Source: Streptomyces changanensis
GTDB taxonomy: Bacteria > Actinomycetota > Actinomycetes > Streptomycetales > Streptomycetaceae
Length of the DNA stretch: 64,000 bases
NCBI RefSeq assembly: GCF_024600715.1
Contig: NZ_CP102332.1
Coordinates: 2,852,001-2,916,000 of the forward strand
Direction of reading: 5' to 3'
Of the stretch, positions 1 through 64,000 are shown piece by piece. The position numbers and the translations under genes were made by a program. Under the pieces are notes generated by a model. That model saw only the letters and a list, made by a program, of their open reading frames with translations. It was not told the DNA's origin and made no database searches. Position 1 is the stretch's first letter, and each line of letters begins with the position of its first letter.

Positions 1-1144
1 TGCCGGACGTCGGCCCGGCGGACATCGCCTTGCCGGAGGCCGCCGTGTCGGGCGTCGGCCCGGCGGACGTCGCCGTGGCGCGGGCCTGCGTCTCGGGGGT
101 GCCCGTGGCGCGCTTGGGCGCGGCGGGGCGTACGTCGTCGGTGCGCAGCGGCACGAACGTGCTCGGCCGCCCGTCGGACTCGTCGTCGGCGGTGTCGGCA
201 CCGGCGGTGTCCGTGTCGGTGTCACCGTCGGCGGTGTCGCGGGCGCTCGTGTCGCGGGTGCCGCCGGTGGCCCACTTGGGGGCGGTCCTGCCGGCGGGGG
301 CCTCGTCCGCGTCCTCGCCCGCCGGGGCCTTGCCCTTGCCCTTCGCGGGGGTCGGCGTGGCCGTCACGGCGGCGGGCTCGTCGTCCGACGGGGTCTTCCC
401 CGAGGACGCCGGGGACCTCGGCGTGAGCGCCTTGAGCGCGGTCGTGGGCTGGTCGACCCGCGCGGCGGGCTTCCGGACGGTGCTGAAGACCGCGGTGGGC
501 TGGTCGACGTTGCGCTCGGCTGTCGCAGCCGGGGCGGGGTCCTCCTGCTCGTCGTCGCGGTCATCGTCACCGTCGCGGTCTTCGCCGTCGCCGTCGCCGG
601 CGCGGTCGCCGGCGCGGTCGCCGTCGGCGCGCGCGTCCGAAGCGGCCTCGGTGGCCTCGGGCTCGGCCTCATCATCGGCGGTGTCCACGGCGGCCGCCTC
701 CGGGGCGTCGGCACCGGCACCGGCGTCGGCACCTGCATCGGTGTCGGCCGGGGTCGTGGGGTCGGCGGCCCCAGCGGAGTCGGCGGTGTCGGCGTCCGAC
801 GACTCCCGCGCCTCGGGCACGGTCGCGCCCCCGGCGGCAGCCGTACGCTCCCCGGCGGACCCCTCCGACGCGTCCGACGCGTCCGACGGCTTCGACGGCT
901 CCGCCCGGTCGGCCGCCGCCTTCGCCGTGTCGGGCGAAGCCGCCCCGTCCCGTGCCGGCTCCCGCGCCGGCTCCGGCTCCGTCAGCTTCGGCGCCTTGAA
1001 CACCGCGGTCGGCTGGTCCACCCCAGCCGGCCTCGCACCGGTCCGCGCCTCGCCGAAGGCGGCGAGCCGCGGATCGCGACCGCCCGCAGCCGTCTCCCCC
1101 GGAGACTTCCGCTGCTCCGACTTGTCGGGGGACTCGCCCGCCAC
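1..1144 (-). CDS. D-alanyl-D-alanine carboxypeptidase, N-terminal part (runs off the left edge)
   Basis: Only the low-complexity N-terminal extension is in the window; the serine-peptidase domain would lie beyond position 1. The start is a GTG at 1144 with a GGAGG five bases upstream. The protein opens VAGESPDKSEQRKSPGE and then carries a long Ala/Asp/Glu/Thr-rich acidic stretch with recurring VDQPTAVF or VDQPTTAL motifs at about residues 42, 222 and 236. This architecture is what I know from Streptomyces penicillin-binding carboxypeptidases of the SCO4439 type, which trim peptidoglycan pentapeptides outside the membrane. The long open frame on the + strand here is its antisense shadow. The family call rests on the extension alone. 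Confidence 0.72.
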   Translation of the reverse strand, partial: MAGESPDKSEQRKSPGETAAGGRDPRLAAFGEARTGARPAGVDQPTAVFKAPKLTEPEPAREPARDGAASPDTAKAAADRAEPSKPSDASDASEGSAGERTAAAGGATVPEARESSDADTADSAGAADPTTPADTDAGADAGAGADAPEAAAVDTADDEAEPEATEAASDARADGDRAGDRAGDGDGEDRDGDDDRDDEQEDPAPAATAERNVDQPTAVFSTVRKPAARVDQPTTALKALTPRSPASSGKTPSDDEPAAVTATPTPAKGKGKAPAGEDADEAPAGRTAPKWATGGTRDTSARDTADGDTDTDTAGADTADDESDGRPSTFVPLRTDDVRPAAPKRATGTPETQARATATSAGPTPDTAASGKAMSAGPTSG

Positions 1145-1321
1145 CGTGCCTCCAACCAACGCGTTGTCCGAACCGTGTACCAGTGTCCTGTGTGAGCCCC
1201 TCGGCCCCCGTGCTAGACGAGAACGACATACCTGCCGGTTCCCGCACGAAGCACCCAGGCGCTCTCGACAGATGAATGTGAGAGGGGTCACCCTGTCATT
1301 CATCCACGCGGGGAGGCATGG

Positions 1322-2056
1322 ATGGGCAGGAGCCGCAGAACACTTCCGGAGGAGCTTCTGCTGCTCGCTCTGGACCCGGCCACGGGTACCACAGCGCAGC
1401 CGCAGTCGCTCGACCTCGGCCTCGCCGGAGCACAGCTAGTGGAGCTGGCTCTGGCAGGACGGATAGCCCCTGACGGGGATCGTATCGCCGTGGTGATGCC
1501 ACGGCCGACAGGAGATCCGACGCTGGACTCCGCACTGGAACTGCTGCGCAGACGCGGCAGCCCGGTACGGGCGGTCCACTGGATAGGCGGACCCCGGCTG
1601 GGGTTGCGTCAGACGTACCTCTCGCACCTGGAGCGCTGCGGCATGGTCCACGCCGTGGAGAGCCAGATGTGCGGGGTGCTGCCGACGACGCGCTACCAGG
1701 CGACGGACACCGCCATCAGCCGGGAGATCAGGTCCCGGCTGGACAGCGCGATCCGCACCGGCGTACCGCCGGACCCGCGGACCGCCGCCCTGGCCGCGCT
1801 CGCGCACGCGGTCGGCCTGGGCAAGCACCTCTACCCCGGTAACGAGGGGCGTTCGTCGCGCTCCCGGCTCCGGGACCTGATCCGGCACGACCCGATGGGC
1901 GGCCTCGTGGCGCACGCCGTGATGGACGTCCAGAACGGCGTCGGCGCTCCGCAGCGCCGTCCGCCGGCCCCGGGAGGTCCAGGCCGGCCGGCCGCCACCG
2001 TCCCGATGCGGACGGCGTCGCACCCCGGGCCCATGGCCCGCGTCGCCGCGCGCTGA
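1322..2056 (+). CDS. GPP34 (GOLPH3/Vps74-like) family phosphoprotein
   Basis: A 244-residue protein with the start chosen at ATG 1322, six bases after GGGGAGG. The N-terminus (RTLPEELLLLALDPATG) and the following L-rich helices match the GPP34 fold, known in eukaryotes as a phosphoinositide-binding Golgi protein. In actinomycetes its role is not established. A Pro/Arg/Gly-rich tail covers about residues 208-244. It is divergent from the carboxypeptidase gene with a 177-bp shared promoter region, an arrangement I associate with this Streptomyces core locus. Confidence 0.75.
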   Translation: MGRSRRTLPEELLLLALDPATGTTAQPQSLDLGLAGAQLVELALAGRIAPDGDRIAVVMPRPTGDPTLDSALELLRRRGSPVRAVHWIGGPRLGLRQTYLSHLERCGMVHAVESQMCGVLPTTRYQATDTAISREIRSRLDSAIRTGVPPDPRTAALAALAHAVGLGKHLYPGNEGRSSRSRLRDLIRHDPMGGLVAHAVMDVQNGVGAPQRRPPAPGGPGRPAATVPMRTASHPGPMARVAAR

Positions 2057-2101
2057 ACCACCGGCACCACGCGCACCACCCGCACGCACCACCCGCACCG
2101 C

Positions 2102-2158
2102 CGCCCGTACGTGGCACCGCCGCCCGTACGCGGCACCGCCGCCCGTACGCGGCACCCC
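2102..2158. repeat. Three tandem 19-bp repeats in the GPP34/XRE intergenic region
   Basis: Three near-identical copies of CGCCCGTACGCGGCACCGC begin at about 2102, 2121 and 2140. Each contains the palindromic core CGTACG. The rest of the 342-bp gap (2057-2398) holds no convincing gene. Its last 20 bases carry the GGAGGTG ribosome binding site of the XRE gene. Confidence 0.7.
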
Positions 2159-2398
2159 GGTACGGGAGCGACACCTGTACGCCCGCACCACCGCACGTCC
2201 ACCGCACCGGCGTCCCACACGGCCCGGTCGGGAGTCGCACGGGTGCGCGGGGCGGCCCGCACGGCCGTCCCGCGCGTTCGCGTTCGCTCACCCGTGTGGC
2301 AATTCTCCAGCGCCACACGCCCTTTGGTGGCAGTCTGCTGAGCAGTAGATACGCAGAGCAACGCCAGCTACAGCCAGGCAGCCGGAGGTGCAGTTCCC

Positions 2399-3259
2399 GT
2401 GGCGTCCAATGTCAACCCCACCGTCAGGCGACGCAGACTGGGCATGGAGCTCCGCCGGCTGCGCGAGCAGAAGGGCATGACGGCGGAGGAGGTCGCCGAG
2501 CGGCTGCTCGTCTCCCAGTCGAAGATCAGCCGGCTGGAGAACGGCCGCCGCTCGATCAGCCAGCGCGACGTGCGGGACCTGTGCGGGGTGTACGAGGTCG
2601 AGGACCGGCGGATCGTCGACTCGCTCATGCAGATGGCGAAGGACTCGCGGCAGCAGGGCTGGTGGCACGCGTTCGGCGACATCCCCTACAGCGTGTACAT
2701 CGGCCTGGAGACCGACGCCGCGTCGCTGCGCGTCTACGAGCCGCAGATCGTGCCGGGGCTGCTCCAGACCCGGGCGTACGCGGAGGCCGTCATCAACGGC
2801 GCGCTGCCGGAGGCGCCGGTGTCGGAGATCGACAAGCGGGTCAACGTCCGTACGCGCCGCCAGGACCGCGTCCACGACGTGGAGAAACCGCTGCGCCTGT
2901 GGGCGGTGATCGACGAGTCGGCGCTGCGCCGGGTCGTCGGCGGCCGGGACGTGATGGTGGAGCAGCTGGAGTCGCTGATCGAGCTGTCGCACCTGCCGCA
3001 CGTGACGGTGCAGGTGCTGCCGTTCGAGATGGGCGCGCACCCGGGCATCAGCGGGCACTACGCGATCCTGGAGTTCCCCGACGCGACGGACTCGTCGGTC
3101 GTCTACATCGAGGGCGTCACCAGCGACCTGTACCTGGAGAAGCCGAACGACGTCCAGCGGTACAGCGTCATGTACGAGCACCTGCGCGCGCAGGCGCTGG
3201 GGGTGGAGCAGACCCGGCAGTTCGTCGCGGCGGTGGCCAAGGACCACGCCGAGAGCTGA
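2399..3259 (+). CDS. XRE-family regulator with DUF5753 (Scr1-like)
   Basis: A 286-residue regulator. It starts at GTG 2399, preceded by GGAGGTG. Residues about 12-70 form a helix-turn-helix of the Cro/CI type (LRRLREQKGMTAEEVAERL, then SQSKISRLENG). The remainder is the DUF5753 domain (YEPQIVPGLLQTRAYAEAVI and VQVLPFEMGAHPG are typical). In Streptomyces such genes pair with a small DUF397 gene, present here 340 bp downstream. From memory the S. coelicolor counterparts at this locus (SCO4441/SCO4442, Scr1/Scr2) influence antibiotic production. A 31-bp duplication covers its stop codon. Confidence 0.85.
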   Translation: MASNVNPTVRRRRLGMELRRLREQKGMTAEEVAERLLVSQSKISRLENGRRSISQRDVRDLCGVYEVEDRRIVDSLMQMAKDSRQQGWWHAFGDIPYSVYIGLETDAASLRVYEPQIVPGLLQTRAYAEAVINGALPEAPVSEIDKRVNVRTRRQDRVHDVEKPLRLWAVIDESALRRVVGGRDVMVEQLESLIELSHLPHVTVQVLPFEMGAHPGISGHYAILEFPDATDSSVVYIEGVTSDLYLEKPNDVQRYSVMYEHLRAQALGVEQTRQFVAAVAKDHAES

Positions 3260-3296
3260 GCCGGCGGCCAAGGACCACGCCGAGAGCCGAGCCGGC
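3235..3296. repeat. 31-bp tandem duplication across the stop codon of the XRE gene
   Basis: Two adjacent 31-bp copies (about 3235-3265 and 3266-3296) differ at one base. In the first copy the frame ends in TGA; in the second the same place reads CGA. The duplication therefore added a stop-less copy of the last codons behind the real stop. The rest of the gap to 3598 shows no gene. Confidence 0.85.
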
Positions 3297-3598
3297 GGGC
3301 CGGGGGCCGCGTCGCGGCGCCACGGAGCCGCGCGGCCCTGCGGCGCGGCTGCCCACAGGCGCCAGGCTCCACGGGCCGAATGTCGGGGTTCATCCGGAAA
3401 CAACCGATCCGACAGTACGAGGATCGGCACGGTACACCCCCACCGGCCGCCGACGGTAGACCGGACGGGAACATGCCATCCGGATGAGTGAACGACCGCC
3501 CCGGACCCGGAGGGTGGGCGAGTAGCGTCGATCACGCCAGCCTGACGGTTGGCGCGACTCCTGCCAGCCAGAACCAGCCAGAACCGGAGTGAACAATC

Positions 3599-3799
3599 AT
3601 GGCCATTATTCAGGGCGCCACGGACACCTGGACGAAGTCCTCCTACTCCGGCGGGAACGGCGCGTGCGTCGAGGTCAAGTCCCCCGCCGTCGCCTCGATC
3701 GCGGTCCGCGACTCCAAGGTGCCCGCGGGCCCGTCGATCTCCTTCGTACCGGGCGCGTGGAACGCCTTCGTCCGCGAGGTGGGCGCCGGCTCGCTCTGA
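3599..3799 (+). CDS. DUF397 domain protein (Scr2-like partner of the XRE regulator)
   Basis: A 66-residue protein with the DUF397 signature: WTKSSYSGGNGACVEV, then VAVRDSK-type and FVPGAWNAFV segments spanning nearly the whole length. Start ATG at 3599; the preceding bases are weakly Shine-Dalgarno-like (CCGGAGTG). DUF397 proteins are small partners of XRE/DUF5753 regulators and often counteract them. The adjacent regulator fits that pairing. The A/T-richer start suggests regulated expression. Confidence 0.88.
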   Translation: MAIIQGATDTWTKSSYSGGNGACVEVKSPAVASIAVRDSKVPAGPSISFVPGAWNAFVREVGAGSL

Positions 3800-4403
3800 G
3801 CCGCACCCCTTCCTGCCCCCCCACGTCGCGACGGAGCCCTCTCGACTGGTCCGCCGTCCCCGGCCGAGAGGGATCGGGCCCACCCGCGACGACGCCCCCA
3901 CTCCCCGCCCCCATTTCTTGCCGGTCCCTTTTCCGGCCCTTTCTGTGAACTTGGTCGACATACCGGTCAGTACCCGGCAGTGTGACCTCTGAGCGCGAGC
4001 CGCCGGTCCCCGCCTCCCCGCCACGGACCACGGCGTACGAGCCTGTCCTCCTCCTCTCCACGGCCGCACGGGACCCGCATCCCGCGCGGCCGTCGTCATG
4101 CGCGCACCGAGCCGCGGCGCGTGCGCGCCGGCCCGCGCGCACGGGGTGCCGACGGCCTGACGAAGCGTCCGGTCATCGTCCGACGCCCCCTGCGCCGCCG
4201 ACAACGGGCCCGAAGGTCAAGAACCGGCAAAGACGTTCCAGCCGGTGACTGCTGTTCATGTCCATGACCCGGAAGGGTCTTGACCGCTTGCCCGCCCGGA
4301 CGGTTCAATCCCCGAAAGCCCCGCTCCCGCACGGGGTGCCGCTGGTCCGCACCGTACTGACGAAGTGCCGTGGCGTTCACAAGGCGGACCCCTGGAGGGG
4401 GCA
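3800..4403. other. Intergenic region without a supported gene
   Basis: About 600 bp between the DUF397 gene and the symporter. Open frames here have atypical composition and no recognisable domain. The end carries GGAGGGG just before the symporter ATG. I see no clear hairpin or promoter motif. Confidence 0.6.
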
Positions 4404-6020
4404 ATGAACAGTCTCGACTGGGCTGTGCTCATCGGCTACTTCGGCGTGATGGTGGCGATCGGGCTCTGGTCCCACAAACGCATCGACGACGTCGGGGACT
4501 TCTTCACCGCGGGCGGCCGCATGCCCTGGTGGCTCTCCGGCATCTCCCACCACATGTCCGGCTACAGCGCCGTCATGTTCACCGGGTACGCGGGCATCGC
4601 CTACACCTACGGCGTCACCTCGTACGTCACCTGGTCCTTCCCCATCGCCGTCGGCATCGCCATCGGCGCGCGGCTCTTCGCGCCCCGGCTCAACCGGCTC
4701 CGCTCCCGGTTGCGCGTCGCGTCCCCGCTGGAGTACCTGAAGAACCGGTACGACCTGCGCACTCAGCAGGCCCTCGCCTGGTCCGGGATGCTGCTGAAGA
4801 TCGTCGACGTCGGCGCGAAGTGGGCCGCCATCGCCACCCTGCTCTCCGTCTTCACCGGCATCTCCCTCAACCAGGGCATCCTCATCACCGGTGTCGTCAC
4901 GGGCGTCTACTGCACCGTCGGTGGGCTGTGGGCCGACGCGCTCACCGAACTCGGCCAGTTCGTCATCCAGTTCCTCGCCGGGATCGCCATGCTCGCCGCC
5001 GTCCTCGCCGAACTCGGCGGCTTCAGCGCGCTGTGGACGGTGTGGGACCGGCCCGAGCTCCAGGGCCACGCGGAACCCACCGCCGGGCCGTACACGATGA
5101 CCTTCCTGCTCGCGTACCTCTTCATCAAGACCTTCGAGTACAACGGCGGCATGTGGAACCAGGCGCAGCGCTACATGGCGACGCCCAGCGCCCGGGAGGC
5201 CACCCGGTCCGCGTGGCTCTCGGCGGCGCTGTGGCTCGTCTGGCCGCTCGTCCTCTTCTTCCCCATGTGGTGCGCGCCCCTGCTGGTCACGCCGGAGAAG
5301 GCCGACGCCTCCGACGCGTACGCGCTGATGACGGGCGAGCTGCTGCCGCACGGCCTGCTCGGGCTGGTCGTCGTCGGTTTCTTCTCCCACACGATGGCGA
5401 TGTGCTCCTCCGACGCCAACGCCATCGCGGCCGTCTTCACCCGGGACATCGCCCCCGTCCTGTCGAAGGCCGCGCGCGGCTGGTCCCACCGGGCGGCGCT
5501 GCTCGCCGCCCGGTGGTCGACCGTCGCGTTCCTCGCGCTGTCGATGGGCATCGCCACCCAGGTCGACTCGCCCGCCTTCAAGGACATCATCACCGTCGTC
5601 ATCAAGTGGGTGGCCGGGCTGATGGGGCCCATCGCCATCCCGTTCATGCTGGGTCTGCTGCGGCCCTTCCGCCGCTCCGGCCCGACCGCCGCGCTGGTCT
5701 CCTGGGCCGCCGGACTCTTCGCCTTCTGGCTCACCAACTACGGCCTCGACGGCGTCGAACTGCAGATCCAGATCGTGTCGCCGGTCGCCACGTCCCTCGT
5801 CCTGTACGTCCTGCTCGGCCACCTGAAGCCCGAGGACACGCCCGAACGGGACGCCGTGCTCGACCGGATCAACACCGAAGCCGACGGCTCCGACACCGGT
5901 GGGCCCGACACCGAGGCCCCCGGCGCCGGATCACCCGGCGCGGGGTCGCCCGACACCGGAACCCCCGACGCCGGGTCCACCGGCGCCGGCTCGCCGGCCG
6001 CCGCTCAGCCGCGCGGGTAG
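4404..6020 (+). CDS. Sodium:solute symporter (SSS) family transporter
   Basis: A 538-residue polytopic membrane protein with about 12-13 hydrophobic helices from residue 5 to about 490. The start is ATG 4404 with GGAGGGG four bases upstream. The N-terminal GYFGVMVAIGLW and the GMLLKIVDVGAKWAAIATLL and GGLWADALTELGQFVIQF segments are typical of the SSS fold, which couples Na+ entry to uptake of sugars, amino acids or similar solutes. The substrate is not evident. The last 40 residues are a Gly/Ser/Pro/Asp low-complexity tail with GAGSPGAGSP-like repeats. Its 3' end overlaps the convergent glycohydrolase gene by 16 bp. Confidence 0.85.
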   Translation: MNSLDWAVLIGYFGVMVAIGLWSHKRIDDVGDFFTAGGRMPWWLSGISHHMSGYSAVMFTGYAGIAYTYGVTSYVTWSFPIAVGIAIGARLFAPRLNRLRSRLRVASPLEYLKNRYDLRTQQALAWSGMLLKIVDVGAKWAAIATLLSVFTGISLNQGILITGVVTGVYCTVGGLWADALTELGQFVIQFLAGIAMLAAVLAELGGFSALWTVWDRPELQGHAEPTAGPYTMTFLLAYLFIKTFEYNGGMWNQAQRYMATPSAREATRSAWLSAALWLVWPLVLFFPMWCAPLLVTPEKADASDAYALMTGELLPHGLLGLVVVGFFSHTMAMCSSDANAIAAVFTRDIAPVLSKAARGWSHRAALLAARWSTVAFLALSMGIATQVDSPAFKDIITVVIKWVAGLMGPIAIPFMLGLLRPFRRSGPTAALVSWAAGLFAFWLTNYGLDGVELQIQIVSPVATSLVLYVLLGHLKPEDTPERDAVLDRINTEADGSDTGGPDTEAPGAGSPGAGSPDTGTPDAGSTGAGSPAAAQPRG

Positions 6021-7150
6021 CGGGCCAGCCAGCCCGGCGACGCCGCCGACGGGCCGTGCAGCGCCGGGCCCTGCGTCATCTCCAGGGCGAAGTCGTCGGC
6101 CAGCTCCAGCAGCGTGGACCGCCCCTCCAGCTCGGCCAGCCAGGCCGGCGGCAGGGCGGTCTCGCCGTGCAGCGCCCCCAGCAGGGCGCCCGCGAGCGCG
6201 CCCGTCACCTCCGACGGGCCGTCGTGGTTCACCGCCAGGCGCAGCCCGTGCGGTACGTCCTCGGCGACCAGCGCGCAGTACACGGCGATCCCCAGGGCGT
6301 CCTCCGCGGCCTCCCCGTCCGTGTCGCCCAGCGACGCGATCCGGTCGGGTGTCGGCACGCCCTCGCGCACCGCGGCGACCGCCCGCTCCAGTGCGGCGGC
6401 CACCGGCTCGTGGTCGGGCCGCTCCGGCAGCTGCGCCAGCGCGCCGCGCACCGCCGACTCCACGTCCAGGCCCCGCGCCACCCCGTGCACCACCACCGCG
6501 TACGCGCCGGCGGCCAGGTACGCCGCGGGGTGGCCGTGCGTCTGCGTGGCGCACTCCACCGCCAACTGGCACACCAGGTGCGGCTCCCAGCCCACCAGCA
6601 GCCCGAACGGCGCCGACCGGACCAGGGCGCCCGCGTCCCGGGCGGCCGGGTTCTTCGGTGCGGCCAGCGTGCCGAGGACCTCGTCGCCCAGCCCCGTCAG
6701 ACAGGCGCGGGGCGGATCGCGGCGGGTGTACAGCCACTCCTGCGCGGCGAGCCAGCCGTTGTCCTTGCGCCGCTCGTCCGGGCCCCAGTCGCGCTGGGTC
6801 GCCGCCCACCGCAGGTAGGCGCGGTGCAGGTCGGTCGGCGGGTGCCAGGCGCCGGTGTCCCGGCGCACCTGGGCGCGGATCAGCCCGTCGACGGTGAACA
6901 GGCCGAGCTGGGTGGCGTACGTGACGGCACCGCGCCGGCCGTGGGCGGGCGCCAGGTCCGTGAGCCCGTCCGCGCCGTGCAGCTCGCGGATCGCCTCGAC
7001 GGGCAGGCGCGCCACGCCCGCGCCGAGGGCGTCCCCGATCGCACCGCCCAGCAGGCAGCCCCGTACCCGGGCGCGGAAGTCCTGCTGTTCGGCCCGGCCC
7101 CAGACGGTCGCCGCTGTGGTACTCACCGACAGGCCCCTCCCCCGCGACAT
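6005..7150 (-). CDS. ADP-ribosylglycohydrolase (DraG)-family protein with an altered metal site
   Basis: A 381-residue protein. The DraG fold is shown by RGCLLGGAIGDALGAG near residue 31 and NHDGPSEVTGALAGALLGA near residue 310. Active DraG/ARH enzymes remove ADP-ribose from proteins using two Mg ions held by a TDDT motif and a GDSDSTG-type motif. Here the first reads TYAT (within AVTYATQLGLFT, about residue 76) and the second reads GPSEVTG, so most metal-binding aspartates are missing. It may be a non-catalytic or altered-specificity member. Start ATG 7150; the 168-bp gap to the ABC importer is a shared divergent promoter region. Confidence 0.8.
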   Translation of the reverse strand: MSRGRGLSVSTTAATVWGRAEQQDFRARVRGCLLGGAIGDALGAGVARLPVEAIRELHGADGLTDLAPAHGRRGAVTYATQLGLFTVDGLIRAQVRRDTGAWHPPTDLHRAYLRWAATQRDWGPDERRKDNGWLAAQEWLYTRRDPPRACLTGLGDEVLGTLAAPKNPAARDAGALVRSAPFGLLVGWEPHLVCQLAVECATQTHGHPAAYLAAGAYAVVVHGVARGLDVESAVRGALAQLPERPDHEPVAAALERAVAAVREGVPTPDRIASLGDTDGEAAEDALGIAVYCALVAEDVPHGLRLAVNHDGPSEVTGALAGALLGALHGETALPPAWLAELEGRSTLLELADDFALEMTQGPALHGPSAASPGWLARYPRG

Positions 7151-7318
7151 GGCTCCGGCGCAGCACTGTAATCGAACGGGTGCCGGCCGCCGAGGGCCGT
7201 CCGCGCAGCAGGACGACGGTTATTCGCCGCGCGCCGGGAACTCGCACGGGCGATGCTCCGACTACCTGTCCGGGGTCGTTTTCGGCCCGCCTCGGAAAGA
7301 TGGAGTCAGGAGTTCTTC

Positions 7319-8392
7319 ATGCAGCGTCGTTTGTGGTGCGGTACCGCCGCCCTCCTGGCGTTCGCCGCGGTCGGCTGCGGGACCGGCGACGACGGTCCGG
7401 GGGCGACGGCCGCGACCGGCGGTGCGGGCGGGGCCGGCTACCCCGTCGAGGTGACGGACTGCGAGGGCGGGAAGACGACGTTCACGGCGGCTCCGGAGAA
7501 GATCGTCACGAGCAACGCCTCCAGTCTGGAGCTGCTGCTGCGCCTCGGCGTGGGCGACAAGGTCGTCGGCACCGGCTTCCCGCCCGCCAAGGGCGCCCTC
7601 CCCGCCGAGCTGGACGCCCCGGCGCAGCGGGTGAAGGTCCTCAGCGACAGCGTCATCCCCAAGGAGAAGCTGCTCGGCTCCGGCGCCGACCTCTACATCG
7701 ACACCTTCGCCTCGGTGAACCGCGGCGGCCACGGCATGGGCGACGTGCCGACGGAGAAGGAGTTCGAGGCCGTCGGCATCAGGCACGTGTACCTGAAGTC
7801 GACCGCCTGCGCGGGCTCCGCGAAGGGGCCCGTCACCGACCTCGGCAAGGTGACGGAGGACATCCGGACGCTCGGCGCCATCACGGGTACGTCCGCGAAG
7901 GCGACCGCACTCGTCGACGCGATGGACCGGAAGGTCGGCGCCGTCCGGAAGGCCGTCGGCCAAACGCCCGAGAAGGACCGGCCCACCTACTTCCTCTTCG
8001 ACTACGACGCCGGCACCAAGCAGCCCATCGCGGTCTGCAACCGGCAGATCGCCAACGCGGTGATCTCGCTGGCCGGGGCGCGGAACGTCTTCGCCGACTG
8101 CGACGCCACGTTCAAGCCGGTCGGCTGGGAGGACGTCGTCGCGGCGGACCCGGACTGGATCCAGCTCGCCGTCCGCAACCGCGGCAGCGCCGCCGCGACG
8201 GAGAAGGCGTACGACGAGGCCCGCGCCTGGCTGCGGGGCAACGCCGCGACCAGCGGGCTGAAGGCCGTCAAGGAGGACAGGTTCCTGAGGATCGGGTCCG
8301 AGGTCACGACCATCGCGGGTGTGCGGAACGCCGACACCGTGCACCGCATCGCCGCGACCCTGTACCCCGGCAAGGTGAGGGCCGACCGCTGA
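7319..8392 (+). CDS. ABC transporter substrate-binding lipoprotein (BtuF/FhuD-like; possibly F420-0 type)
   Basis: A 357-residue exported lipoprotein. A signal peptide (residues 1-19) ends in a lipobox AAVGC, so the mature protein is anchored by Cys. The body is a class III binding protein (PEKIVTSNASSLELLLRLGVGDKVVG near residue 60). Start ATG 7319 lies six bases after CAGGAG. It overlaps the permease gene by TGATG. This class binds ferric siderophores, heme, cobalamin or, as proposed for some actinobacterial relatives, the F420 precursor F420-0. The ligand cannot be told from sequence alone. Confidence 0.82.
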   Translation: MQRRLWCGTAALLAFAAVGCGTGDDGPGATAATGGAGGAGYPVEVTDCEGGKTTFTAAPEKIVTSNASSLELLLRLGVGDKVVGTGFPPAKGALPAELDAPAQRVKVLSDSVIPKEKLLGSGADLYIDTFASVNRGGHGMGDVPTEKEFEAVGIRHVYLKSTACAGSAKGPVTDLGKVTEDIRTLGAITGTSAKATALVDAMDRKVGAVRKAVGQTPEKDRPTYFLFDYDAGTKQPIAVCNRQIANAVISLAGARNVFADCDATFKPVGWEDVVAADPDWIQLAVRNRGSAAATEKAYDEARAWLRGNAATSGLKAVKEDRFLRIGSEVTTIAGVRNADTVHRIAATLYPGKVRADR

Positions 8393-9528
8393 TGCCCACC
8401 AAGGAGGCCACGGCCGGGCCCCCGCCCGCGGCCGGGGAGCCGGCGCCCGGGCGGCCCCCGGGGAAGGACGCCGCGAAGGCCGCGGGGAAGGCGACCGGCG
8501 TACGCCACGTGCCCGCCGGGCTGCTCGCGGCCGTCCTCGGCGCGGCGCTGCTGGCCGCGCTGACGTTCGCCGTGGCGTGGGGGTCGACGGACATCGCGCC
8601 CCGCGAGGTGTGGTCCGTGGTGCTGCGGCGGCTCACCGGCGAGGCGCCCCGGCCCGGCACCTCCGACCTGATCGTCTGGCAGCTGCGGCTGCCGCGCGCC
8701 CTGCTGGCCGCCGTCGTCGGCGCGGGTCTGGGCCTGATCGGGACGGCGGTGCAGGCGCTCGTGCGCAACCCGCTCGCCGACCCGTACCTGCTGGGCATCT
8801 CCAGCGGCGCGTCGCTGGGCGCGGTGGGCGCGCTGGTGCTCGGGCTGGGCGCGGGCGGCGCGCTGGGCCTCGGGGTGTCGGGGGCGGCGTTCGCCGGGGC
8901 CCTCGGCACGTTCGCGCTCGTCTGGCTGATCGCCCGGCGCGGGGGGAGCTTCTCGCCCCTGCGGCTGGTGCTCGCCGGGGTGGGCATCGGGCAGTTCCTC
9001 ACCGGGTTCACCAGCTACCTGGTGCTGCGGGCCGGCGACGAACAGCAGACGCAGGGCGTGCTGTTCTGGCTGATGGGCAGCCTCGGCGGGGCGAGCTGGG
9101 ACACGCTGGCCGTGCCGGCGCTGGCCGTGCCGGTGGCGCTGCTGCTGCTCCAGGCGCGGTCCCGGCCGCTGAACACGATGATGATGGGCGACGAGACGGC
9201 CGCGGGCCTCGGCGTGAGCCCGGCCCGGCTGCGGCGCGAGCTGTTCGTGGTGACGAGCGTCCTGACCGGGATCCTGGTCGCCGTCTCCGGGGCGATCGCC
9301 TTCGTCGGCCTGATGGTGCCGCACGCGTGCCGCCTCCTCGTCGGCGCCGACCACCGCCGGCTGCTGCCGGTGTCGGCGCTGTTCGGCGCGGTGCTGCTGG
9401 TGATCGTCGACCTGGTGTGCCGCGTCGCCCTGGACGGGGAGGAACTGCCGGTGGGCGTCGTCACCTCGCTGATCGGCGCGCCCGCGCTGCTCTACCTGCT
9501 CGACCGGCGGCTCGGGAGGACATCGTGA
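8392..9528 (+). CDS. FecCD-family ABC transporter permease
   Basis: A 378-residue permease with a Pro/Lys/Ala-rich cytoplasmic N-terminus (about 40 residues) and about 10 membrane helices. Diagnostic FecCD segments are RLPRALLAAVVGAGLGLIG, ALVRNPLADPYLLGISSGAS and GAIAFVGLMVPHACRLLVG, the last being the ATPase-contacting region. It starts at ATG 8392 inside the stop of the binding protein gene and ends inside the start of the ATPase gene, so the three are one operon. Confidence 0.88.
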   Translation: MPTKEATAGPPPAAGEPAPGRPPGKDAAKAAGKATGVRHVPAGLLAAVLGAALLAALTFAVAWGSTDIAPREVWSVVLRRLTGEAPRPGTSDLIVWQLRLPRALLAAVVGAGLGLIGTAVQALVRNPLADPYLLGISSGASLGAVGALVLGLGAGGALGLGVSGAAFAGALGTFALVWLIARRGGSFSPLRLVLAGVGIGQFLTGFTSYLVLRAGDEQQTQGVLFWLMGSLGGASWDTLAVPALAVPVALLLLQARSRPLNTMMMGDETAAGLGVSPARLRRELFVVTSVLTGILVAVSGAIAFVGLMVPHACRLLVGADHRRLLPVSALFGAVLLVIVDLVCRVALDGEELPVGVVTSLIGAPALLYLLDRRLGRTS

Positions 9529-10409
9529 ACGTCTCCGTCGAGGACTTGAGCGTCGCCTACGCGGGCCGGGCCGTCGTGTCCGGTGTGCACCTCGTCGCGG
9601 GCGACGGCGAGATCGCGGGCCTCGTCGGCCCCAACGGCAGCGGCAAGTCCAGCGTCCTGCGGACCGTGTACCGGCACCTGAAGCCGGCGGCGGGCCGGGT
9701 GGTGGTCGACGGCCGCGACGTGTGGGACCTGTCGCCGGTGCAGGCGGCGCGGCAGGTGGCCGCGCTGCCGCAGGAGCGGACGAGCGACTTCGAGCTGACG
9801 GTCGGCGACATCGTCATGATGGGCCGCACCCCCTACAAGGGGCCGTTCGCCGGGGACAGCGCCACCGACCGGGCGGTGGTGGCGCGGGCGCTGGCGCAGG
9901 TGGGCATGGCGGAGGCGCGGAGCCGGTCGTTCTCGGCGCTGTCCGGCGGCGAGCGTCAGCGGGTGCTGCTGGCGCGGGCGTTGGCGCAGGACCCGGACGT
10001 GCTGGTCCTGGACGAGCCGACGAACCACCTCGACGTGCTGCACCAGGTGGAGCTCCTGGCGCTCCTGCGCGAGCAGCGCCGCACGACGCTGGTGTCGCTG
10101 CACGACCTGAACGCCGCGGCGTCGGTCTGCGACCGGCTGCACGTGCTGCACCGGGGGCGGGTGGTGGCGTCGGGGACACCCCACGAGGTGCTGACGCCGG
10201 AGCTGCTCGCCGAGGTGTTCGGCGTGCGGGCCGCCGTGGTGGAACACCCGCTGACGGGCGATCCGTTGATCGCTTTCGACCACCGTTCACCGGCCGGGGC
10301 AGCGGCCGGGACGGTGGCCGGGGACGTCTCCGCGCCGGCGGCCCGGCCGGCGGCGGCGACCCCGGCCGGTCCCCCTCCGGGAGTGACGGAACCGGAGAGG
10401 GTGCCCTGA
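9525..10409 (+). CDS. ABC transporter ATP-binding protein (FecE/BtuD type)
   Basis: A 294-residue ATPase starting at GTG 9525, overlapping the permease stop. Walker A is GPNGSGKSS (about residues 35-43), the signature is LSGGERQRV (about 142-150), Walker B is VLVLDEP with NHLD as the D-loop (about 161-172) and the switch His lies in LVSLHDL. The C-terminal 40 residues are an Ala/Pro-rich extension absent from most relatives. A strong hairpin follows the gene. Confidence 0.9.
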   Translation: MNVSVEDLSVAYAGRAVVSGVHLVAGDGEIAGLVGPNGSGKSSVLRTVYRHLKPAAGRVVVDGRDVWDLSPVQAARQVAALPQERTSDFELTVGDIVMMGRTPYKGPFAGDSATDRAVVARALAQVGMAEARSRSFSALSGGERQRVLLARALAQDPDVLVLDEPTNHLDVLHQVELLALLREQRRTTLVSLHDLNAAASVCDRLHVLHRGRVVASGTPHEVLTPELLAEVFGVRAAVVEHPLTGDPLIAFDHRSPAGAAAGTVAGDVSAPAARPAAATPAGPPPGVTEPERVP

Positions 10410-10419
10410 CGGGCGGCGA

Positions 10420-10447
10420 GGGGCCGCCCTTGGCAGAGGGCGGCCCC
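10420..10447. terminator. Terminator hairpin after the ABC importer operon
   Basis: A perfect 11-bp stem (GGGGCCGCCCT paired with AGGGCGGCCCC) around a six-base loop, ten bases past the ATPase stop. It lies between convergent genes and may serve both strands. Confidence 0.75.
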
Positions 10448-10502
10448 CCGGGGGACCGACACGGAGAGGGAGGAGGTGGACGGGGTGAACGGTGACGCGG
10501 AG

Positions 10503-11300
10503 CTACGCGGTGTGCCCGGTGGGCGCCCCGTCCAGCGCGCCCGCGGCGCGCGCCCTCATGGTGGCCAGGACGTCGTCGCGGTGGTAGAAGACGCGGCGGC
10601 CGTTCTTGTGGCGGCGCCAGCGGTGGGTGTTGGCCAGCCAGTACACCGTGCCGGAGGCGATGCGCCAGCCGGCGGAGATGTCCTGGGCGGTCAGCCCGAC
10701 GGGACCGCGGCCGGGGCGCGCGGGCGCCTCGTGCAGGGTGTGCCACAGGTCCGGCGTCCAGGTGTGCCCGCGCTCGACGGAGCACGTGATGGCCGCCCGG
10801 CCCGACGGGGCGCCGGAGCCGAGGTGCGCGACGAGCGTGCCGTGGCAGCCGGGCCGTACGCACGGGCCGATCACCATGTGCCGGTCGCTGCGGCCGGACA
10901 GCTCCGACCAGGCGGACTTGACCAGTTCGTCGGTCTCGGTCACGAGGTCCCCCGCCGCCTGGTGCCCGGCCAGCCAGCCCGCGTGGTGGCTGAGGAAGGC
11001 GAGGAGCGCCACGGTGTTGCGGGTCGGGGCCTGCACCCCCCGTTCCTCCCGGACCACCGCCGCCCAACTCGCGAGCACGCCGCGTATTCGGTCTCTGAGG
11101 TCCACGGCGTGGGTGTTGAGCGGGATGCCGGGCGCGCCGCGTTCCCTCACCCGCTCGACCACCCCCCGCGAGGACCTCGACGAGGTGAGGGAGTGCGTCA
11201 GCTCGTTGTACAGCTCCCCGAGCGCGACCAGGTTCCTGGTGATCCGCCGGGGGGTCACCCGGGTGCTCGGGCTATAGGCGGGAATAGCGGCACATGGCAT
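10503..11300 (-). CDS. Hypothetical zinc-ribbon/winged-helix DNA-binding protein
   Basis: A 265-residue protein of a type common in Streptomyces but of unknown role. I chose ATG 11300 because AGAGGA sits seven bases upstream; a longer frame adds 12 residues. The centre has a zinc-ribbon-like run (GPCVRPGCHGTLVAH, then TCSVERGHTW). The C-terminus (ISAGWRIASGTVYWLAN, then KNGRRVFYHRDDVLATM) resembles an excisionase/MerR-like winged helix. It may be a regulator, possibly mobile-element related. It sits just left of the biosynthetic genes. Confidence 0.55.
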   Translation of the reverse strand: MPCAAIPAYSPSTRVTPRRITRNLVALGELYNELTHSLTSSRSSRGVVERVRERGAPGIPLNTHAVDLRDRIRGVLASWAAVVREERGVQAPTRNTVALLAFLSHHAGWLAGHQAAGDLVTETDELVKSAWSELSGRSDRHMVIGPCVRPGCHGTLVAHLGSGAPSGRAAITCSVERGHTWTPDLWHTLHEAPARPGRGPVGLTAQDISAGWRIASGTVYWLANTHRWRRHKNGRRVFYHRDDVLATMRARAAGALDGAPTGHTA

Positions 11301-11709
11301 GGGGCATCCTCTGCAAGCGTATGACGACGGCATCAATGAGCCTGAGGGTCCCCACTACCAGGTCGATACCATTCCGTTCCCACCCGCCGGCGACGCCGGT
11401 CGGCCCTTGACAAAAACCCCCGCACGCCAAGAAGATGGGCTCCAGGTTGGTGTTTCATGCCCGCTTCGGGCAGCACCTCCGGGGGGCTTCGCGTTTTCCG
11501 CGTAAACACCGCGTAAAGCGATGATGAACCGCGCTCCTCTGAAATGCAATGCGCTCATCTGCCCAGCTCAGCTGGGCTGTTCGGCATGCTCAGGGGCGCC
11601 CTCGGCACCTTTCGCCCTTCCCCGGCACGACGCCCCCCGCGGTCCCACCCGGCGGCACCACGTCATCGGCGCGCCCCTTTGACGTGCACCGCGGGGCGGT
11701 TCGATCTCC
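11301..11709. promoter_or_regulatory. Upstream region of the phosphatase/isocyanide operon
   Basis: About 400 bp of A/T-richer DNA without a supported gene. It holds a TTGACA-like hexamer at about 11407, a small hairpin (TGCCCG-CTT-CGGGCA, about 11458-11472) and a perfect palindrome at 11561-11577. No -10 box can be fixed with confidence. Confidence 0.4.
11561..11577. promoter_or_regulatory. 17-bp perfect palindrome, candidate operator
   Basis: GCCCAGCT-C-AGCTGGGC: two perfect 8-bp arms around one base. It lies 130-150 bp upstream of the first gene of the + strand biosynthetic operon. The protein that would bind it is unknown; palindromes of this kind also occur by chance in GC-rich DNA. Confidence 0.4.
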
Positions 11710-12501
11710 GTGGCCGGAAACAGCCGTACGAGCGGTATTGGTAATTCCGCTGCCACCCCGCACCCCCACCGAGGAATTGAGGCCGACATCACTACGCGCA
11801 CGGAAACCACGGAAACCGGCCTGCGATCCGTGGACACGGTCCTTTTCGATCTCGACGGCACCCTGGTCGACACGCTCGACGACATCGTCCGCGCGGTCAA
11901 CACCGCGCTGCGCGCCCACGGCCTGCCCGTCCTGACCCACCCGGAGGTCCGCAGTCGCGTGGGCGAGGGCGGCACGGCGCTCGTCGACGCCTCCGTCCGC
12001 GCGTCGGGGCGCGACGTGGGGCCCGCGGTCGTGGCGCGGGCGCAGGAGGCGTACCTGACGGGGTACGCCGCCTCCCCCGCCGAGGAGTCCCGGCCGTACC
12101 CGGGGGCGGAGGAGCTGCTGAACCGGCTGCGGACCGTGGGGATCCGCACCGCGCTGTGCACCAACAAGGCCGGCGGCGTGACGCACGCCCTGCTCCGGGC
12201 GCTCGGCCTCGACGGCGCGTTCGACGCCGTGGTGACGGGGGACGACCCGGTCGGCCGCAAGCCGTCGCCGGAGCCGTTGCACCACGCGCTGAAACTGGCC
12301 GGCGGCTCGGCCGGCCTGATGGTCGGCGACAGCAGGCACGACCTCGCCGCCGCGGCGTCCGCCGGCATGCCCGCGGCGTGGGTCGGTTTCGGGTACGGCC
12401 GACCCGACCCCGGGCAGGCGCCCGACTTCGAACTGCCCAGCCTCGACGCGCTGGAGGCCGCGGCAGGCGCCGCCGGCATCCGACTGCGCGCCACCCGATG
12501 A
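11710..12501 (+). CDS. HAD-superfamily phosphatase (phosphoglycolate phosphatase-like)
   Basis: HAD motif I is FDLDGTLVDT (about residues 46-55), the cap region follows, motif II is CTNKAGG, the motif III lysine is in GRKPSPEP and motif IV is MVGDSRHD. All catalytic residues are present. The start is uncertain: GTG 11710 gives 263 residues, but the best ribosome site (GAGGAATTGAGG, 11771-11782) sits before ATC ACT ACG at 11788, where an ATG or GTG would be expected. It is 31 bp upstream of pvcA and co-oriented. PvcA-type enzymes consume ribulose 5-phosphate, so a role on a phosphorylated leftover or on a phosphorylated intermediate is plausible (inference). Confidence 0.8.
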   Translation: MAGNSRTSGIGNSAATPHPHRGIEADITTRTETTETGLRSVDTVLFDLDGTLVDTLDDIVRAVNTALRAHGLPVLTHPEVRSRVGEGGTALVDASVRASGRDVGPAVVARAQEAYLTGYAASPAEESRPYPGAEELLNRLRTVGIRTALCTNKAGGVTHALLRALGLDGAFDAVVTGDDPVGRKPSPEPLHHALKLAGGSAGLMVGDSRHDLAAAASAGMPAAWVGFGYGRPDPGQAPDFELPSLDALEAAAGAAGIRLRATR

Positions 12502-12532
12502 CCGCACCCACCCATCCCTCAAGGAGGGAACG

Positions 12533-13507
12533 ATGTCCGGTTCACCCGCGGATGAGATACTCCGTCTGGTCTTCTCTTTCCGCCGTCTCGCCCACGGTGC
12601 CGCGGCCGACTGCGCCGCCGGAGGCTGCGAGCAGTGCTTCGCGCTGCACCGGCCCAAGGTCGAGCACTTCATCGAACAGGGCGTTCCCGTCCACTTCGTG
12701 ATCCCGGCGTTCCCGGCCAAGTCGCCGAACCCGGAGAAGGTCCTCGGCACCCTGCCGGACATGGCCGAGCGCGTCTCGCTGGAGTTCCTCCAGGAGCTGT
12801 GCGACTACACCCGCCACTACTACGAGCCGGGCGCCCGCATCACCATCTGCTCCGACGGCCACGTCTTCAGCGACCTCGTCGGCGTCGGCGACGCGGACGT
12901 GGCGACGTACGGCGTCGAGCTGGAGACGCTGCTGCAGGCGATCGGCGCCGACGCGATCAACACCTACGGGCTGCAGGACGCCTTCCCCGGCTTCCCCTTC
13001 GACGAACAGCGCGCCATGCTCACCAGCCAGTACGCGGTCCCCGTCGAGGACGTCCGCGCCCGCGCCCTGAAGGAGCCGGCCGCGCGGAACATCTTCGGCG
13101 GCATCCACCGCTTCCTCTTCGAGGACCGCATGGCCACGACCACCGGCCGCAGCCGCAACAGCGTCCGCGAGGAGACCAAGTCCCTCGCCTACCACGTCAT
13201 CCAGCGCAGCGACGCGTGGAGCAACCTCGTCGAGGACTTCTTCCCCGAGGCGCTCCGCCTCTCCATCCACCCGCAGGTCAGCCACTCCCAGAAGATCGGC
13301 ATCCACATGATGCGGACCCGGGACAACTGGCTGACCCCCTGGCACGGCGTGGCGCTCGACGACGGCGAGGGCGTGCGCCTGGTCAAGCGCAGCGAGGCCG
13401 AGCAGCTCGGCGCGACGCTCGTCCGCCGCGGCGGCCGGGACAGCCACTACATCGCCCCGGACGTCTCGTCGTCCCTCAAGCCGCTCATCGAGGAGGTCGC
13501 GTCATGA
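12533..13507 (+). CDS. Isocyanide synthase 1 (PvcA/IsnA/Dit1 family)
   Basis: A 324-residue protein. Family hallmarks are FPAKSPNPEKVLGTLPDMAE (about residues 60-79), PGARITICSDGHVFSDLVGV (about 100-119), RLSIHPQ (about 241-247) and TPWHGV (about 265-270). PvcA/IsnA enzymes convert the amino group of tyrosine or tryptophan to an isonitrile, taking the carbon from C2 of ribulose 5-phosphate. Two cysteine-containing motifs near the N-terminus (CAAGGCEQC) are notable. The start ATG 12533 follows AAGGAGGG. Its stop overlaps the dioxygenase start (ATGA), the same order as pvcAB and isnAB. Confidence 0.92.
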   Translation: MSGSPADEILRLVFSFRRLAHGAAADCAAGGCEQCFALHRPKVEHFIEQGVPVHFVIPAFPAKSPNPEKVLGTLPDMAERVSLEFLQELCDYTRHYYEPGARITICSDGHVFSDLVGVGDADVATYGVELETLLQAIGADAINTYGLQDAFPGFPFDEQRAMLTSQYAVPVEDVRARALKEPAARNIFGGIHRFLFEDRMATTTGRSRNSVREETKSLAYHVIQRSDAWSNLVEDFFPEALRLSIHPQVSHSQKIGIHMMRTRDNWLTPWHGVALDDGEGVRLVKRSEAEQLGATLVRRGGRDSHYIAPDVSSSLKPLIEEVAS

Positions 13508-14301
13508 CCGCGTACACCGTCACCGCCCTCAAGCCCTTCGGCGCCGTCGTGGAGGCCCAGGAGCCGGGCACCGACCTGGGCGACGTCGACCCGGCGGCCG
13601 TACGGGCCCTGGTCGGCGAGCACCGCGTCGTCGTGCTGCGCCGCTTCCGCACCTGGACGCACAAGGACGACCTGGTCGCCTACGCCCGGCGCTGGGGCGA
13701 CCTGCTGTCGTGGAACTTCGGCGAGGTGCTGGACCTGGAGGTGCACGCCGACCCGAAGGACTACGTCTTCACCCCCGGCGAGGTGCCCTACCACTGGGAC
13801 GGCGCCTTCGCCGAGAAGACGCCCACGCACCAGATCTTCCAGTGCGTCCGCGCCCCCGCCAAGGGCACCGGCGGCCGCACCACCTTCTGCGACACCACCA
13901 TGGTCCTCGACGCGCTCCCCGACGAGCTGCGGGCCCGCTGGGAGGCGCTGGAGATCACGTACCGCAAGGAGAAGACGGCGCACTACGGGGGCCACATCAC
14001 GGCCCCGCTGGTCCAGCGCCACCCCCACACCGGCGAGCCGGTCGTGCGGTACGCGGAACCGCTGGACCCCGAGAAGTTCCTCAGCCCGCTCTTCCTCGAC
14101 GTCGAGGGACTGCCGGAGGGGACCGACGCGGAGGACTTCTTCGCGGACATCCGGGAGCGCCTGTACTCCCCGGACGTCATGTACCAGCACGCGTGGGAGG
14201 ACGGCGACTTCGTCGTCACGGACAACCACGCGCTGCTGCACGGCCGTACCCCGTTCACCCAGGGCTCGCCGCGCCACCTCCGGCGCGTGCACGTCCTGTG
14301 A
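13504..14301 (+). CDS. Fe(II)/2-oxoglutarate dioxygenase (PvcB/IsnB type, TauD family)
   Basis: A 265-residue TauD/TfdA-fold enzyme. The iron ligands are visible as HWD in EVPYHWDGAF (about residues 97-99) and the distal His in NHALLHGR (about 246), with an Arg in RHLRRVHV for 2-oxoglutarate. PvcB and IsnB act on the isonitrile made by their partner and introduce the alkene, with or without loss of CO2. Translational coupling to isocyanide synthase 1 supports the same role. It is the only PvcB-like gene in the window although there are two synthases. Confidence 0.9.
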   Translation: MTAYTVTALKPFGAVVEAQEPGTDLGDVDPAAVRALVGEHRVVVLRRFRTWTHKDDLVAYARRWGDLLSWNFGEVLDLEVHADPKDYVFTPGEVPYHWDGAFAEKTPTHQIFQCVRAPAKGTGGRTTFCDTTMVLDALPDELRARWEALEITYRKEKTAHYGGHITAPLVQRHPHTGEPVVRYAEPLDPEKFLSPLFLDVEGLPEGTDAEDFFADIRERLYSPDVMYQHAWEDGDFVVTDNHALLHGRTPFTQGSPRHLRRVHVL

Positions 14302-14341
14302 GCGCGACACGCACCACCAGGCTGACGAGAGGCGAGTCTTG

Positions 14342-16114
14342 ATGCGACCGTACTACGACGTTGTGATCATGGGTGGCGGACCGGGCGGTGCGACGCTCGC
14401 CGCGCTGCTCATGCGACAGGGCGGGCTCAGCGTCGCCGTGTTCGAGAAGGAGGAGTTCCCCCGCGAGCACATCGGGGAGTCCTTCGCGCACCCCCTGATA
14501 CCGGTGCTGGAGGAGAGCGGGGCCCTGGAGAAGGTCCTGGCCAGCGACTGTTGGGTGAAGAAGTTCGGCGGGATCTTCCAGTGGCGGGGCGAGGACCCGC
14601 ACGTGGCGTTCTTCGACCACGACAACACCGTCCGGGACGGGGCGCACCGCTGGGCGGTGCACGCCAACCGCTCGGAGTTCGACGCGATCCTGCTGGACCA
14701 CGCGCGGGACTGCGGCGCCGAGGTCTTCGAGGGCGTCTCGGTCTCCGACTGCTCGCCGCCGGCCGACGGCACGGGCCAGGAGGTGACGCTGAAGGACGGC
14801 CGCACGGTGCGCGCCGGCTACTTCGTCGACGCCTCGGGCCGGCGCAACAGCGTCGTCACGAAGAAGAAGCGCGAGTGGCTCTCCGGCTACCGCAACATCG
14901 CCATCTGGCAGCACTACCTGGGCGGGAAGCCGACCCAGTCGCTGGAGGGCGACTGGAACATCTTCCGCGAGCACGACATGTCCCCGATCGGCTGCTTCGC
15001 CTTCCGCGACGGCTGGTGCTGGTACATCCCCGTGCCGAAGATCATCGACGGGGAGCGGGTGGTCACCCACTCGATCGGCATCGTCACGGACCCGGGGATC
15101 CTCAAGCAGCCGGGCACCGACTTCACCGACGCGGAGGTGTTCCTCCGCACGATCAAGGAGGTGCCGAAGCTCAAGGAGCTGATCGGGGACATCCGCCCGG
15201 TCGGCGACAAGATGCTGACGGCGACCAACTACTCGATGATCAACGACCGGTTCGCGGACTTCGACGGGCGCTGGATCCTGCTCGGCGACGCCTCGTACTT
15301 CGTCGACCCGCTCTTCTCCTCCGGCGTCGCCTTCGCCACCAACCAGGCGCGCGCCGCCGCCGCCCTCATCCGCCACTCCAGCGGTTCGCAGATGAGCGAG
15401 GAGGAGCTGCGCGGGCTGTGGGAGGACTACGACACCGAGTGGCACGGCATGGCGTCGTCGTTCGCGCTCTCCATCGACCAGTGGTACCACGCCATCGGCA
15501 AGGACAACCCGGAGAGCGTCTACTGGAACAGCCGCGGCACCGAGGGCCCGGCGGGACCGAGCCACGAGAAGACGTTCCAGGCGCTGCTGAACACGGCGTT
15601 CACGCCGGACCTCCTCCAGGTCCTGGCGCAGGGCGAGGGTCTGGCCGGGCTCGACGTGGACGGTCCGTTCATGACCGCCTTCGCCAAGGCCAACAAGCTG
15701 GAACTGACAGCCGACACGAAGGTGTCCCTGAAGGAGGGCGTGGCCGTCCTGCAGGGCCCGGCGCTCGACATCCCCGGCTTCAAGGCCGCCATCCCGCCGA
15801 ACCCGGACCTCGTGCCGGCGGAGGAGCAGCAGGCCATCAGGGCGTACTGGGAGGACCCGGTCCGCAACGGCCACCTCGTCGAGTCGCCGCTCGACCGGCC
15901 GCTGGACTGCCACCGGTTCCACATCCCCGGTGACCCGGAGGCCCCGCAGGTGCGCGGCCTGGACGAGCGGGACGGGGCGGCGGACCTCTGGGCGCGGCTC
16001 CGCGGGGGGCCCGTGCTCTGGAGCGAGCTGGTCCAGGACCTGCACGAGGGCCAGGAGCGGCTCCTCAAGCGGCTGCTGCACGCCGGGATGCTGGAGCTGG
16101 GCAACCACGCCTGA
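14342..16114 (+). CDS. Flavin-dependent halogenase 1 (CmlS/CndH type)
   Basis: A 590-residue FADH2-dependent halogenase. The N-terminal FAD motif is GGGPGG (about residues 11-16), the KKFGG segment (about 74-78) resembles the region of the catalytic lysine, and GWCWYIP (about 224-230) is the GWxWxIP signature that marks flavin halogenases. VDPLFSSG (about 320) matches the region linked to FAD in CmlS. The ~200-residue C-terminal extension is typical of the CmlS/CndH group, which halogenates phenols, pyrroles or acyl groups. ATG 14342 was chosen over a TTG one codon earlier. It is closely similar to the halogenase at 54223. Confidence 0.92.
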   Translation: MRPYYDVVIMGGGPGGATLAALLMRQGGLSVAVFEKEEFPREHIGESFAHPLIPVLEESGALEKVLASDCWVKKFGGIFQWRGEDPHVAFFDHDNTVRDGAHRWAVHANRSEFDAILLDHARDCGAEVFEGVSVSDCSPPADGTGQEVTLKDGRTVRAGYFVDASGRRNSVVTKKKREWLSGYRNIAIWQHYLGGKPTQSLEGDWNIFREHDMSPIGCFAFRDGWCWYIPVPKIIDGERVVTHSIGIVTDPGILKQPGTDFTDAEVFLRTIKEVPKLKELIGDIRPVGDKMLTATNYSMINDRFADFDGRWILLGDASYFVDPLFSSGVAFATNQARAAAALIRHSSGSQMSEEELRGLWEDYDTEWHGMASSFALSIDQWYHAIGKDNPESVYWNSRGTEGPAGPSHEKTFQALLNTAFTPDLLQVLAQGEGLAGLDVDGPFMTAFAKANKLELTADTKVSLKEGVAVLQGPALDIPGFKAAIPPNPDLVPAEEQQAIRAYWEDPVRNGHLVESPLDRPLDCHRFHIPGDPEAPQVRGLDERDGAADLWARLRGGPVLWSELVQDLHEGQERLLKRLLHAGMLELGNHA

Positions 16115-16231
16115 CCCGGTCCTTCCCGGCCCGCGACCCGGCCCGTGCCGGCGCACCGCACAGGCGCCGGCACGGGTACGGGCGCGGGTCGCTCCCGCGG
16201 GCACCGGCGCTCCACCCGCGCCGCGTACCAC

Positions 16232-16285
16232 CCGCACCACCAGAACCGCCCGCACCACCAGAACTGCCTGCACCACCAGAACTGC
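16232..16285. repeat. Three tandem 18-bp repeats downstream of halogenase 1
   Basis: Three copies of an 18-bp unit (CCGCACCACCAGAACCGC and one-base or two-base variants) begin at 16232, 16250 and 16268, followed by a decayed fourth. They lie in the 344-bp gap 16115-16458, which has no supported gene. On the other strand the repeat would encode Gly/Ser-rich shadow peptide only. Confidence 0.8.
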
Positions 16286-16458
16286 CTGCACCAACCGCAG
16301 CACCACCTGCACCGCCCGCGGCCCCGGCCGCGGTGAGGAAGACACGGCACCATCCGCGCCACCGCCGCCCGTCCCGCCCTCGGGGGCTTCCGCCCGCCGC
16401 GGCCGGGGCGGGCGGCGGCGCGCGGCCATCCAGACGTTCCAGCAGAGGTGAGGGTCGC

Positions 16459-17961
16459 ATGGGCCAGAACAGCACGGCGGGCGAGGACAGAGCGGTCGCG
16501 CGGTGGCGCGACATCCTCGGGCCCGATGCCATCGCGTACGACGAGGACGCCCTCGCGGCGGCCTCCCGCAACACGTCGGCGTTCGCGCCGCGCCGCGTGG
16601 TGGCCGTGCTCCGGCCCTCCGACCCCGACCAGGTCGAGCGCGTCGTGCGGATCGCCCGCGAGGAGAAGGTGCCGCTCCACCCGTACAGCACCGGCCGCAA
16701 CTGGGGCCTGGGCTCCCGGCTGCCGGTGCGGGACGGCTGCGCGCTGCTCGACCTGTCCGCCATGAACCGCATCCGCGCGGTGGACAGCGCCGGGCGGTAC
16801 GCGGTCGTGGAGCCCGGCGTCACCCAGCTCCAGCTCGCCGACCACCTCGCCGAGCACGCCCCGGACCTCGTGGCCAACGTGACGGGCTCGTCGCCCGACT
16901 CCTCCGTGCTCGGCAACCTCCTGGAGCGCGGCACGGGCTTCCGCCGGCACCGCGCGGAGGAGGTGCGCGGCCTGGAGGTCGTCCTCGGCACCGGCGACCG
17001 CATCCGCACCGGCCTGTGGGCGGGCGAGAGCACGCGGCAGCTGCACCACTACCCGTACGGGATCGGGCCCTCGCTCGACGGGCTGTTCGTCCAGTCCAAC
17101 CTGGGCGTCGTGACCGCCGCGGTCGTCGACCTGCTGCCCCGTCAGGAGCAGTTGCGGCTGCTGATGTTCACCTGCTCCGAGACGGCGCTCCCGGGCGTGG
17201 TCGACGCGGTGCGCGGGCTGTTCCTGCGCGGCACCGTCCGGTCCATCGTGCACGTCTTCAACGACAAGCGGATCCTCGCCATGACGCGCAGCGACCGCGT
17301 GCCGACCTGGACCGGCGCCGTGGCCGTCGACGGCACCGCCGCGCAGGTGGAGTCGGCCGTCGAGGACATCACGACCACCCTCGCCGCCGAGGGCGCGGCC
17401 GTACGGGTGGTGGGCGCGCGGGACGCCGCGGCCCCGGACGCCGACCCGATGGTCGCCGCCATGTACGACGTGCACTCCGGACGGCCGACGACGGCCTTCC
17501 TCCAGGGGCTCTACCAGTCGGTGCCCGGCGCGGCGGTCCCGACCGACCTGGACGTCCTCGACGACACGACGGTCGGCTACCTGGCCTGCATGCCGGTGGC
17601 CGCGGTCGACGGACGGACGGTCGCCGACCTCGTCGCCCTGGTCGAGAAGACCTGCGCGGACCACGGCCTCGTGCCCGCCATCGCCGTCAACCCGACGGGC
17701 CCGGACTACCTGGAGTCGGTCGTCAACCTGTACTTCGACCGCACCGATCCGGCGCAGGAGGAGGCGGCCCGGGCCTGCAACACCGAGCTGCACGAGCGGC
17801 TGTACGCCGACGGCTTCCGCTTCTACCGCGTCGGCGTGGAGACGATGGCGAGCCTCACCGCGTGGGACACCGCGCCCTGGGACGCCGTGGCCCTGCTGAA
17901 GGACGCGCTCGACCCCGACGGCATCCTCTCCCCCGGCCGCTACGCGCCCCTGCGCCCGTGA
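16459..17961 (+). CDS. FAD-linked oxidase of the vanillyl-alcohol oxidase / p-cresol methylhydroxylase family
   Basis: A 500-residue protein. The PCMH-type FAD domain covers about residues 30-220: GRNWGLGSRLPVRDG, AVVEPGVTQLQLADHL, GSSPDSSVLGNLLERG, and LEVVLGTGDRIRTG. The C-terminal half is the VAO/PCMH cap ending in DPDGILSPGRY. Relatives oxidise para-alkyl or para-alkenyl phenols at the benzylic carbon through a quinone methide, which suits a tyrosine-derived phenol. ATG 16459 follows GAGGTGAGG. It is the last gene of the + strand isocyanide operon. The substrate is inferred. Confidence 0.87.
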   Translation: MGQNSTAGEDRAVARWRDILGPDAIAYDEDALAAASRNTSAFAPRRVVAVLRPSDPDQVERVVRIAREEKVPLHPYSTGRNWGLGSRLPVRDGCALLDLSAMNRIRAVDSAGRYAVVEPGVTQLQLADHLAEHAPDLVANVTGSSPDSSVLGNLLERGTGFRRHRAEEVRGLEVVLGTGDRIRTGLWAGESTRQLHHYPYGIGPSLDGLFVQSNLGVVTAAVVDLLPRQEQLRLLMFTCSETALPGVVDAVRGLFLRGTVRSIVHVFNDKRILAMTRSDRVPTWTGAVAVDGTAAQVESAVEDITTTLAAEGAAVRVVGARDAAAPDADPMVAAMYDVHSGRPTTAFLQGLYQSVPGAAVPTDLDVLDDTTVGYLACMPVAAVDGRTVADLVALVEKTCADHGLVPAIAVNPTGPDYLESVVNLYFDRTDPAQEEAARACNTELHERLYADGFRFYRVGVETMASLTAWDTAPWDAVALLKDALDPDGILSPGRYAPLRP

Positions 17962-17967
17962 CGCCCA

Positions 17968-18000
17968 CCGGTCCGCGCCGCCCCCGGCGGCGCGGACCGG
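17968..18000. terminator. Terminator hairpin after the VAO-type oxidase
   Basis: A perfect 14-bp stem (CCGGTCCGCGCCGC with its complement) around a five-base loop begins seven bases past the stop at 17961. It separates the + strand operon from the convergent exporter gene. Confidence 0.8.
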
Positions 18001-18003
18001 CAA

Positions 18004-18076
18004 GGCCGCGCGGGCCCGCGCGGCCGGGCGGGTCGTACGGCGGGGCGGGTCGTACGGCGGGGCGGGTCGTACGGCG
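18004..18076. repeat. Long palindrome followed by three 17-bp tandem repeats
   Basis: A perfect palindrome spans about 18004-18025. It is followed directly by three copies of GGGCGGGTCGTACGGCG at 18026, 18043 and 18060. The gap lies between convergent 3' ends, so a promoter role is unlikely; termination or a recombination-prone repeat is more likely. Confidence 0.75.
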
Positions 18077-18147
18077 GGGTGGCGCCGCCCCCACGGGCGC
18101 CCACCGCCCACCGCCCGCCCGGCGCCTGCCCGGCGCCCGGCGCCCGC

Positions 18148-19644
18148 TCAGCGTCCGGCCGGCACGCGGTCCGGCCCCGGGGCCGCGGCGGCCCGCCCGC
18201 CGGGTCCGTCGCCGGACGGCCCGGCGGCCCGGCGGCGGGTGGCGAGGAGCAGCACGCACACCCAGGCCGCGCCCGCCGAGACGGCCAGCGCGTACCGGGC
18301 GCCGTGCGCGGAACCCGCGAGGCCCCACACGGCGCCCGCGAGCGCCGGGCCCATGGCGAAGCCGAGGCTGCGGGAGAGCTGCACGAGGGAACCGGCGATG
18401 CCTACCGCCCTCGGCGGCGCGGCCGTCATCACCAGCGTCTGCGTCGGCCCGCCGTACAGGCCCATGCCCGCGCCGGCGAGCGCCAGCCGCCAGGCGACGT
18501 CCACCTGGGTCCAGTGGTCGCCGCTGAGCGCGAGCAACGTCAGGCCGACCGCCGTGACCGAGGCGCCGGCGAGGGCCGTGGGCCGGGGCCCGAAGCGGTC
18601 GGCGAGGCGCCCGCCGACGGGGCCCATGAGCCCCATGGCGAGGGGGAAGGCGAGGACGGTGAGTCCGGTGGCGGTGGCGGACAGGCCGCTGTCGTCCTGG
18701 AGCCGCAGCGCCACGACGTAGTGCATGGCCGCGAAGCCGGCGGCCAGGGAGAACACGGCCCCGTACACCCCGCCGACGCCGGAGGCGCGCACCACGTCGA
18801 GGACGGGGCGGGCGGCGGGCCGGCGCGTCCACCACACGATCGGCGGCAGCGCGGCGAGGCCCAGCAGCAGCCAGGCGGGGACCGCCGGGGCGAGGGTGAG
18901 GCCGAGGAGGAGCGCGGCGACGGCGCTGCCGACGAGCGCGGCGTCGACGAGGGGCTGACGGCCGGGGGCGGTCAGTCCGCCGCGCTTCGGCAGGACGCGG
19001 ACCACGACGAGCAGGGCCACCACGCACACGGGGATCTTGACGAGCAGGACCGCCCGCCAGCCGAACGCGTCCAGCAGGACACCGCCGACGGCGGGTCCGG
19101 TCACGGCGCCCAGCGGGCCGAGCGTGGCGGGCACGCTCATCGCGCGGCCGCGCACCGACGGCGGCACCGCGCGCATCACCAGGACGGGCATGAGGACGAA
19201 CAGCAGGGCGCCGAAGGTGCCCTGGGCGATCCGGGCGACGGCCAGCCACGCCATCCAGGGCGCGAGCGCCGCGAGCATCCCGCAGAGGGTGAACCCGGAG
19301 ATCGCCAGGAGCAGCGCGGACCGGAGCCCGACCCCGCCGCCCTTCCCCGCGGCCTCGCCGCCGCGGGCGCCGCCGTCCAGCCAGCGGCCCGCCGGCAGCA
19401 GCATCGACACGACGGCGAGCTGGTAGCCGAGGACCGCCCACTGGGCCATCGACGGGGAGACGTCCAGGTCGGTGGATATGGTGGCGAGGGCGATGTTCAC
19501 GACGTTCATATCGAGCATTGCCGTGAAGGACAGGGCGCCCGCGATGGCGACGAGGATCCACGGACTGCGGTCACCCGTTAACGGGTTCCCCGGCTTGTCG
19601 GGCGGCTGCTGGTCCGGGGCGGGTTCCTGCCCGTGGTGCGGCAT
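18148..19644 (-). CDS. MFS drug exporter (DHA2 / EmrB-QacA type)
   Basis: A 498-residue transporter with about 14 hydrophobic helices between residues 28 and 470. The N-terminus (SFTAMLDMNVVNIALATIS) is the DHA2 signature of helix 1, and RIAQGTFGALLFVLMPVLV and GPLGAVTGPAVGGVLL represent motif C and its neighbours. The family exports drugs by proton antiport. It sits between the first biosynthetic operon and the copper cassette, so self-resistance or product export is likely. The 394-bp upstream gap to 20038 is a shared divergent promoter. Confidence 0.87.
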   Translation of the reverse strand: MPHHGQEPAPDQQPPDKPGNPLTGDRSPWILVAIAGALSFTAMLDMNVVNIALATISTDLDVSPSMAQWAVLGYQLAVVSMLLPAGRWLDGGARGGEAAGKGGGVGLRSALLLAISGFTLCGMLAALAPWMAWLAVARIAQGTFGALLFVLMPVLVMRAVPPSVRGRAMSVPATLGPLGAVTGPAVGGVLLDAFGWRAVLLVKIPVCVVALLVVVRVLPKRGGLTAPGRQPLVDAALVGSAVAALLLGLTLAPAVPAWLLLGLAALPPIVWWTRRPAARPVLDVVRASGVGGVYGAVFSLAAGFAAMHYVVALRLQDDSGLSATATGLTVLAFPLAMGLMGPVGGRLADRFGPRPTALAGASVTAVGLTLLALSGDHWTQVDVAWRLALAGAGMGLYGGPTQTLVMTAAPPRAVGIAGSLVQLSRSLGFAMGPALAGAVWGLAGSAHGARYALAVSAGAAWVCVLLLATRRRAAGPSGDGPGGRAAAAPGPDRVPAGR

Positions 19645-20038
19645 TGCTGGGTCCTTTCACGCCCGCCGTGCGCCGGGCTACACCCTTATGGTCGCAGGTG
19701 GTTGGGGGTGGGTTCCCGGGCGGCGGGTGCGGGCGCACCGGAAGCGGACGGCCCGCCTTCGCGGTGCGGCCGAAAAACGGCGGAGGCTTTCTCCAGGTAG
19801 TCGGCCCGCGGCCCGCGCGGGTTCCCGGGGCGGAACGGGAGAATGCTCACGTGTGGCATTGCCGCCGAGCCGGGTGGATTCGGCGCGCATTCGTGCCAGC
19901 ATGGATTCCCGGGCCGCGGGAAATCGCCACTCTCCCAGGCGCGGCCCGTCCCTTGTCGGCCCGTCAGCCACGTGTCCGGGCCATCCCCCGTACCGGGATT
20001 CGCGGCTGGCGGGCGCTTTCGTGCAGGAGCGGAACACC
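19645..20038. promoter_or_regulatory. Divergent intergenic region between exporter and copper cassette
   Basis: About 390 bp without a supported gene. Overlapping frames here have no domains. The right end carries CAGGAGCGG before the Met-rich peptide ATG. Near 19680 is ACACCCTTATGG, only vaguely like half of a copper-repressor (CsoR) site, so I do not call an operator. Confidence 0.45.
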
Positions 20039-20350
20039 ATGAAGGATGTCCAGCCCGAACAGGCCGCCGCCGACCGCCCCGCCGACGCCGATCACCCCGC
20101 GGCCGACCGCCCCGCCGACGCCGCGGCCGACCGCCCCGGGGCCTCGCGGCCGCGCGGTCCGCTGCTGGGCCTGAGCGGGTTCCTGGCGCTGCTGGTCGCC
20201 CTGCTGGCGGTGTCGTACACCGTCGGGTCGTTCGCCGGGCCCGTCGCCCCCGGCCTCCACCCCGGCGACAGCCGGCCCGCCGACATGCCCGGCGGCGAGG
20301 ACGGCGGCGGGATGGACATGGGCGGCATGGACATGGAGGAGAGCCGATGA
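20039..20350 (+). CDS. Small Met-rich single-pass membrane protein (putative copper-binding)
   Basis: A 103-residue protein. Residues 1-40 are Ala/Asp/Pro-rich with repeated DRPADA units, residues about 43-65 form one hydrophobic helix (LLGLSGFLALLVALLAVSYT), and the C-terminus outside the membrane ends in GGGMDMGGMDMEESR, a methionine cluster able to bind Cu(I). ATG 20039 follows AGGAG. Its stop overlaps the ATPase start (ATGA), so it belongs to the copper operon. No named family recognised. Confidence 0.75.
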   Translation: MKDVQPEQAAADRPADADHPAADRPADAAADRPGASRPRGPLLGLSGFLALLVALLAVSYTVGSFAGPVAPGLHPGDSRPADMPGGEDGGGMDMGGMDMEESR

Positions 20351-22692
20351 CCGCGCCCGGACCCGTGGCCGACGCCACGACCACCACCGACCTCGTCATC
20401 GGCGGCATGACGTGCGGTGCGTGCGTCGCCCGCGTCGAGAAGGGGCTCGCGAAGCTGGAGGGCGTCGTCGCGTCGGTCAACCTCGCCACGCACACCGCCC
20501 GGGTCACGCACCCGCCCACCTACACCGTCCCCGACCTCGTCGCCGCCGTCGAGCGGTCCGGCTTCACCGCCGAACCGCCCGCGCCGCCGAAGTCCGGCGA
20601 CGAGACCGAGGCCGGCCGGCAGGAGCGGCGCGACCAGGAGGCCGCCGCCGAGGACGCCGCGCAGCGCGGGCGGCTGATCGTGACGGCGTTCCTCGCGGTG
20701 CCCGTCCTCGCCCTCTCCATGATCCCCGCCCTGCAGTTCAGCAACTGGCAGTGGCTGTGCTTCGCACTGGCCGCGCCGGTCGCGTTCTGGAGCACCTGGC
20801 CCTGCCACGTGAAGGCGGTCCGGGGGCTGCAGCACGGGGCGTCCACGATGGACACGCTCGTCTCCCTCGGCACCGTGGCGGCCTTCTCCTGGTCGACGTA
20901 CGCCCTGTTCTTCGGCGGCGCCGGGCAGCCGGGCATGACGATGCCGTTCACGCTGCTGCCGTCGGCGTCCGCGGGCGTCGCCCACATCTACCTGGAGGCG
21001 GCGGTCGCCGTCCCGCTGTTCGTGCTGACCGGGCGGTACCTGGAGGCCCGCGCCAAGCGCGGCACCGGCGCCGCGCTGCGGTCGCTGGCCGAGCTGGCCG
21101 CCAAGGAGGTCTCCGTACGCTGCCAGAAGTCGGGGCGCGAGCGGCGCGTCCCGGTCGACCAGCTGCGCGTGGGTCAGGTCTTCGTCGTACGGCCCGGTGA
21201 GAAGGTCGCCACCGACGGCGTGGTCGTGGAGGGCAGTTCGGCCCTCGACCTGTCGCTGGTGACCGGGGAGAGCGACCCCGTCGAGGTCGGCCCCGGCTCT
21301 CCGGCCGTGGGCGCCGCCGTCAACGCCGGCGGTCTGCTGCTGGTCCGGGCGACCGCGGTCGGCGAGGACACGCAGCTGGCCCGCATCACCAAGCTCGTCA
21401 CCAACGCGCTGGCGGGCAAGGCCCGGGCGCAGCGCGTCGCCGACCAGGTGGCCGGGGTGTTCGTCCCGGTGGTGCTGGCGCTGGCCGTGACCGTGCTGGG
21501 GTTCTGGCTCGGCGCCGGCGCGGACGCCCAGGCGGCCGTGACGGTCGCCGTGTCCGTGCTGGTCGTCGCCTGCCCGTGCGCCCTGGGCCTCGCCACTCCG
21601 ACGGCGCTGCTCGCGGCGACCGGGCGCGGCGCCCAGCTGGGCATCCTCGTCAAGGGTCCGCGCGCGCTGGAGTCGCTGCGGGCCGTCGACACGGTGGTCC
21701 TGGACAAGACCGGCACGCTCACCACCGGCAAGCTGCACGTCACCGCGGTCACCCCGGTCGACGGCACGGACGGCGGCGAGGGCGCCGGCCCCTCGCGCGT
21801 CCACGCGGTGCTGCGGCTGGCCGGCGCGGTCGAGCAGGGCTCGGACCACCCGCTGGGCCGCGCCATCGCCGGGTACGCGCGGCGCACCCTCGGCGAGGAC
21901 GCGCTGCCCCCGGTCGCCGACTTCGCCTCCACCACCGGTGTGGGCGTCGCCGGCCGGGTCGACGGCGTACGGGTGGAGGTGTGCGCCCCGGGAGACGAGG
22001 TGCTGCCCGAGCCGCTCGCCGCCGCGCTCGCCAAGGCCGAGAGCAGTGCGCACACCCCGGTCCTGGTCAAGGTGGACGGCTCCGCCCGGGCGCTGATCGC
22101 GCTGGGCGACACGCTGCGGCCGGGCGCGTACCGCGCCGTGGAGCGACTGCGGCGGCTCGGGCTGCGTCCGGTGCTCGCCACCGGTGACCGCGAGGCCACG
22201 GCCCACGCCGTCGCCAAGGAGCTCGGCATCCCCACGGCGGACGTGCACGCCCGGTGCACGCCGGAGGACAAGGCCGCGCTGGTGGCGGGGATGAAGGGCG
22301 AGGGCCGCCGGGTCGCCGTGATCGGTGACGGCGTCAACGACACCGTCGCCCTGGCCGGCGCCGACCTGGGCATCGCCATGGGCGGCGGTACGGACGCGGC
22401 GATCGGCGCCGCCGACGTGACGCTGGTCCGGGAGGACATCGAGGCCGTCGCCGACTCCGTCCTGCTGGCCCGCCGCACGCTCGGCACGATCCGGACCAAC
22501 CTGGTGTGGGCGTTCGGCTACAACGCCGTCCTCATCCCCCTCGCGGCGACCGGCTGGCTCAACCCGATGGTGGCGTCCGCCGCCATGTCGGTCAGCTCGG
22601 TGATCGTCGTGACCAACAGCCTGCGGCTGCGCGGGTGGCAGCCCCGCCGCCCGGCCGCGGCCGCGCGCAGGACGACGGAGGCACCCGTATGA
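20347..22692 (+). CDS. Copper-transporting P1B-type ATPase (CopA type)
   Basis: A 781-residue heavy-metal pump. Residues 15-75 are a heavy-metal-associated domain with GMTCGAC (Cys 23 and 26). The membrane metal site is CPC at about 409-411 (VVACPCALGLATPTA), TGES marks the actuator domain, DKTGT the phosphorylated Asp at about 453, SDHPLG the copper-type HP motif, and GDGVNDTVAL the hinge. It pumps Cu(I) out across the membrane. It is coupled by ATGA overlaps to genes on both sides. The setting inside an isocyanide cluster is notable because isocyanides bind copper. Confidence 0.93.
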   Translation: MTAPGPVADATTTTDLVIGGMTCGACVARVEKGLAKLEGVVASVNLATHTARVTHPPTYTVPDLVAAVERSGFTAEPPAPPKSGDETEAGRQERRDQEAAAEDAAQRGRLIVTAFLAVPVLALSMIPALQFSNWQWLCFALAAPVAFWSTWPCHVKAVRGLQHGASTMDTLVSLGTVAAFSWSTYALFFGGAGQPGMTMPFTLLPSASAGVAHIYLEAAVAVPLFVLTGRYLEARAKRGTGAALRSLAELAAKEVSVRCQKSGRERRVPVDQLRVGQVFVVRPGEKVATDGVVVEGSSALDLSLVTGESDPVEVGPGSPAVGAAVNAGGLLLVRATAVGEDTQLARITKLVTNALAGKARAQRVADQVAGVFVPVVLALAVTVLGFWLGAGADAQAAVTVAVSVLVVACPCALGLATPTALLAATGRGAQLGILVKGPRALESLRAVDTVVLDKTGTLTTGKLHVTAVTPVDGTDGGEGAGPSRVHAVLRLAGAVEQGSDHPLGRAIAGYARRTLGEDALPPVADFASTTGVGVAGRVDGVRVEVCAPGDEVLPEPLAAALAKAESSAHTPVLVKVDGSARALIALGDTLRPGAYRAVERLRRLGLRPVLATGDREATAHAVAKELGIPTADVHARCTPEDKAALVAGMKGEGRRVAVIGDGVNDTVALAGADLGIAMGGGTDAAIGAADVTLVREDIEAVADSVLLARRTLGTIRTNLVWAFGYNAVLIPLAATGWLNPMVASAAMSVSSVIVVTNSLRLRGWQPRRPAAAARRTTEAPV

Positions 22693-23189
22693 GGGCCGTG
22701 GTACGCCGGATCGACAAGGTCCTGCCCGCGGTGGCCGCGGCCGTGGCGAGCGCGATCGCGATGGGCGGGCTCACCGCCTGGACGGCGGCCGGCGCCGCCG
22801 GGACGCCCGCGGAGTTGGAGGTGACGCACGCGCGGCTGCTCCAGCCGTTCCCCGGACGGGAGTCGACCGCCGTGGTGTTCACCGTCACCAACGGCGGCAA
22901 CGCCACCGACCGGCTGACGGGCGTCAGCTCCCCGGCCGTGACCGAGGCGATGCTCGCGCGGGACGCGGACGCGGGCGAGGCGGCCGCCAGGATGCAGATG
23001 ATCGCCTCCGTGGAGGTCCCCGCCGCCGGGACGCTGGAGATGACCCCGTACGGCACGGACGTGATGGTCAAGCTGCGCGAGCCGGTCCGGCTCGGCCAGC
23101 GGATCCCCTTCACGCTCCACTTCGAGCAGAGCGGCGACGTCCGCACCGAGGCGCTCGTGGTGCGCCACTCGGAGTGGTCCTACCGCTGA
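22689..23189 (+). CDS. PCuAC-family periplasmic copper chaperone-like protein
   Basis: A 166-residue exported protein: signal/anchor helix at about residues 10-38, then the PCuAC beta-sandwich (ELEVTHARLLQPFPGRESTAVVFTVTNGG). Canonical members bind Cu(I) through an H-M...H-x-M motif, with the last part usually GGxHxM. Here that place reads PYGTDVMVKL, so the His is lost, though Met-rich segments (ARMQMIAS) remain. It may bind copper with changed geometry. It is translationally coupled to the CopA-type gene. Confidence 0.75.
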   Translation: MRAVVRRIDKVLPAVAAAVASAIAMGGLTAWTAAGAAGTPAELEVTHARLLQPFPGRESTAVVFTVTNGGNATDRLTGVSSPAVTEAMLARDADAGEAAARMQMIASVEVPAAGTLEMTPYGTDVMVKLREPVRLGQRIPFTLHFEQSGDVRTEALVVRHSEWSYR

Positions 23190-23203
23190 CCGGTCGCACC
23201 GAG

Positions 23204-23241
23204 AAGGGCCGCCCACCCCCGGGAGGAGGTGGGCGGCCCTT
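23204..23241. terminator. Bidirectional terminator between copper cassette and deoxysugar operon
   Basis: A perfect 14-bp stem (AAGGGCCGCCCACC with its complement) around a ten-base loop, followed by TTT on the + strand and preceded by A residues that read as T on the - strand. It lies between the PCuAC stop and the convergent hydrolase stop. Confidence 0.85.
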
Positions 23242-23248
23242 TGCGCTC

Positions 23249-24202
23249 TCACGCCGGGCTGGCCGAGCGGACGCCGTCCAGCCGGTGGGCCGGGCCGCCG
23301 CAGCACAGCAGCTCCTCGAAGAAGGCGAAGACCCGGCGGTGGTAGGCGCCGGCGGCCCAGCCGAGGCTGATGTTGTGCCCGGCGGCGGTCTGGCGGGCCA
23401 CCTGCACCCGCTCCGCCGCCGTGAAGTACGCGGTCAACTCGGCCAGCGCCTCGGCGTCGTGCCGCCACCACGCCTCGTGCTCGGCGAACGTCAGGCGCAC
23501 CGGTACCGTCGTGCGCGCCGCCACCCGCGGGAAGTCCCGCGGCCAGCGCGCCGCCTGCGCCACCTCACGGGCGGGCGGCTCGCACACCAGCTCGGCGCCG
23601 GCCGTGAAGGTGCCGGGCGGGTAGAGGCTCGGCGGGCCCCAGTTCCACCGCGCCGAGCCGGTCCGGCGGCGCCCGTCCGGGCCGGCGGCCGGGCCGGGGA
23701 TCCCCCCGGGGCCCGGGAGCGCGCCGGGGCCCGCGCCGGGCAGGGCGCGGCGGTGGCCGCACCCGGAGATGTCCAGCCCGACCAGGCCCTCGTGGAGCCC
23801 CTGGGCCGCGGCGGTCAGCGCCACCTGGCCGCCGAAGGAGTGGCCGAGGACGAGCAGGCCCCCACCGAGCCGGTACCGGGCGGCGAAGTCGGCGATCGCC
23901 GCCCGGAGCAGTTCGGCCTGGTCGGCGACGCCGAGCCCGTCCGGCAGGTGGGGCGCGGAGGCGCCGTACCCGGGGCGGTCGACGGCCAGGACGGTGTAGC
24001 CCAGGCGGGCCCCGAGGGCCAGCAGGGACACGCTCGGGTGCGCCCGGCCGTCGAAGTACCCGGCGGTCATGCCCCCGCCGTGCAGGGCGAGCACGGTTCC
24101 CCTCGGCTCCCCGGCCGGCTCGGCGAGCAGACCGGAGAGCGTCAGCCCGCCGGCGTCCAGCGCGACGCGGACGGCCGCGCCGGACGGGGGTGTGCCGGGC
24201 AT
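23249..24202 (-). CDS. Alpha/beta hydrolase
   Basis: A 317-residue alpha/beta-hydrolase fold protein. The oxyanion region is LALHGGGMTAGYF, the nucleophile elbow is GHSFGG (Ser at about residue 123), the acid is probably in RLTFAEHE and the catalytic His in GHNISLG near the C-terminus. It could be a thioesterase, deacylase or tailoring hydrolase. It is the last gene of the long - strand operon, 58 bp past the 2,3-dehydratase. No cytoplasmic export signal is seen. The substrate is unknown. Confidence 0.75.
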   Translation of the reverse strand: MPGTPPSGAAVRVALDAGGLTLSGLLAEPAGEPRGTVLALHGGGMTAGYFDGRAHPSVSLLALGARLGYTVLAVDRPGYGASAPHLPDGLGVADQAELLRAAIADFAARYRLGGGLLVLGHSFGGQVALTAAAQGLHEGLVGLDISGCGHRRALPGAGPGALPGPGGIPGPAAGPDGRRRTGSARWNWGPPSLYPPGTFTAGAELVCEPPAREVAQAARWPRDFPRVAARTTVPVRLTFAEHEAWWRHDAEALAELTAYFTAAERVQVARQTAAGHNISLGWAAGAYHRRVFAFFEELLCCGGPAHRLDGVRSASPA

Positions 24203-24259
24203 GGCTCCTCCATTCCTCGTGGACGAAACGGTGGTCGGCGGCGCCTGAGGGCGCGCTCC

Positions 24260-25648
24260 TCAGAGCCGGACGGCACCGGAGTTGAGGCAGGCCAGCAGGG
24301 TGCGGGCCTGCACGTTGACGTAGTGGCCGTGCGCGGTCAGCGAGTTGAGCTGGCCGACCGTCACCCAGCGGTAGCCCGGCGGCGGGTCGACGGGCGCGGT
24401 GTCCTCGTCGGCGCTGACGAAGAGGTACCGGATGCGGGCCTCCAGGAACCGGCCGCCCTCCTCGGAGTGCTCGGCGGCGTAGTGGGCGGTGCCCCGCTCG
24501 TCGGCGGCGCGGACCAGGTCCAGGAAGGGCGGCCGGTCCTCGGTGCGCACCGGGTCCCAGTTGCCGGGGGTGCACTGCACGGTGGGGGCGAGTTCGATCG
24601 TGTCGAGGTACCCGGCCTCCACCTTGGCGTGGACGAGCACGTGCGGGACCCCGCCCAGGCGACGGAAGACGAACGCGGCGATCCCGGTGCCGCACGGTTC
24701 GAGCAGCGGCTGGGACCAGCCGGTGACCTCGCGGTTCCCGGCCTCGACGGTGACGCCGGTGATGCGGAAGAAGCGCCCGTCGGGGCGGCCTATGCCCTCG
24801 GCGTCCCGCGCCCAGTCGGCGACACCGGCGAGGGGGACGAGCCGCACGTCGACGTCGTGGCGGGCCCGCTCGGCGGTGAACCACGACAGCAGCTCGGTGT
24901 CGGAGTGGAGGGCGCCCGGCTCCGGGACCGCCATCGGGAAGCAGGCGAGGACCGTGCGGGCGTCCATGTTGACGAGATGGTCGTGGCGGAGCAGCTCGCC
25001 GATCTGGCCGAGGGTCAGCCAGCGGAAGTCCGGGTCCTCGGGGACCTCGGCGTCCGTCTCCACGAGCATGTTCCGGTTCGACTTGCGGAAGAACCACGAG
25101 CCGTGTTCGGACTGGAGGGAGTCGGCGAGCACCCGGCCGCGGGCGGCGTCCGTGAAGTGTTCGAGGTACTTCACCCCGGCGCCCTCGTGGACCCGCTGGT
25201 AGTTGCTGCGGGTGGCCTGCACGGTCGGGGAGAGCTGGAGGAGGCCGGGGTTGCCCGGTTCCATCTTGGCCTGGAGCAGGAAGTGCAGGACCCCGTCGAA
25301 CTCCTTGGCGAGGATGCCGAGGATGCCGACCTCGGGCTGGTGGATGATCGGCTGCTGCCAGCTGCCGAACGGCCCCTCGTCGACGGTGGCGGCCAGGCCG
25401 CGCACGGCGAAGAACCGGCCGCTGCGGTGTACGAGGTCGCCCTCGTCCGGAGTGAACGACCAGCCGTCGAGCCGGTCCAGCGGCACCCGGCGCACGGCGA
25501 ACCGGTGGGCGCGGGAGCGGGCGGCGAGCCAGCCCGGGACGTCCTCGGTGCGCACGTGGTCGCCGTGGCCGACGGCGGCGGCGGAGCGCGCGAGCCGCGC
25601 GGCCAGGTCCTGGGCGGCCCGGGGCCGCAGGAGCGCGGCGGCGGTCAC
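24260..25648 (-). CDS. NDP-hexose 2,3-dehydratase (EvaA/DnmT/TylX3 family)
   Basis: A 462-residue protein made of two similar halves (QQPIIHQPEVGILGILAKEFDGVLHFLLQAK in half one; WSQPLLEPCGTGIAAFVF in half two), each with the ALLQAKxEPGN or VHAKVEAGY type motif of the family. It removes water from dTDP-4-keto-6-deoxyglucose to make the 3,4-diketo-2-deoxy sugar, the entry to 2-deoxysugars. Its start overlaps the ketoreductase stop by ATGA. Length matches the family (about 460-480). Confidence 0.9.
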   Translation of the reverse strand: MTAAALLRPRAAQDLAARLARSAAAVGHGDHVRTEDVPGWLAARSRAHRFAVRRVPLDRLDGWSFTPDEGDLVHRSGRFFAVRGLAATVDEGPFGSWQQPIIHQPEVGILGILAKEFDGVLHFLLQAKMEPGNPGLLQLSPTVQATRSNYQRVHEGAGVKYLEHFTDAARGRVLADSLQSEHGSWFFRKSNRNMLVETDAEVPEDPDFRWLTLGQIGELLRHDHLVNMDARTVLACFPMAVPEPGALHSDTELLSWFTAERARHDVDVRLVPLAGVADWARDAEGIGRPDGRFFRITGVTVEAGNREVTGWSQPLLEPCGTGIAAFVFRRLGGVPHVLVHAKVEAGYLDTIELAPTVQCTPGNWDPVRTEDRPPFLDLVRAADERGTAHYAAEHSEEGGRFLEARIRYLFVSADEDTAPVDPPPGYRWVTVGQLNSLTAHGHYVNVQARTLLACLNSGAVRL

Positions 25649-26667
25649 GGCCGGCCCCCCGGGGCGCGCCGCTCGCGTTCCGCCTCGTCGGCGAGGTGCG
25701 CGACGGTGCGGCGCAGCGCCTCGGGGAACGGGGTGGTGGGCGCCCAGCCGGTGGCGGCGCGGAACGCGGAGGCGTCGATGGTGACGCTCGCGAAGTCACC
25801 GGCCTCCGCGTGCGCGGGCGGCTCCACGGAGACGACGGGGACGGGCGGTTTGCCGGTGCGGTCCGAGACGAGGACGGCGACCTGCTGGAAGACGGGGCCG
25901 AGCGGCCTGCCCTCGCCGGTGCCGAGCAGCCAGTGCCGGCCCGCGAGGGCGTCGGTGTGGTCGACGCCGGCGACGACGGCCCGGGCCAGGTCCTCCACGT
26001 AGAGCAGGTCGCGGCGGACGCTGCCGTCGTGCCACATGGTGATGGGGTCGCCGGCCAGCGCGCGGCGGGTCATCGCCGAGACGATGCCGCGGTCGCGGGC
26101 GGTAGAGCCGGGGCCGTACCCGAAGACGGTGGGCAGCCGCAGGGAGGTGCCGCGGAGCACGCCGCGGGCGCTCGCGTCGAGCAGGAGCCGCTCGGCGGCG
26201 AGCTTCTGCCGGTCGTACTCGCCGGCCGGGCGGTCCTCCTCGGTGCCGTCGAGGACCTCCTTGTCGGTGGGGCCGACCTGGGAGGCGGCGCCCGTGAAGA
26301 CGACCTTCGGCAGGGGCCCGGCGCCGCGGGCGGCGAGGGCGTCGACGAGGTCGCGGGCGAGGCCGACGTTGACGCGTTCGGCGGAGGAGTCGCCGTCCTC
26401 GATGCGCCAGGTGGAGGTGGCCGCGCTGTACAGGGTGGCGAGGACGACGACGTCCGCGTCGGCGACGGCGGCGGCCATCTCGCCGGGCTCGGTGAGGTCG
26501 GCGGCGCGCACCTCGACGTCGGCGCGGGCGCCGTCCGGGATCCGGGCGGGTCGGCGGGAGACGGCGCGGATCCGGACGGGTCGGGCGGCCAGCTCGCGCA
26601 GGACGGCGGAACCGACGAAACCGGTCGCGCCGAGCAGGGCGACGCGCGGGGCGGGGGTCACTGCCAC
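25645..26667 (-). CDS. dTDP-4-keto-deoxyhexose 4-ketoreductase (extended SDR)
   Basis: A 340-residue extended SDR. The NAD(P) motif is LLGATGFVGSAVL (about residues 10-22) and the catalytic pair is YDRQK (about 160-164), with FTGAASQVGP supplying the Ser. Position between epimerase and 2,3-dehydratase genes supports the last step of sugar making, reduction at C4 (DnmV/EvaE-like). It starts at GTG 26667 within the epimerase 3' end. The stereochemistry at C4 cannot be read from sequence. Confidence 0.85.
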   Translation of the reverse strand: MAVTPAPRVALLGATGFVGSAVLRELAARPVRIRAVSRRPARIPDGARADVEVRAADLTEPGEMAAAVADADVVVLATLYSAATSTWRIEDGDSSAERVNVGLARDLVDALAARGAGPLPKVVFTGAASQVGPTDKEVLDGTEEDRPAGEYDRQKLAAERLLLDASARGVLRGTSLRLPTVFGYGPGSTARDRGIVSAMTRRALAGDPITMWHDGSVRRDLLYVEDLARAVVAGVDHTDALAGRHWLLGTGEGRPLGPVFQQVAVLVSDRTGKPPVPVVSVEPPAHAEAGDFASVTIDASAFRAATGWAPTTPFPEALRRTVAHLADEAERERRAPGGRP

Positions 26668-27260
26668 AGCGCCGCCTCCACCTTCAGGCAGGTGTCGTAC
26701 TCGGGCAGCAGGCCGCGTTCCCGCGCCTCGGCGAGGGTGGGCGCGGCGGTGTCCCGCTCGGACTGGGCCAGGTCGTACCCGTCGGGGATCGGCAGCGCCA
26801 GTGCGGGGTCGAGGGGGGAGACGGCCAGCTCGTTCGCGGCGGTGTACCCCTCGGACATCACGTAGACGACCATGGAGTCGTCCTCCAGGGAGAGGAAGGC
26901 GTGGCCGACGCCGACCGGGATGTACAGGGCCTGGCAGGTGTCACCGCCGAGTTCGGCGGTCTCGTGACGGCCGAAGGTCGGGGAGCCGACGCGCAGGTCG
27001 ACGAGGTAGTCCCGGACCCGGCCGTAGGGGCAGTAGACGTACTTGGCACGGCCGGGCGGGGTGGTCGTGTAGTGGATGCCGCGCAGTACGCCGCGGGCGG
27101 AGAGGTTGTGGCTGATGTCGCGGACGGGGAAGAGGGCCCGGCCGCGGACCCCGCTGAAGGGGGCCTCCTGGTAGGGGGAGGTGAACAGGCCGCGGTCGTC
27201 CCGGTGGACGGGCGGCGTGAAGGCGAACGCGCCCTCGATGCCCAGCTTCTGTACCTGCAC
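26658..27260 (-). CDS. dTDP-4-keto-6-deoxyhexose 3,5- or 5-epimerase (RmlC/EvaD family), copy 1
   Basis: A 200-residue cupin-fold epimerase. The catalytic region RGIHYTTTPPGRAKYVYC (about residues 58-75) keeps the His and the Lys, and VVYVMSEGY keeps the Tyr. GTG 27260 was chosen because AGGGAG lies seven bases upstream. EvaD/DnmU-type enzymes invert C5 to give L-sugars. It is followed without gap by the ketoreductase. It is the likely functional epimerase of the pathway. Confidence 0.88.
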   Translation of the reverse strand: MQVQKLGIEGAFAFTPPVHRDDRGLFTSPYQEAPFSGVRGRALFPVRDISHNLSARGVLRGIHYTTTPPGRAKYVYCPYGRVRDYLVDLRVGSPTFGRHETAELGGDTCQALYIPVGVGHAFLSLEDDSMVVYVMSEGYTAANELAVSPLDPALALPIPDGYDLAQSERDTAAPTLAEARERGLLPEYDTCLKVEAALWQ

Positions 27261-27292
27261 GGTTGTGGCTCCCTGGTCGGTGGGGACGGCGG

Positions 27293-28414
27293 TCACAGCG
27301 CGGCGAGGACGGAGCGCAGGGCGGTGATGACACGCTCCTGGACGTCCTCGGGCAGCGAGGGGTACATGGGCAGCGAGAAGATCTCGCCGGCGAGCCGTTC
27401 GGTGACGGGCAGCGACCCGGGCTCCACGCCGAGGTGGGCGAAGCCGGACATGGTGTGCACGGGCCACGGGTAGCTGATGTTGAGGGAGATGTCGTGGGCC
27501 TTGAGGGCCTCGATGATCTCGTCGCGGCGCGGGTGGCGGACGACGTACACGTAGTAGACATGGCTGTTGCCGGGGTTGGTGGCGGGGAGCCGGAGCCCGC
27601 CGGGGCCGGTGAGGTCGCCGAGGCCCCGCTCGTAGCGGCGGGCGACGGCGTTCCGGCCCTCGACGTAGGCGTCGAGGCGGGTGAGCTTGCGGCGCAGGAT
27701 CTCGGCCTGGACCTCGTCGAGGCGGGCGTTGTGCCCGGGGGTGCGGACGACGTAGTAGACCTTGTCCATGCCGTAGTAGCGCAGCTGGCGCATGGCCCGG
27801 TCGGTCTCCTCGTCGGCGGTGAGGACGGCGCCGCCGTCGCCGTACGCGCCGAGGACCTTCGTCGGGTAGAAGGAGAACGCCGCGGCGTCGCCCATGGTCC
27901 CGGCGAGGCGGCCGTGGTGGCGGGCGCCGTGGGCCTGGGCGCAGTCCTCCAGGATCTTCAGTCCGTGCCGGTCGGCGATGCGGCGCAGCGGCTCCATGTC
28001 GGCGCACTGGCCGTAGAGGTGGACGGGGAGGAGGACCTTGGTGCGGTCGGTGACGGCCGCCTCGACCTTCTCGGGGTCGATGAGGAAGTCCTCCTCGCGG
28101 ACGTCGACGAAGACGGGCGTGGCGCCGGTCGAGACGATCGCGACGACGGTCGGCGCGGCCGTGTTCGAGACGGTGATCACTTCGTCGCCGGGGCCGACGC
28201 CGAGCGCCTCCAGGGCGAGCTTCAGCGCGTTGGTGCCGTTGTCGACGCCGGTGCACCGGCCGCCGCCGTGGTAGGCGGCGAACTCCTCCTCGAAGCCGGA
28301 GACGCTGTCGCCGAGCACGAGGCGGCCGGACGCGAAGACCGTGGCGACCGCGTCGAGGATGTCGTCCTTCTCCTTCTCGTACTCGGGCAGGTAGTCCCAG
28401 ACGTACGTGGTCAT
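27293..28414 (-). CDS. PLP-dependent sugar aminotransferase (DegT/DnrJ/EryC1; EvaB/DnmJ-like)
   Basis: A 373-residue aminotransferase. The start is ATG 28414. PLP-binding features are [11 protein letters not shown] (about residue 57), EDCAQAHGA (about 158) and the Schiff-base Lys in [17 protein letters not shown] (about 186). The opening [17 protein letters not shown] is strikingly like the daunosamine C3 aminotransferase group. With a 2,3-dehydratase present, the predicted job is transamination at C3 of a 2,6-dideoxy-3,4-diketo sugar. 24 bp separates it from the rmlB-type gene. Confidence 0.9.
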
Positions 28415-28438
28415 GGCTCTCCTCGGGTGCGTGGCGGG

Positions 28439-29416
28439 TCAGGGGTGGTGCGGGGTGCGCGCGGCCTTCCACCGGTCGGGGTGGTCGCGGTACCAGGCGA
28501 CGGTGGCGGCGAGGCCCTCGGCCAGGGTGTGGCGGGGCGCGTAGCCGAGCTCCTCACGGATCTTGCGGTCGCTGAGCGCGTAGCGCAGGTCGTGGCCCTT
28601 GCGGTCGGGCACGTGGCGGATCATCGACGCGTCCGCGCCGCACAGGTCGAGGATCCGCTCGGTGAGTTCGCGGTTGGACAGGTCGTCGCCGCCGCCGACG
28701 TTGTAGACCTCGCCGGGCCGGCCGCGGGTGAGGACGAGGTGCAGGGCGCGGCAGTGGTCGTCGACGTGGAGCCACTCGCGGCGGTTGCGGCCGTCGCCGT
28801 ACAGCGGGACGGGCTCGCCCTGCAGGAGGTTCGTGACGAAGCGCGGGATGACCTTCTCGGGGTGCTGGCGGGGGCCGTAGTTGTTGGAGCAGCGGGTCAC
28901 GCTGACGGGCAGGCCGTGGGTGCGCCAGTACGCGCGGGCGATCAGGTCGGAGCCGGCCTTGGAGGCGGCGTAGGGGGAGTTGGGCAGCAGGGGCGAGTCC
29001 TCGGTCCACGACCCGGTCTCGATCGACCCGTACACCTCGTCGGTCGAGACGTGGACGACGCGGCCCACGCCGGCGTCGACGGCGGCCTGGAGGAGGGTCT
29101 GCGTGCCGAGGACGTTGGTGCGGACGAAGTCGGCGCCGCCGTCGATGGAGCGGTCGACGTGCGACTCGGCGGCGAAGTGGACGACGGCGTCGTGTCCGGG
29201 GAGCAGGTCGGCGAGGAGCGCCGCGTCGCAGACGTCGCCGTGGACGAAGGCGAGGCGGTCGTGGGCGGCGGGGAGGTTGTCGCGGTCGCCGGCGTAGGTG
29301 AGCGCGTCGAGGACGGTCACGGTGTGCGCGGCGCCCGGTTCGTAGGTGTCGTCGAGGAGGGCGCGGGTGTAGTGCGAGCCGATGAAGCCGGCACCGCCGG
29401 TCACCAGGATCCTCAT
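28439..29416 (-). CDS. rmlB: dTDP-glucose 4,6-dehydratase (RmlB type)
   Basis: A 325-residue extended SDR. TGGAGFIGSHYTRALL is the NAD motif, STDEVYG holds the catalytic Thr-Asp-Glu, and YAASKAGSD the Tyr-Lys pair. It converts dTDP-glucose to dTDP-4-keto-6-deoxyglucose. Its start overlaps the end of the rmlA-type gene. Being in the cluster, this is likely a pathway-specific copy rather than the rhamnose housekeeping one. Confidence 0.92.
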   Translation of the reverse strand: MRILVTGGAGFIGSHYTRALLDDTYEPGAAHTVTVLDALTYAGDRDNLPAAHDRLAFVHGDVCDAALLADLLPGHDAVVHFAAESHVDRSIDGGADFVRTNVLGTQTLLQAAVDAGVGRVVHVSTDEVYGSIETGSWTEDSPLLPNSPYAASKAGSDLIARAYWRTHGLPVSVTRCSNNYGPRQHPEKVIPRFVTNLLQGEPVPLYGDGRNRREWLHVDDHCRALHLVLTRGRPGEVYNVGGGDDLSNRELTERILDLCGADASMIRHVPDRKGHDLRYALSDRKIREELGYAPRHTLAEGLAATVAWYRDHPDRWKAARTPHHP

Positions 29417-30321
29417 GCGGGCTCCTCGTCTCTCCTGGCCGGCTGGGCGTGCCGGTCGTCGGTCGTGATCTCCATCAGGTACTGCCCGTAGGGCGACTTG
29501 GCGAGGGCGAGGCCCAGGCGGTGGCAGGCGTCGCGGTCGATGTACCCCATGCGCCAGGCGATCTCCTCGACGCAGCCGATGCGGACCCCCTGCCGGTGGG
29601 AGAGGATCTGCACGTACTGGCCGGCCTCGGTGAGGGCGTCGTGCGTGCCCGTGTCGAGCCAGACGAAGCCGCGGCCGAGCTGGACGAAGGTGGCCTTGCC
29701 GCGCTCCAGGTAGATGCGGTTGACGTCGGTGATCTCCAGCTCGCCGCGGTCCGAGGGGCGCAGCGAGCGGGCGATGTCGACGACGTCGTTGTCGTAGAAG
29801 TACAGGCCCGTGATGGCCAGGTTGGAGCGGGGCCGGGCCGGCTTCTCCTCCAGGCCGACCAGCCGGCCGTCGGCGTCGACCTCGCCGACGCCGTACCGCT
29901 CGGGGTCGCCGACGGGGTAGCCGAACAGCACGCAGCCGTCGACGTCCCGGGCGCTGGTGCGGAGGATCTCGCCGAAGCCGGGCCCGTGGAAGAGGTTGTC
30001 GCCGAGGATGAGGGCGACGGAGTCGTCGCCGATGTGCTCGGCGCCGAGGACGAACGCGTCGGCGAGGCCGCGCGGCTTGTCCTGCTCGGCGTAGGTGAGC
30101 GTGAGGCCCAGGGTCGAGCCGTCGCCGAGGAGCCGCTGGAAGCCCGGGACGTCGCCGGGGGCCGCGATGATGTGGATGTCGGTGACGCCGGCGAGCATCA
30201 GGACGGAGAGCGGGTAGTAGATCATCGGCTTGTCGTAGACCGGCAGCAGCTGCTTGGAGACGCCCAGCGTGATGGGGTGCAGCCGGGTGCCGTGGCCGCC
30301 GGCCAGGATGATTCCCTTCAT
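29413..30321 (-). CDS. rmlA: Glucose-1-phosphate thymidylyltransferase (RmlA type)
   Basis: A 302-residue nucleotidyltransferase. The nucleotide loop is LAGGHGTRLHPITLGVSKQL (residues 6-25), DKPMIYYPL and GDNLFHG follow, and EEKPARPRSNLAITGLYFYD is a family constant. The start ATG 30321 is set by the conserved MKGIILAGG opening; the longer frame upstream is not conserved. It makes dTDP-glucose, the first sugar step. Confidence 0.93.
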   Translation of the reverse strand: MKGIILAGGHGTRLHPITLGVSKQLLPVYDKPMIYYPLSVLMLAGVTDIHIIAAPGDVPGFQRLLGDGSTLGLTLTYAEQDKPRGLADAFVLGAEHIGDDSVALILGDNLFHGPGFGEILRTSARDVDGCVLFGYPVGDPERYGVGEVDADGRLVGLEEKPARPRSNLAITGLYFYDNDVVDIARSLRPSDRGELEITDVNRIYLERGKATFVQLGRGFVWLDTGTHDALTEAGQYVQILSHRQGVRIGCVEEIAWRMGYIDRDACHRLGLALAKSPYGQYLMEITTDDRHAQPARRDEEPA

Positions 30322-30370
30322 CCCGCGGTCCCTTCCGGAAGTGGTGGGTGCGTCGGCGCGGCCGTCCCGG

Positions 30371-31723
30371 TCACGAGTCGGCGGTGGTGCTCGTCGCGGG
30401 CGCCTTGGGTGGCGGTGGCGGCGCCAGGAAGCGGTCACCGCGCAGTTCCTCCTCGGCGGTCTGCTCGACGCGGTTCATGGCCATCCGGAGCAGCGGCGGG
30501 GCCATGAGCGAGGTGAGGACGGCGACGAGGACGACGATGGAGTACATCTCCACGGTGAGCAGTCCGAGGCGGACGCCGATGAGGGCGATGATGACCTCGA
30601 TGACGCCGCGGGCGTTGATCCCGGCGCCCAGGGCGAGGCACTCCCAGCGGTTCATCCGGGTGGCCGCCCCGCCGATGAACGCGCCGAGGAACTTCCCGGC
30701 CACGGCGACGGCGAAGACGGCGAGCCCCCACAGCGCGACCACCGGGTCGGCGAGGGAGGTGAGGTCCATGCGCAGTCCGGCGGTGGCGAAGAACAGCGGC
30801 GCGAGGACCACCATCACGGTGGTGTTGAGCGGGGACAGCGCCGACGCGTCGAAGTCCTTGGTGCCGCCGACGAGGATGCCGCAGAGGAACGCCCCCAGGG
30901 CGGCCTCCAGGCCGAGCGCGTGGGTCCCGGCGGCCGACAGGGTCATCAGGACGACGGCGGTGACCACGGACAGGCCCGGTACGGAGGACCGCGCGGCGGC
31001 GCGCATGGCGGCGCCGACGACGAGCCGGCCGACGGTCATGGTGGCGGCGAGGAGCAGACCGACCTCGCCGAGGGTGGTGACCACCTCGCCGGCGTACAGG
31101 CCCGTGGTGGCCATGGCGGCGATCAGGGACAGGAGCACCCAGCCGACGGCGTCGTCGATGGTGCCCGCGACCAGGATCATCTGGCCGATGTCCCGGTGGA
31201 TGAGCTTCATGTCGATGAGGGTCCGCGCGATGACGGGGATGGCGCTGACGCACATCACCACGCCGACGAAGAGCGCGAACACGGTCTGGTCGGCGCCCGG
31301 GGCGCGCAGCTGCGCGGGCAGGACGAAGCCGAGCCAGGCGCCGAGGGCGAGCGGCACCAGCAGTCCGGCGGCGCCGACGCCCACCGCGCGGGCCCCCTGC
31401 CTGCGGACGAGCTTCAGGTCGAGGTGGATGCCGGTGAAGCCGACGAGCAGGATGACGCCCAGTTGTCCGACCGCGTCGAGCAGGTGCATGTGCTCGGCGG
31501 TCTGCGGGAACAGCCAGTTCCCCACGCCGGGCGCGACGTGGAACAGCAGCGACGGCCCGAGGAGCACCCCGGCCGTCAGCTCCCCGACGACCGCCGGCAT
31601 GCCCAGCCGCTCGGCGAGGCGGCCGAGGACCAGTGCGGCCAGCAGCAGCACGCCCACCTGGAGCAGCAGGATCAGCAGTGCGTGGCTGGGGAGGGGCTCG
31701 ACCACCGAGGCGGCCACGGTCAT
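30371..31723 (-). CDS. Cation/proton antiporter (CPA2 / Kef-type)
   Basis: A 450-residue protein with about 12-13 hydrophobic helices. GELTAGVLLGPSLL and LVAGTIDDAVGWVLLSL (the paired acidic residues of the transport site) and GAFLCGILVGGT are CPA2 hallmarks. ATG 31723 has AAGGAG nine bases upstream. Such antiporters recur in glycopeptide and other halogenated glycoside clusters, where their role (export, pH, self-protection) is not settled. It lies between isocyanide synthase 2 and rmlA. The tail is Pro-rich. Confidence 0.87.
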   Translation of the reverse strand: MTVAASVVEPLPSHALLILLLQVGVLLLAALVLGRLAERLGMPAVVGELTAGVLLGPSLLFHVAPGVGNWLFPQTAEHMHLLDAVGQLGVILLVGFTGIHLDLKLVRRQGARAVGVGAAGLLVPLALGAWLGFVLPAQLRAPGADQTVFALFVGVVMCVSAIPVIARTLIDMKLIHRDIGQMILVAGTIDDAVGWVLLSLIAAMATTGLYAGEVVTTLGEVGLLLAATMTVGRLVVGAAMRAAARSSVPGLSVVTAVVLMTLSAAGTHALGLEAALGAFLCGILVGGTKDFDASALSPLNTTVMVVLAPLFFATAGLRMDLTSLADPVVALWGLAVFAVAVAGKFLGAFIGGAATRMNRWECLALGAGINARGVIEVIIALIGVRLGLLTVEMYSIVVLVAVLTSLMAPPLLRMAMNRVEQTAEEELRGDRFLAPPPPPKAPATSTTADS

Positions 31724-31859
31724 GAGGGGCACTCCTTTCCGTACGACGTCTCGGGCCGGGTGGGCCGCAGGGTCCGGTCCGCCGTGGCGGGGACCCCGCG
31801 GTCCGGGCGCGCCCGGCCGGCGGGACCGCGGGGGTCGCGCCGGCCGGGCGGGGCGGACG

Positions 31860-32864
31860 TCACGCCGCCGCGGGCCGGTCCTCGGCGTCGGAGCCGGTGC
31901 CGGTGCCGATCGCCTCGAAGTGGCTGGGGCGGCCGTCGACGTAGACCTCCCGGCCGATCTTCTGGGCGTCGCGGCGGTGCATCAGCTCCCAGGTGCCGTC
32001 CGTGCGGTGCAGCAGGGTGGAGTGCCACGGGGTGGTCCACGCGTCGGCGGCGCCCAGCAGACGGATGCCGAACTTGATGGAGCCGCGGTTCTGCGGGTGG
32101 ATGGAGAGGCGGACGTTGCGCGGATAGCTCTCGGCGATCAGCTCGCTCCAGGCGCGGCTGCGGAGGATGACCTCGTAGGCGCGGCGGCGGCAGTCGCGCT
32201 GGAGCGCCGACCGGGTGCCCTCCCAGTTCGCGGTGTCCTCCACCAGGAAGCGGGTGATGCCGCGGTACATGCGCAGGGACGACTCGTCCTCGCGCACCTC
32301 GGCCCGCAGCTCCTCCAGCGAGGGGCCCAGGGTCACGGCGGCGCGCTGGCGCTTCTCGTCGTACGTGAGGTCGGGGCCGTACACGTCGCGCAGGTCGAAG
32401 GTGTCGAGGTGGTCGGCGAGGCCCTCGGCGCGGATCATGTCGGCGATGGCGTCGTTGTACGCGTCGATGTGCGCGTCCGGTACGTGGATGACGTCACCGA
32501 AGATGTGGCCGTCGGAGCAGATGAGGACCTTGGCTCCGGGCGCGTAGACCTTCTCGATCTCGGCGCACAGGGAGTCGAGGAAGCGCAGCGCGAGCCGCTC
32601 GCCGTGGTCGGGGAGGTGGCTGAAGACCTTGTCCAGGTTGGGCGACTTGCACGGGAAGCCGGGCAGACTGAAGATCACCTGCTCGTTGTTGGCGACGAAG
32701 TCCCGTATCTGGGCCAGCTGCTCCGGGAAGTCGTCCGTCTTGTCCAGATGGGTGTCGGGCTCGACGGTGCGCCGGTGCGGGATGAGCAGCCGCACGATCT
32801 CGTGGCTGATGCGCTCGACCTCGGGCGTCAGGGCGTGGCTCGTCGTGGTGGCGGACTCGGACAT
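31860..32864 (-). CDS. Isocyanide synthase 2 (PvcA/IsnA/Dit1 family)
   Basis: A 334-residue second member of the family. FSLPGFPCKSPNLDKVFSHL (about residues 64-83), PGAKVLICSDGHIFGDVIHV (about 115-134), RLSIHPQN and TPWHSTLL reproduce the motifs of synthase 1, but overall it is clearly diverged and lacks the N-terminal CxxC-type cluster. No PvcB-like gene adjoins it. It follows the P450 gene by about 107 bp in one operon. It may act on a different amino acid, or make a second isonitrile on a dimeric product. Start ATG 32864 gives the conserved N-terminus. Confidence 0.9.
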   Translation of the reverse strand: MSESATTTSHALTPEVERISHEIVRLLIPHRRTVEPDTHLDKTDDFPEQLAQIRDFVANNEQVIFSLPGFPCKSPNLDKVFSHLPDHGERLALRFLDSLCAEIEKVYAPGAKVLICSDGHIFGDVIHVPDAHIDAYNDAIADMIRAEGLADHLDTFDLRDVYGPDLTYDEKRQRAAVTLGPSLEELRAEVREDESSLRMYRGITRFLVEDTANWEGTRSALQRDCRRRAYEVILRSRAWSELIAESYPRNVRLSIHPQNRGSIKFGIRLLGAADAWTTPWHSTLLHRTDGTWELMHRRDAQKIGREVYVDGRPSHFEAIGTGTGSDAEDRPAAA

Positions 32865-32971
32865 GGCTGATCGGCTCGCTTCCGTGAGTCGTGGTGCGGG
32901 GAGGTGTGGTCCGGGGGCGGTCCCGGCGTGCCCGGCCGGGTGCGGTGCGGTGGGCACGCGACCGGGCCTGT

Positions 32972-34279
32972 TCAGTGCCGTACGGGGCAGCCGCCGCGCG
33001 GGGTGGCGTCCGCGGGGCCGTAGGCGACGGGCAGTTCGTTGAGGCCGCGGGCGAGGACGGCGCCGACCCAGACGAGCTCCTCGTCCGGCACGGCGAGGCG
33101 GATCTGCGGCAGTCGGTTGAGCAGTTCGCGGACGGCTATCTGGAGCTCGACGCGGGCGAGGGCCGCGCCGGGGCAGAAGTGGATGCCGTGCCCGAAGGCC
33201 ATGTGCGGGTTGGGCGAGCGGTCGAGGTCGAGGGTGTCCGCGTCGGGGAAGCGCTCGGGGTCGCGGTTGGCGGCGCAGAGCGACACGATGACGGAGTCGC
33301 CGGCGGGGACGGTGGTGCCGTAGAGGTCGGAGTCCTCGGCGAAGAACCGCCACGTGGTGAGCTCGAAGGCGCTGTCGTAGCGCAGGAGTTCCTCGACGGC
33401 GCGGACGAGGAACGCCTTGTCCGCGTCGCTCATCTCGCCGCCGACGGCCTCCTGGAGGCGGCGCAGCTGGGCGGGGTGGCGCAGGAGGGCGACGAGGGCG
33501 GTGGTGATCTGGTTGGTCACCGGCTCCTGTCCGGCGACGAGGAGCTGGAAGACGATGGAGTCCTGCTCCTCCTTGGTGATCTCGCCGGCCTCGCAGGCCC
33601 GGACGAGCTTGGTGAGCAGGTCGTCACCGGGGTGGGCGCGCTTGTGCTCGACGACCTCGGCGATGTAGTTCTGCAGGCCGCGCAGGCGCCCCTCGTACAC
33701 GGGACGCAGCGGGTCGCTGGGGCCGACGGGCTGGACGACCTTGCCCCAGTCGCGGTCGAAGCCGGCGGCGATGGCCTCGGGCAGGCCGATGACCTCGGCG
33801 AGGACGCGGAAGGGGTAGTGGGCGGCGAAGGCGCCGACGACGTCGACGACGCCGCTGCCGTCCTCGGCTTCGGACGCGCCGAGCGCGGCGTCGAGCAGCT
33901 CCGTGGCGATCTCCTCGAAGCGCGCCCGCTTCCGCTCGACGTTGCGGGGCGTGAACGCCTCGGTGACGAGCTTGCGCATGACCGTGTGCTTCGGCGGGTC
34001 CTGGTGCAGCAGGTGCACCTGGAGCTGGGAGTGCTGCGGCTCCGGCATGATCGCCGCCCGGTCGCGCCACGCCTTGTTGCCGAGGTCGTGGTTCTTGCCG
34101 AGGCGGTCGTCGTTGAGGGCGCCGTGCGCCGCCTCGTACCCGGTGACCAGCCACGCGTTGACGCCGCTGGGGAAGTTGACCCGGTGGACCGGGCCCTCCT
34201 CGCGGAGCTTCCGGTACAGCGGGTACGGGTCGGCCTTGTACTCCTTGCCGTAGAGCGGCAGCGGTTCGGAACGCGGCAT
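32972..34279 (-). CDS. Cytochrome P450 (first), CYP158-like I-helix
   Basis: A 435-residue bacterial P450. The heme motif is FGHGIHFCPG with the Cys at about residue 369, ExxR is ELLR at about 297-300. The oxygen-binding I-helix reads AGQEPVTNQ (about 249-257), so the usual acid-Thr pair lacks its Thr. The phenol-coupling enzyme CYP158A2 also lacks this Thr, having Ala in its place. That hints at oxidative phenol coupling, but proves nothing. It heads the long - strand operon, divergent from the SARP gene. A ferredoxin gene lies at 38175. Confidence 0.9.
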   Translation of the reverse strand: MPRSEPLPLYGKEYKADPYPLYRKLREEGPVHRVNFPSGVNAWLVTGYEAAHGALNDDRLGKNHDLGNKAWRDRAAIMPEPQHSQLQVHLLHQDPPKHTVMRKLVTEAFTPRNVERKRARFEEIATELLDAALGASEAEDGSGVVDVVGAFAAHYPFRVLAEVIGLPEAIAAGFDRDWGKVVQPVGPSDPLRPVYEGRLRGLQNYIAEVVEHKRAHPGDDLLTKLVRACEAGEITKEEQDSIVFQLLVAGQEPVTNQITTALVALLRHPAQLRRLQEAVGGEMSDADKAFLVRAVEELLRYDSAFELTTWRFFAEDSDLYGTTVPAGDSVIVSLCAANRDPERFPDADTLDLDRSPNPHMAFGHGIHFCPGAALARVELQIAVRELLNRLPQIRLAVPDEELVWVGAVLARGLNELPVAYGPADATPRGGCPVRH

Positions 34280-34803
34280 GGCGTGGTGCTTCCTTCCTGA
34301 GGGGCGGTCCGGTCCCGGGTGGGAGCGGTGGGGTTCGCGGAACGCTGCGCGCGCGGTCGACCGAGCGCGGGCGCGCCGAAGCGGCGCGGGGCGTGGAGCG
34401 GTGGGGGTGGTGGTACGCGGTGGGGCGTGAGGTGCCGTCGTGCGTGGGGTGGTGCCTGGTGGCGCGTGAGGGGACGCGGTGGGACGCCGTGACGCGGGGG
34501 CGGCACGGTGGGGCGCGGAACGCGGCGGGGGGTCGTATCGGTACTGCGCGAGGGGGACGGAACCGTTCCGACGGTCCGTCAGTGGTGTTCCCGGCGTTTC
34601 ACCACCGGCTTGTGCGCGGCGTCACATGCGAACCGTCTACGCGTACAAGTCACCAACAGTGAGCGAGTATTCTTGGCCACAGGTCGACATGTCAAGTTGG
34701 ATCTGTTCATCCGTCAACTCGTTCACGGGTGACCAGAATTGATCAAACAACTGGCTTAAATGACTGCCTCATGCGCCTGGTTCATCCCATAGAGTGAGTT
34801 TCC
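34280..34803. promoter_or_regulatory. Divergent promoter region between P450 operon and SARP gene
   Basis: About 520 bp. Its left half is G-rich; the right half (34600-34800) is unusually A/T-rich for this DNA, as at a strong promoter. GTTCA repeats occur at about 34706, 34722 and 34780 (GTTCATCCGTC, GTTCACGGGTG, GTTCATCCCAT), loosely like direct repeats bound by SARP regulators. No -10/-35 pair stands out and the short frames here lack domains. Confidence 0.5.
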
Positions 34804-37800
34804 ATGATGGCCTCACGGGGGAGCGCTGTCCGGTTTGGCATTCTGGGCACGTTGGTGGTTTCGGTCGGAGAACAAGATCTCCACCTGGGCGGTCCGCGCG
34901 CCCGCGCGGTTCTCGGCGCCCTGCTGCTGGAGGCGAATCGGCTCGTTCCGATTTCCCATCTCGTCGAAGCGGTGTGGGAACGCGTTCCGCCCGCGACGGC
35001 GGAACACCAGATTCGTAAGATCGTCGCCGATCTCCGTTCACGCATTCCCGACGCGCCGGAAATGCTCGTCACCGACGGACCGGGATACCGGATCATCGTC
35101 GGCGAGGACCAACTCGATCTCCTCCGCTTCGACCGGGCCCTCGACGAGGCCCGCCGGTGCGCCACCGTCGACGGTGAGGTCGCCGCCCTGGAGACCGCCC
35201 TCGGCCTGTACCGCGGACGGGTCCTGCCCGACAGCCGCAGCCCCGTCCTCACCTCCGCGGCCGCCGCCCTGGAGGACCGCTACCTGGGCGCCCGCGAACG
35301 CCTCCTCGAACTCCGCCTGGAGCAGGGCCGCGCCCACGACGCCGTGACCGAACTGCTGCCGCTGGTCGCCGAGCACCCGCTGCGCGAGTCCCTCAGCGCG
35401 CTGCTGATGGTCGCCCTGTACCGGGTGGGCCGGCAGGCCGACGCGCTGCGCGTCTACCACGACCTGCGCAACCTCCTCGCCGAGCAGCTCGGCATCGACC
35501 CGAGCAGCGCCGTCAACTACCGCTACCAGCAGATCCTGCGCAACGAGCCCGGCCTCGACCGCTCCCCCGCCGCCGCCCACGGCCCCGCGGCCGCCCAGCC
35601 CCCGACGCCGCCGCCCCGCTCCCTCCCGCACGACCTGCCCGACTTCACCGGCCGGGAGGCGGAGCTCGCGCGGCTCCTCGCCCAGGCGTCCGCCCCGGAC
35701 GGCGGCGCCGCCCACCCGGCCGTGCGGATCGTCACCGTCGACGGGATGGCCGGCAGCGGCAAGACCACCCTCGCCGTCCACGCGGCGCACCGGCTCGCCG
35801 ACCGCTACCCCGACGGCCAGGTCTTCCTCGACCTGCGCGGCTTCAGCCCGCACGGCCCGCCGCTCGCCCCACACGAGGCGCTCGGCACGCTGCTGCGGGC
35901 CCTCGGCGTCCCCGGCGACCGCCTCCCCGACGACCTGTCGGACCGCGAGGGCCTGTGGCGCGGCATGACCGCGGACCGCCGCATGCTGCTCCTCTTCGAC
36001 AACGCCGCCGCCTCCGACCAGGTGCGCCCGCTGATCCCCGCGGGACCGGACTGCCTGGTCCTCGTCACCAGCCGGCCGAGCCTCGCCCAGCTGGACGGCG
36101 CCACCGCCCTGCCGCTCGCGCCGCCCCCGGCGGCCGACGGGCTGGCGCTCCTCGGCCGCGTCCTCGGCCACCGCCGCGTCGCCGCCGAGCAGGAGGCCGC
36201 CGCCGAACTCGTCTCCCTGTGCGGCCGGCTGCCACTGGCCCTGCGCGTCGTCGCCTCCCGGCTGACCAACCGCCCCCAGTGGAGCCTCGCCTACCTGGCC
36301 GGACGGCTGCGCGACGACGCCACCCGCCTGGACGAGCTGACCGTCGAGCACCGCAGCGTCCGCACCGCGCTCGAACTGTCGTACGCGGCCATGCCCGCCG
36401 GCCACCAGGAGCTGTTCGGCCTCCTGGGCGCCCACCCCGGCACGGACGTCGACGGGCCCGCCGCCGCCGCGCTCGCCGGGCTCGCCCCGCAGACGGCCGA
36501 GGCCCGGCTGGAGGACCTGCTCGACGCGCGGCTCCTCGACCAGCGCACCCCCGGCCGCTACACCTTCCACCCCCTGGTCCGCGCCCTCGCCCGGGACGCC
36601 GCCGCGCACCGGCCCCAGGCCGCCGGCGAGGCGCGCCGCCGGCTGCTCGACCACTACCTGACGGCCGCCGAGGACGCCGCCGCGCTGGTCGAACCGGGCC
36701 GCGAGCCCTCGCGCCCGGCGGCGGAGCACCGGTCCCCGGCGGCCGTACCGCCGCCCCCGCCGCCCCCGCGCGACGCGACCGCCGCACTGGCCTGGTTCGA
36801 CGCGGAACGGGCCAACCTCCTGGCGGTGCTCGGTCACGCCGAGGAGTCCGGGGCCGACCGCCACGTCGCCCGCCTGTCCCTCGCGCTCGCGCCGTGCCTG
36901 CACGCCGGCGGCCACGTCGAGGACGAGCTGGCGGTGCTCCGCAAGGCCGCGACCGCCGCCCGGCGGCTGGGCGACCCGGCCCTGGAGCGCGCCGCCCTCA
37001 CCGGCCTGGCCGCGCCCTACGGACGGCTCGGACGGGTCGCGGAGGGCCTGGAGTGCGCCCGCGAGGCGCTGTCCCTGTCCGAGCGCACCGGCGACCGGGC
37101 CGGCGCCGCGCACTGCCTCAGCCGGATCGGCGCCTTCCACAACGCCCTCGGCCAGTACGAGAGCGCCATCTCCGCCCTGCACCGCGCACTGGTGCTGCTG
37201 AGCCGCACCGACGCGCGCACCGCCGAGGAGAACGCCGTCCTCGCCTCCCTCGCCGAGGCGCAGGCCGCCCTCGGGCGGCACGCCGAGGCGCTCCAGACCA
37301 GCCGCCTGGTCATCCTGCACAGCCGGGAGGCCGGCGACCCGCACGGCGAGGTCACCGGCCTGACCGGCGAGGCGACCGCGTACGCCGCGGCCGGCCAGCT
37401 CGACATGGCCCTGGACCGGCTCGCCGAGGCGGCCGCCCTGGCCCGGCGCACCGCCGCGCCCGACGGGCTGGCGCCGGTCCTCGCCCGGTACGCCGACGTC
37501 TACCGCCGCCAGGGCCGCCACCGCGAGGCGCTGCACGCCGGGCACGCCGCCCTGCACCTGCTGCGCAGGGTCCGCCGCCCCGCCCTGACCGCCGCTGTGC
37601 ACAACGTCATCGGCGCCGTCCACCGCGACCGCGGCGAGTACCAGCGCGGCGAGGGCCACCACCAGACGGCCCGCCGGCTCGCCCTGCGGGCGGGGCTGCG
37701 CCGCGAACTGGCCCTGGCGCTCGACGGCATCGCCCACGCCCGGGCCCACGGCGAGGGCCCGCACGAGGCGAAGGAGCACGAGCCCCGCTCCGCACCCGCC

Positions 37801-37857
37801 GCGCCCAGCACCCGCCCCCGGGCCCACGCGGGCGCCGCCCAGCACCCGCACCACTGA
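34804..37857 (+). CDS. Large SARP/AfsR-type transcriptional activator
   Basis: A 1017-residue regulator. Residues about 8-100 form the OmpR-like winged helix (VRFGILGTLVVSVGEQDLHL), about 105-250 the bacterial activation (BTAD) domain, an NB-ARC ATPase follows with P-loop MAGSGKTT (about 315-322), and about 650-960 are TPR-like helical repeats. Such proteins activate secondary metabolite genes, with the ATPase and TPRs sensing signals. It stands between the two - strand halves of the cluster and is divergent from the P450 operon. It is a likely pathway activator, distinct from the core afsR at the right edge. Confidence 0.9.
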   Translation: MMASRGSAVRFGILGTLVVSVGEQDLHLGGPRARAVLGALLLEANRLVPISHLVEAVWERVPPATAEHQIRKIVADLRSRIPDAPEMLVTDGPGYRIIVGEDQLDLLRFDRALDEARRCATVDGEVAALETALGLYRGRVLPDSRSPVLTSAAAALEDRYLGARERLLELRLEQGRAHDAVTELLPLVAEHPLRESLSALLMVALYRVGRQADALRVYHDLRNLLAEQLGIDPSSAVNYRYQQILRNEPGLDRSPAAAHGPAAAQPPTPPPRSLPHDLPDFTGREAELARLLAQASAPDGGAAHPAVRIVTVDGMAGSGKTTLAVHAAHRLADRYPDGQVFLDLRGFSPHGPPLAPHEALGTLLRALGVPGDRLPDDLSDREGLWRGMTADRRMLLLFDNAAASDQVRPLIPAGPDCLVLVTSRPSLAQLDGATALPLAPPPAADGLALLGRVLGHRRVAAEQEAAAELVSLCGRLPLALRVVASRLTNRPQWSLAYLAGRLRDDATRLDELTVEHRSVRTALELSYAAMPAGHQELFGLLGAHPGTDVDGPAAAALAGLAPQTAEARLEDLLDARLLDQRTPGRYTFHPLVRALARDAAAHRPQAAGEARRRLLDHYLTAAEDAAALVEPGREPSRPAAEHRSPAAVPPPPPPPRDATAALAWFDAERANLLAVLGHAEESGADRHVARLSLALAPCLHAGGHVEDELAVLRKAATAARRLGDPALERAALTGLAAPYGRLGRVAEGLECAREALSLSERTGDRAGAAHCLSRIGAFHNALGQYESAISALHRALVLLSRTDARTAEENAVLASLAEAQAALGRHAEALQTSRLVILHSREAGDPHGEVTGLTGEATAYAAAGQLDMALDRLAEAAALARRTAAPDGLAPVLARYADVYRRQGRHREALHAGHAALHLLRRVRRPALTAAVHNVIGAVHRDRGEYQRGEGHHQTARRLALRAGLRRELALALDGIAHARAHGEGPHEAKEHEPRSAPAAPSTRPRAHAGAAQHPHH

Positions 37858-37994
37858 CCCCGCGTCCCCCCGCCCCACTGACCCCGCGCACACCCGGCCC
37901 CGGCGCGCGGACCCCGACGCGCGGACGACCGGACGCACGGACGGACCCCGGCTCCCCCGGCCTCTGCCTCGCGCCGCCCGCCGCGCACCGCCCA

Positions 37995-38043
37995 CAGACG
38001 GCAGACGGCAGACGGCAGACCGCAGACGGCAGACCACAGACCG
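37995..38043. repeat. Array of seven 7-bp repeats (CAGACGG-like)
   Basis: Seven head-to-tail heptamers with consensus CAGACNG begin at 37995 and repeat every seven bases. They lie in the 317-bp gap 37858-38174 between the convergent SARP and ferredoxin genes. The rest of the gap holds a terminator and no gene. Confidence 0.8.
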
Positions 38044-38105
38044 CATACCCGCCGCACGCGCCGCACCGGCGGACCCCGCACCACCCCGCGGGGCGCACAG
38101 GACGC

Positions 38106-38149
38106 ACGGACGCCCCGCCCGGCCCACCTGGGCCGGACGGGGCGTCCGT
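38106..38149. terminator. Long hairpin between SARP and ferredoxin genes
   Basis: A 21-bp stem with one mismatch (ACGGACGCCCCG... against its complement) and a two-base turn. It is placed to stop both the SARP transcript and the - strand operon. Confidence 0.8.
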
Positions 38150-38174
38150 ACGCGTCACGCGTGCCGTGCGGCCG

Positions 38175-38477
38175 TCACCGCAGCGGGGCGAGCACCTCCC
38201 CCGTGGCGGCGTCCCGCACGGTGATCGCCTCCATGGGGCAGGTCTCCGCCGCGTCCAGCACCGCGTCGTCCGGGCCGACGACCTCGTCCACCGGCCGGGC
38301 CCGGCCGCCGTCCAGCCGCATCCGGCCGTGCGCGGTGCCGAGGCACAGCCCGGTGCCGGCGCACACGAGCCGGTCGACCTCGATCCGCCACTTCCCCTGC
38401 TCCTGCGCCTGCGCCTGCTCCTTCTCCCGCGCCTCTTCCGGGCGCGGTCCCTGGGGCTGGTCCTGGTCCTGGGACAT
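38175..38477 (-). CDS. Ferredoxin ([3Fe-4S]-type, P450 redox partner)
   Basis: A 100-residue protein. After a Gln/Glu-rich N-terminus (residues 1-28), the ferredoxin core has VCAGTGLC (Cys-x5-Cys) and TCPMEAI (Cys-Pro), the pattern of Streptomyces single-cluster ferredoxins serving P450s. It is the last gene of the right-hand - strand operon; two P450 genes are nearby. ATG 38477 has AGGA about nine bases upstream. Confidence 0.87.
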   Translation of the reverse strand: MSQDQDQPQGPRPEEAREKEQAQAQEQGKWRIEVDRLVCAGTGLCLGTAHGRMRLDGGRARPVDEVVGPDDAVLDAAETCPMEAITVRDAATGEVLAPLR

Positions 38478-38496
38478 CTCCTGCTTTCCTTTCACG

Positions 38497-39150
38497 TCAC
38501 GGGACGACAGGGGGCCGTACCCGGGTGGAGCGGGACGCGGCACCGAGAGCGGCCGCGCGCAGCGACCGCTCCACGGCCGACGCGGCGTCATGGCCGGGCA
38601 GGATCCCCCTCCGCTCCGCCTCGGCCATCGTCACCGCCCTCCGGTCGCGCTCCGAAATGATCAGATCCGTACCGCCGGGGACGGGCAGCCCCAGCTCCGG
38701 ATCGAGGACGGAGACCGTCTCCTCGTCCTCCGCCGCGTACCGCGCGGACCGCAGGTCGGTGATGACGGTCTCCTCCAGGGCCACGACGGCGTGCGCCACA
38801 CCGGCCGGCAGGTACACGCCGCTCGGGTGGTCGGCGTCCAGCACGAGGGACTCCCACGCGCCGTACGTCGGGGAGCCCACCCGCACGTCCACGGCGATGT
38901 ACAGCGCGCGCCCCCGGGAGCAGTGCGCGTACGTGGCCGTGCCCGGTGGCGTGCGGGTGTAGTGCAGACCCCGCACCGCCCCCCGGCGCGACCGGCTGTG
39001 GGTGGCCTGTCGCACGGGGAACAGCGGACTGCCGGTGGCCGCCTCGAAGGCCGCCTCGTCGTACGGGGCGGCCACCTGCCCCCGCGCGTCGGACGAGGGC
39101 CGCGGGACGAACAGGTACGCCCCGGCGGTCCTCAGCTCGCGCACGTCCAC
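38497..39150 (-). CDS. RmlC/EvaD-family protein, copy 2, with altered active site
   Basis: A 217-residue cupin-fold homologue of copy 1. RGLHYTRTPPGTATYAHC (about residues 60-77) keeps the His but the Lys found in copy 1 (RAKYVYC) is Thr. In VITDLRSARY, Asp stands where copy 1 has the Tyr of VVYVMSEGY. It may epimerise only C3, isomerise, or be inactive. It ends close to the ferredoxin start and follows the glycosyltransferase. Confidence 0.8.
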   Translation of the reverse strand: MDVRELRTAGAYLFVPRPSSDARGQVAAPYDEAAFEAATGSPLFPVRQATHSRSRRGAVRGLHYTRTPPGTATYAHCSRGRALYIAVDVRVGSPTYGAWESLVLDADHPSGVYLPAGVAHAVVALEETVITDLRSARYAAEDEETVSVLDPELGLPVPGGTDLIISERDRRAVTMAEAERRGILPGHDAASAVERSLRAAALGAASRSTRVRPPVVP

Positions 39151-39201
39151 GACGTCCGTCCCTCCCCGGTCGCCAGGCGGACCGCCGTGCGGGCGCCGGC
39201 G

Positions 39202-40353
39202 TCAGGCGCCCGCCAGCTCCTCCAGGCGGGTGACGATGTCGAGCGGGGTCGGCATGGCCTTGATCTCCGCGCGGACCTCCGCGGCGGCCTCGCGGATCGA
39301 CGCGTCCGCGATGACCGACTCCAGCAGCTCCGGGCCGATGTCGTCCGGCTGGGCGATCCGGCCGAGGCCGCGGTCGGCGATGGCCTGCGCGACGACCGGC
39401 CGGCCCAGGCCCTTGAAGGCGGGCATGACCTGCGGCAGCCCGTGCACCATCGCGCCCAGCGCCGTACCCGGCCCGGCGTGGTGGATGACCGCCGAGCAGC
39501 CCGCCAGCAGGGCGCTGTAGGGCACCCAGTCGAAGGCGTGGACGTTCTCCGGCAGGGGGCCGAAGGGCTCCAGGTCGACCCGCGGCAGGACGACCACGAA
39601 CTCGGCGTCCGTCTTGGGCGCCGACGCGAGGATCCGCTCCAGGATGACGGCCGCCTCGCCCGGCACCGGACCGCTGCCGAGGGTGACGGCGATGCGGGGG
39701 CTCTCCGGGCGGCGGTTGAGCAGGTCGTACAGCGGCTTCGGCAGCGGGCCGCTGCCGTTGTACGGCACGAAGCCCATGGACCACATGCCGGGCTCGGTCG
39801 GGACGACGCTCGGCGGGGTGATGTCGATGGTCGCCCGCGCCTCGGGCAGGGTGACGCCGTGCTCCTCGAAGAGGTCGGCGTGCAGCTGGCTCATCATCTC
39901 GGCGGAGGGGTTGACGAACCCGAAGCCGTGCTGGACGGCGGGCACGCCGAGCTTGGCCGCGGCGACGATGCCGGGCGTGAGCAGCGGCGAGTGCACGACG
40001 ATGTCGGGCCGCCACTCCTCGGCCGTGCGGATCACCGCGTCGACCATCTCCGGCTGGAGGCGCAGCGCGGCCGCGACGGCCCCGCCGACGACCTCCAGGT
40101 ACGGCACGCCGGACGCCTCCTGGAGGAGCTTGGCGGCGACCTCGGGATGGTTCTGGGCCAGCTTGCCCACCATCTGGTCCAGGGACAGGCCGGGTGCCAC
40201 GTCCACGGTGCGCGCGCCCGCCTCGCCGAGGGCGAGGCCGGGGCCGCAGGAGGCGACCATGACCTCGTGGCCCGCCAGCTGCAGGGCCCAGGCGAGCGGG
40301 ACCATGGGGTAGGTGTGTCCCGTGCCCGGGGTGATGGTCATCAGTACACGCAT
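39202..40353 (-). CDS. Antibiotic glycosyltransferase (GT1 family)
   Basis: A 383-residue GT-B enzyme. The N-terminus MRVLMTITPGTGHTYPMVPL is the acceptor-domain opening, and the donor-domain signature HHAGPGTALGAMVHGLPQ (about residues 285-302) recognises dTDP-sugars. It should attach the amino-deoxysugar to the aglycone. It is the only glycosyltransferase in the window, so one sugar position is expected, unless it acts twice. Its neighbours are the flavin monooxygenase and the second epimerase. Confidence 0.9.
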   Translation of the reverse strand: MRVLMTITPGTGHTYPMVPLAWALQLAGHEVMVASCGPGLALGEAGARTVDVAPGLSLDQMVGKLAQNHPEVAAKLLQEASGVPYLEVVGGAVAAALRLQPEMVDAVIRTAEEWRPDIVVHSPLLTPGIVAAAKLGVPAVQHGFGFVNPSAEMMSQLHADLFEEHGVTLPEARATIDITPPSVVPTEPGMWSMGFVPYNGSGPLPKPLYDLLNRRPESPRIAVTLGSGPVPGEAAVILERILASAPKTDAEFVVVLPRVDLEPFGPLPENVHAFDWVPYSALLAGCSAVIHHAGPGTALGAMVHGLPQVMPAFKGLGRPVVAQAIADRGLGRIAQPDDIGPELLESVIADASIREAAAEVRAEIKAMPTPLDIVTRLEELAGA

Positions 40354-40434
40354 GTGTGGGAGTTCTCCGTTCGGAAAGGCGGGCGGCGTCGGTGCTCGGC
40401 GGCACGGGCGGCGGGCGGCTCGGCGCCGCCGCCG

Positions 40435-41652
40435 TCAGCGCAGCAGGTCGATGGGGCGCTCGGGGCGCAGGCCGATGGCCATCGCCCGGGCGGGGCCGGC
40501 CTGGAGCGGCGGCAGCCGCTTCATCAGGCGCAGCACGACGGGGGTGGTGGACTTCCCCTCGCCGCGGATCCACGGTTCGAGGAAGCGGGACTGCAGGAAG
40601 CGCTGGATCCGCTGCGTGACGGCGGTGGCCGTCTCGCGGCGCTTCTGCACCTGCGCCAGGTGCTCGTCGTTCAGCGCGCCGTCGCGCAGCGGTTCGGCGA
40701 GGACGTTGGCGGCGGCGACGGCGTCCTGGAGCGCGAGGTTGATTCCGACGCCCATGATCGGCGACATGGTGTGCGCGGCGTCGCCGAGGCAGAGCATGCC
40801 GGGCCGCCACCAGCGGCGCAGCCGGTCGATCTGCACGTCGAGCGTCTTGACGTCGTCCCAGCTGCGCAGGTCGTCCTCCAGCCGGCCGGCGAGGAACGGG
40901 GTGAGTTCGGCGAGCGTCGCGCGGAACGCCTCCAGTCCCTTGGCGCGCAGCTCCTCGTACCCGCCCTTGCGGATGGCGATGGCGGCCTGCCAGTGGCCGA
41001 GCCGCTCGATGCGGACGAAGAGCTGGCCGTCGGAGAGCCGGCCGACCATGCCGCCCGGGTCGCTGTCCTCCTTGGTGAGCTTGAACCACAGGATGTCCAT
41101 GCCGGAGCCGAAGACCTGCGGTCGCATGCCGGCGCTCTGCCGGAGGGCCGAGCGCCGGCCGTCGGCGGCGACGGTGAGCTCGGCGCGCAGCTCGTGCTCG
41201 CCGTCGGCGTCCGTGTAGCGCAGGCCGTTGACCCGGCCGCCAGCCGTGGTCACCCCGGTGACCTCGGCGTTCTGCACGAGCCGGAAGTTCGGGAAGCGGT
41301 TGGCCTCCTCCAGGAGGAAGTTGAGGAAGTCCCACTGCGGGAGGAAGGTGATGTACTTGAACTTCCCGGGCAGTCTGCGGAAGTCCGCCAGGGTGTGGGG
41401 GCCGTCGTCGGTGACGACCTGCAGGCAGTGGATGCGCTGGTGCGCCAGCTTCCGGAACGTGTCACCCAGGCCGAGTTCGACCATGAGCTGGTGGGTGGAG
41501 GCGTGCACGGTGTCGCCCCGGAAGTCGCGCAGGAAGTCGCCGTGCTTCTCCAGGACCACGGTGTCGACCCCTGCCCGGGCCAGCAGCATGCCGAGCATCA
41601 GCCCCGCGGGGCCGGCGCCGGCTATGGCGCACGTGGTGTGACCTAATGCCAT
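40435..41652 (-). CDS. FAD-dependent aromatic monooxygenase (PHBH-like), TTA-containing
   Basis: A 405-residue group A flavoprotein. GAGPAGLMLGMLLARAG is the FAD dinucleotide motif (residues 12-28), DGRRSALR is the DG motif (about 155) and GDAAHTMSPIMGVGINLALQDA is the second FAD motif (about 284). Relatives hydroxylate phenols or do Baeyer-Villiger steps. Codon 3 is TTA (positions 41644-41646), the rare Streptomyces codon read by bldA tRNA, so its translation may be delayed to development. Ortho-hydroxylation of a phenol is a plausible role. Confidence 0.88.
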   Translation of the reverse strand: MALGHTTCAIAGAGPAGLMLGMLLARAGVDTVVLEKHGDFLRDFRGDTVHASTHQLMVELGLGDTFRKLAHQRIHCLQVVTDDGPHTLADFRRLPGKFKYITFLPQWDFLNFLLEEANRFPNFRLVQNAEVTGVTTAGGRVNGLRYTDADGEHELRAELTVAADGRRSALRQSAGMRPQVFGSGMDILWFKLTKEDSDPGGMVGRLSDGQLFVRIERLGHWQAAIAIRKGGYEELRAKGLEAFRATLAELTPFLAGRLEDDLRSWDDVKTLDVQIDRLRRWWRPGMLCLGDAAHTMSPIMGVGINLALQDAVAAANVLAEPLRDGALNDEHLAQVQKRRETATAVTQRIQRFLQSRFLEPWIRGEGKSTTPVVLRLMKRLPPLQAGPARAMAIGLRPERPIDLLR

Positions 41653-41703
41653 GTTCTCCCTCGATCCGTTTCCGCGGCTCGCGTCACCGCGCGTGGGGGG
41701 ACA

Positions 41704-42906
41704 TCACCATTCGACGAGAAGGGATTCCGGGGCCCGCGCGATGAGGCCCGGCTTCCACGGAACATCATCTGCGGTGCCGGTGAGACGCAAGGTGGGGAAT
41801 CTGGCCATCAACCCCTCCAGTGCGACCTTGAGTTCGGCGCGGGCGAGACTCGCGCCGAGACAGAAGTGCATTCCGTGGCCGAATCCCAGGTGCGGGTTGC
41901 GCTCGCGGTCGAAACGGATGGTGTCGGGGTCCTCGAAGACGCGCTCGTCGCGGTCGCCGGCGGCCCGCTGGAAGATCACGGTGTCGCCCTCGCGGATGAG
42001 CTTCCCGCCGATCTCGACGTCCTCCGAGGCGCGCCGCGGGAAGCTGCCGACCGAGCGGAGCGGAATGATCCGCAGCATCTCCTCGATGGCGGGGTCCAGC
42101 AGGTTCCGGTCCTCGCACAGCTGCGTGTACAGCTCGCGCTGGGCCAGCAGCAGGAAGGAGACGTTCGAGATCATGCTGAGCGAGGTCTCGTGGCCGGCCA
42201 TGAGGACGCCGATGCCGGTGCGCACGGCCTCGACCTCGGAGAGCTGACCGGCGTCGAGGGCCTCGATGAGCACGGATATCAGGTCGTCGGAGGGGCTGGA
42301 GCGGCGCTTGGCGATGAGTCTGCGGAGGAAGTCCTCCAGTCCGTCGCGGGCCTCGTTGATCTCCTCCTTGGTGTGCGCGGAGGTGGCGACGAAGACGTCG
42401 GAGTACCGGCGGAACTCGGCGCGCTCCTCGTACGGGACGCCGAACAGCTCCACGATCATCCGGACCGGAAGCGGAATGGCGAGGCGCTGCACCAGGTCCC
42501 CGGGCGGGCCGGCCTCCTCCATGGCGTCGAGCTCGGACTCGACGAGGTCGCGCATGCGCTCGGCGAGCTGCGAGACGATGCGCGGCCGGAAGGCGTGGGC
42601 GACGACCTTGCGGATCCGGCCGTGGTCCGGCGGGTCCATGCTGAGCAGGTTGCCGGGGCGCAGCGGCAGCGGCGTGACGCGCGCGGTGTCGGGCTCGGTC
42701 GCGGCGTGCGAGCTGAACCGCGGGTCGGCGAGGAACTGCTTGATCTCGTGGTAGCCGGTGAGGAGCCAGGCCTCGCCGCCGTACGGCATCGTCACCCGGG
42801 ACACCGGTTCGTGGCGGCACAGTTCCAGGTACCGCGGGTGCAGGTCGAGCCGGACAACGGGCCCGAAGGGGTACTTCGGCGCCCCGACGGTTTCTGTGAC
42901 GGTCAT
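41704..42906 (-). CDS. Cytochrome P450 (second)
   Basis: A 400-residue bacterial P450. Heme motif FGHGMHFCLG with Cys at about residue 349, I-helix LMAGHETSLS with the normal acid-Thr pair, and ExxR in EEMLRIIP. ATG 42906 is chosen since GAAGGTGG lies just upstream; an ATG nine codons earlier lacks a ribosome site. The C-terminal DVPWKPGLIARAPESLLVEW also resembles CYP107/CYP158 relatives. Oxidation or phenol coupling of the aglycone is possible. It precedes the monooxygenase in one operon. Confidence 0.9.
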   Translation of the reverse strand: MTVTETVGAPKYPFGPVVRLDLHPRYLELCRHEPVSRVTMPYGGEAWLLTGYHEIKQFLADPRFSSHAATEPDTARVTPLPLRPGNLLSMDPPDHGRIRKVVAHAFRPRIVSQLAERMRDLVESELDAMEEAGPPGDLVQRLAIPLPVRMIVELFGVPYEERAEFRRYSDVFVATSAHTKEEINEARDGLEDFLRRLIAKRRSSPSDDLISVLIEALDAGQLSEVEAVRTGIGVLMAGHETSLSMISNVSFLLLAQRELYTQLCEDRNLLDPAIEEMLRIIPLRSVGSFPRRASEDVEIGGKLIREGDTVIFQRAAGDRDERVFEDPDTIRFDRERNPHLGFGHGMHFCLGASLARAELKVALEGLMARFPTLRLTGTADDVPWKPGLIARAPESLLVEW

Positions 42907-43350
42907 GATGGCCACCTTCTGCGTGTCGTCCATCGCGCCGGAACCGGGAGAACCAGGGCGCTCACGCCGTGGTGGTGGCACACACGTGAAGCCGATGCTC
43001 GGCTTTCCGAGGAATCCCGGCGATTCGACGGTGAGGAGAAGAGGTACGAATGCTTTTCGGGCGGGACTGGTCGGGTCCGACTTCGGGTGCGTCGGCGGCG
43101 GTGCGTCGACGCACACCGAACCGGCCTCTCGTACCGGAATCCTCTCACAAGGACCCTGCGGAAAGCCGGTGTTCGATGTCCTGATCACGTCCCCGCGGAA
43201 GGGGCGGGAACGCGAGAACCCGCCGGTCGGCGGGTGGGTGGGAGAAAGAGGGGGAGAAAGCGCGAGCCCCGCCGGCCGTCTCGGTGGCCGAAACGGGGCG
43301 GGGCTTTTCCGGACGATCTCTCCGGAGGAATAGGAAGGGTTAATTCCGTC
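42907..43350. other. Intergenic region between second P450 and ParB-like regulator
   Basis: About 440 bp without a supported gene. It holds the regulator's terminator hairpin (next entry) and presumably the promoter of the P450/monooxygenase/glycosyltransferase operon. I searched for the StrR-type inverted repeat (GTTCGACTG and its complement) and found none. Confidence 0.5.
43265..43305. terminator. Terminator hairpin between P450 operon and ParB-like regulator
   Basis: AGCCCCGCC pairs with GGCGGGGCT, with an inner CGGCC/GGCCG stem, followed by TTT on the + strand and by a T-rich stretch on the - strand. It lies about 45 bp past the regulator's stop. Confidence 0.75.
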
Positions 43351-44385
43351 TCAGGCGCTGGTGTGCGAGCGCTGACCGGTCCTCGCCTCCCGCTCCACGC
43401 GGTCGGCGAAACGGAGCCACATGTCGGCGCATTCGCGGGCGAGTTTGCTGACGCCCTCGGCGCAGTGCGGCGGGATGGTGGTGGCGAGCCGCGTCCACAC
43501 GGACTCGTCGACGTCGTGCACGGAGAAGCAGCGCAGCAGGAACCGGCCCGACTGCGACAGGCGCAGCGCCGGGTCCTTGCGGAGCCGCTCCAGGAGTTCG
43601 CCGGAGTCCCGCGGGACCTGGACCTGCCCGTCCGCCCGGTGCGGCGGCGTCCGCTGGGCCGGGATGCGCGGCTGCGGCCGCTCGGGGCGTGCGGCACCGC
43701 GGCCCTCGGGCACCGGGTCGCGCCCCAGCAGCAGGCGCTTCTTCACGTCGTGGGCGGTGCCGAGGGAGATGCCGGCCGCGCGGGCGATCTCGCGGAGGCT
43801 CGCCCCGGGGCGCTCCAGCATCAGTTCGCCGGCGCGCTGCCGGCCGCTGGCGACACCGGCCACCCCCGCCGGGCGGCGCTTGCCGTCCAGCCCGATGCGG
43901 GTGTTCAAGTGGGGAACCTCGTCACTCGAACGCCGCACCCGCGAGACCGTGCGCGGCGACAGGGCGGTGACGGAGGCCACGTACCGGTCGGAGAGCGCCG
44001 GGTTCTCCCGCAGGATGCGGGCGGCCGCGGCGAGCCGGTCGCCGTGCGACAGCGGCTTGCCGTGCGAGATGTTGAGGCTGACCGCGACCGCGAAGAGGCT
44101 GCCCTCCGGGGCGTCCAGCAGATAGGCGCTGATCGTGCGGTCGCCGCGCGCCCGGGCGGCGGCGAGCCGGTGCATGCCGTCGACGACCCGCCCGGAGGGG
44201 CGGTGCACGACGATCGGCGGCAGGTCCTCGTCCAGCGCGATCAGGGTGTCCACGTACTCCTGGTCGAGGCCCTTCGTACGCGGCGAGTCCGCCGGAAGGA
44301 GCGTCTCGACCGGCACGTCCGCGCGGGTTGCCGCGCTCAAGGTCGGAGCTAAGGTCAGTATGCCGTCGCCGTCACCGCTACTCAT
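43351..44385 (-). CDS. StrR/NovG-type pathway regulator (ParB-like), TTA-containing
   Basis: A 344-residue ParB/Spo0J-fold regulator. The ParB-like N-terminal domain has LPPIVVHRPSGRVVDGMHRLAAARARG (about residues 55-81); a helix-turn-helix lies at about 125-160 (DRYVASVTALSPRTVSRVR), and a second one near REIARAAGISLGTAHDV. StrR, NovG and Bbr relatives activate streptomycin, novobiocin and glycopeptide clusters. Codon 12 is TTA (44350-44352), implying bldA-dependent translation. It sits at the end of the biosynthetic region, as pathway regulators often do. Confidence 0.9.
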   Translation of the reverse strand: MSSGDGDGILTLAPTLSAATRADVPVETLLPADSPRTKGLDQEYVDTLIALDEDLPPIVVHRPSGRVVDGMHRLAAARARGDRTISAYLLDAPEGSLFAVAVSLNISHGKPLSHGDRLAAAARILRENPALSDRYVASVTALSPRTVSRVRRSSDEVPHLNTRIGLDGKRRPAGVAGVASGRQRAGELMLERPGASLREIARAAGISLGTAHDVKKRLLLGRDPVPEGRGAARPERPQPRIPAQRTPPHRADGQVQVPRDSGELLERLRKDPALRLSQSGRFLLRCFSVHDVDESVWTRLATTIPPHCAEGVSKLARECADMWLRFADRVEREARTGQRSHTSA

Positions 44386-44435
44386 CGAATCCCCCGCGTT
44401 CCCCCGCCATGATCGATGGTGCTACGCCTGCACGT

Positions 44436-44448
44436 TAGCAACCTGCTA
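44436..44448. promoter_or_regulatory. Palindrome TAGCA-ACC-TGCTA upstream of the StrR-type gene
   Basis: A perfect 5-3-5 inverted repeat about 50-63 bp upstream of the regulator's start codon, in A/T-richer DNA. It is a candidate operator or part of the promoter. No binding protein can be named. Confidence 0.4.
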
Positions 44449-44543
44449 CAGGCCAAAGCAAGGAGTTCACGGAGCGTGATCACGGTCGGTCGTACGGCCC
44501 CAAAAGCCTTGGTGCGCAGGGGTTTTGACGATCAAGGCCGGGG

Positions 44544-44570
44544 CGCGAACCGGCCACCGGCCGGTTCGCG
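44544..44570. terminator. Terminator hairpin of the ABC exporter operon
   Basis: A perfect 12-bp stem (CGCGAACCGGCC with its complement) around ACC, eight bases past the permease stop on the - strand. Confidence 0.8.
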
Positions 44571-44577
44571 AGGGGTG

Positions 44578-45438
44578 TTACTTGCGGTTGTACAGGCGGA
44601 CGGTGAGGGAGCCGAAGACCGCCACCAGCGCGACGGACCAGCCGAGCGTCCAGGCGATGTCGACCCCCGGCCACCGCCCGTCCATGAGGCCGCGCACGGC
44701 GGAGGCGACGTGGGTGATGGGGTTGTTGTGGACCAGGGTCTGCAGCCAGCCGGGCATGGTGGCGGGGTCGACGAAGATGTCGCTGAGGAAGTTCAGCGGG
44801 AAGATCGCCGTCATCGAGGCGCCCATCACGGTCTTCTCGTCCCGCACGAGCAGGCCGAACATGGTCCCGATCCACGAGAAGGCGAAGGCGAAGACGATCA
44901 GCAGGAGGATGCCGGCGACGACGCCGGGGACGCCCCCGTCCGGCCGGAAGCCGATGATCATGCCGGCGGTCAGCATCACCAGCGAGGCGATCGAGTAGCG
45001 CAGCACGTCGCCCAGCAGGTAGCCGATGATCGTGGCGGGGCGCCAGATCGGCAGCGTGCGGAACCGGTCGAAGACGCCCTTGTCGATGTCGTTGTTGATC
45101 GCGATGCCCGTGTACATGGTGGTCATCACGACCGACATCACCATGACGCCGGGCAGCAGGTACTGGATGTACTCGCGCGGCGAGCCGGCCAGCGCACCGC
45201 CGAAGAGGTGCGTGAACATCAGCACCATCATCACGGGCAACACCGTCACGTCGAAGAGCTGCTCCGGCACGTGCTTGATCTTGAGCATGGCCCGCCAGCC
45301 GAAGGCGAGCGAGGCCGCCAGCGGACCGGCCCGGGTGGGCCGCTCCTCGGCGACGAGCAGTTCGGCGAGGGTCCGGGCCGGGACGGGCGCGAGGTCGTCC
45401 TCGCGCGCGGGGGCCCCGCCCGACGTCGTGGTGCTCAT
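44578..45438 (-). CDS. DrrB-like ABC-2 transporter permease
   Basis: A 286-residue membrane protein with about six helices ([50 protein letters not shown] are typical of the DrrB family). It would form the exporter pore with the neighbouring ATPase. It overlaps that gene by 4 bp. Stop codon is TAA. Such exporters give self-resistance to drugs such as daunorubicin. Confidence 0.88.
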
Positions 45439-46451
45439 GCCGCCGCCTCCTCCTTGACGCCTGCGGACGCGGGGTCCGCCTTCCGGTCGGTGAGCGCGAG
45501 GAACACCTCGTCCAGGCTGGGCTGCCCGAGCGAGAAGGTGTCGACGGTGATGCCGCGGCGGGCCAGCTCGGCGAGGGCCTGCGAGGCCCGCTCGGCGGCG
45601 CCCCGGTCGCCGTCGCCGTTGTCGACGCGGGCCGTCAGCGCGAACGGGTCGGGGTCGAGCTGGACCTCGGCGGCCAGGTGCAGGGCGAGCACCTGCTCGG
45701 CCTCCGCCCGCTGCTCGGGGTCGCGCAGCCGCAGGTGCACGGAGCCGGCGCCGACGGACGCCTTCAGCTCGCCCTTGGTGCCCTCGGCGATGACCCGGCC
45801 CTTGTCGATGACGGCGATCCGGGCGGCCAGTTGGTCGGCCTCGTCGAGGTACTGCGTGGTGAGCAGGACGGTCGTGCCCTGGGCGACGATCGCCCGGACG
45901 ATCTCCCAGACCTGGTTGCGGCTGCGCGGGTCGAGACCCGTGGTCGGCTCGTCCAGGAAGAGCAGGGCGGGGGTGTTGAGGATGGACGCGGCGATGTCGA
46001 GCCTGCGGCGCATGCCGCCGGAGTAGTTCTTCACCTGCCGGCCGGCGGCCTCGACCAGGGAGAACGCCTCCAGCATCTGCCCGGCGCGGGCGCGCGCCGC
46101 CCGCTTGGTGAGCCCGACGAGGCGGCCGAGCAGGACGAGGTTCTCCTGCCCGGTCAGGTCCTCGTCGAGCGAGGCGTACTGGCCGGTGAGGCTGACCAGG
46201 CCGCGGACGGTGTCGGCCTCGCGCACCACGTCGTGGCCGAAGACCCGGGCCTCGCCGCCGTCGGGGCGCAGCAGGGTGGCGAGCATCTTGACGCTCGTGG
46301 TCTTGCCGGCGCCGTTGGGCCCCAGTACGCCGTAGACGGTGCCCGCCTCGACGGTCAGGTCGACGCCGTCGACGGCGCGGTTGGCGCCGAAGGTCTTCAC
46401 CAGGCCGACGGCCTCGATGGCCGGGCCGGACGTCGGGGCGCGGTCGGTCAT
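45435..46451 (-). CDS. DrrA-like ABC transporter ATPase
   Basis: A 338-residue ATPase of the DrrA group. Walker A is GPNGAGKTT (about residues 45-53), the signature is [12 protein letters not shown] (about 143-154), Walker B is [16 protein letters not shown] (about 163-178). The C-terminal extension (from about 225) with a [10 protein letters not shown] motif is characteristic of DrrA. Coupled to the permease gene. It may export the cluster product, though the PadR system next to it could also serve unrelated drugs. Confidence 0.9.
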
Positions 46452-46458
46452 CGCCGGA

Positions 46459-46755
46459 TCACCCCCGCACCGCGTCCCCGGCGGGCGCCTTCAGCGCCTC
46501 GGGGTGACGCTTGAGCCGCTGCAGGACGAGCATCCCGCCGATGCCGGGGACGAACGACAGGAGACGGGCGCCCGCGGACGCGCCGGCGACCGTGAGCGAG
46601 AACGTCGCCACGATGGTCAGCAGGTACGCCGTGCCATGCGTCGGCCCGCCGAGGGAGGTGATCGGCTTGGCGTGGATGGTGAACAGATTGACGAAGAGGA
46701 TCACGATCGACGCGGCCTCGACCGCCGCCGCGATCCGCAGCACCTTGATGTTCAT
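46459..46755 (-). CDS. DUF3817 membrane protein
   Basis: A 98-residue protein with about three hydrophobic helices ([34 protein letters not shown]). The start ATG 46755 opens with the family-typical [14 protein letters not shown]. It lies seven bases from the ATPase gene and five from the previous gene, all in one operon. Function of DUF3817 is not known. Confidence 0.75.
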
Positions 46756-46760
46756 GGTGG

Positions 46761-47246
46761 TCAGACCCCCGTGGTGGAGCCGGGGCGGACGATCATGAGG
46801 ACCACGACCACCGACCACAGCAGGTTGAAGATGCCGGTGAGCATGCCCAGCCGGGCGGCGGCGGCGTTCAGACCCTCGGCGGCCGTACCGCCGCCCTGGG
46901 CCATCGCGAGCATGCGCTCCTGGTTGGGCAGGATCGCCATGGCGAGCATGAAGGCCGCGATGGCGGTGAGGATCATCGAGGTGATCAGCCAGGCGTCACC
47001 GAGGACGCCCAGCTGCGCGCCCGTGGCGAGGCCGAACACCGGGACGACGAGCCCGGCGACGGCGTAGATCCGGCAGACCCGGTGCAGGAACGCCGCGATG
47101 GCGGCCGAGCGGCCCTTCTCCTCACCCTCCCCCCCTTCGGACACCGCCTGCTTCGCGTAGCGCGGGAAGAGCGAGGCCGCCACGGCGATCGACCCGACCG
47201 CCAGGATGGCGGCGAGGACGTGCACGGACAGCAGGAGCTTGGTCAC
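46761..47246 (-). CDS. DUF2269-like integral membrane protein
   Basis: A 161-residue protein with about four hydrophobic helices (LSVHVLAAILAVGSIAVAASLFP at the N-terminus is typical). GTG 47246 has GGAGG seven bases upstream and was preferred to a longer frame. First gene of the four-gene exporter operon, divergent from the PadR gene. Role unknown. Confidence 0.7.
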   Translation of the reverse strand: MTKLLLSVHVLAAILAVGSIAVAASLFPRYAKQAVSEGGEGEEKGRSAAIAAFLHRVCRIYAVAGLVVPVFGLATGAQLGVLGDAWLITSMILTAIAAFMLAMAILPNQERMLAMAQGGGTAAEGLNAAAARLGMLTGIFNLLWSVVVVLMIVRPGSTTGV

Positions 47247-47285
47247 GGTAGTGCCTCCAAGCGGGACGGAGCAGACCCTCGATAG

Positions 47286-47298
47286 ATTGGCTACCAAT
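47286..47298. promoter_or_regulatory. Candidate PadR operator ATTGG-CTA-CCAAT
   Basis: A perfect inverted repeat with flanking GATAG/ATAG repeats, midway between the exporter operon and the PadR gene, 42-54 bp upstream of the PadR ATG. The location suits a repressor controlling both directions. The match is by position only. Confidence 0.5.
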
Positions 47299-47325
47299 AG
47301 ATAGCACGCCTACAACAGGATTGGG

Positions 47326-47331
47326 TAGAAT
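47326..47331 (+). promoter_or_regulatory. Possible -10 box of a leaderless padR transcript
   Basis: TAGAAT ends eight bases before the ATG at 47340, and no Shine-Dalgarno sequence is visible. Transcription would begin at or next to the start codon, as in leaderless Streptomyces mRNAs. Confidence 0.4.
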
Positions 47332-47339
47332 CGCTGGTC

Positions 47340-47693
47340 ATGAGGACAGACGCGGTGCGCGGCCACTTGGACGGACTCCTCCTGGCCGTGCTCGAACCGG
47401 GCCCCCTGCACGGCTACGCGATCATCGCGGCCGTCCAGCAGCGCAGCGGGGGCGCGCTCGAACTGCGCACGGGCACCATCTATCCGGCGCTCCAGCGGCT
47501 GGAGCGGCTCGGACTGCTCAAGAGCAGCTGGGACTCGGTCGGCGAGCGCCGGCGCCGCTGCTACGAACTGACCGAGGCCGGTCGTCGTAGTCTGGCCCAT
47601 GAGCGGAACGCCTGGCAGGAGTTCACGACGGCGATCGGTTCGGTTCTCTACCCCTCGACATCCTCGACACCCTCGACGGGACTGGCCACATGA
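47340..47693 (+). CDS. PadR-family transcriptional repressor
   Basis: A 117-residue winged-helix regulator. GPLHGYAIIAAVQQRSGG and LELRTGTIYPALQRLERLGLL are the PadR hallmarks (residues about 20-60). It usually represses neighbouring transport genes and is relieved by phenolic or drug ligands. The stop overlaps the next gene's start (ATGA). The divergent exporter operon is the likely target. Confidence 0.9.
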   Translation: MRTDAVRGHLDGLLLAVLEPGPLHGYAIIAAVQQRSGGALELRTGTIYPALQRLERLGLLKSSWDSVGERRRRCYELTEAGRRSLAHERNAWQEFTTAIGSVLYPSTSSTPSTGLAT

Positions 47694-48412
47694 GCACCGG
47701 GGCGGGCATGGAGACGAGCATCGGCGCCGCGGCGGGCGGCCAGAAGCGCCCTGCCACCCCTTCCGACCCCCTCGACGCGTACGTCGCCGCCCTCTCCGAC
47801 GTGCTGCGCGGCCCCACCCGCGCCAAGGCCCGGCTGGTCGCCGAGATACGCGACGGGCTCGACGACACGGTCGCCGCGCACATCCGCGCCGGCCTCCCCT
47901 ACGAGCGGGCCGCCGAGCTGGCCGTACGGGACTTCGGCTCGCCCGACCACCTCGCGCCCACGTTCCAGCACGAGCTGACGATCGCGCAGGCGCGCCACAC
48001 GGCCCGCGCCGCCGCCCTCACCGTGCCCTTCGCCGTGGTCTGCTGGCTGCTGGTGTGGACGGCGAGCCACGACAGCGCCTGGCAACTGCCCCGCACCACC
48101 TCGCTGCTGACGGTCCACCTGGTGGGCGTCGCCGCCATCGCCTCGGTCCTGGCCGCGGCCACCCTGACCGCGACCGGCCGCCTCGCCCGCTGGCTGCCCA
48201 CGCCGCACCGGCTCCCCCTCGCCGTGGCCTGGACGGGTACGGCCGCCAGCATCGCCATGGCCATCGCCGCGCTGGTCCTCGTCACGCTCTCCGTCGTCGT
48301 CACCAACTGGCCGCTCGCCGTGGCCGCCGGGGCCTTCGCCGCGGCGTCGCACGCCGTGGTGGCCTCGTCGGCCCGTACCTGCCGGCAGTGCGCCCGCCTG
48401 CCGGTCACCTAG
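47690..48412 (+). CDS. PadR-coupled membrane protein (permease-prefix domain)
   Basis: A 240-residue protein. The N-terminal half (DPLDAYVAALSDVLRGPTRAKARLVAEIRDGL) is the soluble permease-prefix domain common after PadR genes; four hydrophobic helices follow from about residue 110. It probably transmits or buffers membrane stress. Translationally coupled to padR. The C-terminus carries CRQC. Confidence 0.72.
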   Translation: MSTGAGMETSIGAAAGGQKRPATPSDPLDAYVAALSDVLRGPTRAKARLVAEIRDGLDDTVAAHIRAGLPYERAAELAVRDFGSPDHLAPTFQHELTIAQARHTARAAALTVPFAVVCWLLVWTASHDSAWQLPRTTSLLTVHLVGVAAIASVLAAATLTATGRLARWLPTPHRLPLAVAWTGTAASIAMAIAALVLVTLSVVVTNWPLAVAAGAFAAASHAVVASSARTCRQCARLPVT

Positions 48413-48443
48413 GCGTGCGGGACGAGCACACGGGACCACGTCC

Positions 48444-48477
48444 GGCCCGGGGGAAGCGGCGCGGCCGCGCCCGGGCC
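48444..48477. terminator. Possible hairpin after the PadR operon
   Basis: GGCCCGGG pairs with CCCGGGCC around an 18-base loop, about 30 bp beyond the stop. GC-rich DNA produces such pairs by chance. Confidence 0.35.
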
Positions 48478-48615
48478 GCCGTCCGCGTCCGCGCGGCCGA
48501 CCGGACGGATCACCGCCCAATGGCCGACAACCGGGGACAGTGCGCGGTCTCGCCCCCTACTCTCGGAGCGACGCGGATGACCGGACCCCAGTACTCCGAG
48601 GCGGGGTGACGTGCG

Positions 48616-49338
48616 GTGGTGAGACTCGCGGGCCCGGGGCCCGCCCTGCGGCTGGCGCGCGCCACCGTCTTCGCCGCCGTGTGCGTGGTGACCGCCGCGC
48701 TGGGGCACTCACTCGCCGCCGGTGAGCCGTTACCCCTGGACGTCCTCGCCGGGGCGATGGCCGTCACCACCGCGCTGGCCTGGTGGCCGGCCGGCGCCGA
48801 GCGCCGCGGCGCCCTGCGGATCACCGGGACGACCGTCGGCGCCCAACTGGCCCTGCACACCGCCTTCTCTTTCGCGCCCTCGTCCCACGGGGGCGGACAC
48901 CACCAGCAGACCACCGGCGTCGCCCTGCCGCCGAGCGTGTGCATGGGCGGCGCCACCGACCCGGTCGCCCAGGCCGTGTGGCAGGCCCACACCGCCGCGC
49001 CCGTGGCGGCCCCCGGGCCCGAGTCGCCCGTGGAGTACGCGGTGCGGCTGCTCACCCACGGCTCGTGGCTGATGTTCTTCGCGCACGTCCTGGCCGCCCT
49101 CCTGTGCGGCCTGTGGATGTGGCGCGGCGAGGCCGGCTTCTCCGCCATCGCCCGGTCCGTACACTGCGCCCTGTTCGTCCCGCTGCGGCTGGCCCTGGCG
49201 GGGTTCACCCCGGCCATGCCGGTCCGCCTGCCGCGCGCCGCGGCGGCCTTCGTCCGGCCGCGCCGGCTCCTCGACGCGCTGCTGCGGCACGCCGTGTCCC
49301 GACGGGGCCCACCGCGGGGGTGCCCGGTCCCCTGCTGA
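48616..49338 (+). CDS. Integral membrane protein with His-rich loop
   Basis: A 240-residue protein with about four hydrophobic helices and an extracytoplasmic loop SFAPSSHGGGHHQQT (about residues 86-100) that could bind metal. Start GTG 48616; an alternative GTG follows directly. No named family recognised. Its position 162 bp before an ECF sigma factor gene suggests joint function, possibly metal-related. Its stop is followed by no clear terminator. Confidence 0.6.
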   Translation: MVRLAGPGPALRLARATVFAAVCVVTAALGHSLAAGEPLPLDVLAGAMAVTTALAWWPAGAERRGALRITGTTVGAQLALHTAFSFAPSSHGGGHHQQTTGVALPPSVCMGGATDPVAQAVWQAHTAAPVAAPGPESPVEYAVRLLTHGSWLMFFAHVLAALLCGLWMWRGEAGFSAIARSVHCALFVPLRLALAGFTPAMPVRLPRAAAAFVRPRRLLDALLRHAVSRRGPPRGCPVPC

Positions 49339-49499
49339 CCCCGTCGCGACGGCGGGACGGCGAGGGACCGGTGCGTACCACCTCCCACCCCTCACCCCTC
49401 GCACGTGCGCCGCCGCGCCCGGCTCCCCGCCGCGCGGCCGCCACGCGTGGCCGGACCGACGCGTCCCGGCCGCGGCGCGCAGCAACGAAGGACGTTTCC

Positions 49500-50096
49500 A
49501 TGCCCACCCCCATCAGTGCCGTACGCAACCGTGCCGCCGCCCCCGACGACGACCGGATCACCGACCTGGCCCTGGCCGCCGCGCGGGGCGACGCCACCGC
49601 GACGGAGGACTTCATCGCGGCCACGCACCTGCACGTCTGGCGGTTCATCACCCGGGCGTGCGGTGACGCGCACAGCGCGGACGACCTCACCCAGGAGACC
49701 TACCTGCGCGCGCTGCGCAGCCTCCCGCGGTTCGCGGCCCGCTGCCACGCCCGCACCTGGCTGCTGTCGATCGCCCGCCGGGTGGTCGTCGACCGCTACC
49801 GGTCGAACGCCGCGCGCCCCCGCCTGGCCGACACCGCCGACTGGCAGGCGGCCGCCGAGCGCGCCCAGCAGACCGGGCTGCCCGGTTTCGACGAGGGCGT
49901 GGCCCTGCTCGACCTGCTGGAGTCGCTCGACCGGCCGCGCCGGGAGTCCTTCATCCTCACGCAGGTCAAGGGGCTCTCCTACGAGGAGGCCGCCTCCATC
50001 GCGGGCTGCCCGATCGGCACGGTCCGCTCCCGCGTCAACCGGGCGCGGCAGAACCTCACGCACCTGCTGAAGTCGGCCGAGGAGGACGCCGCCTGA
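49500..50096 (+). CDS. ECF-family RNA polymerase sigma factor
   Basis: A 198-residue sigma-70-like protein. Region 2 has AHSADDLTQETYLRALRSLPRF and WLLSIARRVVVDRY; region 4 has LTQVKGLSYEEAASIAGCPIGTVRSRVNRAR. ATG 49500 follows AAGGA. No anti-sigma factor gene is adjacent unless the preceding membrane protein serves so. The signal is unknown. A hairpin follows. Confidence 0.9.
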   Translation: MPTPISAVRNRAAAPDDDRITDLALAAARGDATATEDFIAATHLHVWRFITRACGDAHSADDLTQETYLRALRSLPRFAARCHARTWLLSIARRVVVDRYRSNAARPRLADTADWQAAAERAQQTGLPGFDEGVALLDLLESLDRPRRESFILTQVKGLSYEEAASIAGCPIGTVRSRVNRARQNLTHLLKSAEEDAA

Positions 50097-50099
50097 GCC

Positions 50100-50135
50100 G
50101 GGGGCGGTCGGGCACCTGACATCCCGGCCGCCCCC
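50100..50135. terminator. Terminator hairpin after the sigma factor gene
   Basis: GGGGGCGG pairs with CCGCCCCC, with an inner CGGG/CCCG pair, directly after the stop. It lies between convergent sigma factor and fbiC genes. Confidence 0.55.
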
Positions 50136-50284
50136 TCCCCGCGGCGCGTCCGGCGGCCCCGCCGGCCGGCCCGCCGCCCCGCGACACCCCGACCGGCCGC
50201 CAGGCGCCCGCCCACCGCACGCGGCGCGGCCGTCAGCCGGTCAGCCCACCGGACGCCAGGCCGCCATCAACCGGCCCCGGTCCG

Positions 50285-52870
50285 TCAGTCCGTCAGCACC
50301 GGCAGCAGCTCCGGCAGGTGCCCGTCGGACGCCGCGGCCGCCGCCCGCCGCTCCTCGGAGACCTCGCCGTACAGGGTGGTCCGGGGCCGCGCCGGGCGGC
50401 CCGCCGCCTCCGCGATGGCGACGAGGTCGCGCACCGACCGGTACGAGCCGTAACCCGACCCGGCCATCCGGGAAATCGTCTCCTCCATGAGGGTGCCGCC
50501 CAGGTCGTTCGCCCCGGACCGCAGCATCTGCGCGGCACCCTCCGCCCCGAGCTTCACCCAGCTGGTCTGGATGTTGCGGATGTGCGGGTGGAGCAGGAGC
50601 CGGGCCATCGCGGTGACCGCCCGGTTGTCACGGACGGTCGGCCCCGGCCGGGCGACGCCGGCGAGGTAGACGGGCGCGTTGGTGTGGACGAACGGCAGCG
50701 TCACGAACTCGGTGAACCCCCCGGTCTCCTGCTGGAGGCGGGCCAGGGTCCGCAGGTGGCCGAGCCAGTGCCGGGGCTGGTCCACGTGTCCGTACATCAT
50801 CGTCGACGAGGAGCGGATGCCCAGCTCGTGGGCGGTCCTGATCACCTCGATCCAGGTGGCCGCGGGCAGCTTGCCCTTGGTCAGGACCCAGCGGACCTCG
50901 TCGTCGAGGATCTCCGCCGCCGTGCCCGGGACGGAGTCGAGGCCGGCCTCGCGCGCCGCCGCCAGCCACTCGCGGATCGACATCCCGGTGCGTGACGCGC
51001 CGTTGACGACCTCCATCGGCGAGAAGGCGTGGACGTGCATCCCGGGGACCCGCTCCTTCACGGCCCGCGCGATGTCGAAGTACGCCGTGCCGGGCAGGTC
51101 CGGGTGGATGCCGCCCTGCATGCACACCTCCACCGCGCCCACGTCCCAAGCCTGCTGGGCGCGGTCGGCGACCTGGTCGAGGGAGAGGGTGTAGGCGTCG
51201 GCGTCCGTGCGGCGCTGCGCGAAGGCGCAGAAGCGGCAGCCGGTGTAGCAGACGTTGGTGAAGTTGATGTTGCGGGTGACGATGTACGTCACGTCGTCCC
51301 CGACGGCCGCGCGCCGTACGTCGTCGGCGATCCGGCACAGCGCGTCCAGGGCGGGGCCGTCCGCGTGGAGCAGGGCGAGCGCCTCGCCGTCCGTCAGCCG
51401 CGTCGGATCGTCGGCGGCCGTCGCCAGCGCGTGGCGCACGTCGGTGTCGATGCGTTCGGGCACCATGCCGGGGGCGGCGGCCTCGCGCAGGGCGTCCCAG
51501 TCGCCGTACACCGCGTCGAAGTCCTCGCGGCGGTCGCCGGTGCGGCCGTCGGTGTCGATGGCGCGGTGCAGGTCAGTGCGGCCGGAGGCGGTGAACGCCT
51601 CGTCGGGCTCCTGCCACGGGCGGCCCTCCACCACGGCGTCCTCGCGGGCCAGGCCGGTCACCGGGTCGGCGAGCGCGGCCACGTGCGGGCGCAGGCGCGG
51701 GTCGAGCCAGGGCTCGCCGCGCCGGACGAACTCCGGGTACACGCAGAGCCGTTCCCGCAGCTCGAAGCCGGCGGCGCGGGACCGGGCGGCGAGCTCCTCG
51801 ATCCGCGGCCAGGGCCGCTCGGGGTTGACGTGGTCGATGGTGAGCGGGGAGACGCCGCCCCAGTCGTCGATGCCGGCGCCGATGAGCCGCTCGTACTCCG
51901 CGTCCACGAGGTTGGGCGGGGCCTGGAGGCAGGCGGACGGGCCGAGGACGTGCCGGGCGACGGCCACCGCGGCGACCAGGTCGTCCAGTTCCGCGTCGGG
52001 CATGGCGCGCATCGCGGTGTCCGGCTTGGCGCGGAAGTTCTGGACGATCACCTCCTGGATCCCGTGGTAGGCGCGGGCGACCCGGCGCAGGGCGAAGAGG
52101 GACTCGGCGCGCTCCTCGTACGTCTCGCCGATGCCGATGAGGAGGCCCGAGGTGAAGGGGACGGAGGAGCGGCCCGCGTCCTCCAGGACCCGCAGCCGGA
52201 CGGCGGGCTCCTTGTCCGGGGAGCCGTGGTGGGGGCCGCCCGGTTCCGACCACAGGCGGGTCGCGGTCGTCTCCAGCATCATGCCCATCGACGGGGCGAC
52301 GGGCTTGAGCCGCTGGAAGTCCGTCCAGGACAGCACGCCCGGATTGAGGTGCGGGAGCAGGCCCGTCTCCTCCAGGATGCGGATCGAGATCGCCCGCACG
52401 TAGGCGAGGGTGTCGTCGTAGCCGTGCGCGTCGAGCCACTCGCGCGCCTCGGGCCAGCGCTCCTCCGGCTTGTCGCCGAGGGTGATGAGGGCTTCCTTGC
52501 AGCCGAGGGCGGCGCCCTTGCGGGCGGTGTCGAGGACCTCGTCGGGTGACATGAACATCCCGTGACCGGCGCGGCGCAGCTTGCCGGGCACGGTGACGAA
52601 CGTGCAGTAGTGGCACGTGTCGCGGCACAGCCGGGTCAGCGGGACGAAGACGCTCTTGGAGTACGTGATGACCCCGGGCCGCCCGGCCGCCTCCAGGCCG
52701 GCGTCACGCACCCGGGCGGCCGAGGCGGCGAGCCGTTCGAGGTCGGCGCCGCGCGCCTGGAGCAGGACGGCGGCCTCGGCGACGTCGAGCGCGACCCCGT
52801 CACCGGCCCGTTTCAGGGCGCGGCGCATCGCGTTGTCGGTCGGTCGGCTTCCGGTTCCCGTGGAGGTCAT
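50285..52870 (-). CDS. fbiC: Bifunctional FO synthase (CofG-CofH fusion)
   Basis: An 861-residue radical-SAM fusion. The N-terminal CofG-like half has CRDTCHYC near residue 83 and the C-terminal CofH-like half has CYTGCRFC near residue 540, each binding a 4Fe-4S cluster. It joins tyrosine and a diaminouracil to make FO, the chromophore of coenzyme F420. The length matches actinobacterial FbiC. This is a conserved Streptomyces core gene. Confidence 0.95.
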
Positions 52871-52891
52871 CCCCCGAGGATACGAGCGGAG

Positions 52892-53722
52892 TCAGAGGTA
52901 CCGCGCACCGTCGTCCAGAACCCGCAGCACCTCCGCCTCGCCCGCCGCGGGGAGTTGCAGGACGACCTCCTCGACGCCGAGGTCCGCGTAGTGGGCCAGC
53001 TTCCCCGGGTCGGGCCGCACCGCGTACGGGACGACCTGGAGGGCGCCCGGGTCGCGCCCCGCCCGCTCCCACGCCTCGCGCAGGGCGGGGAGGCTACGGG
53101 TGAGGCCGCCGCCGCCGACGGGCATCCAGCCGTCGGCGTACCCGGCGACGTCGGAGAAGAGGACCGGTCCCGCCGCCCCGCCGAGGAGGATCCGCGGCGC
53201 GCCGCCCCGCACGGGCTTGGGGTGGGCGAACGACGCCGCGACCGAGGCGAAGCGGCCCTCGTACGCGGTCGGCTCCCCCGCCCACAGCGCCCGCATGACG
53301 GCCATGTGGTCGCGGACGCGGGCGCGCCGGTTCGGCCACTCGACGCCGTGGTCGGCGGCCTCCTCGCGGTTCCAGCCGAAGCCGACGCCGAGGGTGAGGC
53401 GGCCGCCCGAGAGGTGGTCGAGGGTGGCGACCTGCTTGGCCAGCACGATCGGGTCGTGCTGGGCGACGAGCGTGATGCCGGTGCCGAGCGCGAGCCGCTC
53501 GGTGACGGCGGCGGCCTGCGCGAGGGCGACGAACGGGTCGAGCGTGCGGCCGTACTCGCGGGGCAGGTCGCCGCCGGCCGGGTAGGGGCTGGTCCGCGCC
53601 ACCGGGATGTGCGTGTGCTCCGGCAGGTACAGGCCGGCGTAGCCCCGCTGTTCCAGCTCGCGCGCGAGGCGGACGGGGGTGATGGTCTCGTCGGTGAGGA
53701 AGATGGTGGTCGCGAGGCGCAT
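52892..53722 (-). CDS. LLM-class flavin-dependent oxidoreductase, probably F420-dependent
   Basis: A 276-residue luciferase-like barrel (LARELEQRGYAGLYLPEHTH, LGTGITLVAQHDPIVLAKQVATLDHLSGGRLTLGVGFGWN). The TIGR-type LLM F420 group matches in length. Placement 22 bp from fbiC and on the same strand fits use of F420. The substrate is unknown; it could be unrelated to the cluster. Confidence 0.85.
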   Translation of the reverse strand: MRLATTIFLTDETITPVRLARELEQRGYAGLYLPEHTHIPVARTSPYPAGGDLPREYGRTLDPFVALAQAAAVTERLALGTGITLVAQHDPIVLAKQVATLDHLSGGRLTLGVGFGWNREEAADHGVEWPNRRARVRDHMAVMRALWAGEPTAYEGRFASVAASFAHPKPVRGGAPRILLGGAAGPVLFSDVAGYADGWMPVGGGGLTRSLPALREAWERAGRDPGALQVVPYAVRPDPGKLAHYADLGVEEVVLQLPAAGEAEVLRVLDDGARYL

Positions 53723-54222
53723 GGGCCGGTCCTTCCGGTGCGGCGGAGGGCGTCCGCGGGGATCGTACGCGGGTGTCCGCGGGTAACCCCGGGGCGCCGT
53801 CCGGTGTTCCCGTTCAGGTTGGCGACGGCGCGTAGACGGCGCGGTTCACGCCACGTACGGTCGTCACGTCGCCCCCCGGGAGGGGGTGCGGGACGGGGGT
53901 TTCGCATGATGGCGCATCAGCATCCGCATCGGGATACACGTCGGGGGACGGATCCGGCCGCTTCCGCGGGGAGCCGGGCCGCACGGGACGCGTCGGGCGT
54001 CCGCGTCCGGCCGACCCGATAGGGGCTGTCGGCACCTGACGGCTCGTCAGGACCCGACTTCCGGAATTGGGCCGACCACACCGGTGCCCGCAGCCGTCCG
54101 GCTGCCGCTCACCCCTGCCCTTCCGCGCCCGGCCCAGGCCGGGCGGCATCCCCGACCCCTTCGCCTTCCGGCAGCCGCGACGCGCGGCGCATCCGTGTAC
54201 CAGCGAACGAAAGGTCTGACAC
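53723..54222. promoter_or_regulatory. Upstream region of halogenase 2 with a hairpin
   Basis: About 500 bp without a supported gene. A perfect hairpin CCTGACG-GCT-CGTCAGG lies at 54035-54051, about 170 bp before the halogenase start; it may be an operator or leader structure. A weak GAAAGG precedes the GTG start. Confidence 0.5.
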
Positions 54223-55992
54223 GTGCGGGAGTACTACGACGTCGTGATCATGGGTGGTGGCCCGGCCGGGTCCACCCTCGGCGCCCTGCTGGCCCAGCGC
54301 ACCGACCTGCGGATAGCCATCTTCGACAAGGAGGTCTTCCCGCGGGAGCACATCGGCGAGTCCTTCGCCCACCCGGTCGTCCCCGCGCTCCAGGAGAGCG
54401 GGGCACTGGCCAAGGTCCTCGCCAGCCCGTGCTGGGTGAAGAAGTTCGGCGGCGTGTACGCCTGGGACCCGGGCAAGCCGGCCGTCGCCCTCTTCGACCA
54501 GGCGCCGTTCGAGAAGGACGGCGTGCGGCGGTGGACGATGCACGTCGACCGCGCCGAGTTCGACCACATCCTGCTGGACCACGCCGCCGACGTGGGCGTG
54601 GAGGTCTTCCAGGGCGTGGCGGTCACGGCGTACGAGCCGGACCGCAACGGCGGACTGGTACGGCTGGGCGACGGCGGCGCGGTCCGCGCCGGCTACTTCG
54701 TCGACGCGTCGGGGCGCCAGAGCAGCGTCTCGGCGGCCCGCAACAAGCGCGGCTGGCTGTCGAACTTCAAGAACATCGCGATCTGGCAGCACTTCACCAA
54801 GGGCGGCCAGACCCAGAACCTCGCCGAGGACTGGAACATCTTCACCGAGGACAACCTGTCGCCGATCGGCTGCTTCGCCTTCCGCGACGGCTGGTGCTGG
54901 TACATCCCGGTGCCGAAGGTCATCGACGGCAGGCGGGTGCTGACGCACTCGGTCGGCATCGTCACCAACCCGGCGGTGCTGAAGGAGCCGGGCCGCGACT
55001 ACACCGACCAGAAGACCTTCCTGGAGGCGGTGCGGCAGGTGCCGTACCTGAAGGACCTGATCCAGGAGGCCGTGCCGGTCGCCGACACGATGCTGACCGC
55101 GACGAACTACTCCCGCGTCAGCGACGAGTTCGCCGACTACGACGAGCGGCACCTGCTCGTGGGCGACGCGGCGTTCTTCGTCGACCCGCTGTTCTCGTCG
55201 GGCGTCGCGGTGGCGCTGACGCAGGCGGCGGCCGCGGCGCTGCTGATCCGCAAGACGGTGGACGGCAGCCTCGACGAGACCGACCAGCGCCACCTGTGGC
55301 AGGACTACAACGCCAAGTGGCACGGCACGGCCGAGACGTTCGCGCTGATGATCGACCAGTGGTACCACGCCATCGCGAAGAACAACCCGGGCAGCGTGTA
55401 CTGGAACACCCGCGGCACGGGCGCCGACCTCGGCATCCGCGAGCAGACCTTCGACGCCCTGCTCAACACGGCGTTCCAGCCGGCGCTGCTGGAGGTCATG
55501 ACGCACGGCAGCCGCAAGGTCGAGGACCTGGACGCGGCGGGCCCGTACCTCACCGCGACGGCGCTCGCGGAGCCGGCGGAGCTGACGGACGACGCGCTGG
55601 TGTCGCTCGCGCCGACGGCGGGGATCCGCGACAGCGTCACGTTCGTGGTGCCGGGCTTCAAGGCGACCAACCCGCCGGCCAACGTCCAGCTGCCGCCGGC
55701 GATCATCGACGGGATGACGGAGTACTGGCGCAACCCGATCACCAACGCGGGCGCGTCGCCGTCGCCGCTGCGGGACACCATCCCGTGCCGGCGGATCTTC
55801 TCCACGGAGGACCCGCACGGCCCGACCATCGACGCCGACCCGCAGCGGGACGGGGTGGACGAGCTGTGGAAGCTCCTGGGCGAGGGCCCCGTGAAGTTCG
55901 GCGAGCTCGCCCCGCGCCTGACGCCGCCGCAGACGCGGCTGGTGAAGCGGATGTGCGTGAGCGGCTTCCTCACGGTCCAGCCGGCGTCCTGA
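54223..55992 (+). CDS. Flavin-dependent halogenase 2 (CmlS/CndH type)
   Basis: A 589-residue paralogue of halogenase 1, with the same layout: GGGPAG FAD motif (about residues 11-16), CWVKKFGG (about 71-78), GWCWYIP (about 223-229), VDPLFSSGVAVA (about 320) and the long C-terminal domain. By eye well over half of residues match halogenase 1, with the C-terminal part more diverged. The gene stands alone, 6 kb beyond the last clear cluster gene and behind core genes. It may add a second chlorine or serve another aromatic unit. Start GTG 54223. Confidence 0.92.
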   Translation: MREYYDVVIMGGGPAGSTLGALLAQRTDLRIAIFDKEVFPREHIGESFAHPVVPALQESGALAKVLASPCWVKKFGGVYAWDPGKPAVALFDQAPFEKDGVRRWTMHVDRAEFDHILLDHAADVGVEVFQGVAVTAYEPDRNGGLVRLGDGGAVRAGYFVDASGRQSSVSAARNKRGWLSNFKNIAIWQHFTKGGQTQNLAEDWNIFTEDNLSPIGCFAFRDGWCWYIPVPKVIDGRRVLTHSVGIVTNPAVLKEPGRDYTDQKTFLEAVRQVPYLKDLIQEAVPVADTMLTATNYSRVSDEFADYDERHLLVGDAAFFVDPLFSSGVAVALTQAAAAALLIRKTVDGSLDETDQRHLWQDYNAKWHGTAETFALMIDQWYHAIAKNNPGSVYWNTRGTGADLGIREQTFDALLNTAFQPALLEVMTHGSRKVEDLDAAGPYLTATALAEPAELTDDALVSLAPTAGIRDSVTFVVPGFKATNPPANVQLPPAIIDGMTEYWRNPITNAGASPSPLRDTIPCRRIFSTEDPHGPTIDADPQRDGVDELWKLLGEGPVKFGELAPRLTPPQTRLVKRMCVSGFLTVQPAS

Positions 55993-56460
55993 CCCCCACA
56001 CCGCGCCGCCCCCGGCCCCCGGCCCCGAGGAGCCGCCCCGGGCCGGGGCACCGGATCACCGGTGTCCTCGGGACACCGGGATGACCTTGGGAACGCGGGG
56101 CACCGGACCCCGGGAATCGGGGGGGACCCCCGGCCACAGGGGGGCCGGACACCGGAAGCCGGGGGATGTCCGGAAGGAGGGGCCGAAGGGGGGCCCGGAT
56201 CGTCCGCTCGCCGGGGATCGGGGCCGTGGGACACCCGACGTCGGGAGGGGCCGTGGCGGGTTGCCCCCGCAGGGGTCGGCGGCGGCAGCGGGGTGACGTG
56301 TCGCGGTACCCGAGGCCGCCGACCCCGAGGAGGTGACCCGCCGCGGCCCCGACCCCCGAGGCCGGACCGCGGAACCCACACACCTCCCCCGGACGCAGCC
56401 CGGAAGACGGAACCACCCGAGAGCCGCCCGCGTCCCGGGCCCGGGACGCGGGCGCGGGGG
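55993..56460. other. Intergenic region after halogenase 2
   Basis: About 470 bp of short CCGGGGAC/CACCGG-like repeats and no supported gene. A terminator hairpin lies at its left end (next entry). Confidence 0.5.
56059..56079. terminator. Terminator hairpin after halogenase 2
   Basis: A perfect 9-bp stem CCGGTGTCC-TCG-GGACACCGG, about 70 bp past the stop. Confidence 0.6.
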
Positions 56461-56964
56461 TCAGACGCCGGTGGTGCCGTCGACGATCTCGCGGATCGCG
56501 TCGAGGTGGCCGTTGTGCCGGGCGGTCTCCTCGACGAGGTGCATGAGGATCCAGCGCAGCGTGACGTGCCGGCCGTCCCTGACCGGCCGCTTCGCCCGCT
56601 CGTCGAGGTCGTGCTCCGTGACCAGCCGGCCGTAGCGCTCGCTGTTCGCCCGGTACTCCGCCAGCAGCTCCTCCAGCGGCATGTCGAGCGCGACGCGCAT
56701 CTCGCGGTCGGGGTCCTCCTGCGACCAGGGCGCCCGGTCCTCCTCGCCGAGGAAGATCGCCTCGAACCAGTAGTGCTCGACCCAGCGCAGATGACTGATC
56801 AGCCCGGCGACCGTCATCAGCGGCGACGCGGGCAGGGGGGCCGTGCGCGCGCCCTCGTCGGAGAGGCCCTCGCACTTCGAGACCGCGGTGGCGCGGCAGT
56901 AGTCCAGGAACGTGGTCAGGTAGGCGCGCTCGTCCTCGGACGGGGGCGTGTCGCTGCGTGTCAT
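56461..56964 (-). CDS. DinB/DUF664-family protein
   Basis: A 167-residue four-helix-bundle protein (LTTFLDYCRATAVSKCEGLS, MTVAGLISHLRWVEHYWFE, MHLVEETARHNGHLDAIRE). The three histidines of the DinB metal site (H in SHLRW, and the HLVEETARHNGH pair) are present. Members include thiol-dependent S-transferases. ATG 56964 is the best supported start; an ATG three codons earlier is possible. Confidence 0.82.
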   Translation of the reverse strand: MTRSDTPPSEDERAYLTTFLDYCRATAVSKCEGLSDEGARTAPLPASPLMTVAGLISHLRWVEHYWFEAIFLGEEDRAPWSQEDPDREMRVALDMPLEELLAEYRANSERYGRLVTEHDLDERAKRPVRDGRHVTLRWILMHLVEETARHNGHLDAIREIVDGTTGV

Positions 56965-57010
56965 GGGTCGCATGCTCGCGCCCCGTACGCACCCGTGTCG
57001 AACGAATACC

Positions 57011-57100
57011 CGACCGCCGCCAACCCACCCGACAGCCACCCCGACCGCCGCCAACCCACCCGGCGCCCGGCCCGACCGCCGCCGGCCCACCCCGGCCCGA
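57011..57100. repeat. Three imperfect 31-bp tandem repeats
   Basis: Copies starting CGACCGCCGCC at about 57011, 57042 and 57073, differing at several bases, lie between the DinB and cupin genes. The spacing is 31 bp, as in the duplication at 3235, probably by coincidence. Confidence 0.65.
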
Positions 57101-57147
57101 CCCACCCCACCCACCCCGGCCGCGGGCGGGGCGCGAACGGCCGCCGC

Positions 57148-57471
57148 TCAGTCGTTGACCGCGGTGAGCAGGAACGCCGCGTCGGTGACCGCCGTGATGC
57201 TGTGCCGCTCGGGCGGGACGAGATGGAGGGCGCCCGTCGAGAGTTCGGTCTCCTGCGTCGCGGTGTTCACGGTCACGACCCCGCGCAGGACCTGGAGGGA
57301 GGCCGCGGGCGGGGCGTTGTGCTCGTCGAGCCGGGTGCCGGCCGTGAGCGCGATGACGGTCTGCCGCAGGGGCCGCTCGCGCAGCAGCAGGTTGGCGCTG
57401 CGGCCGTGCTCGGAGCGGTGGGCGGCGGCGAGGTGTTCCTCGGCGATGGCGTTCAGGTCGTGCTGAGGCAT
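57148..57471 (-). CDS. Small cupin-fold protein
   Basis: A 107-residue single cupin domain (LRGVVTVNT then LSTGALHLVPPERHSITAVTDAAFLLTAV). Such proteins often bind a metal or small ligand. ATG 57471 has AGGGTGG upstream. The metal-binding histidines are few, so catalytic function is doubtful. Confidence 0.72.
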   Translation of the reverse strand: MPQHDLNAIAEEHLAAAHRSEHGRSANLLLRERPLRQTVIALTAGTRLDEHNAPPAASLQVLRGVVTVNTATQETELSTGALHLVPPERHSITAVTDAAFLLTAVND

Positions 57472-57630
57472 GGGACCACCCTGCACCCGTCGGGCCCGCG
57501 CCGCACTGCCGGCGCGTGCGGGCCGGTGACGACCGGCGGCCACCCGGCGCGCGGAGAAGGTTCGCGAGGGCGTCTCGCGAGGGCGGCGGACACGGCGCGC
57601 CGAGACGGCGCGCGGACACGGCGCGGAACG

Positions 57631-57666
57631 CCGCGCGGCCGGACCCGGGAGGGTCCGGCCGCGCGG
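57631..57666. terminator. Strong terminator after the amino acid permease
   Basis: A perfect 16-bp stem (CCGCGCGGCCGGACCC with its complement) around GGGA, 29 bases past the permease stop on the - strand. Confidence 0.85.
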
Positions 57667-57694
57667 CGACTCGGGTGGGAGCGGGGGCCGGGGC

Positions 57695-59260
57695 TCAGTC
57701 CTCGGCGAGCAGGGCGGGGGTCTCCTTCGTCAGGACCTCGCCCCGGAAGAACGCCGGGCTGCGGCGGTGCATCACGGCCATGAGCACCACACCGGCCAGC
57801 AGCAGGCCGATGCCGATGACGAAGACGGAGCCGACGCCGAGGACGGAGGAGCCGCTGCCGTAGGCGGGGTCCCACATGTCGGTGAGGGTCTGGACGAAGA
57901 CGGCCGTGAGCATCAGGCCGCCCAGGCCCGGCAGGATCCCCCGGACGAAGAGGTGGCGGACCGAGCGGGTCAGGTCGCGGCGGAAGAACCAGACGCAGGC
58001 GAAGGCCGTGATCGAGTAGTAGAAGCAGATCATCAGGCCGAGCGCGTAGATGGTGTCGACCAGGACGTTCTCGCTGACCAGGGTCATCACGGAGTAGAAG
58101 ACGCCGGTCGCGACGCCGGCGACGACGGTGGCGCGGCCGGGGGTCTTGTGGACCGGGTGCACCTTCGAGAAGGCCGGCGGGAACGCCTCGTAGGTGGACA
58201 TCGCCAGTGCCGTGCGGGCCACCGGGATGAAGGTGGTCTGGAGGCTGGCCGCGGCGGAGGCCAGGACCGCGACGAAGAGCAGGATGCCGAGGCCGGAGCC
58301 CATGATCGGGGCGGCCAGCGCCGCGAAGACGTTGTCGGAGGTCTCGGGGTTGCCGAGGCCGAGGCCCTCCGCGCCGACGCCCGCGTACATCTGCACCGCG
58401 ACGGCGACCATCAGGTACGAGGAGACGATCACGACGATCGCGAGGAGGGCGGCGCGGCCGGGCGTGCGGGCGCTGCCGACGCTCTCCTCGTTCACGGACA
58501 GGCAGGTGTCCCAGCCCCAGTAGATGAAGATCGACAGGGAGAGGCCGGCGGTGAAGGCCGCGAAGGAGTCGACCGCGAAGGGGTCCATCCAGGACCAGGA
58601 GAAGGACAGGGAGCCCGCGACCTCGCCGGCCTGGGTCACGGCCATCCCGGCGAACAGGACGATCACGACGAGCTGGAGGCCCACCAGGGCGTACTGGAGC
58701 CACTTGGTGGCGGTGATGCCCCGGTAGCTGACCACGGTCGCGGCGGCGACGAAGGCGAGCGTCGTGAGGATGTGGACGGCCTTGTTGTCGTCGAGGGCGG
58801 CGATCGAGGGGCTGCCGGTGATCTCGCCGGCGGTCAGCCAGAAGAACGACGTGGCGACGCCGGCCAGGTTGGACAGCACGACGACGGTGGCCACGAGCAG
58901 GCCCCAGCCGCACATCCAGCCGACCTTCGGGCCGAACGCCTTCACCGACCAGGTGAAGGAGGTGCCGCAGTCGGGCACGGCCCGGTTGAGCTCCCGGTAC
59001 GCGAAGGCCACGAGCAGCATGGGGAGGAAGCCGGCGAGGAAGATCGCGGGCATCTGGAGGCCGACTTCGCCGACGGTCGGGCCGAGGGTCGAGGTCAGGC
59101 AGTAGACGGGGGCGACGGTCGAGATGCCGATGACGGCACCGCCCGTCAGCCCGACGGAGTTCCCGCCGAGCCCCTTGGTGCGCACACCGCTGTTCTCGCC
59201 CGTCGCGTCGACGTTCCTTACCGTGTCTCCGGCCGGGGGCCGGGCTTCCACCTGAGTCAT
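57695..59260 (-). CDS. APC-family amino acid permease
   Basis: A 521-residue transporter with about 12-13 helices. GLGGNSVGLTGGAVIGISTVAPVYCL and GCGTSFTWSVKAFGPKVGWMCGW-like segments mark the APC superfamily. ATG 59260 is chosen since the upstream frame is not conserved. It moves amino acids or polyamines; substrate unknown. It follows the PLP dehydratase/oxygenase pair on the same strand. Confidence 0.85.
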   Translation of the reverse strand: MTQVEARPPAGDTVRNVDATGENSGVRTKGLGGNSVGLTGGAVIGISTVAPVYCLTSTLGPTVGEVGLQMPAIFLAGFLPMLLVAFAYRELNRAVPDCGTSFTWSVKAFGPKVGWMCGWGLLVATVVVLSNLAGVATSFFWLTAGEITGSPSIAALDDNKAVHILTTLAFVAAATVVSYRGITATKWLQYALVGLQLVVIVLFAGMAVTQAGEVAGSLSFSWSWMDPFAVDSFAAFTAGLSLSIFIYWGWDTCLSVNEESVGSARTPGRAALLAIVVIVSSYLMVAVAVQMYAGVGAEGLGLGNPETSDNVFAALAAPIMGSGLGILLFVAVLASAAASLQTTFIPVARTALAMSTYEAFPPAFSKVHPVHKTPGRATVVAGVATGVFYSVMTLVSENVLVDTIYALGLMICFYYSITAFACVWFFRRDLTRSVRHLFVRGILPGLGGLMLTAVFVQTLTDMWDPAYGSGSSVLGVGSVFVIGIGLLLAGVVLMAVMHRRSPAFFRGEVLTKETPALLAED

Positions 59261-59330
59261 GTGCAGGACGGTAGGGGGTGCGGTTTCCACATCCGGAGGA
59301 TCGAACTCCGCGATCTTTCCCTTCGGTTGT

Positions 59331-59350
59331 ACGGGACGAAACGGTCCCGT
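59331..59350. promoter_or_regulatory. Hairpin ACGGGAC-GAAACG-GTCCCGT upstream of the permease
   Basis: A perfect 7-bp stem in the 282-bp gap between the permease and the PLP dehydratase. It could be a terminator of the dehydratase transcript or a permease leader structure. Confidence 0.4.
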
Positions 59351-59542
59351 GGCAGGGAATTCATGGCCTGTTGCACCTGAGACCATGCATCATCCCGCCA
59401 CCATGCGAAGTGTTCGGTATGCGGGAACCGTAGGTGCGTCCGTTTTGCCCCTTTCAAAAATTTCCCGTGCCGGTTTTTCCAGACCTCCGGGACCGGGGAC
59501 CGCGGCGCAGCACCGGTCGTCCGGTCCCGCGCGCCACCGCCG

Positions 59543-60475
59543 TCACGCGGGGCGGGTCAGGTCCGAGGGGTCGGTGTTCGCGCCACACAGGACGACCGCC
59601 GTCCGCTCGCCCTCCGCCGGCCCGTAGGCGCGCAGTCCCGCCAGGGCGGTCGCGGCGGCGTGCTCGACCGCGACACGGTGCTCCTCCCACAGGTCCCGGC
59701 GGGCGCGCACGATCTCGGTGTCCGGGACGAGCACCGAGCAGACGTCGTACCGCTGTGCCGCGTGCAGGGCCAGCGGGGTGACGCGGCGGGCGCCGAGGGC
59801 GTCGGCGGCGACGGACTCGACGGGCACGTCGACGACCTCGCCCGCCGCGAGGGCGGCGTTCAGGGCCCGGCAGCGCTCCGGCTCGACGGCGACCACGCGC
59901 ACCCCGTACCGCTGCGCCGAGGTGGCCACGCCGGCGAAGAGGCCGCCGCCGCCGACGGAGACCACCACCGTGTCCAGGTCGGGCAGCCGCCCGTGCAGCT
60001 CCTCCATGAGCGTGCCGGCGCCCGCGGCGATGAGCGGGTGGTCGTACGCGTGCGAGGCGAGCGCCCCGCTGCCGGCGGCGTGCTCCCGGCACGCCTCCAG
60101 CGCCTCCGCGTACTCGCGGCCGACGAGCCGCACGTCCGCGTCGTACGCGCGCAGCCGGGCCACCTTCACGGCGGGGGCCCCGGCGGGCAGGAAGACCGTG
60201 GCCCGCACGCCCTGCCGCCGGGCGGCCCAGGCGCAGGCCAGCCCGGCGTTGCCGCCCGAGGCGATGGTGACGCCCGCCTCGGGCAGGGTGCCGGCCTCCT
60301 GGTGGGCGCGGATGAAGTTGACGGCGCCGCGCGCCTTGAACGTCCCGGTGTGCTGGAGGAACTCCAGCGCGTACCAGTTCCGGTCGTCCGCGCCGGGGGC
60401 GACCGCCAGCGGACGGACCCGTCCCGCGACGCGCTCGGCCGCCGCGGTCACGTCGGCGTGGCTGAGGAGCTCCAT
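59543..60475 (-). CDS. PLP-dependent threonine/serine dehydratase-like protein
   Basis: A 310-residue fold-type II PLP enzyme. HTGTFKARGAVNF holds the PLP Lys (about residue 48), SGGNAGLACAW the substrate-carboxylate loop and SVGGGGLFAG the phosphate loop. Family members eliminate water and ammonia from Ser, Thr or hydroxylated amino acids. It ends the pair with the Fe/2OG oxygenase (1-bp spacing), suggesting action on a hydroxylated amino acid. Confidence 0.85.
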   Translation of the reverse strand: MELLSHADVTAAAERVAGRVRPLAVAPGADDRNWYALEFLQHTGTFKARGAVNFIRAHQEAGTLPEAGVTIASGGNAGLACAWAARRQGVRATVFLPAGAPAVKVARLRAYDADVRLVGREYAEALEACREHAAGSGALASHAYDHPLIAAGAGTLMEELHGRLPDLDTVVVSVGGGGLFAGVATSAQRYGVRVVAVEPERCRALNAALAAGEVVDVPVESVAADALGARRVTPLALHAAQRYDVCSVLVPDTEIVRARRDLWEEHRVAVEHAAATALAGLRAYGPAEGERTAVVLCGANTDPSDLTRPA

Positions 60476-60476
60476 G

Positions 60477-61304
60477 TCAGGACCATACGACGAGGTGGCC
60501 GCTGGTGGTCAGGCCCAGGAAGAAGGCGAAGGCGACGCGCCGCCCGGGCCCGCGGTTGGGCGCCACGGCGTGGAAGTGGCCGGGGTGGAACAGCAGTCCG
60601 TCACCCACGTGCGGCGGCAGTTCCACGCGCTGGCGGCCCTCGACGGCGCCCGGGCCGTAGCCGTACGCGTCACGGTGGCGTTCGTCGTCCGGGTCCCAGC
60701 GGTGCCGCCACACGGTGGTGGCCCCGCCGTCGGCGACACTCACGTACAGGTTGAACGCGAGCTGCGCGACGACGTGCTGGTCGAAGAGCCCGCCGGGGAA
60801 CTCGCGGTTGATGTCGTCGTAGTGCGTCAGCAGTCCGGCGTTGATCTCCCGCAGGGTCCCGCCGAAGGTCGCCCGGCCGCCGACGGTCGCGGGCACCACG
60901 GCGGCGCCCCAGGCGGCGCCGAGGCGGGCGAGGGAGATCGCCACGGGGTCCGGGCGGATCCCGGCCCGGTGCCACTCGGCGCGCGCCGCGTCGGCCTCCG
61001 CCCAGTAGCGGTCGGCGTCGAGCGTGCCGCCGGGCAGGCGGTGGTCGTTGAGCGCGGGTCCGAAGCGCAGCACCGGCGTCGGTACGCGGCCCGGGTCGTA
61101 GGGCGTGGTGTGCAGCCGGTCCAGGGCCGCGGTCACGGACCGGCAGGTGGCGGGGTCGAGGAACCCCGGGACCCGTACGGCGGCGAGGGTCCCCGCCGCG
61201 AGACGGGCCAGGTGTCCGCCGGTGAACGCGGGGGCCTCCGCGACGGTGAACAGCGGGTCGGGCGGGGCGGGCGCCTCGGTGGGCGCCGTCGGTGCGGTGA
61301 CCAT
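60477..61304 (-). CDS. Fe(II)/2-oxoglutarate-dependent oxygenase (prolyl-hydroxylase-like)
   Basis: A 275-residue oxygenase. HYD (in LTHYDDINREFPGG) and HAVAPNRGPGRRV give the His-x-Asp...His and Arg ligands; the DGLLFHPGHFHAV run is typical of the hydroxylase fold. ATG 61304 follows GAGGAGG. It is coupled to the PLP dehydratase. Hydroxylation of a free amino acid is plausible. It is not similar to the PvcB-like enzyme. Confidence 0.8.
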   Translation of the reverse strand: MVTAPTAPTEAPAPPDPLFTVAEAPAFTGGHLARLAAGTLAAVRVPGFLDPATCRSVTAALDRLHTTPYDPGRVPTPVLRFGPALNDHRLPGGTLDADRYWAEADAARAEWHRAGIRPDPVAISLARLGAAWGAAVVPATVGGRATFGGTLREINAGLLTHYDDINREFPGGLFDQHVVAQLAFNLYVSVADGGATTVWRHRWDPDDERHRDAYGYGPGAVEGRQRVELPPHVGDGLLFHPGHFHAVAPNRGPGRRVAFAFFLGLTTSGHLVVWS

Positions 61305-61338
61305 CTCGCCTCCTCGGCCGGAGGGGGTACGACTCGGG

Positions 61339-61394
61339 GCACGCGGCTTGCGGCACGCGGCTTGCGGCACGCGGCTCGGGGCATGCGGCTCGGG
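61339..61394. repeat. Four tandem 14-bp repeats in the oxygenase upstream region
   Basis: Copies of GCACGCGGCTTGCG or a close variant start at 61339, 61353, 61367 and 61381, in the 283-bp divergent gap between the oxygenase and the SDR. The gap has no gene. The later copies change to GCATGCGGCTCGGG. Confidence 0.8.
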
Positions 61395-61587
61395 CATGCG
61401 CTTGAGGGCATGCGGCACCCTCCGACCGTACGACGCACCGTCGCGACCTGCATGTCGGGGCGTCGCGGCGGGTGACGGCCCGTAGCCGAAATCACCCGTA
61501 CGGGCTGAAGCCGCCCCCTACATTCGGTCCTCCGGAGCACACCGACAGGACGCCGCCGGAACGTCGGCGGGGGCACGGGAGGACAGC

Positions 61588-62337
61588 ATGGGCGTGTTGG
61601 AGGGCAGGACCGCCGTCGTCACCGGAGGTTCGCGGGGGATCGGCCGGGGCGTGGTGGAGCGGCTCGCCCGCGACGGCGCGGAGGTGGTCTTCAACTACGC
61701 GCGGGACACGCGGGCCGCCGAGGACGTGGTGCGGACCGTGCGGGCGGCGGGCGGCAGCGCCCGGGCGGTGCGGCTGGACCTGGCGGAGGCGGGCGCGGCC
61801 GAGGAGTTGATGCGGACGGCGTCAAAGGAGTCGGCGGCCGGCCCGGTGCGGATCCTCGTGAACAACGCGGCGGTGAACTTCACGCCGACCCCGCTGGACG
61901 AGACCGGCGACGAGCTGTTCGACCGGGTGCTGGCGGTGAACGCCCGCGCGGCGTTCCTGACGGTCCGGTACGCGGCGCGGTACATGCCGGAGGGCGGGCG
62001 GATCGTCAACGTCTCCACCCTCAACACCAGCCGCCCGGGACGGGGCATCGCCCCGTACATGATGAGCAAGGGCGCGCTGGAGCAGCTCACGGCGGCGGCC
62101 GCCCAGGAGCTGGGCCCACGCGGGATCACCGTCAACACCGTGTCGCCGGGCGCCACGGACACCGACCTCCTGCGCGGCACGAACCCGCCGGAGGCGCTGG
62201 ACATGGCCGTCGGCCTGACCCCGCTGGGCCGCCTGGGCGAACCGGCCGACATCGCGGCGGTGGTCGCCTTCCTCGCGGGCCCGGACGGGGGGTGGGTCAC
62301 GGGGCAGAACATCCGGGCCACGGGCGGCCTGGGCTGA
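61588..62337 (+). CDS. Short-chain dehydrogenase/reductase
   Basis: A 249-residue classical SDR. VVTGGSRGIGRGVV is the cofactor motif (residues 10-23), NVSTLNTS supplies Ser and YMMSK (Tyr and Lys at about 155 and 159) the active site. Start ATG 61588. The substrate is unknown; it may be a 3-oxoacyl or glucose-dehydrogenase-like reductase. Divergent from the oxygenase. Confidence 0.87.
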   Translation: MGVLEGRTAVVTGGSRGIGRGVVERLARDGAEVVFNYARDTRAAEDVVRTVRAAGGSARAVRLDLAEAGAAEELMRTASKESAAGPVRILVNNAAVNFTPTPLDETGDELFDRVLAVNARAAFLTVRYAARYMPEGGRIVNVSTLNTSRPGRGIAPYMMSKGALEQLTAAAAQELGPRGITVNTVSPGATDTDLLRGTNPPEALDMAVGLTPLGRLGEPADIAAVVAFLAGPDGGWVTGQNIRATGGLG

Positions 62338-62503
62338 CCCCACGGGCCCGCCACCCCGCGGGGCCCGGACCGACGCCACGGGTGCCGGGCGCCGGCACGC
62401 GGGCGCGACACGCGGGGCACGGGCCACGACACGCGGGGCACGGACACGTGGCCCGGCCCCCGACCCGCCCTCGGCCGCCGACCCCCGGCCCCCGGCCCCC
62501 GGC

Positions 62504-63097
62504 TCACCCCACCCGGAAGCCGAGCGCCATGGCGAGCACCGCGGCCTGCTCCAGGTCGACGCGGGCACCCGCGGCCCGCGCCGTCCTGGGGTCGAGCGAC
62601 GACAGGTCACTGCCGCGCAGGTCGGCCCGGTCGAGGCGGACGTCGCGCCAGCGGGCGCCGGACAGGTCGCAGCGGGTGACCACGGCCTCCTCCAGGCGGA
62701 CGTCCGTGAGGTCGGCCTCGCGCAGGCGCACGCCGTCCAGTTCGGCCTTGCGCAGGTCGGCACCGGCCAGCTCCGCGAACGACCAGTCGCCGCCGTCGAC
62801 GGTGAGGAGGGCGAACGTCGACCCGGGGAACCGGCTGCCCACCAGCTTGCACCGCTCGAAGCGCGTGTCGAGGAACACGCACCGGCGGAAGGCGCAGTTG
62901 GTGAACGCCGACCCGGAGTGGCGGGAGGCGTTGAACCGCACCCCGGCGAAGACGCACCCGTCGAAGGAGGCCCCCTCGCTCGCCCCTTCCGTCCCGTCGA
63001 CGTCGAGGAAGGTGCACCCTTCGAACGCGTCGCCCGTGTCCAGTTCCCGCCCGTACCAGTCCTCGCCCCGCACGACGAGGTCACGTGTGATCGCCAT
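62504..63097 (-). CDS. Pentapeptide-repeat protein
   Basis: A 197-residue protein. Repeats of the A(D/N)Lxx type run from about residue 30 to 175 (FEGCTF, FDGCVF, ADLRKAELDGVRLREADLTDVRLEEA, DLSGARWRDVRLDRADLRGSDLS), forming a right-handed quadrilateral beta-helix. Some such proteins protect DNA gyrase; that is not shown here. ATG 63097. It lies next to afsR, as I recall for Streptomyces. Confidence 0.82.
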   Translation of the reverse strand: MAITRDLVVRGEDWYGRELDTGDAFEGCTFLDVDGTEGASEGASFDGCVFAGVRFNASRHSGSAFTNCAFRRCVFLDTRFERCKLVGSRFPGSTFALLTVDGGDWSFAELAGADLRKAELDGVRLREADLTDVRLEEAVVTRCDLSGARWRDVRLDRADLRGSDLSSLDPRTARAAGARVDLEQAAVLAMALGFRVG

Positions 63098-63336
63098 GGC
63101 CCGATCCAACCCCGTCCCGCCGCCACCCCCGCCACCCGGCACGCCCCCGCACGGCGACACACCCCCGGTAGGGCACCACTTCCCGCCACTTGCAACGGAT
63201 CTGACGTGGCGTCACTTGTGTGCGCCCCGTCGGGTCGTGTCACGACCTTGTGCGCAGCGTCACCCGATGCTGACGCATCCGCCATGAACAAGGCAGACTG
63301 TCAGCGGCGATACCAGCGGTACGGGCAGGGGGAGCT

Positions 63337-64000
63337 ATGGACCGTGACTACGGGCCGCGAGTGCCGGAGCAGCGTGTTCCACGGCAGGCGCAGGTACCGG
63401 GCGGTCGGGCACCGGTCGGCGACCGACCCCCCGGCGGCCACGGAACGGTCCCGGGAGGCGGGCCGGCGGGTCGCGCCGCCCTGCGCTTCGGGGTGCTCGG
63501 ACCGGTGCGCGCCTGGCGCGAAGGCGAGCCGCTGCCGTCCGGTTCGCCGCAGCAGCGCGCCCTGCTCGCGGCCCTGCTGCTGCGCGACGGGCGGACGGCG
63601 ACCGCCGCCGAGCTGATCGACGCGATCTGGGGCGACGAACCGCCCTCACAGGCGCTCGCCGCCGTCCGCACCTACGCCTCCCGGCTGCGCAAGGTCCTCC
63701 CCCCGGACGTCCTCGTCAGCGAGTCCGGCGGGTACGCGATCCGCGGCGCGGGCGACGCGCTCGACCTGAACGTGGCCCAGGAGCTGGCCGCGGAGGCGGA
63801 GAAGGCCCGTGTCGCCGGCGACCGCGCCCAGGCCGTCGCGCTGATCGACAAGGCGCTCGGGCTGTGGGACGGCGAACCCCTGGCGTCCGTGCCCGGCCCG
63901 TACGCGGAGACGCAGCGCGCCCGGCTGGAGGAGTGGCGGCTCCAGCTCGTGGAGACCCGCCTCGACCTGGACCTGGAGTGCGGCCACCACGCCGAGGCCG
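63337..64000 (+). CDS. afsR: Global regulator AfsR (5' part, runs off the right edge)
   Basis: The first 221 codons are in the window. After a Gly/Pro/Arg-rich leader of about 45 residues (DYGPRVPEQRVPRQAQV), the winged-helix domain begins ALRFGVLGPVRAWREGEPLPSG, then SPQQRALLAALLLRDGRTAT and SQALAAVRTYASRLRKVL, then the BTAD domain. The leader and this order match S. coelicolor AfsR. AfsR activates afsS and integrates AfsK-type phosphorylation. ATG 63337 has GGGGGAG before it. It is unlike the SARP at 34804 in its leader. Confidence 0.85.
   Translation, partial: MDRDYGPRVPEQRVPRQAQVPGGRAPVGDRPPGGHGTVPGGGPAGRAALRFGVLGPVRAWREGEPLPSGSPQQRALLAALLLRDGRTATAAELIDAIWGDEPPSQALAAVRTYASRLRKVLPPDVLVSESGGYAIRGAGDALDLNVAQELAAEAEKARVAGDRAQAVALIDKALGLWDGEPLASVPGPYAETQRARLEEWRLQLVETRLDLDLECGHHAEA

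What the first reader, a model, noticed from the sequence alone, without database searches (positions are those of the whole stretch)
11710..44385. Candidate new cluster: chlorinated phenolic isocyanide carrying an aminodeoxysugar
Seen: two isocyanide synthases, a PvcB-like dioxygenase, a CmlS-type halogenase (a second one lies nearby), a VAO-type oxidase, two P450s with a ferredoxin, a flavin monooxygenase, one GT1 glycosyltransferase and a complete 3-amino-2,3,6-trideoxyhexose pathway, with no PKS or NRPS. Established: PvcA/IsnA enzymes install isonitriles on Tyr or Trp; rhabduscin is a glycosylated isocyanide and xanthocillin-type isocyanides can dimerise. Inference: the combination with chlorination and a daunosamine-like sugar matches nothing I can name.
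Basis: partly seen in the sequence, partly recalled or inferred. Interest (0 to 1): 0.9.

Follow-up and report, generated by a model that had tools for sequence, protein, structure and literature searches.

The report
Two interleaved isonitrile gene clusters
This stretch of a Streptomyces chromosome appears to hold two separately inherited gene sets for isonitrile compounds, a rare class that can bind copper; one set resembles that of the copper scavenger hazimycin with genes for chlorine and an amino sugar added.

Summary
Comparison with other genomes splits the region into modules found apart elsewhere. Module A (11.8-18.0 kb): isocyanide synthase ICS1, an atypical PvcB-like Fe/2OG enzyme, halogenase 1, a VAO-type oxidase. 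Module B (about 18-56 kb): ICS2, an unusual P450, a complete TDP-3-amino-2,3,6-trideoxyhexose pathway, glycosyltransferase, flavin monooxygenase, second P450, and halogenase 2 at 54.2 kb, outside the stated limits.

ICS2 and its P450 belong to a common Streptomyces locus class that usually carries a FecCD-type importer and often AsnB, exporter, sigma factor and copper genes. I equate it with the hazimycin chalkophores (Matsuda 2024, seen only as a citation). The window holds importer, exporter, copper genes and sigma; AsnB lies 3.4 Mb away. One ECF-type promoter pattern occurs three times in 6.9 Mb: before the importer, the window exporter and the exporter-AsnB operon.

Most likely product of B: a chlorinated, amino-glycosylated, hazimycin-like diisonitrile binding copper; A makes a separate chlorinated isonitrile-derived product. 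Architecture is shown; products are inferred. New variant of a known kind.

The parts
7236..7263 (+). ECF-type promoter pattern GGGAACT-N15-CCGACT, 95 bp before the called start of the importer operon
   Evidence: exact match; one of 3 in the whole genome
7331..10409 (+). g7-g9: binding protein (Peripla_BP_2), FecCD permease, ABC ATPase; importer class found with ICS-P450 loci
   Evidence: g8 at E<=1e-110 in 20 of 101 genus genomes, all 20 ICS-positive
11830..12501 (+). module A: HAD-like hydrolase (g11)
   Evidence: also next to ICS1 in M. matsumotoense, 68% identity
12533..13507 (+). module A: isocyanide synthase ICS1
   Evidence: PvcA 3e59; separate clade from ICS2
13504..14301 (+). module A: PvcB-like Fe/2OG enzyme, Ala/Ala at the two selectivity positions
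   Evidence: rule from PMC9467999 (passages)
14363..16114 (+). module A: flavin-dependent halogenase 1
16459..17961 (+). module A: VAO/4-cresol-dehydrogenase-type flavin oxidase
18148..19644 (-). DHA2-type MFS exporter (g16), relative of the exporter of AsnB-bearing loci
   Evidence: 74-76% relatives in module B of G058 and G032
19799..19826 (-). same ECF-type promoter pattern, before the MFS exporter
20347..23189 (+). copper P-type ATPase (g18) and PCuAC copper chaperone (g19)
   Evidence: class present in the fetched stretch of 16 (g18) and 17 (g19) of 45 ICS2-type loci
24260..30321 (-). module B: TDP-3-amino-2,3,6-trideoxyhexose genes (2,3-dehydratase, 4-ketoreductase, 3,5-epimerase, 3-aminotransferase, RmlB, RmlA)
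   Evidence: best 2oga; EvaA 4j7g
30371..31732 (-). CPA2-type cation/proton antiporter; antiporters of this family also sit in module A loci of G301 and M. matsumotoense
31860..32864 (-). isocyanide synthase ICS2, inside the clade of importer/AsnB-associated synthases
32972..34279 (-). P450a, usual partner of ICS2-type synthases; I-helix AGQEPVTNQ without the usual Thr
   Evidence: (40 of 45 loci)
35062..37857 (+). SARP-type regulator (BTAD, NB-ARC, TPR)
38175..42933 (-). module B: ferredoxin, second 3,5-epimerase, GT1, flavin monooxygenase, P450b
43351..47246 (-). module B: HTH regulator (ParB-like by my own reading), two-gene ABC exporter, two small proteins (weak DUF3817 and DUF2269 matches)
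48616..50096 (+). g42 (no Pfam match) and g43 ECF sigma factor, relatives beside many ICS2-type loci
   Evidence: sigma in 28 of 45 loci
54223..55992 (+). module B: flavin-dependent halogenase 2 (54% identical to halogenase 1)
   Evidence: 85-86% relatives at the edge of module B in G032 and G058

Best explanation
The region is a composite of two isonitrile pathways in a Streptomyces of the S. roseolilacinus kind. Shown: modules A and B are separable; both are intact and under purifying selection; the window holds importer, exporter, copper ATPase, PCuAC and sigma relatives of the ICS-P450 locus class; three operons of the genome carry one ECF-type promoter pattern. Inferred: ICS2 turns L-tyrosine into tyrosine isonitrile and P450a couples two units, as in hazimycin. 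Module B then oxidises (FMO, P450b with ferredoxin), chlorinates (halogenase 2) and attaches an L-daunosamine-like sugar (GT1). The remote AsnB (6.28 Mb), whose operon has the same promoter pattern, may amidate the carboxylates. The product is exported (MFS, ABC), binds Cu and is taken back by the FecCD importer, while CopA and PCuAC handle the copper. That sigma g43 reads the pattern is also inferred. Module A independently makes a second chlorinated, isonitrile-derived small molecule.
For: Separability: G058 and G032 carry B without A beside it; G301 and M. matsumotoense carry A apart from B. Retention together: window, G387 and S. roseolilacinus, with low dN/dS. Locus class: FecCD g8 in 20 of 28 ICS-positive and 0 of 73 ICS-negative genus genomes (Fisher p about 5e-15, genomes treated as independent, which kinship makes too small); AsnB in 13 of 28 and 0 of 73. 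Among 45 ICS2-type loci the stretches held show P450a in 40, importer in 35, sigma in 28, AsnB in 26, MFS in 24, PCuAC in 17, CopA in 16. G301 has sugar genes, ICS2 (70%), P450a, GT, FMO, AsnB, MFS, importer, PCuAC-like and CopA within one 53-kb stretch. Promoter: a matrix trained without the window's lineage gives 2 hits in the window, 0.03 expected; the exact pattern occurs 3 times in 6.9 Mb, 3 of 3 before these genes. ICS2 nests in that synthase clade. Analogue: in M. tuberculosis the ECF factor SigC switches on ctpB and the isonitrile nrp operon (PMC7924339, passages).
Against: No product is known. ICS2-P450a itself has no such promoter in the window, so joint control of synthesis and uptake is not shown. 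Module B in G058 and G032 stands without importer or AsnB of this class in the genome, so B can exist without the chalkophore parts. The CopA class also occurs in ICS-negative genomes and the sigma family in 73 of 101 genomes; neither is specific. The reversed-pattern control gave 4 hits against 3, so the number of pattern hits is unremarkable; only their positions count. The genus searches scored only the best 19 or 12 candidates of each genome. The hazimycin structure and gene functions are recalled; the paper is not held.
Confidence: 0.55

Rival explanations
1. One joint pathway: ICS1/PvcB-like/halogenase 1/VAO and ICS2/P450/sugar enzymes build two halves of a single hybrid molecule.
For: Both modules are kept together, in the same order, in the window, G387 and S. 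roseolilacinus, both under purifying selection. S. somaliensis lacks both halogenases and the 2,3-dehydratase genome-wide in a 4.7-Mb assembly, and VAO and the sugar genes at the locus, while both synthases remain.
Against: A apart from B in G301 and M. matsumotoense, B without A beside it in G058 and G032; ICS1 and ICS2 are 36% identical and in different clades.
Confidence: 0.15
2. Module A is a streptochlorin-type pathway: ICS1 makes a tryptophan isonitrile, the Fe/2OG enzyme hydroxylates the beta carbon, the hydroxyl closes on the isonitrile carbon to an oxazoline, the VAO-type oxidase aromatises it, and halogenase 1 chlorinates, giving a 4-chloro-5-(3-indolyl)oxazole.
For: S. roseolilacinus NBRC 12815 makes tyrosinase inhibitors 12815A and B (PMC10425256, passage); a review table lists streptochlorin for S. 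roseolilacinus with the same reference (PMC6539289, passage); S. tamarix, for which NBRC 12815 served as a comparison strain, makes streptochlorin (PMC10702757, passages). S. roseolilacinus JCM 4335 carries module A. The Fe/2OG enzyme has Ala/Ala at the selectivity positions, neither vinyl-isonitrile nor isocyanoacrylate type. The oxidase has Leu where phenol oxidases have (recalled) a substrate-binding Tyr.
Against: No gene has been linked to the compound; that JCM 4335 and NBRC 12815 are one type strain, the structure of streptochlorin and the ring-closing chemistry are recalled. ICS1 substrate unknown (best NCBIfam model is the Tyr enzyme, 287 bits against a cut-off of 600). S. roseolilacinus has other halogenase candidates (halogenase 2 and C8:18546). 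No VAO match lies in the 34 kb held around module A of G301.
Confidence: 0.15
3. Module B is an ordinary glycosylated vinyl-isonitrile antibiotic of the rhabduscin/byelyankacin sort; importer and copper genes are neighbours without a role in it.
For: In G058 and G032 module B stands without copper genes beside it, and those genomes have no importer or AsnB of this class.
Against: B has no PvcB homologue of its own but has P450a, the usual partner in importer/AsnB loci; G301 has B-type genes in one stretch with importer, AsnB and CopA.
Confidence: 0.2

Closest known systems
Hazimycin chalkophore clusters (Matsuda et al. 2024, J Antibiot 77:228; seen only as an entry in the reference list of PMC11085572; text not held)
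   Same: By my inference: ICS + P450 + AsnB + MFS + FecCD importer, with sigma factor and copper genes nearby; the window's genome has relatives of all of these
   Different: Window adds sugar pathway, GT, FMO, second P450 and halogenase; AsnB and a second exporter are 3.4 Mb away; ICS2-P450a lacks the shared promoter pattern
M. tuberculosis SigC / CtpB / nrp isonitrile chalkophore system (PMC7924339, passages)
   Same: ECF sigma factor, copper P-type ATPase and isonitrile genes in one regulon
   Different: Isonitrile made by an NRPS-linked route there (nrp operon), by PvcA-type synthases here; a regulon is only predicted here
Rhabduscin and byelyankacin (recalled, and PMC9467999 passages)
   Same: PvcA-type synthase, Fe/2OG enzyme and, by recall, a glycosyltransferase
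   Different: Fe/2OG enzyme here has neither published signature; sugar is a trideoxy aminosugar; halogenases and P450s added
Paerucumarin PvcA-D and xanthocillin (recalled)
   Same: PvcA/PvcB homologues; tyrosine-derived isonitrile dimers are known from xanthocillin
   Different: Glycosylation and chlorination genes added; no fungal ICS fusion enzyme
Hapalindole/welwitindolinone isonitriles (recalled)
   Same: Isonitrile products, some chlorinated
   Different: Cyanobacterial and prenylated, with a WelO5-type halogenase; the only WelO5-like match here is weak and outside both modules (60477-61304)

Membership tests
Hazimycin-type chalkophore locus (features as I infer them) | ICS2-type synthase paired with P450a | tested here: met
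   31860-34279; pair present in 40 of 45 loci; ICS2 nests in that clade
Hazimycin-type chalkophore locus (features as I infer them) | AsnB amidotransferase in the locus | tested here: not met
   None in the window; 85% relative at 6276131-6277954 of the same genome with an MFS gene and the shared promoter pattern
Hazimycin-type chalkophore locus (features as I infer them) | FecCD importer of the locus-specific class | tested here: met
   7331-10409; g8 class in 20 of 101 genomes, all ICS-positive
Hazimycin-type chalkophore locus (features as I infer them) | Shared ECF-type promoter before importer and exporter | tested here: met
   7236 + and 19799 -
Hazimycin-type chalkophore locus (features as I infer them) | Product binds copper and supplies it to the cell | not testable with these tools
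   needs metabolomics and growth assays
PvcB/PIsnB Fe/2OG desaturases | K/R + N/H (vinyl isonitrile) or L + C (isocyanoacrylate) at the PIsnB 107/188 positions | tested here: not met
   Ala/Ala in the window enzyme; of 23 sequences 9 Ala/Ala, 2 Val/Ala, 9 Arg with Asn or His, 3 Val/Leu (rule, positions from the alignment)
Flavin-dependent halogenases | WxWxI motif and conserved Lys (KKFG) as in PltA/CmlS (motif meaning recalled) | tested here: met
   both in g14 and g46, absent from FMO g34; best PDB matches include 8zop, PltA and CmlS
TDP-3-amino-2,3,6-trideoxyhexose pathway | RmlA, RmlB, 2,3-dehydratase, C3-aminotransferase, epimerase, 4-ketoreductase | tested here: met
   by family and best match; C3 position of the amino group and stereochemistry at C4 not tested
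   genomes with A apart from B and with B but no A beside it; kept together in 3 genomes

The most novel reading that the evidence does not exclude
A new structural class of chalkophore: a chlorinated, amino-glycosylated tyrosine diisonitrile whose synthesis, uptake and copper delivery form a split regulon (window importer, window exporter, and a remote exporter-AsnB operon 3.4 Mb away) run by one ECF sigma factor, with a second, independent chlorinated isonitrile pathway nested inside it whose Fe/2OG enzyme performs a third, undescribed outcome (hydroxylation and oxazole closure rather than desaturation).
Probability: 0.25. Interest if true: 0.82.

Novelty: new variant of a known kind. Interest (0 to 1): 0.62.

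Why it matters
Isonitriles are rare and several bind copper tightly. The comparison ties a large Streptomyces class of isocyanide-synthase loci (28 of 101 genus genomes sampled have a match to ICS2) to a specific importer, an exporter and one promoter pattern, which makes uptake and control directly testable, and it gives a concrete product hypothesis for a cluster for which my searches found no described compound. It also suggests that a cluster caller would merge two independent pathways here and miss a remote AsnB operon that shares the promoter pattern.

Tried and rejected
One-cluster reading: not upheld because A and B occur apart, though they stay together in three genomes.

S. roseolilacinus tyrosinase inhibitor 12815A as the product of module B: dropped, since a review table names streptochlorin for that source, which by recall has no sugar; kept only as a lead for module A.

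Copper ATPase and sigma factor as marker genes by themselves: rejected, both families also occur widely without an isocyanide synthase.

Substrate (Tyr or Trp) of ICS1 and ICS2 from sequence: no usable rule found; NCBIfam's Tyr model scores 287 and 256 bits against a cut-off of 600.

P450 function by nearest solved structure: uninformative (PikC, TamI, EryF and others for P450a; mostly entries named only P450, mycinamicin hydroxylase, nocardicin N-oxygenase, biflaviolin synthase for P450b).

Protein-database searches returned no source name pointing to a compound in the 120 listed of 547 and of 243 matches.

Literature: searches listed no report of a chlorinated aminosugar isonitrile from bacteria; only listings and the passages named in the report were seen, no whole paper. 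The library lacks most subscription journals, and the key hazimycin paper was not held. No antiSMASH or MIBiG comparison was possible. Structure prediction and fold search were not used.

Corrections of my own notes: says 19 of 20 importer genes lie within 10 kb of the ICS; by the coordinates it is 18 within 8 kb, the window at about 22 kb, and G001 split over contigs. says G301 lacks the aminotransferase; one search shows a 68% relative. Searches put a G301 promoter site before PCuAC; by position (L100 5519 -) it lies before the importer gene. One search puts both modules in DH12; only module A and the copper genes were seen there.


Full report
Setting. The window is G000:C1:2852001-2916000 of a 6.9-Mb genome in two contigs, with no tRNA gene in the window. 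A scan of named genomes with ICS1 gave four loci: Streptomyces sp. DH12 (99%), S. roseolilacinus JCM 4335 (89%), S. somaliensis DSM 40738 (86%) and Micromonospora matsumotoense (71%). Genes were called by a codon-usage script and named by Pfam and NCBIfam.

Observation. The sugar set is complete by family: RmlA and RmlB pass their NCBIfam cut-offs, the 2,3-dehydratase is closest to EvaA, the aminotransferase to 2oga ('Transaminase'; DesV by recall), with a 3,5-epimerase and an epimerase-family ketoreductase candidate. No methyltransferase family matched in g20-g40. The C4 configuration, hence 'daunosamine', was not tested.

Two modules. Mapping the window's genes onto 17 comparison stretches shows that G058 and G032 hold halogenase 2 (85-86%), the MFS exporter, sugar genes, ICS2 (78-80%), P450a, ferredoxin, GT, FMO, P450b, the HTH regulator and the ABC exporter (SARP in G058; only a fragment in G032), but not ICS1, PvcB-like enzyme, halogenase 1, VAO or the copper genes in those stretches. 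G058 has a distant ICS1/PvcB-like/halogenase set 4.9 Mb away (51%, 47%, 54%). G301 holds ICS1 (72%), the PvcB-like enzyme and halogenase 1 at 7.55 Mb, and a module B relative at 3.26-3.31 Mb; the only halogenase of this class in that genome is the one at 7.55 Mb. M. matsumotoense holds HAD, ICS1, PvcB-like, halogenase 1, an antiporter and VAO together; a 64% 2,3-dehydratase lies on another contig. ICS1 and ICS2 share 36% identity, the two halogenases 54%. In a 72-row tree ICS1 lies in a 13-row clade (100/100), and ICS2 with the module B synthases inside a 46-row clade of importer/AsnB-type synthases (100/96; root by midpoint).

Kept together. G387 and S. roseolilacinus carry the whole arrangement, modules, copper genes, importer and halogenase 2 in the same order (G387; S. 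roseolilacinus g3-g20, g19-g54 except g45, not matched). DH12 was seen only over 21 kb (module A and copper genes). In S. somaliensis the locus keeps both synthases, PvcB-like enzyme, exporter, copper genes, P450a and part of SARP at a contig end, but halogenase 1, VAO and sugar genes are gone from it; the 4.7-Mb assembly has no good halogenase, AsnB or 2,3-dehydratase match. dN/dS against G387 is 0.23-0.35 for module A, 0.15-0.45 for module B genes, 0.16-0.54 for the importer, 0.20 and 0.31 for CopA and PCuAC, 0.65 for g42, 0.21 for the FbiC-type gene. Halogenase 2 is assigned to B from G058 and G032, although in the window, G387 and S. roseolilacinus it lies about 38-41 kb from halogenase 1.

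The chalkophore-type scaffold. I fetched 50 stretches of 8-20 kb (L047-L096), part of the synthase places. Of the 50, 45 carry an ICS2-like synthase at 53% or more; the five left out are L049 (no synthase, flank of L048) and the ICS1-like L054, L075, L076, L090. Of the 45, 40 have P450a, 35 the importer permease, 28 sigma, 26 AsnB, 24 MFS, 17 PCuAC and 16 CopA. Since most stretches end about 10 kb from the synthase, these are lower bounds. They were chosen for having a synthase, so the better test is the genus sample: g8 at E<=1e-110 occurs in 20 of 101 genomes, all within the 28 that match ICS2; 18 lie within 8 kb of it, the window at about 22 kb, and G001 is split over contigs. AsnB at E<=1e-200 occurs in 13 of 101, again all synthase-positive; 12 lie within 2 kb of it, only G000 elsewhere. 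CopA and sigma are not specific.

Identification with hazimycin. ICS, P450, asparagine-synthase-type amidotransferase (Pfam) and an importer fit my recollection of hazimycin as a dimer of tyrosine isonitrile amides. [quoted passage not shown] its text is not held, so the match of gene sets is my inference. Among the 120 listed of 547 relatives of ICS2, many at 57-66% are from Kitasatospora, K. purpeofusca among them.

Regulon. A dyad search upstream of six gene classes put GGAAC-N16-CCGAC first: 30 loci for the importer (38 sequences), 22 for MFS (27), 11 for P450a (38), 2 for CopA (20), 1 for AsnB (30), none for sigma (28). A matrix from 67 sites, the window's lineage and G301's AsnB region excluded, scores two sites in the window, 7237 + and 19825 -, with 0.03 expected (60 first-order random 64-kb sequences, lower threshold). 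The corresponding sites score in G387, DH12 and S. roseolilacinus; two sites lie before the exporter in S. somaliensis; in G301 sites lie before the MFS-AsnB genes, the importer and the CopA operon; G058 has one before its exporter. The consensus with three mismatches allowed is not enriched in the window (24 hits, 23 expected). The exact pattern GGGAAC-N16-CCGACT occurs three times in the genome: these two, and 6279587 - before the MFS-AsnB operon (genes). The reversed control pattern gives four hits, so the number is unremarkable; that 3 of 3 fall before genes of this class is what counts. No site lies before ICS1, ICS2-P450a or the sugar operon; the SARP is a candidate activator (inference).

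Mechanism. Module B: ICS2 makes tyrosine isonitrile. P450a, with the motif AGQEPVTNQ in 52 of 53 aligned hits, some from overlapping loci, would couple two units (inference). FMO, P450b with ferredoxin, halogenase 2 and GT1 decorate. AsnB in trans may amidate; G058 and G032 lack that AsnB class, so it cannot be essential to B everywhere. The window's genome has one ICS2-type synthase; its third DIT1_PvcA match (1963276) is a half-domain protein. So any hazimycin-like compound it makes must use the window's ICS2.

Module A: the Fe/2OG enzyme has Ala at both positions that separate vinyl-isonitrile from isocyanoacrylate formers. Among 23 sequences, window included, 9 are Ala/Ala, 2 Val/Ala, 9 Arg with Asn or His, 3 Val/Leu (rule in PMC9467999, passages, where single swaps did not change the outcome). 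The VAO-type oxidase has GLG where, by recall, VAO and 4-cresol dehydrogenase have a substrate-binding GYG, in the window and in 4 of 4 relatives found, while a Tyr-Arg pair is kept. A simple phenol oxidation is therefore less certain. The streptochlorin lead is described among the rivals.

What would change the verdict. A product lacking the sugar, chlorine or isonitriles, or a published cluster with the same B genes. Novelty is rated 'new variant of a known kind': the parts have known relatives; the combination and the split regulon were not found in what I could search.

Noticed in passing
L065, L072, L088 (G036, G048, G337): A third isonitrile cluster type: ICS2-like synthase, PvcB-like enzyme with Val/Leu signature, GT and aminotransferase relatives; a 2,3-dehydratase and C-methyltransferase also in L065 and L088. 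Perhaps another aminosugar isonitrile.
   Followed up: partly
L104 (G000:C1:1954000-1973000), 8851-10425: Third DIT1_PvcA protein of the genome: 524 aa with about half the domain, near a SARP-like gene and genes for a Cys/Met PLP enzyme, a haem-oxygenase-like protein and a homoserine succinyltransferase-like protein.
   Followed up: partly
L054 (G058:C1:7390000-7409900): ICS1-like synthase, PvcB-like enzyme and halogenase beside a UbiA-type prenyltransferase: a possible prenylated chlorinated isonitrile.
   Followed up: no
window 30371-31732; L033 15853-17157; L046 13840-14400: CPA2-type antiporters sit in both module types although only 34-38% alike; perhaps a shared need.
   Followed up: no
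window 59543-61304: A PALP-family gene and a PhyH-like gene with a below-cut-off WelO5 match, conserved in G387 and S. roseolilacinus.
   Followed up: no
L045 (S. somaliensis DSM 40738): Reduced version of the locus: halogenase 1, VAO and sugar genes absent from it; synthases, exporter, copper genes and P450a kept.
   Followed up: partly
L051, L057, L059, L066, L082, L095: A second FecCD-type importer set (52-54% to g8) placed beside the synthase in some loci.
   Followed up: no
window 50285-53722: A protein with Radical_SAM and CofH_C domains (FbiC-type by recall) and a luciferase-like protein lie between the cluster and halogenase 2; probably housekeeping.
   Followed up: no
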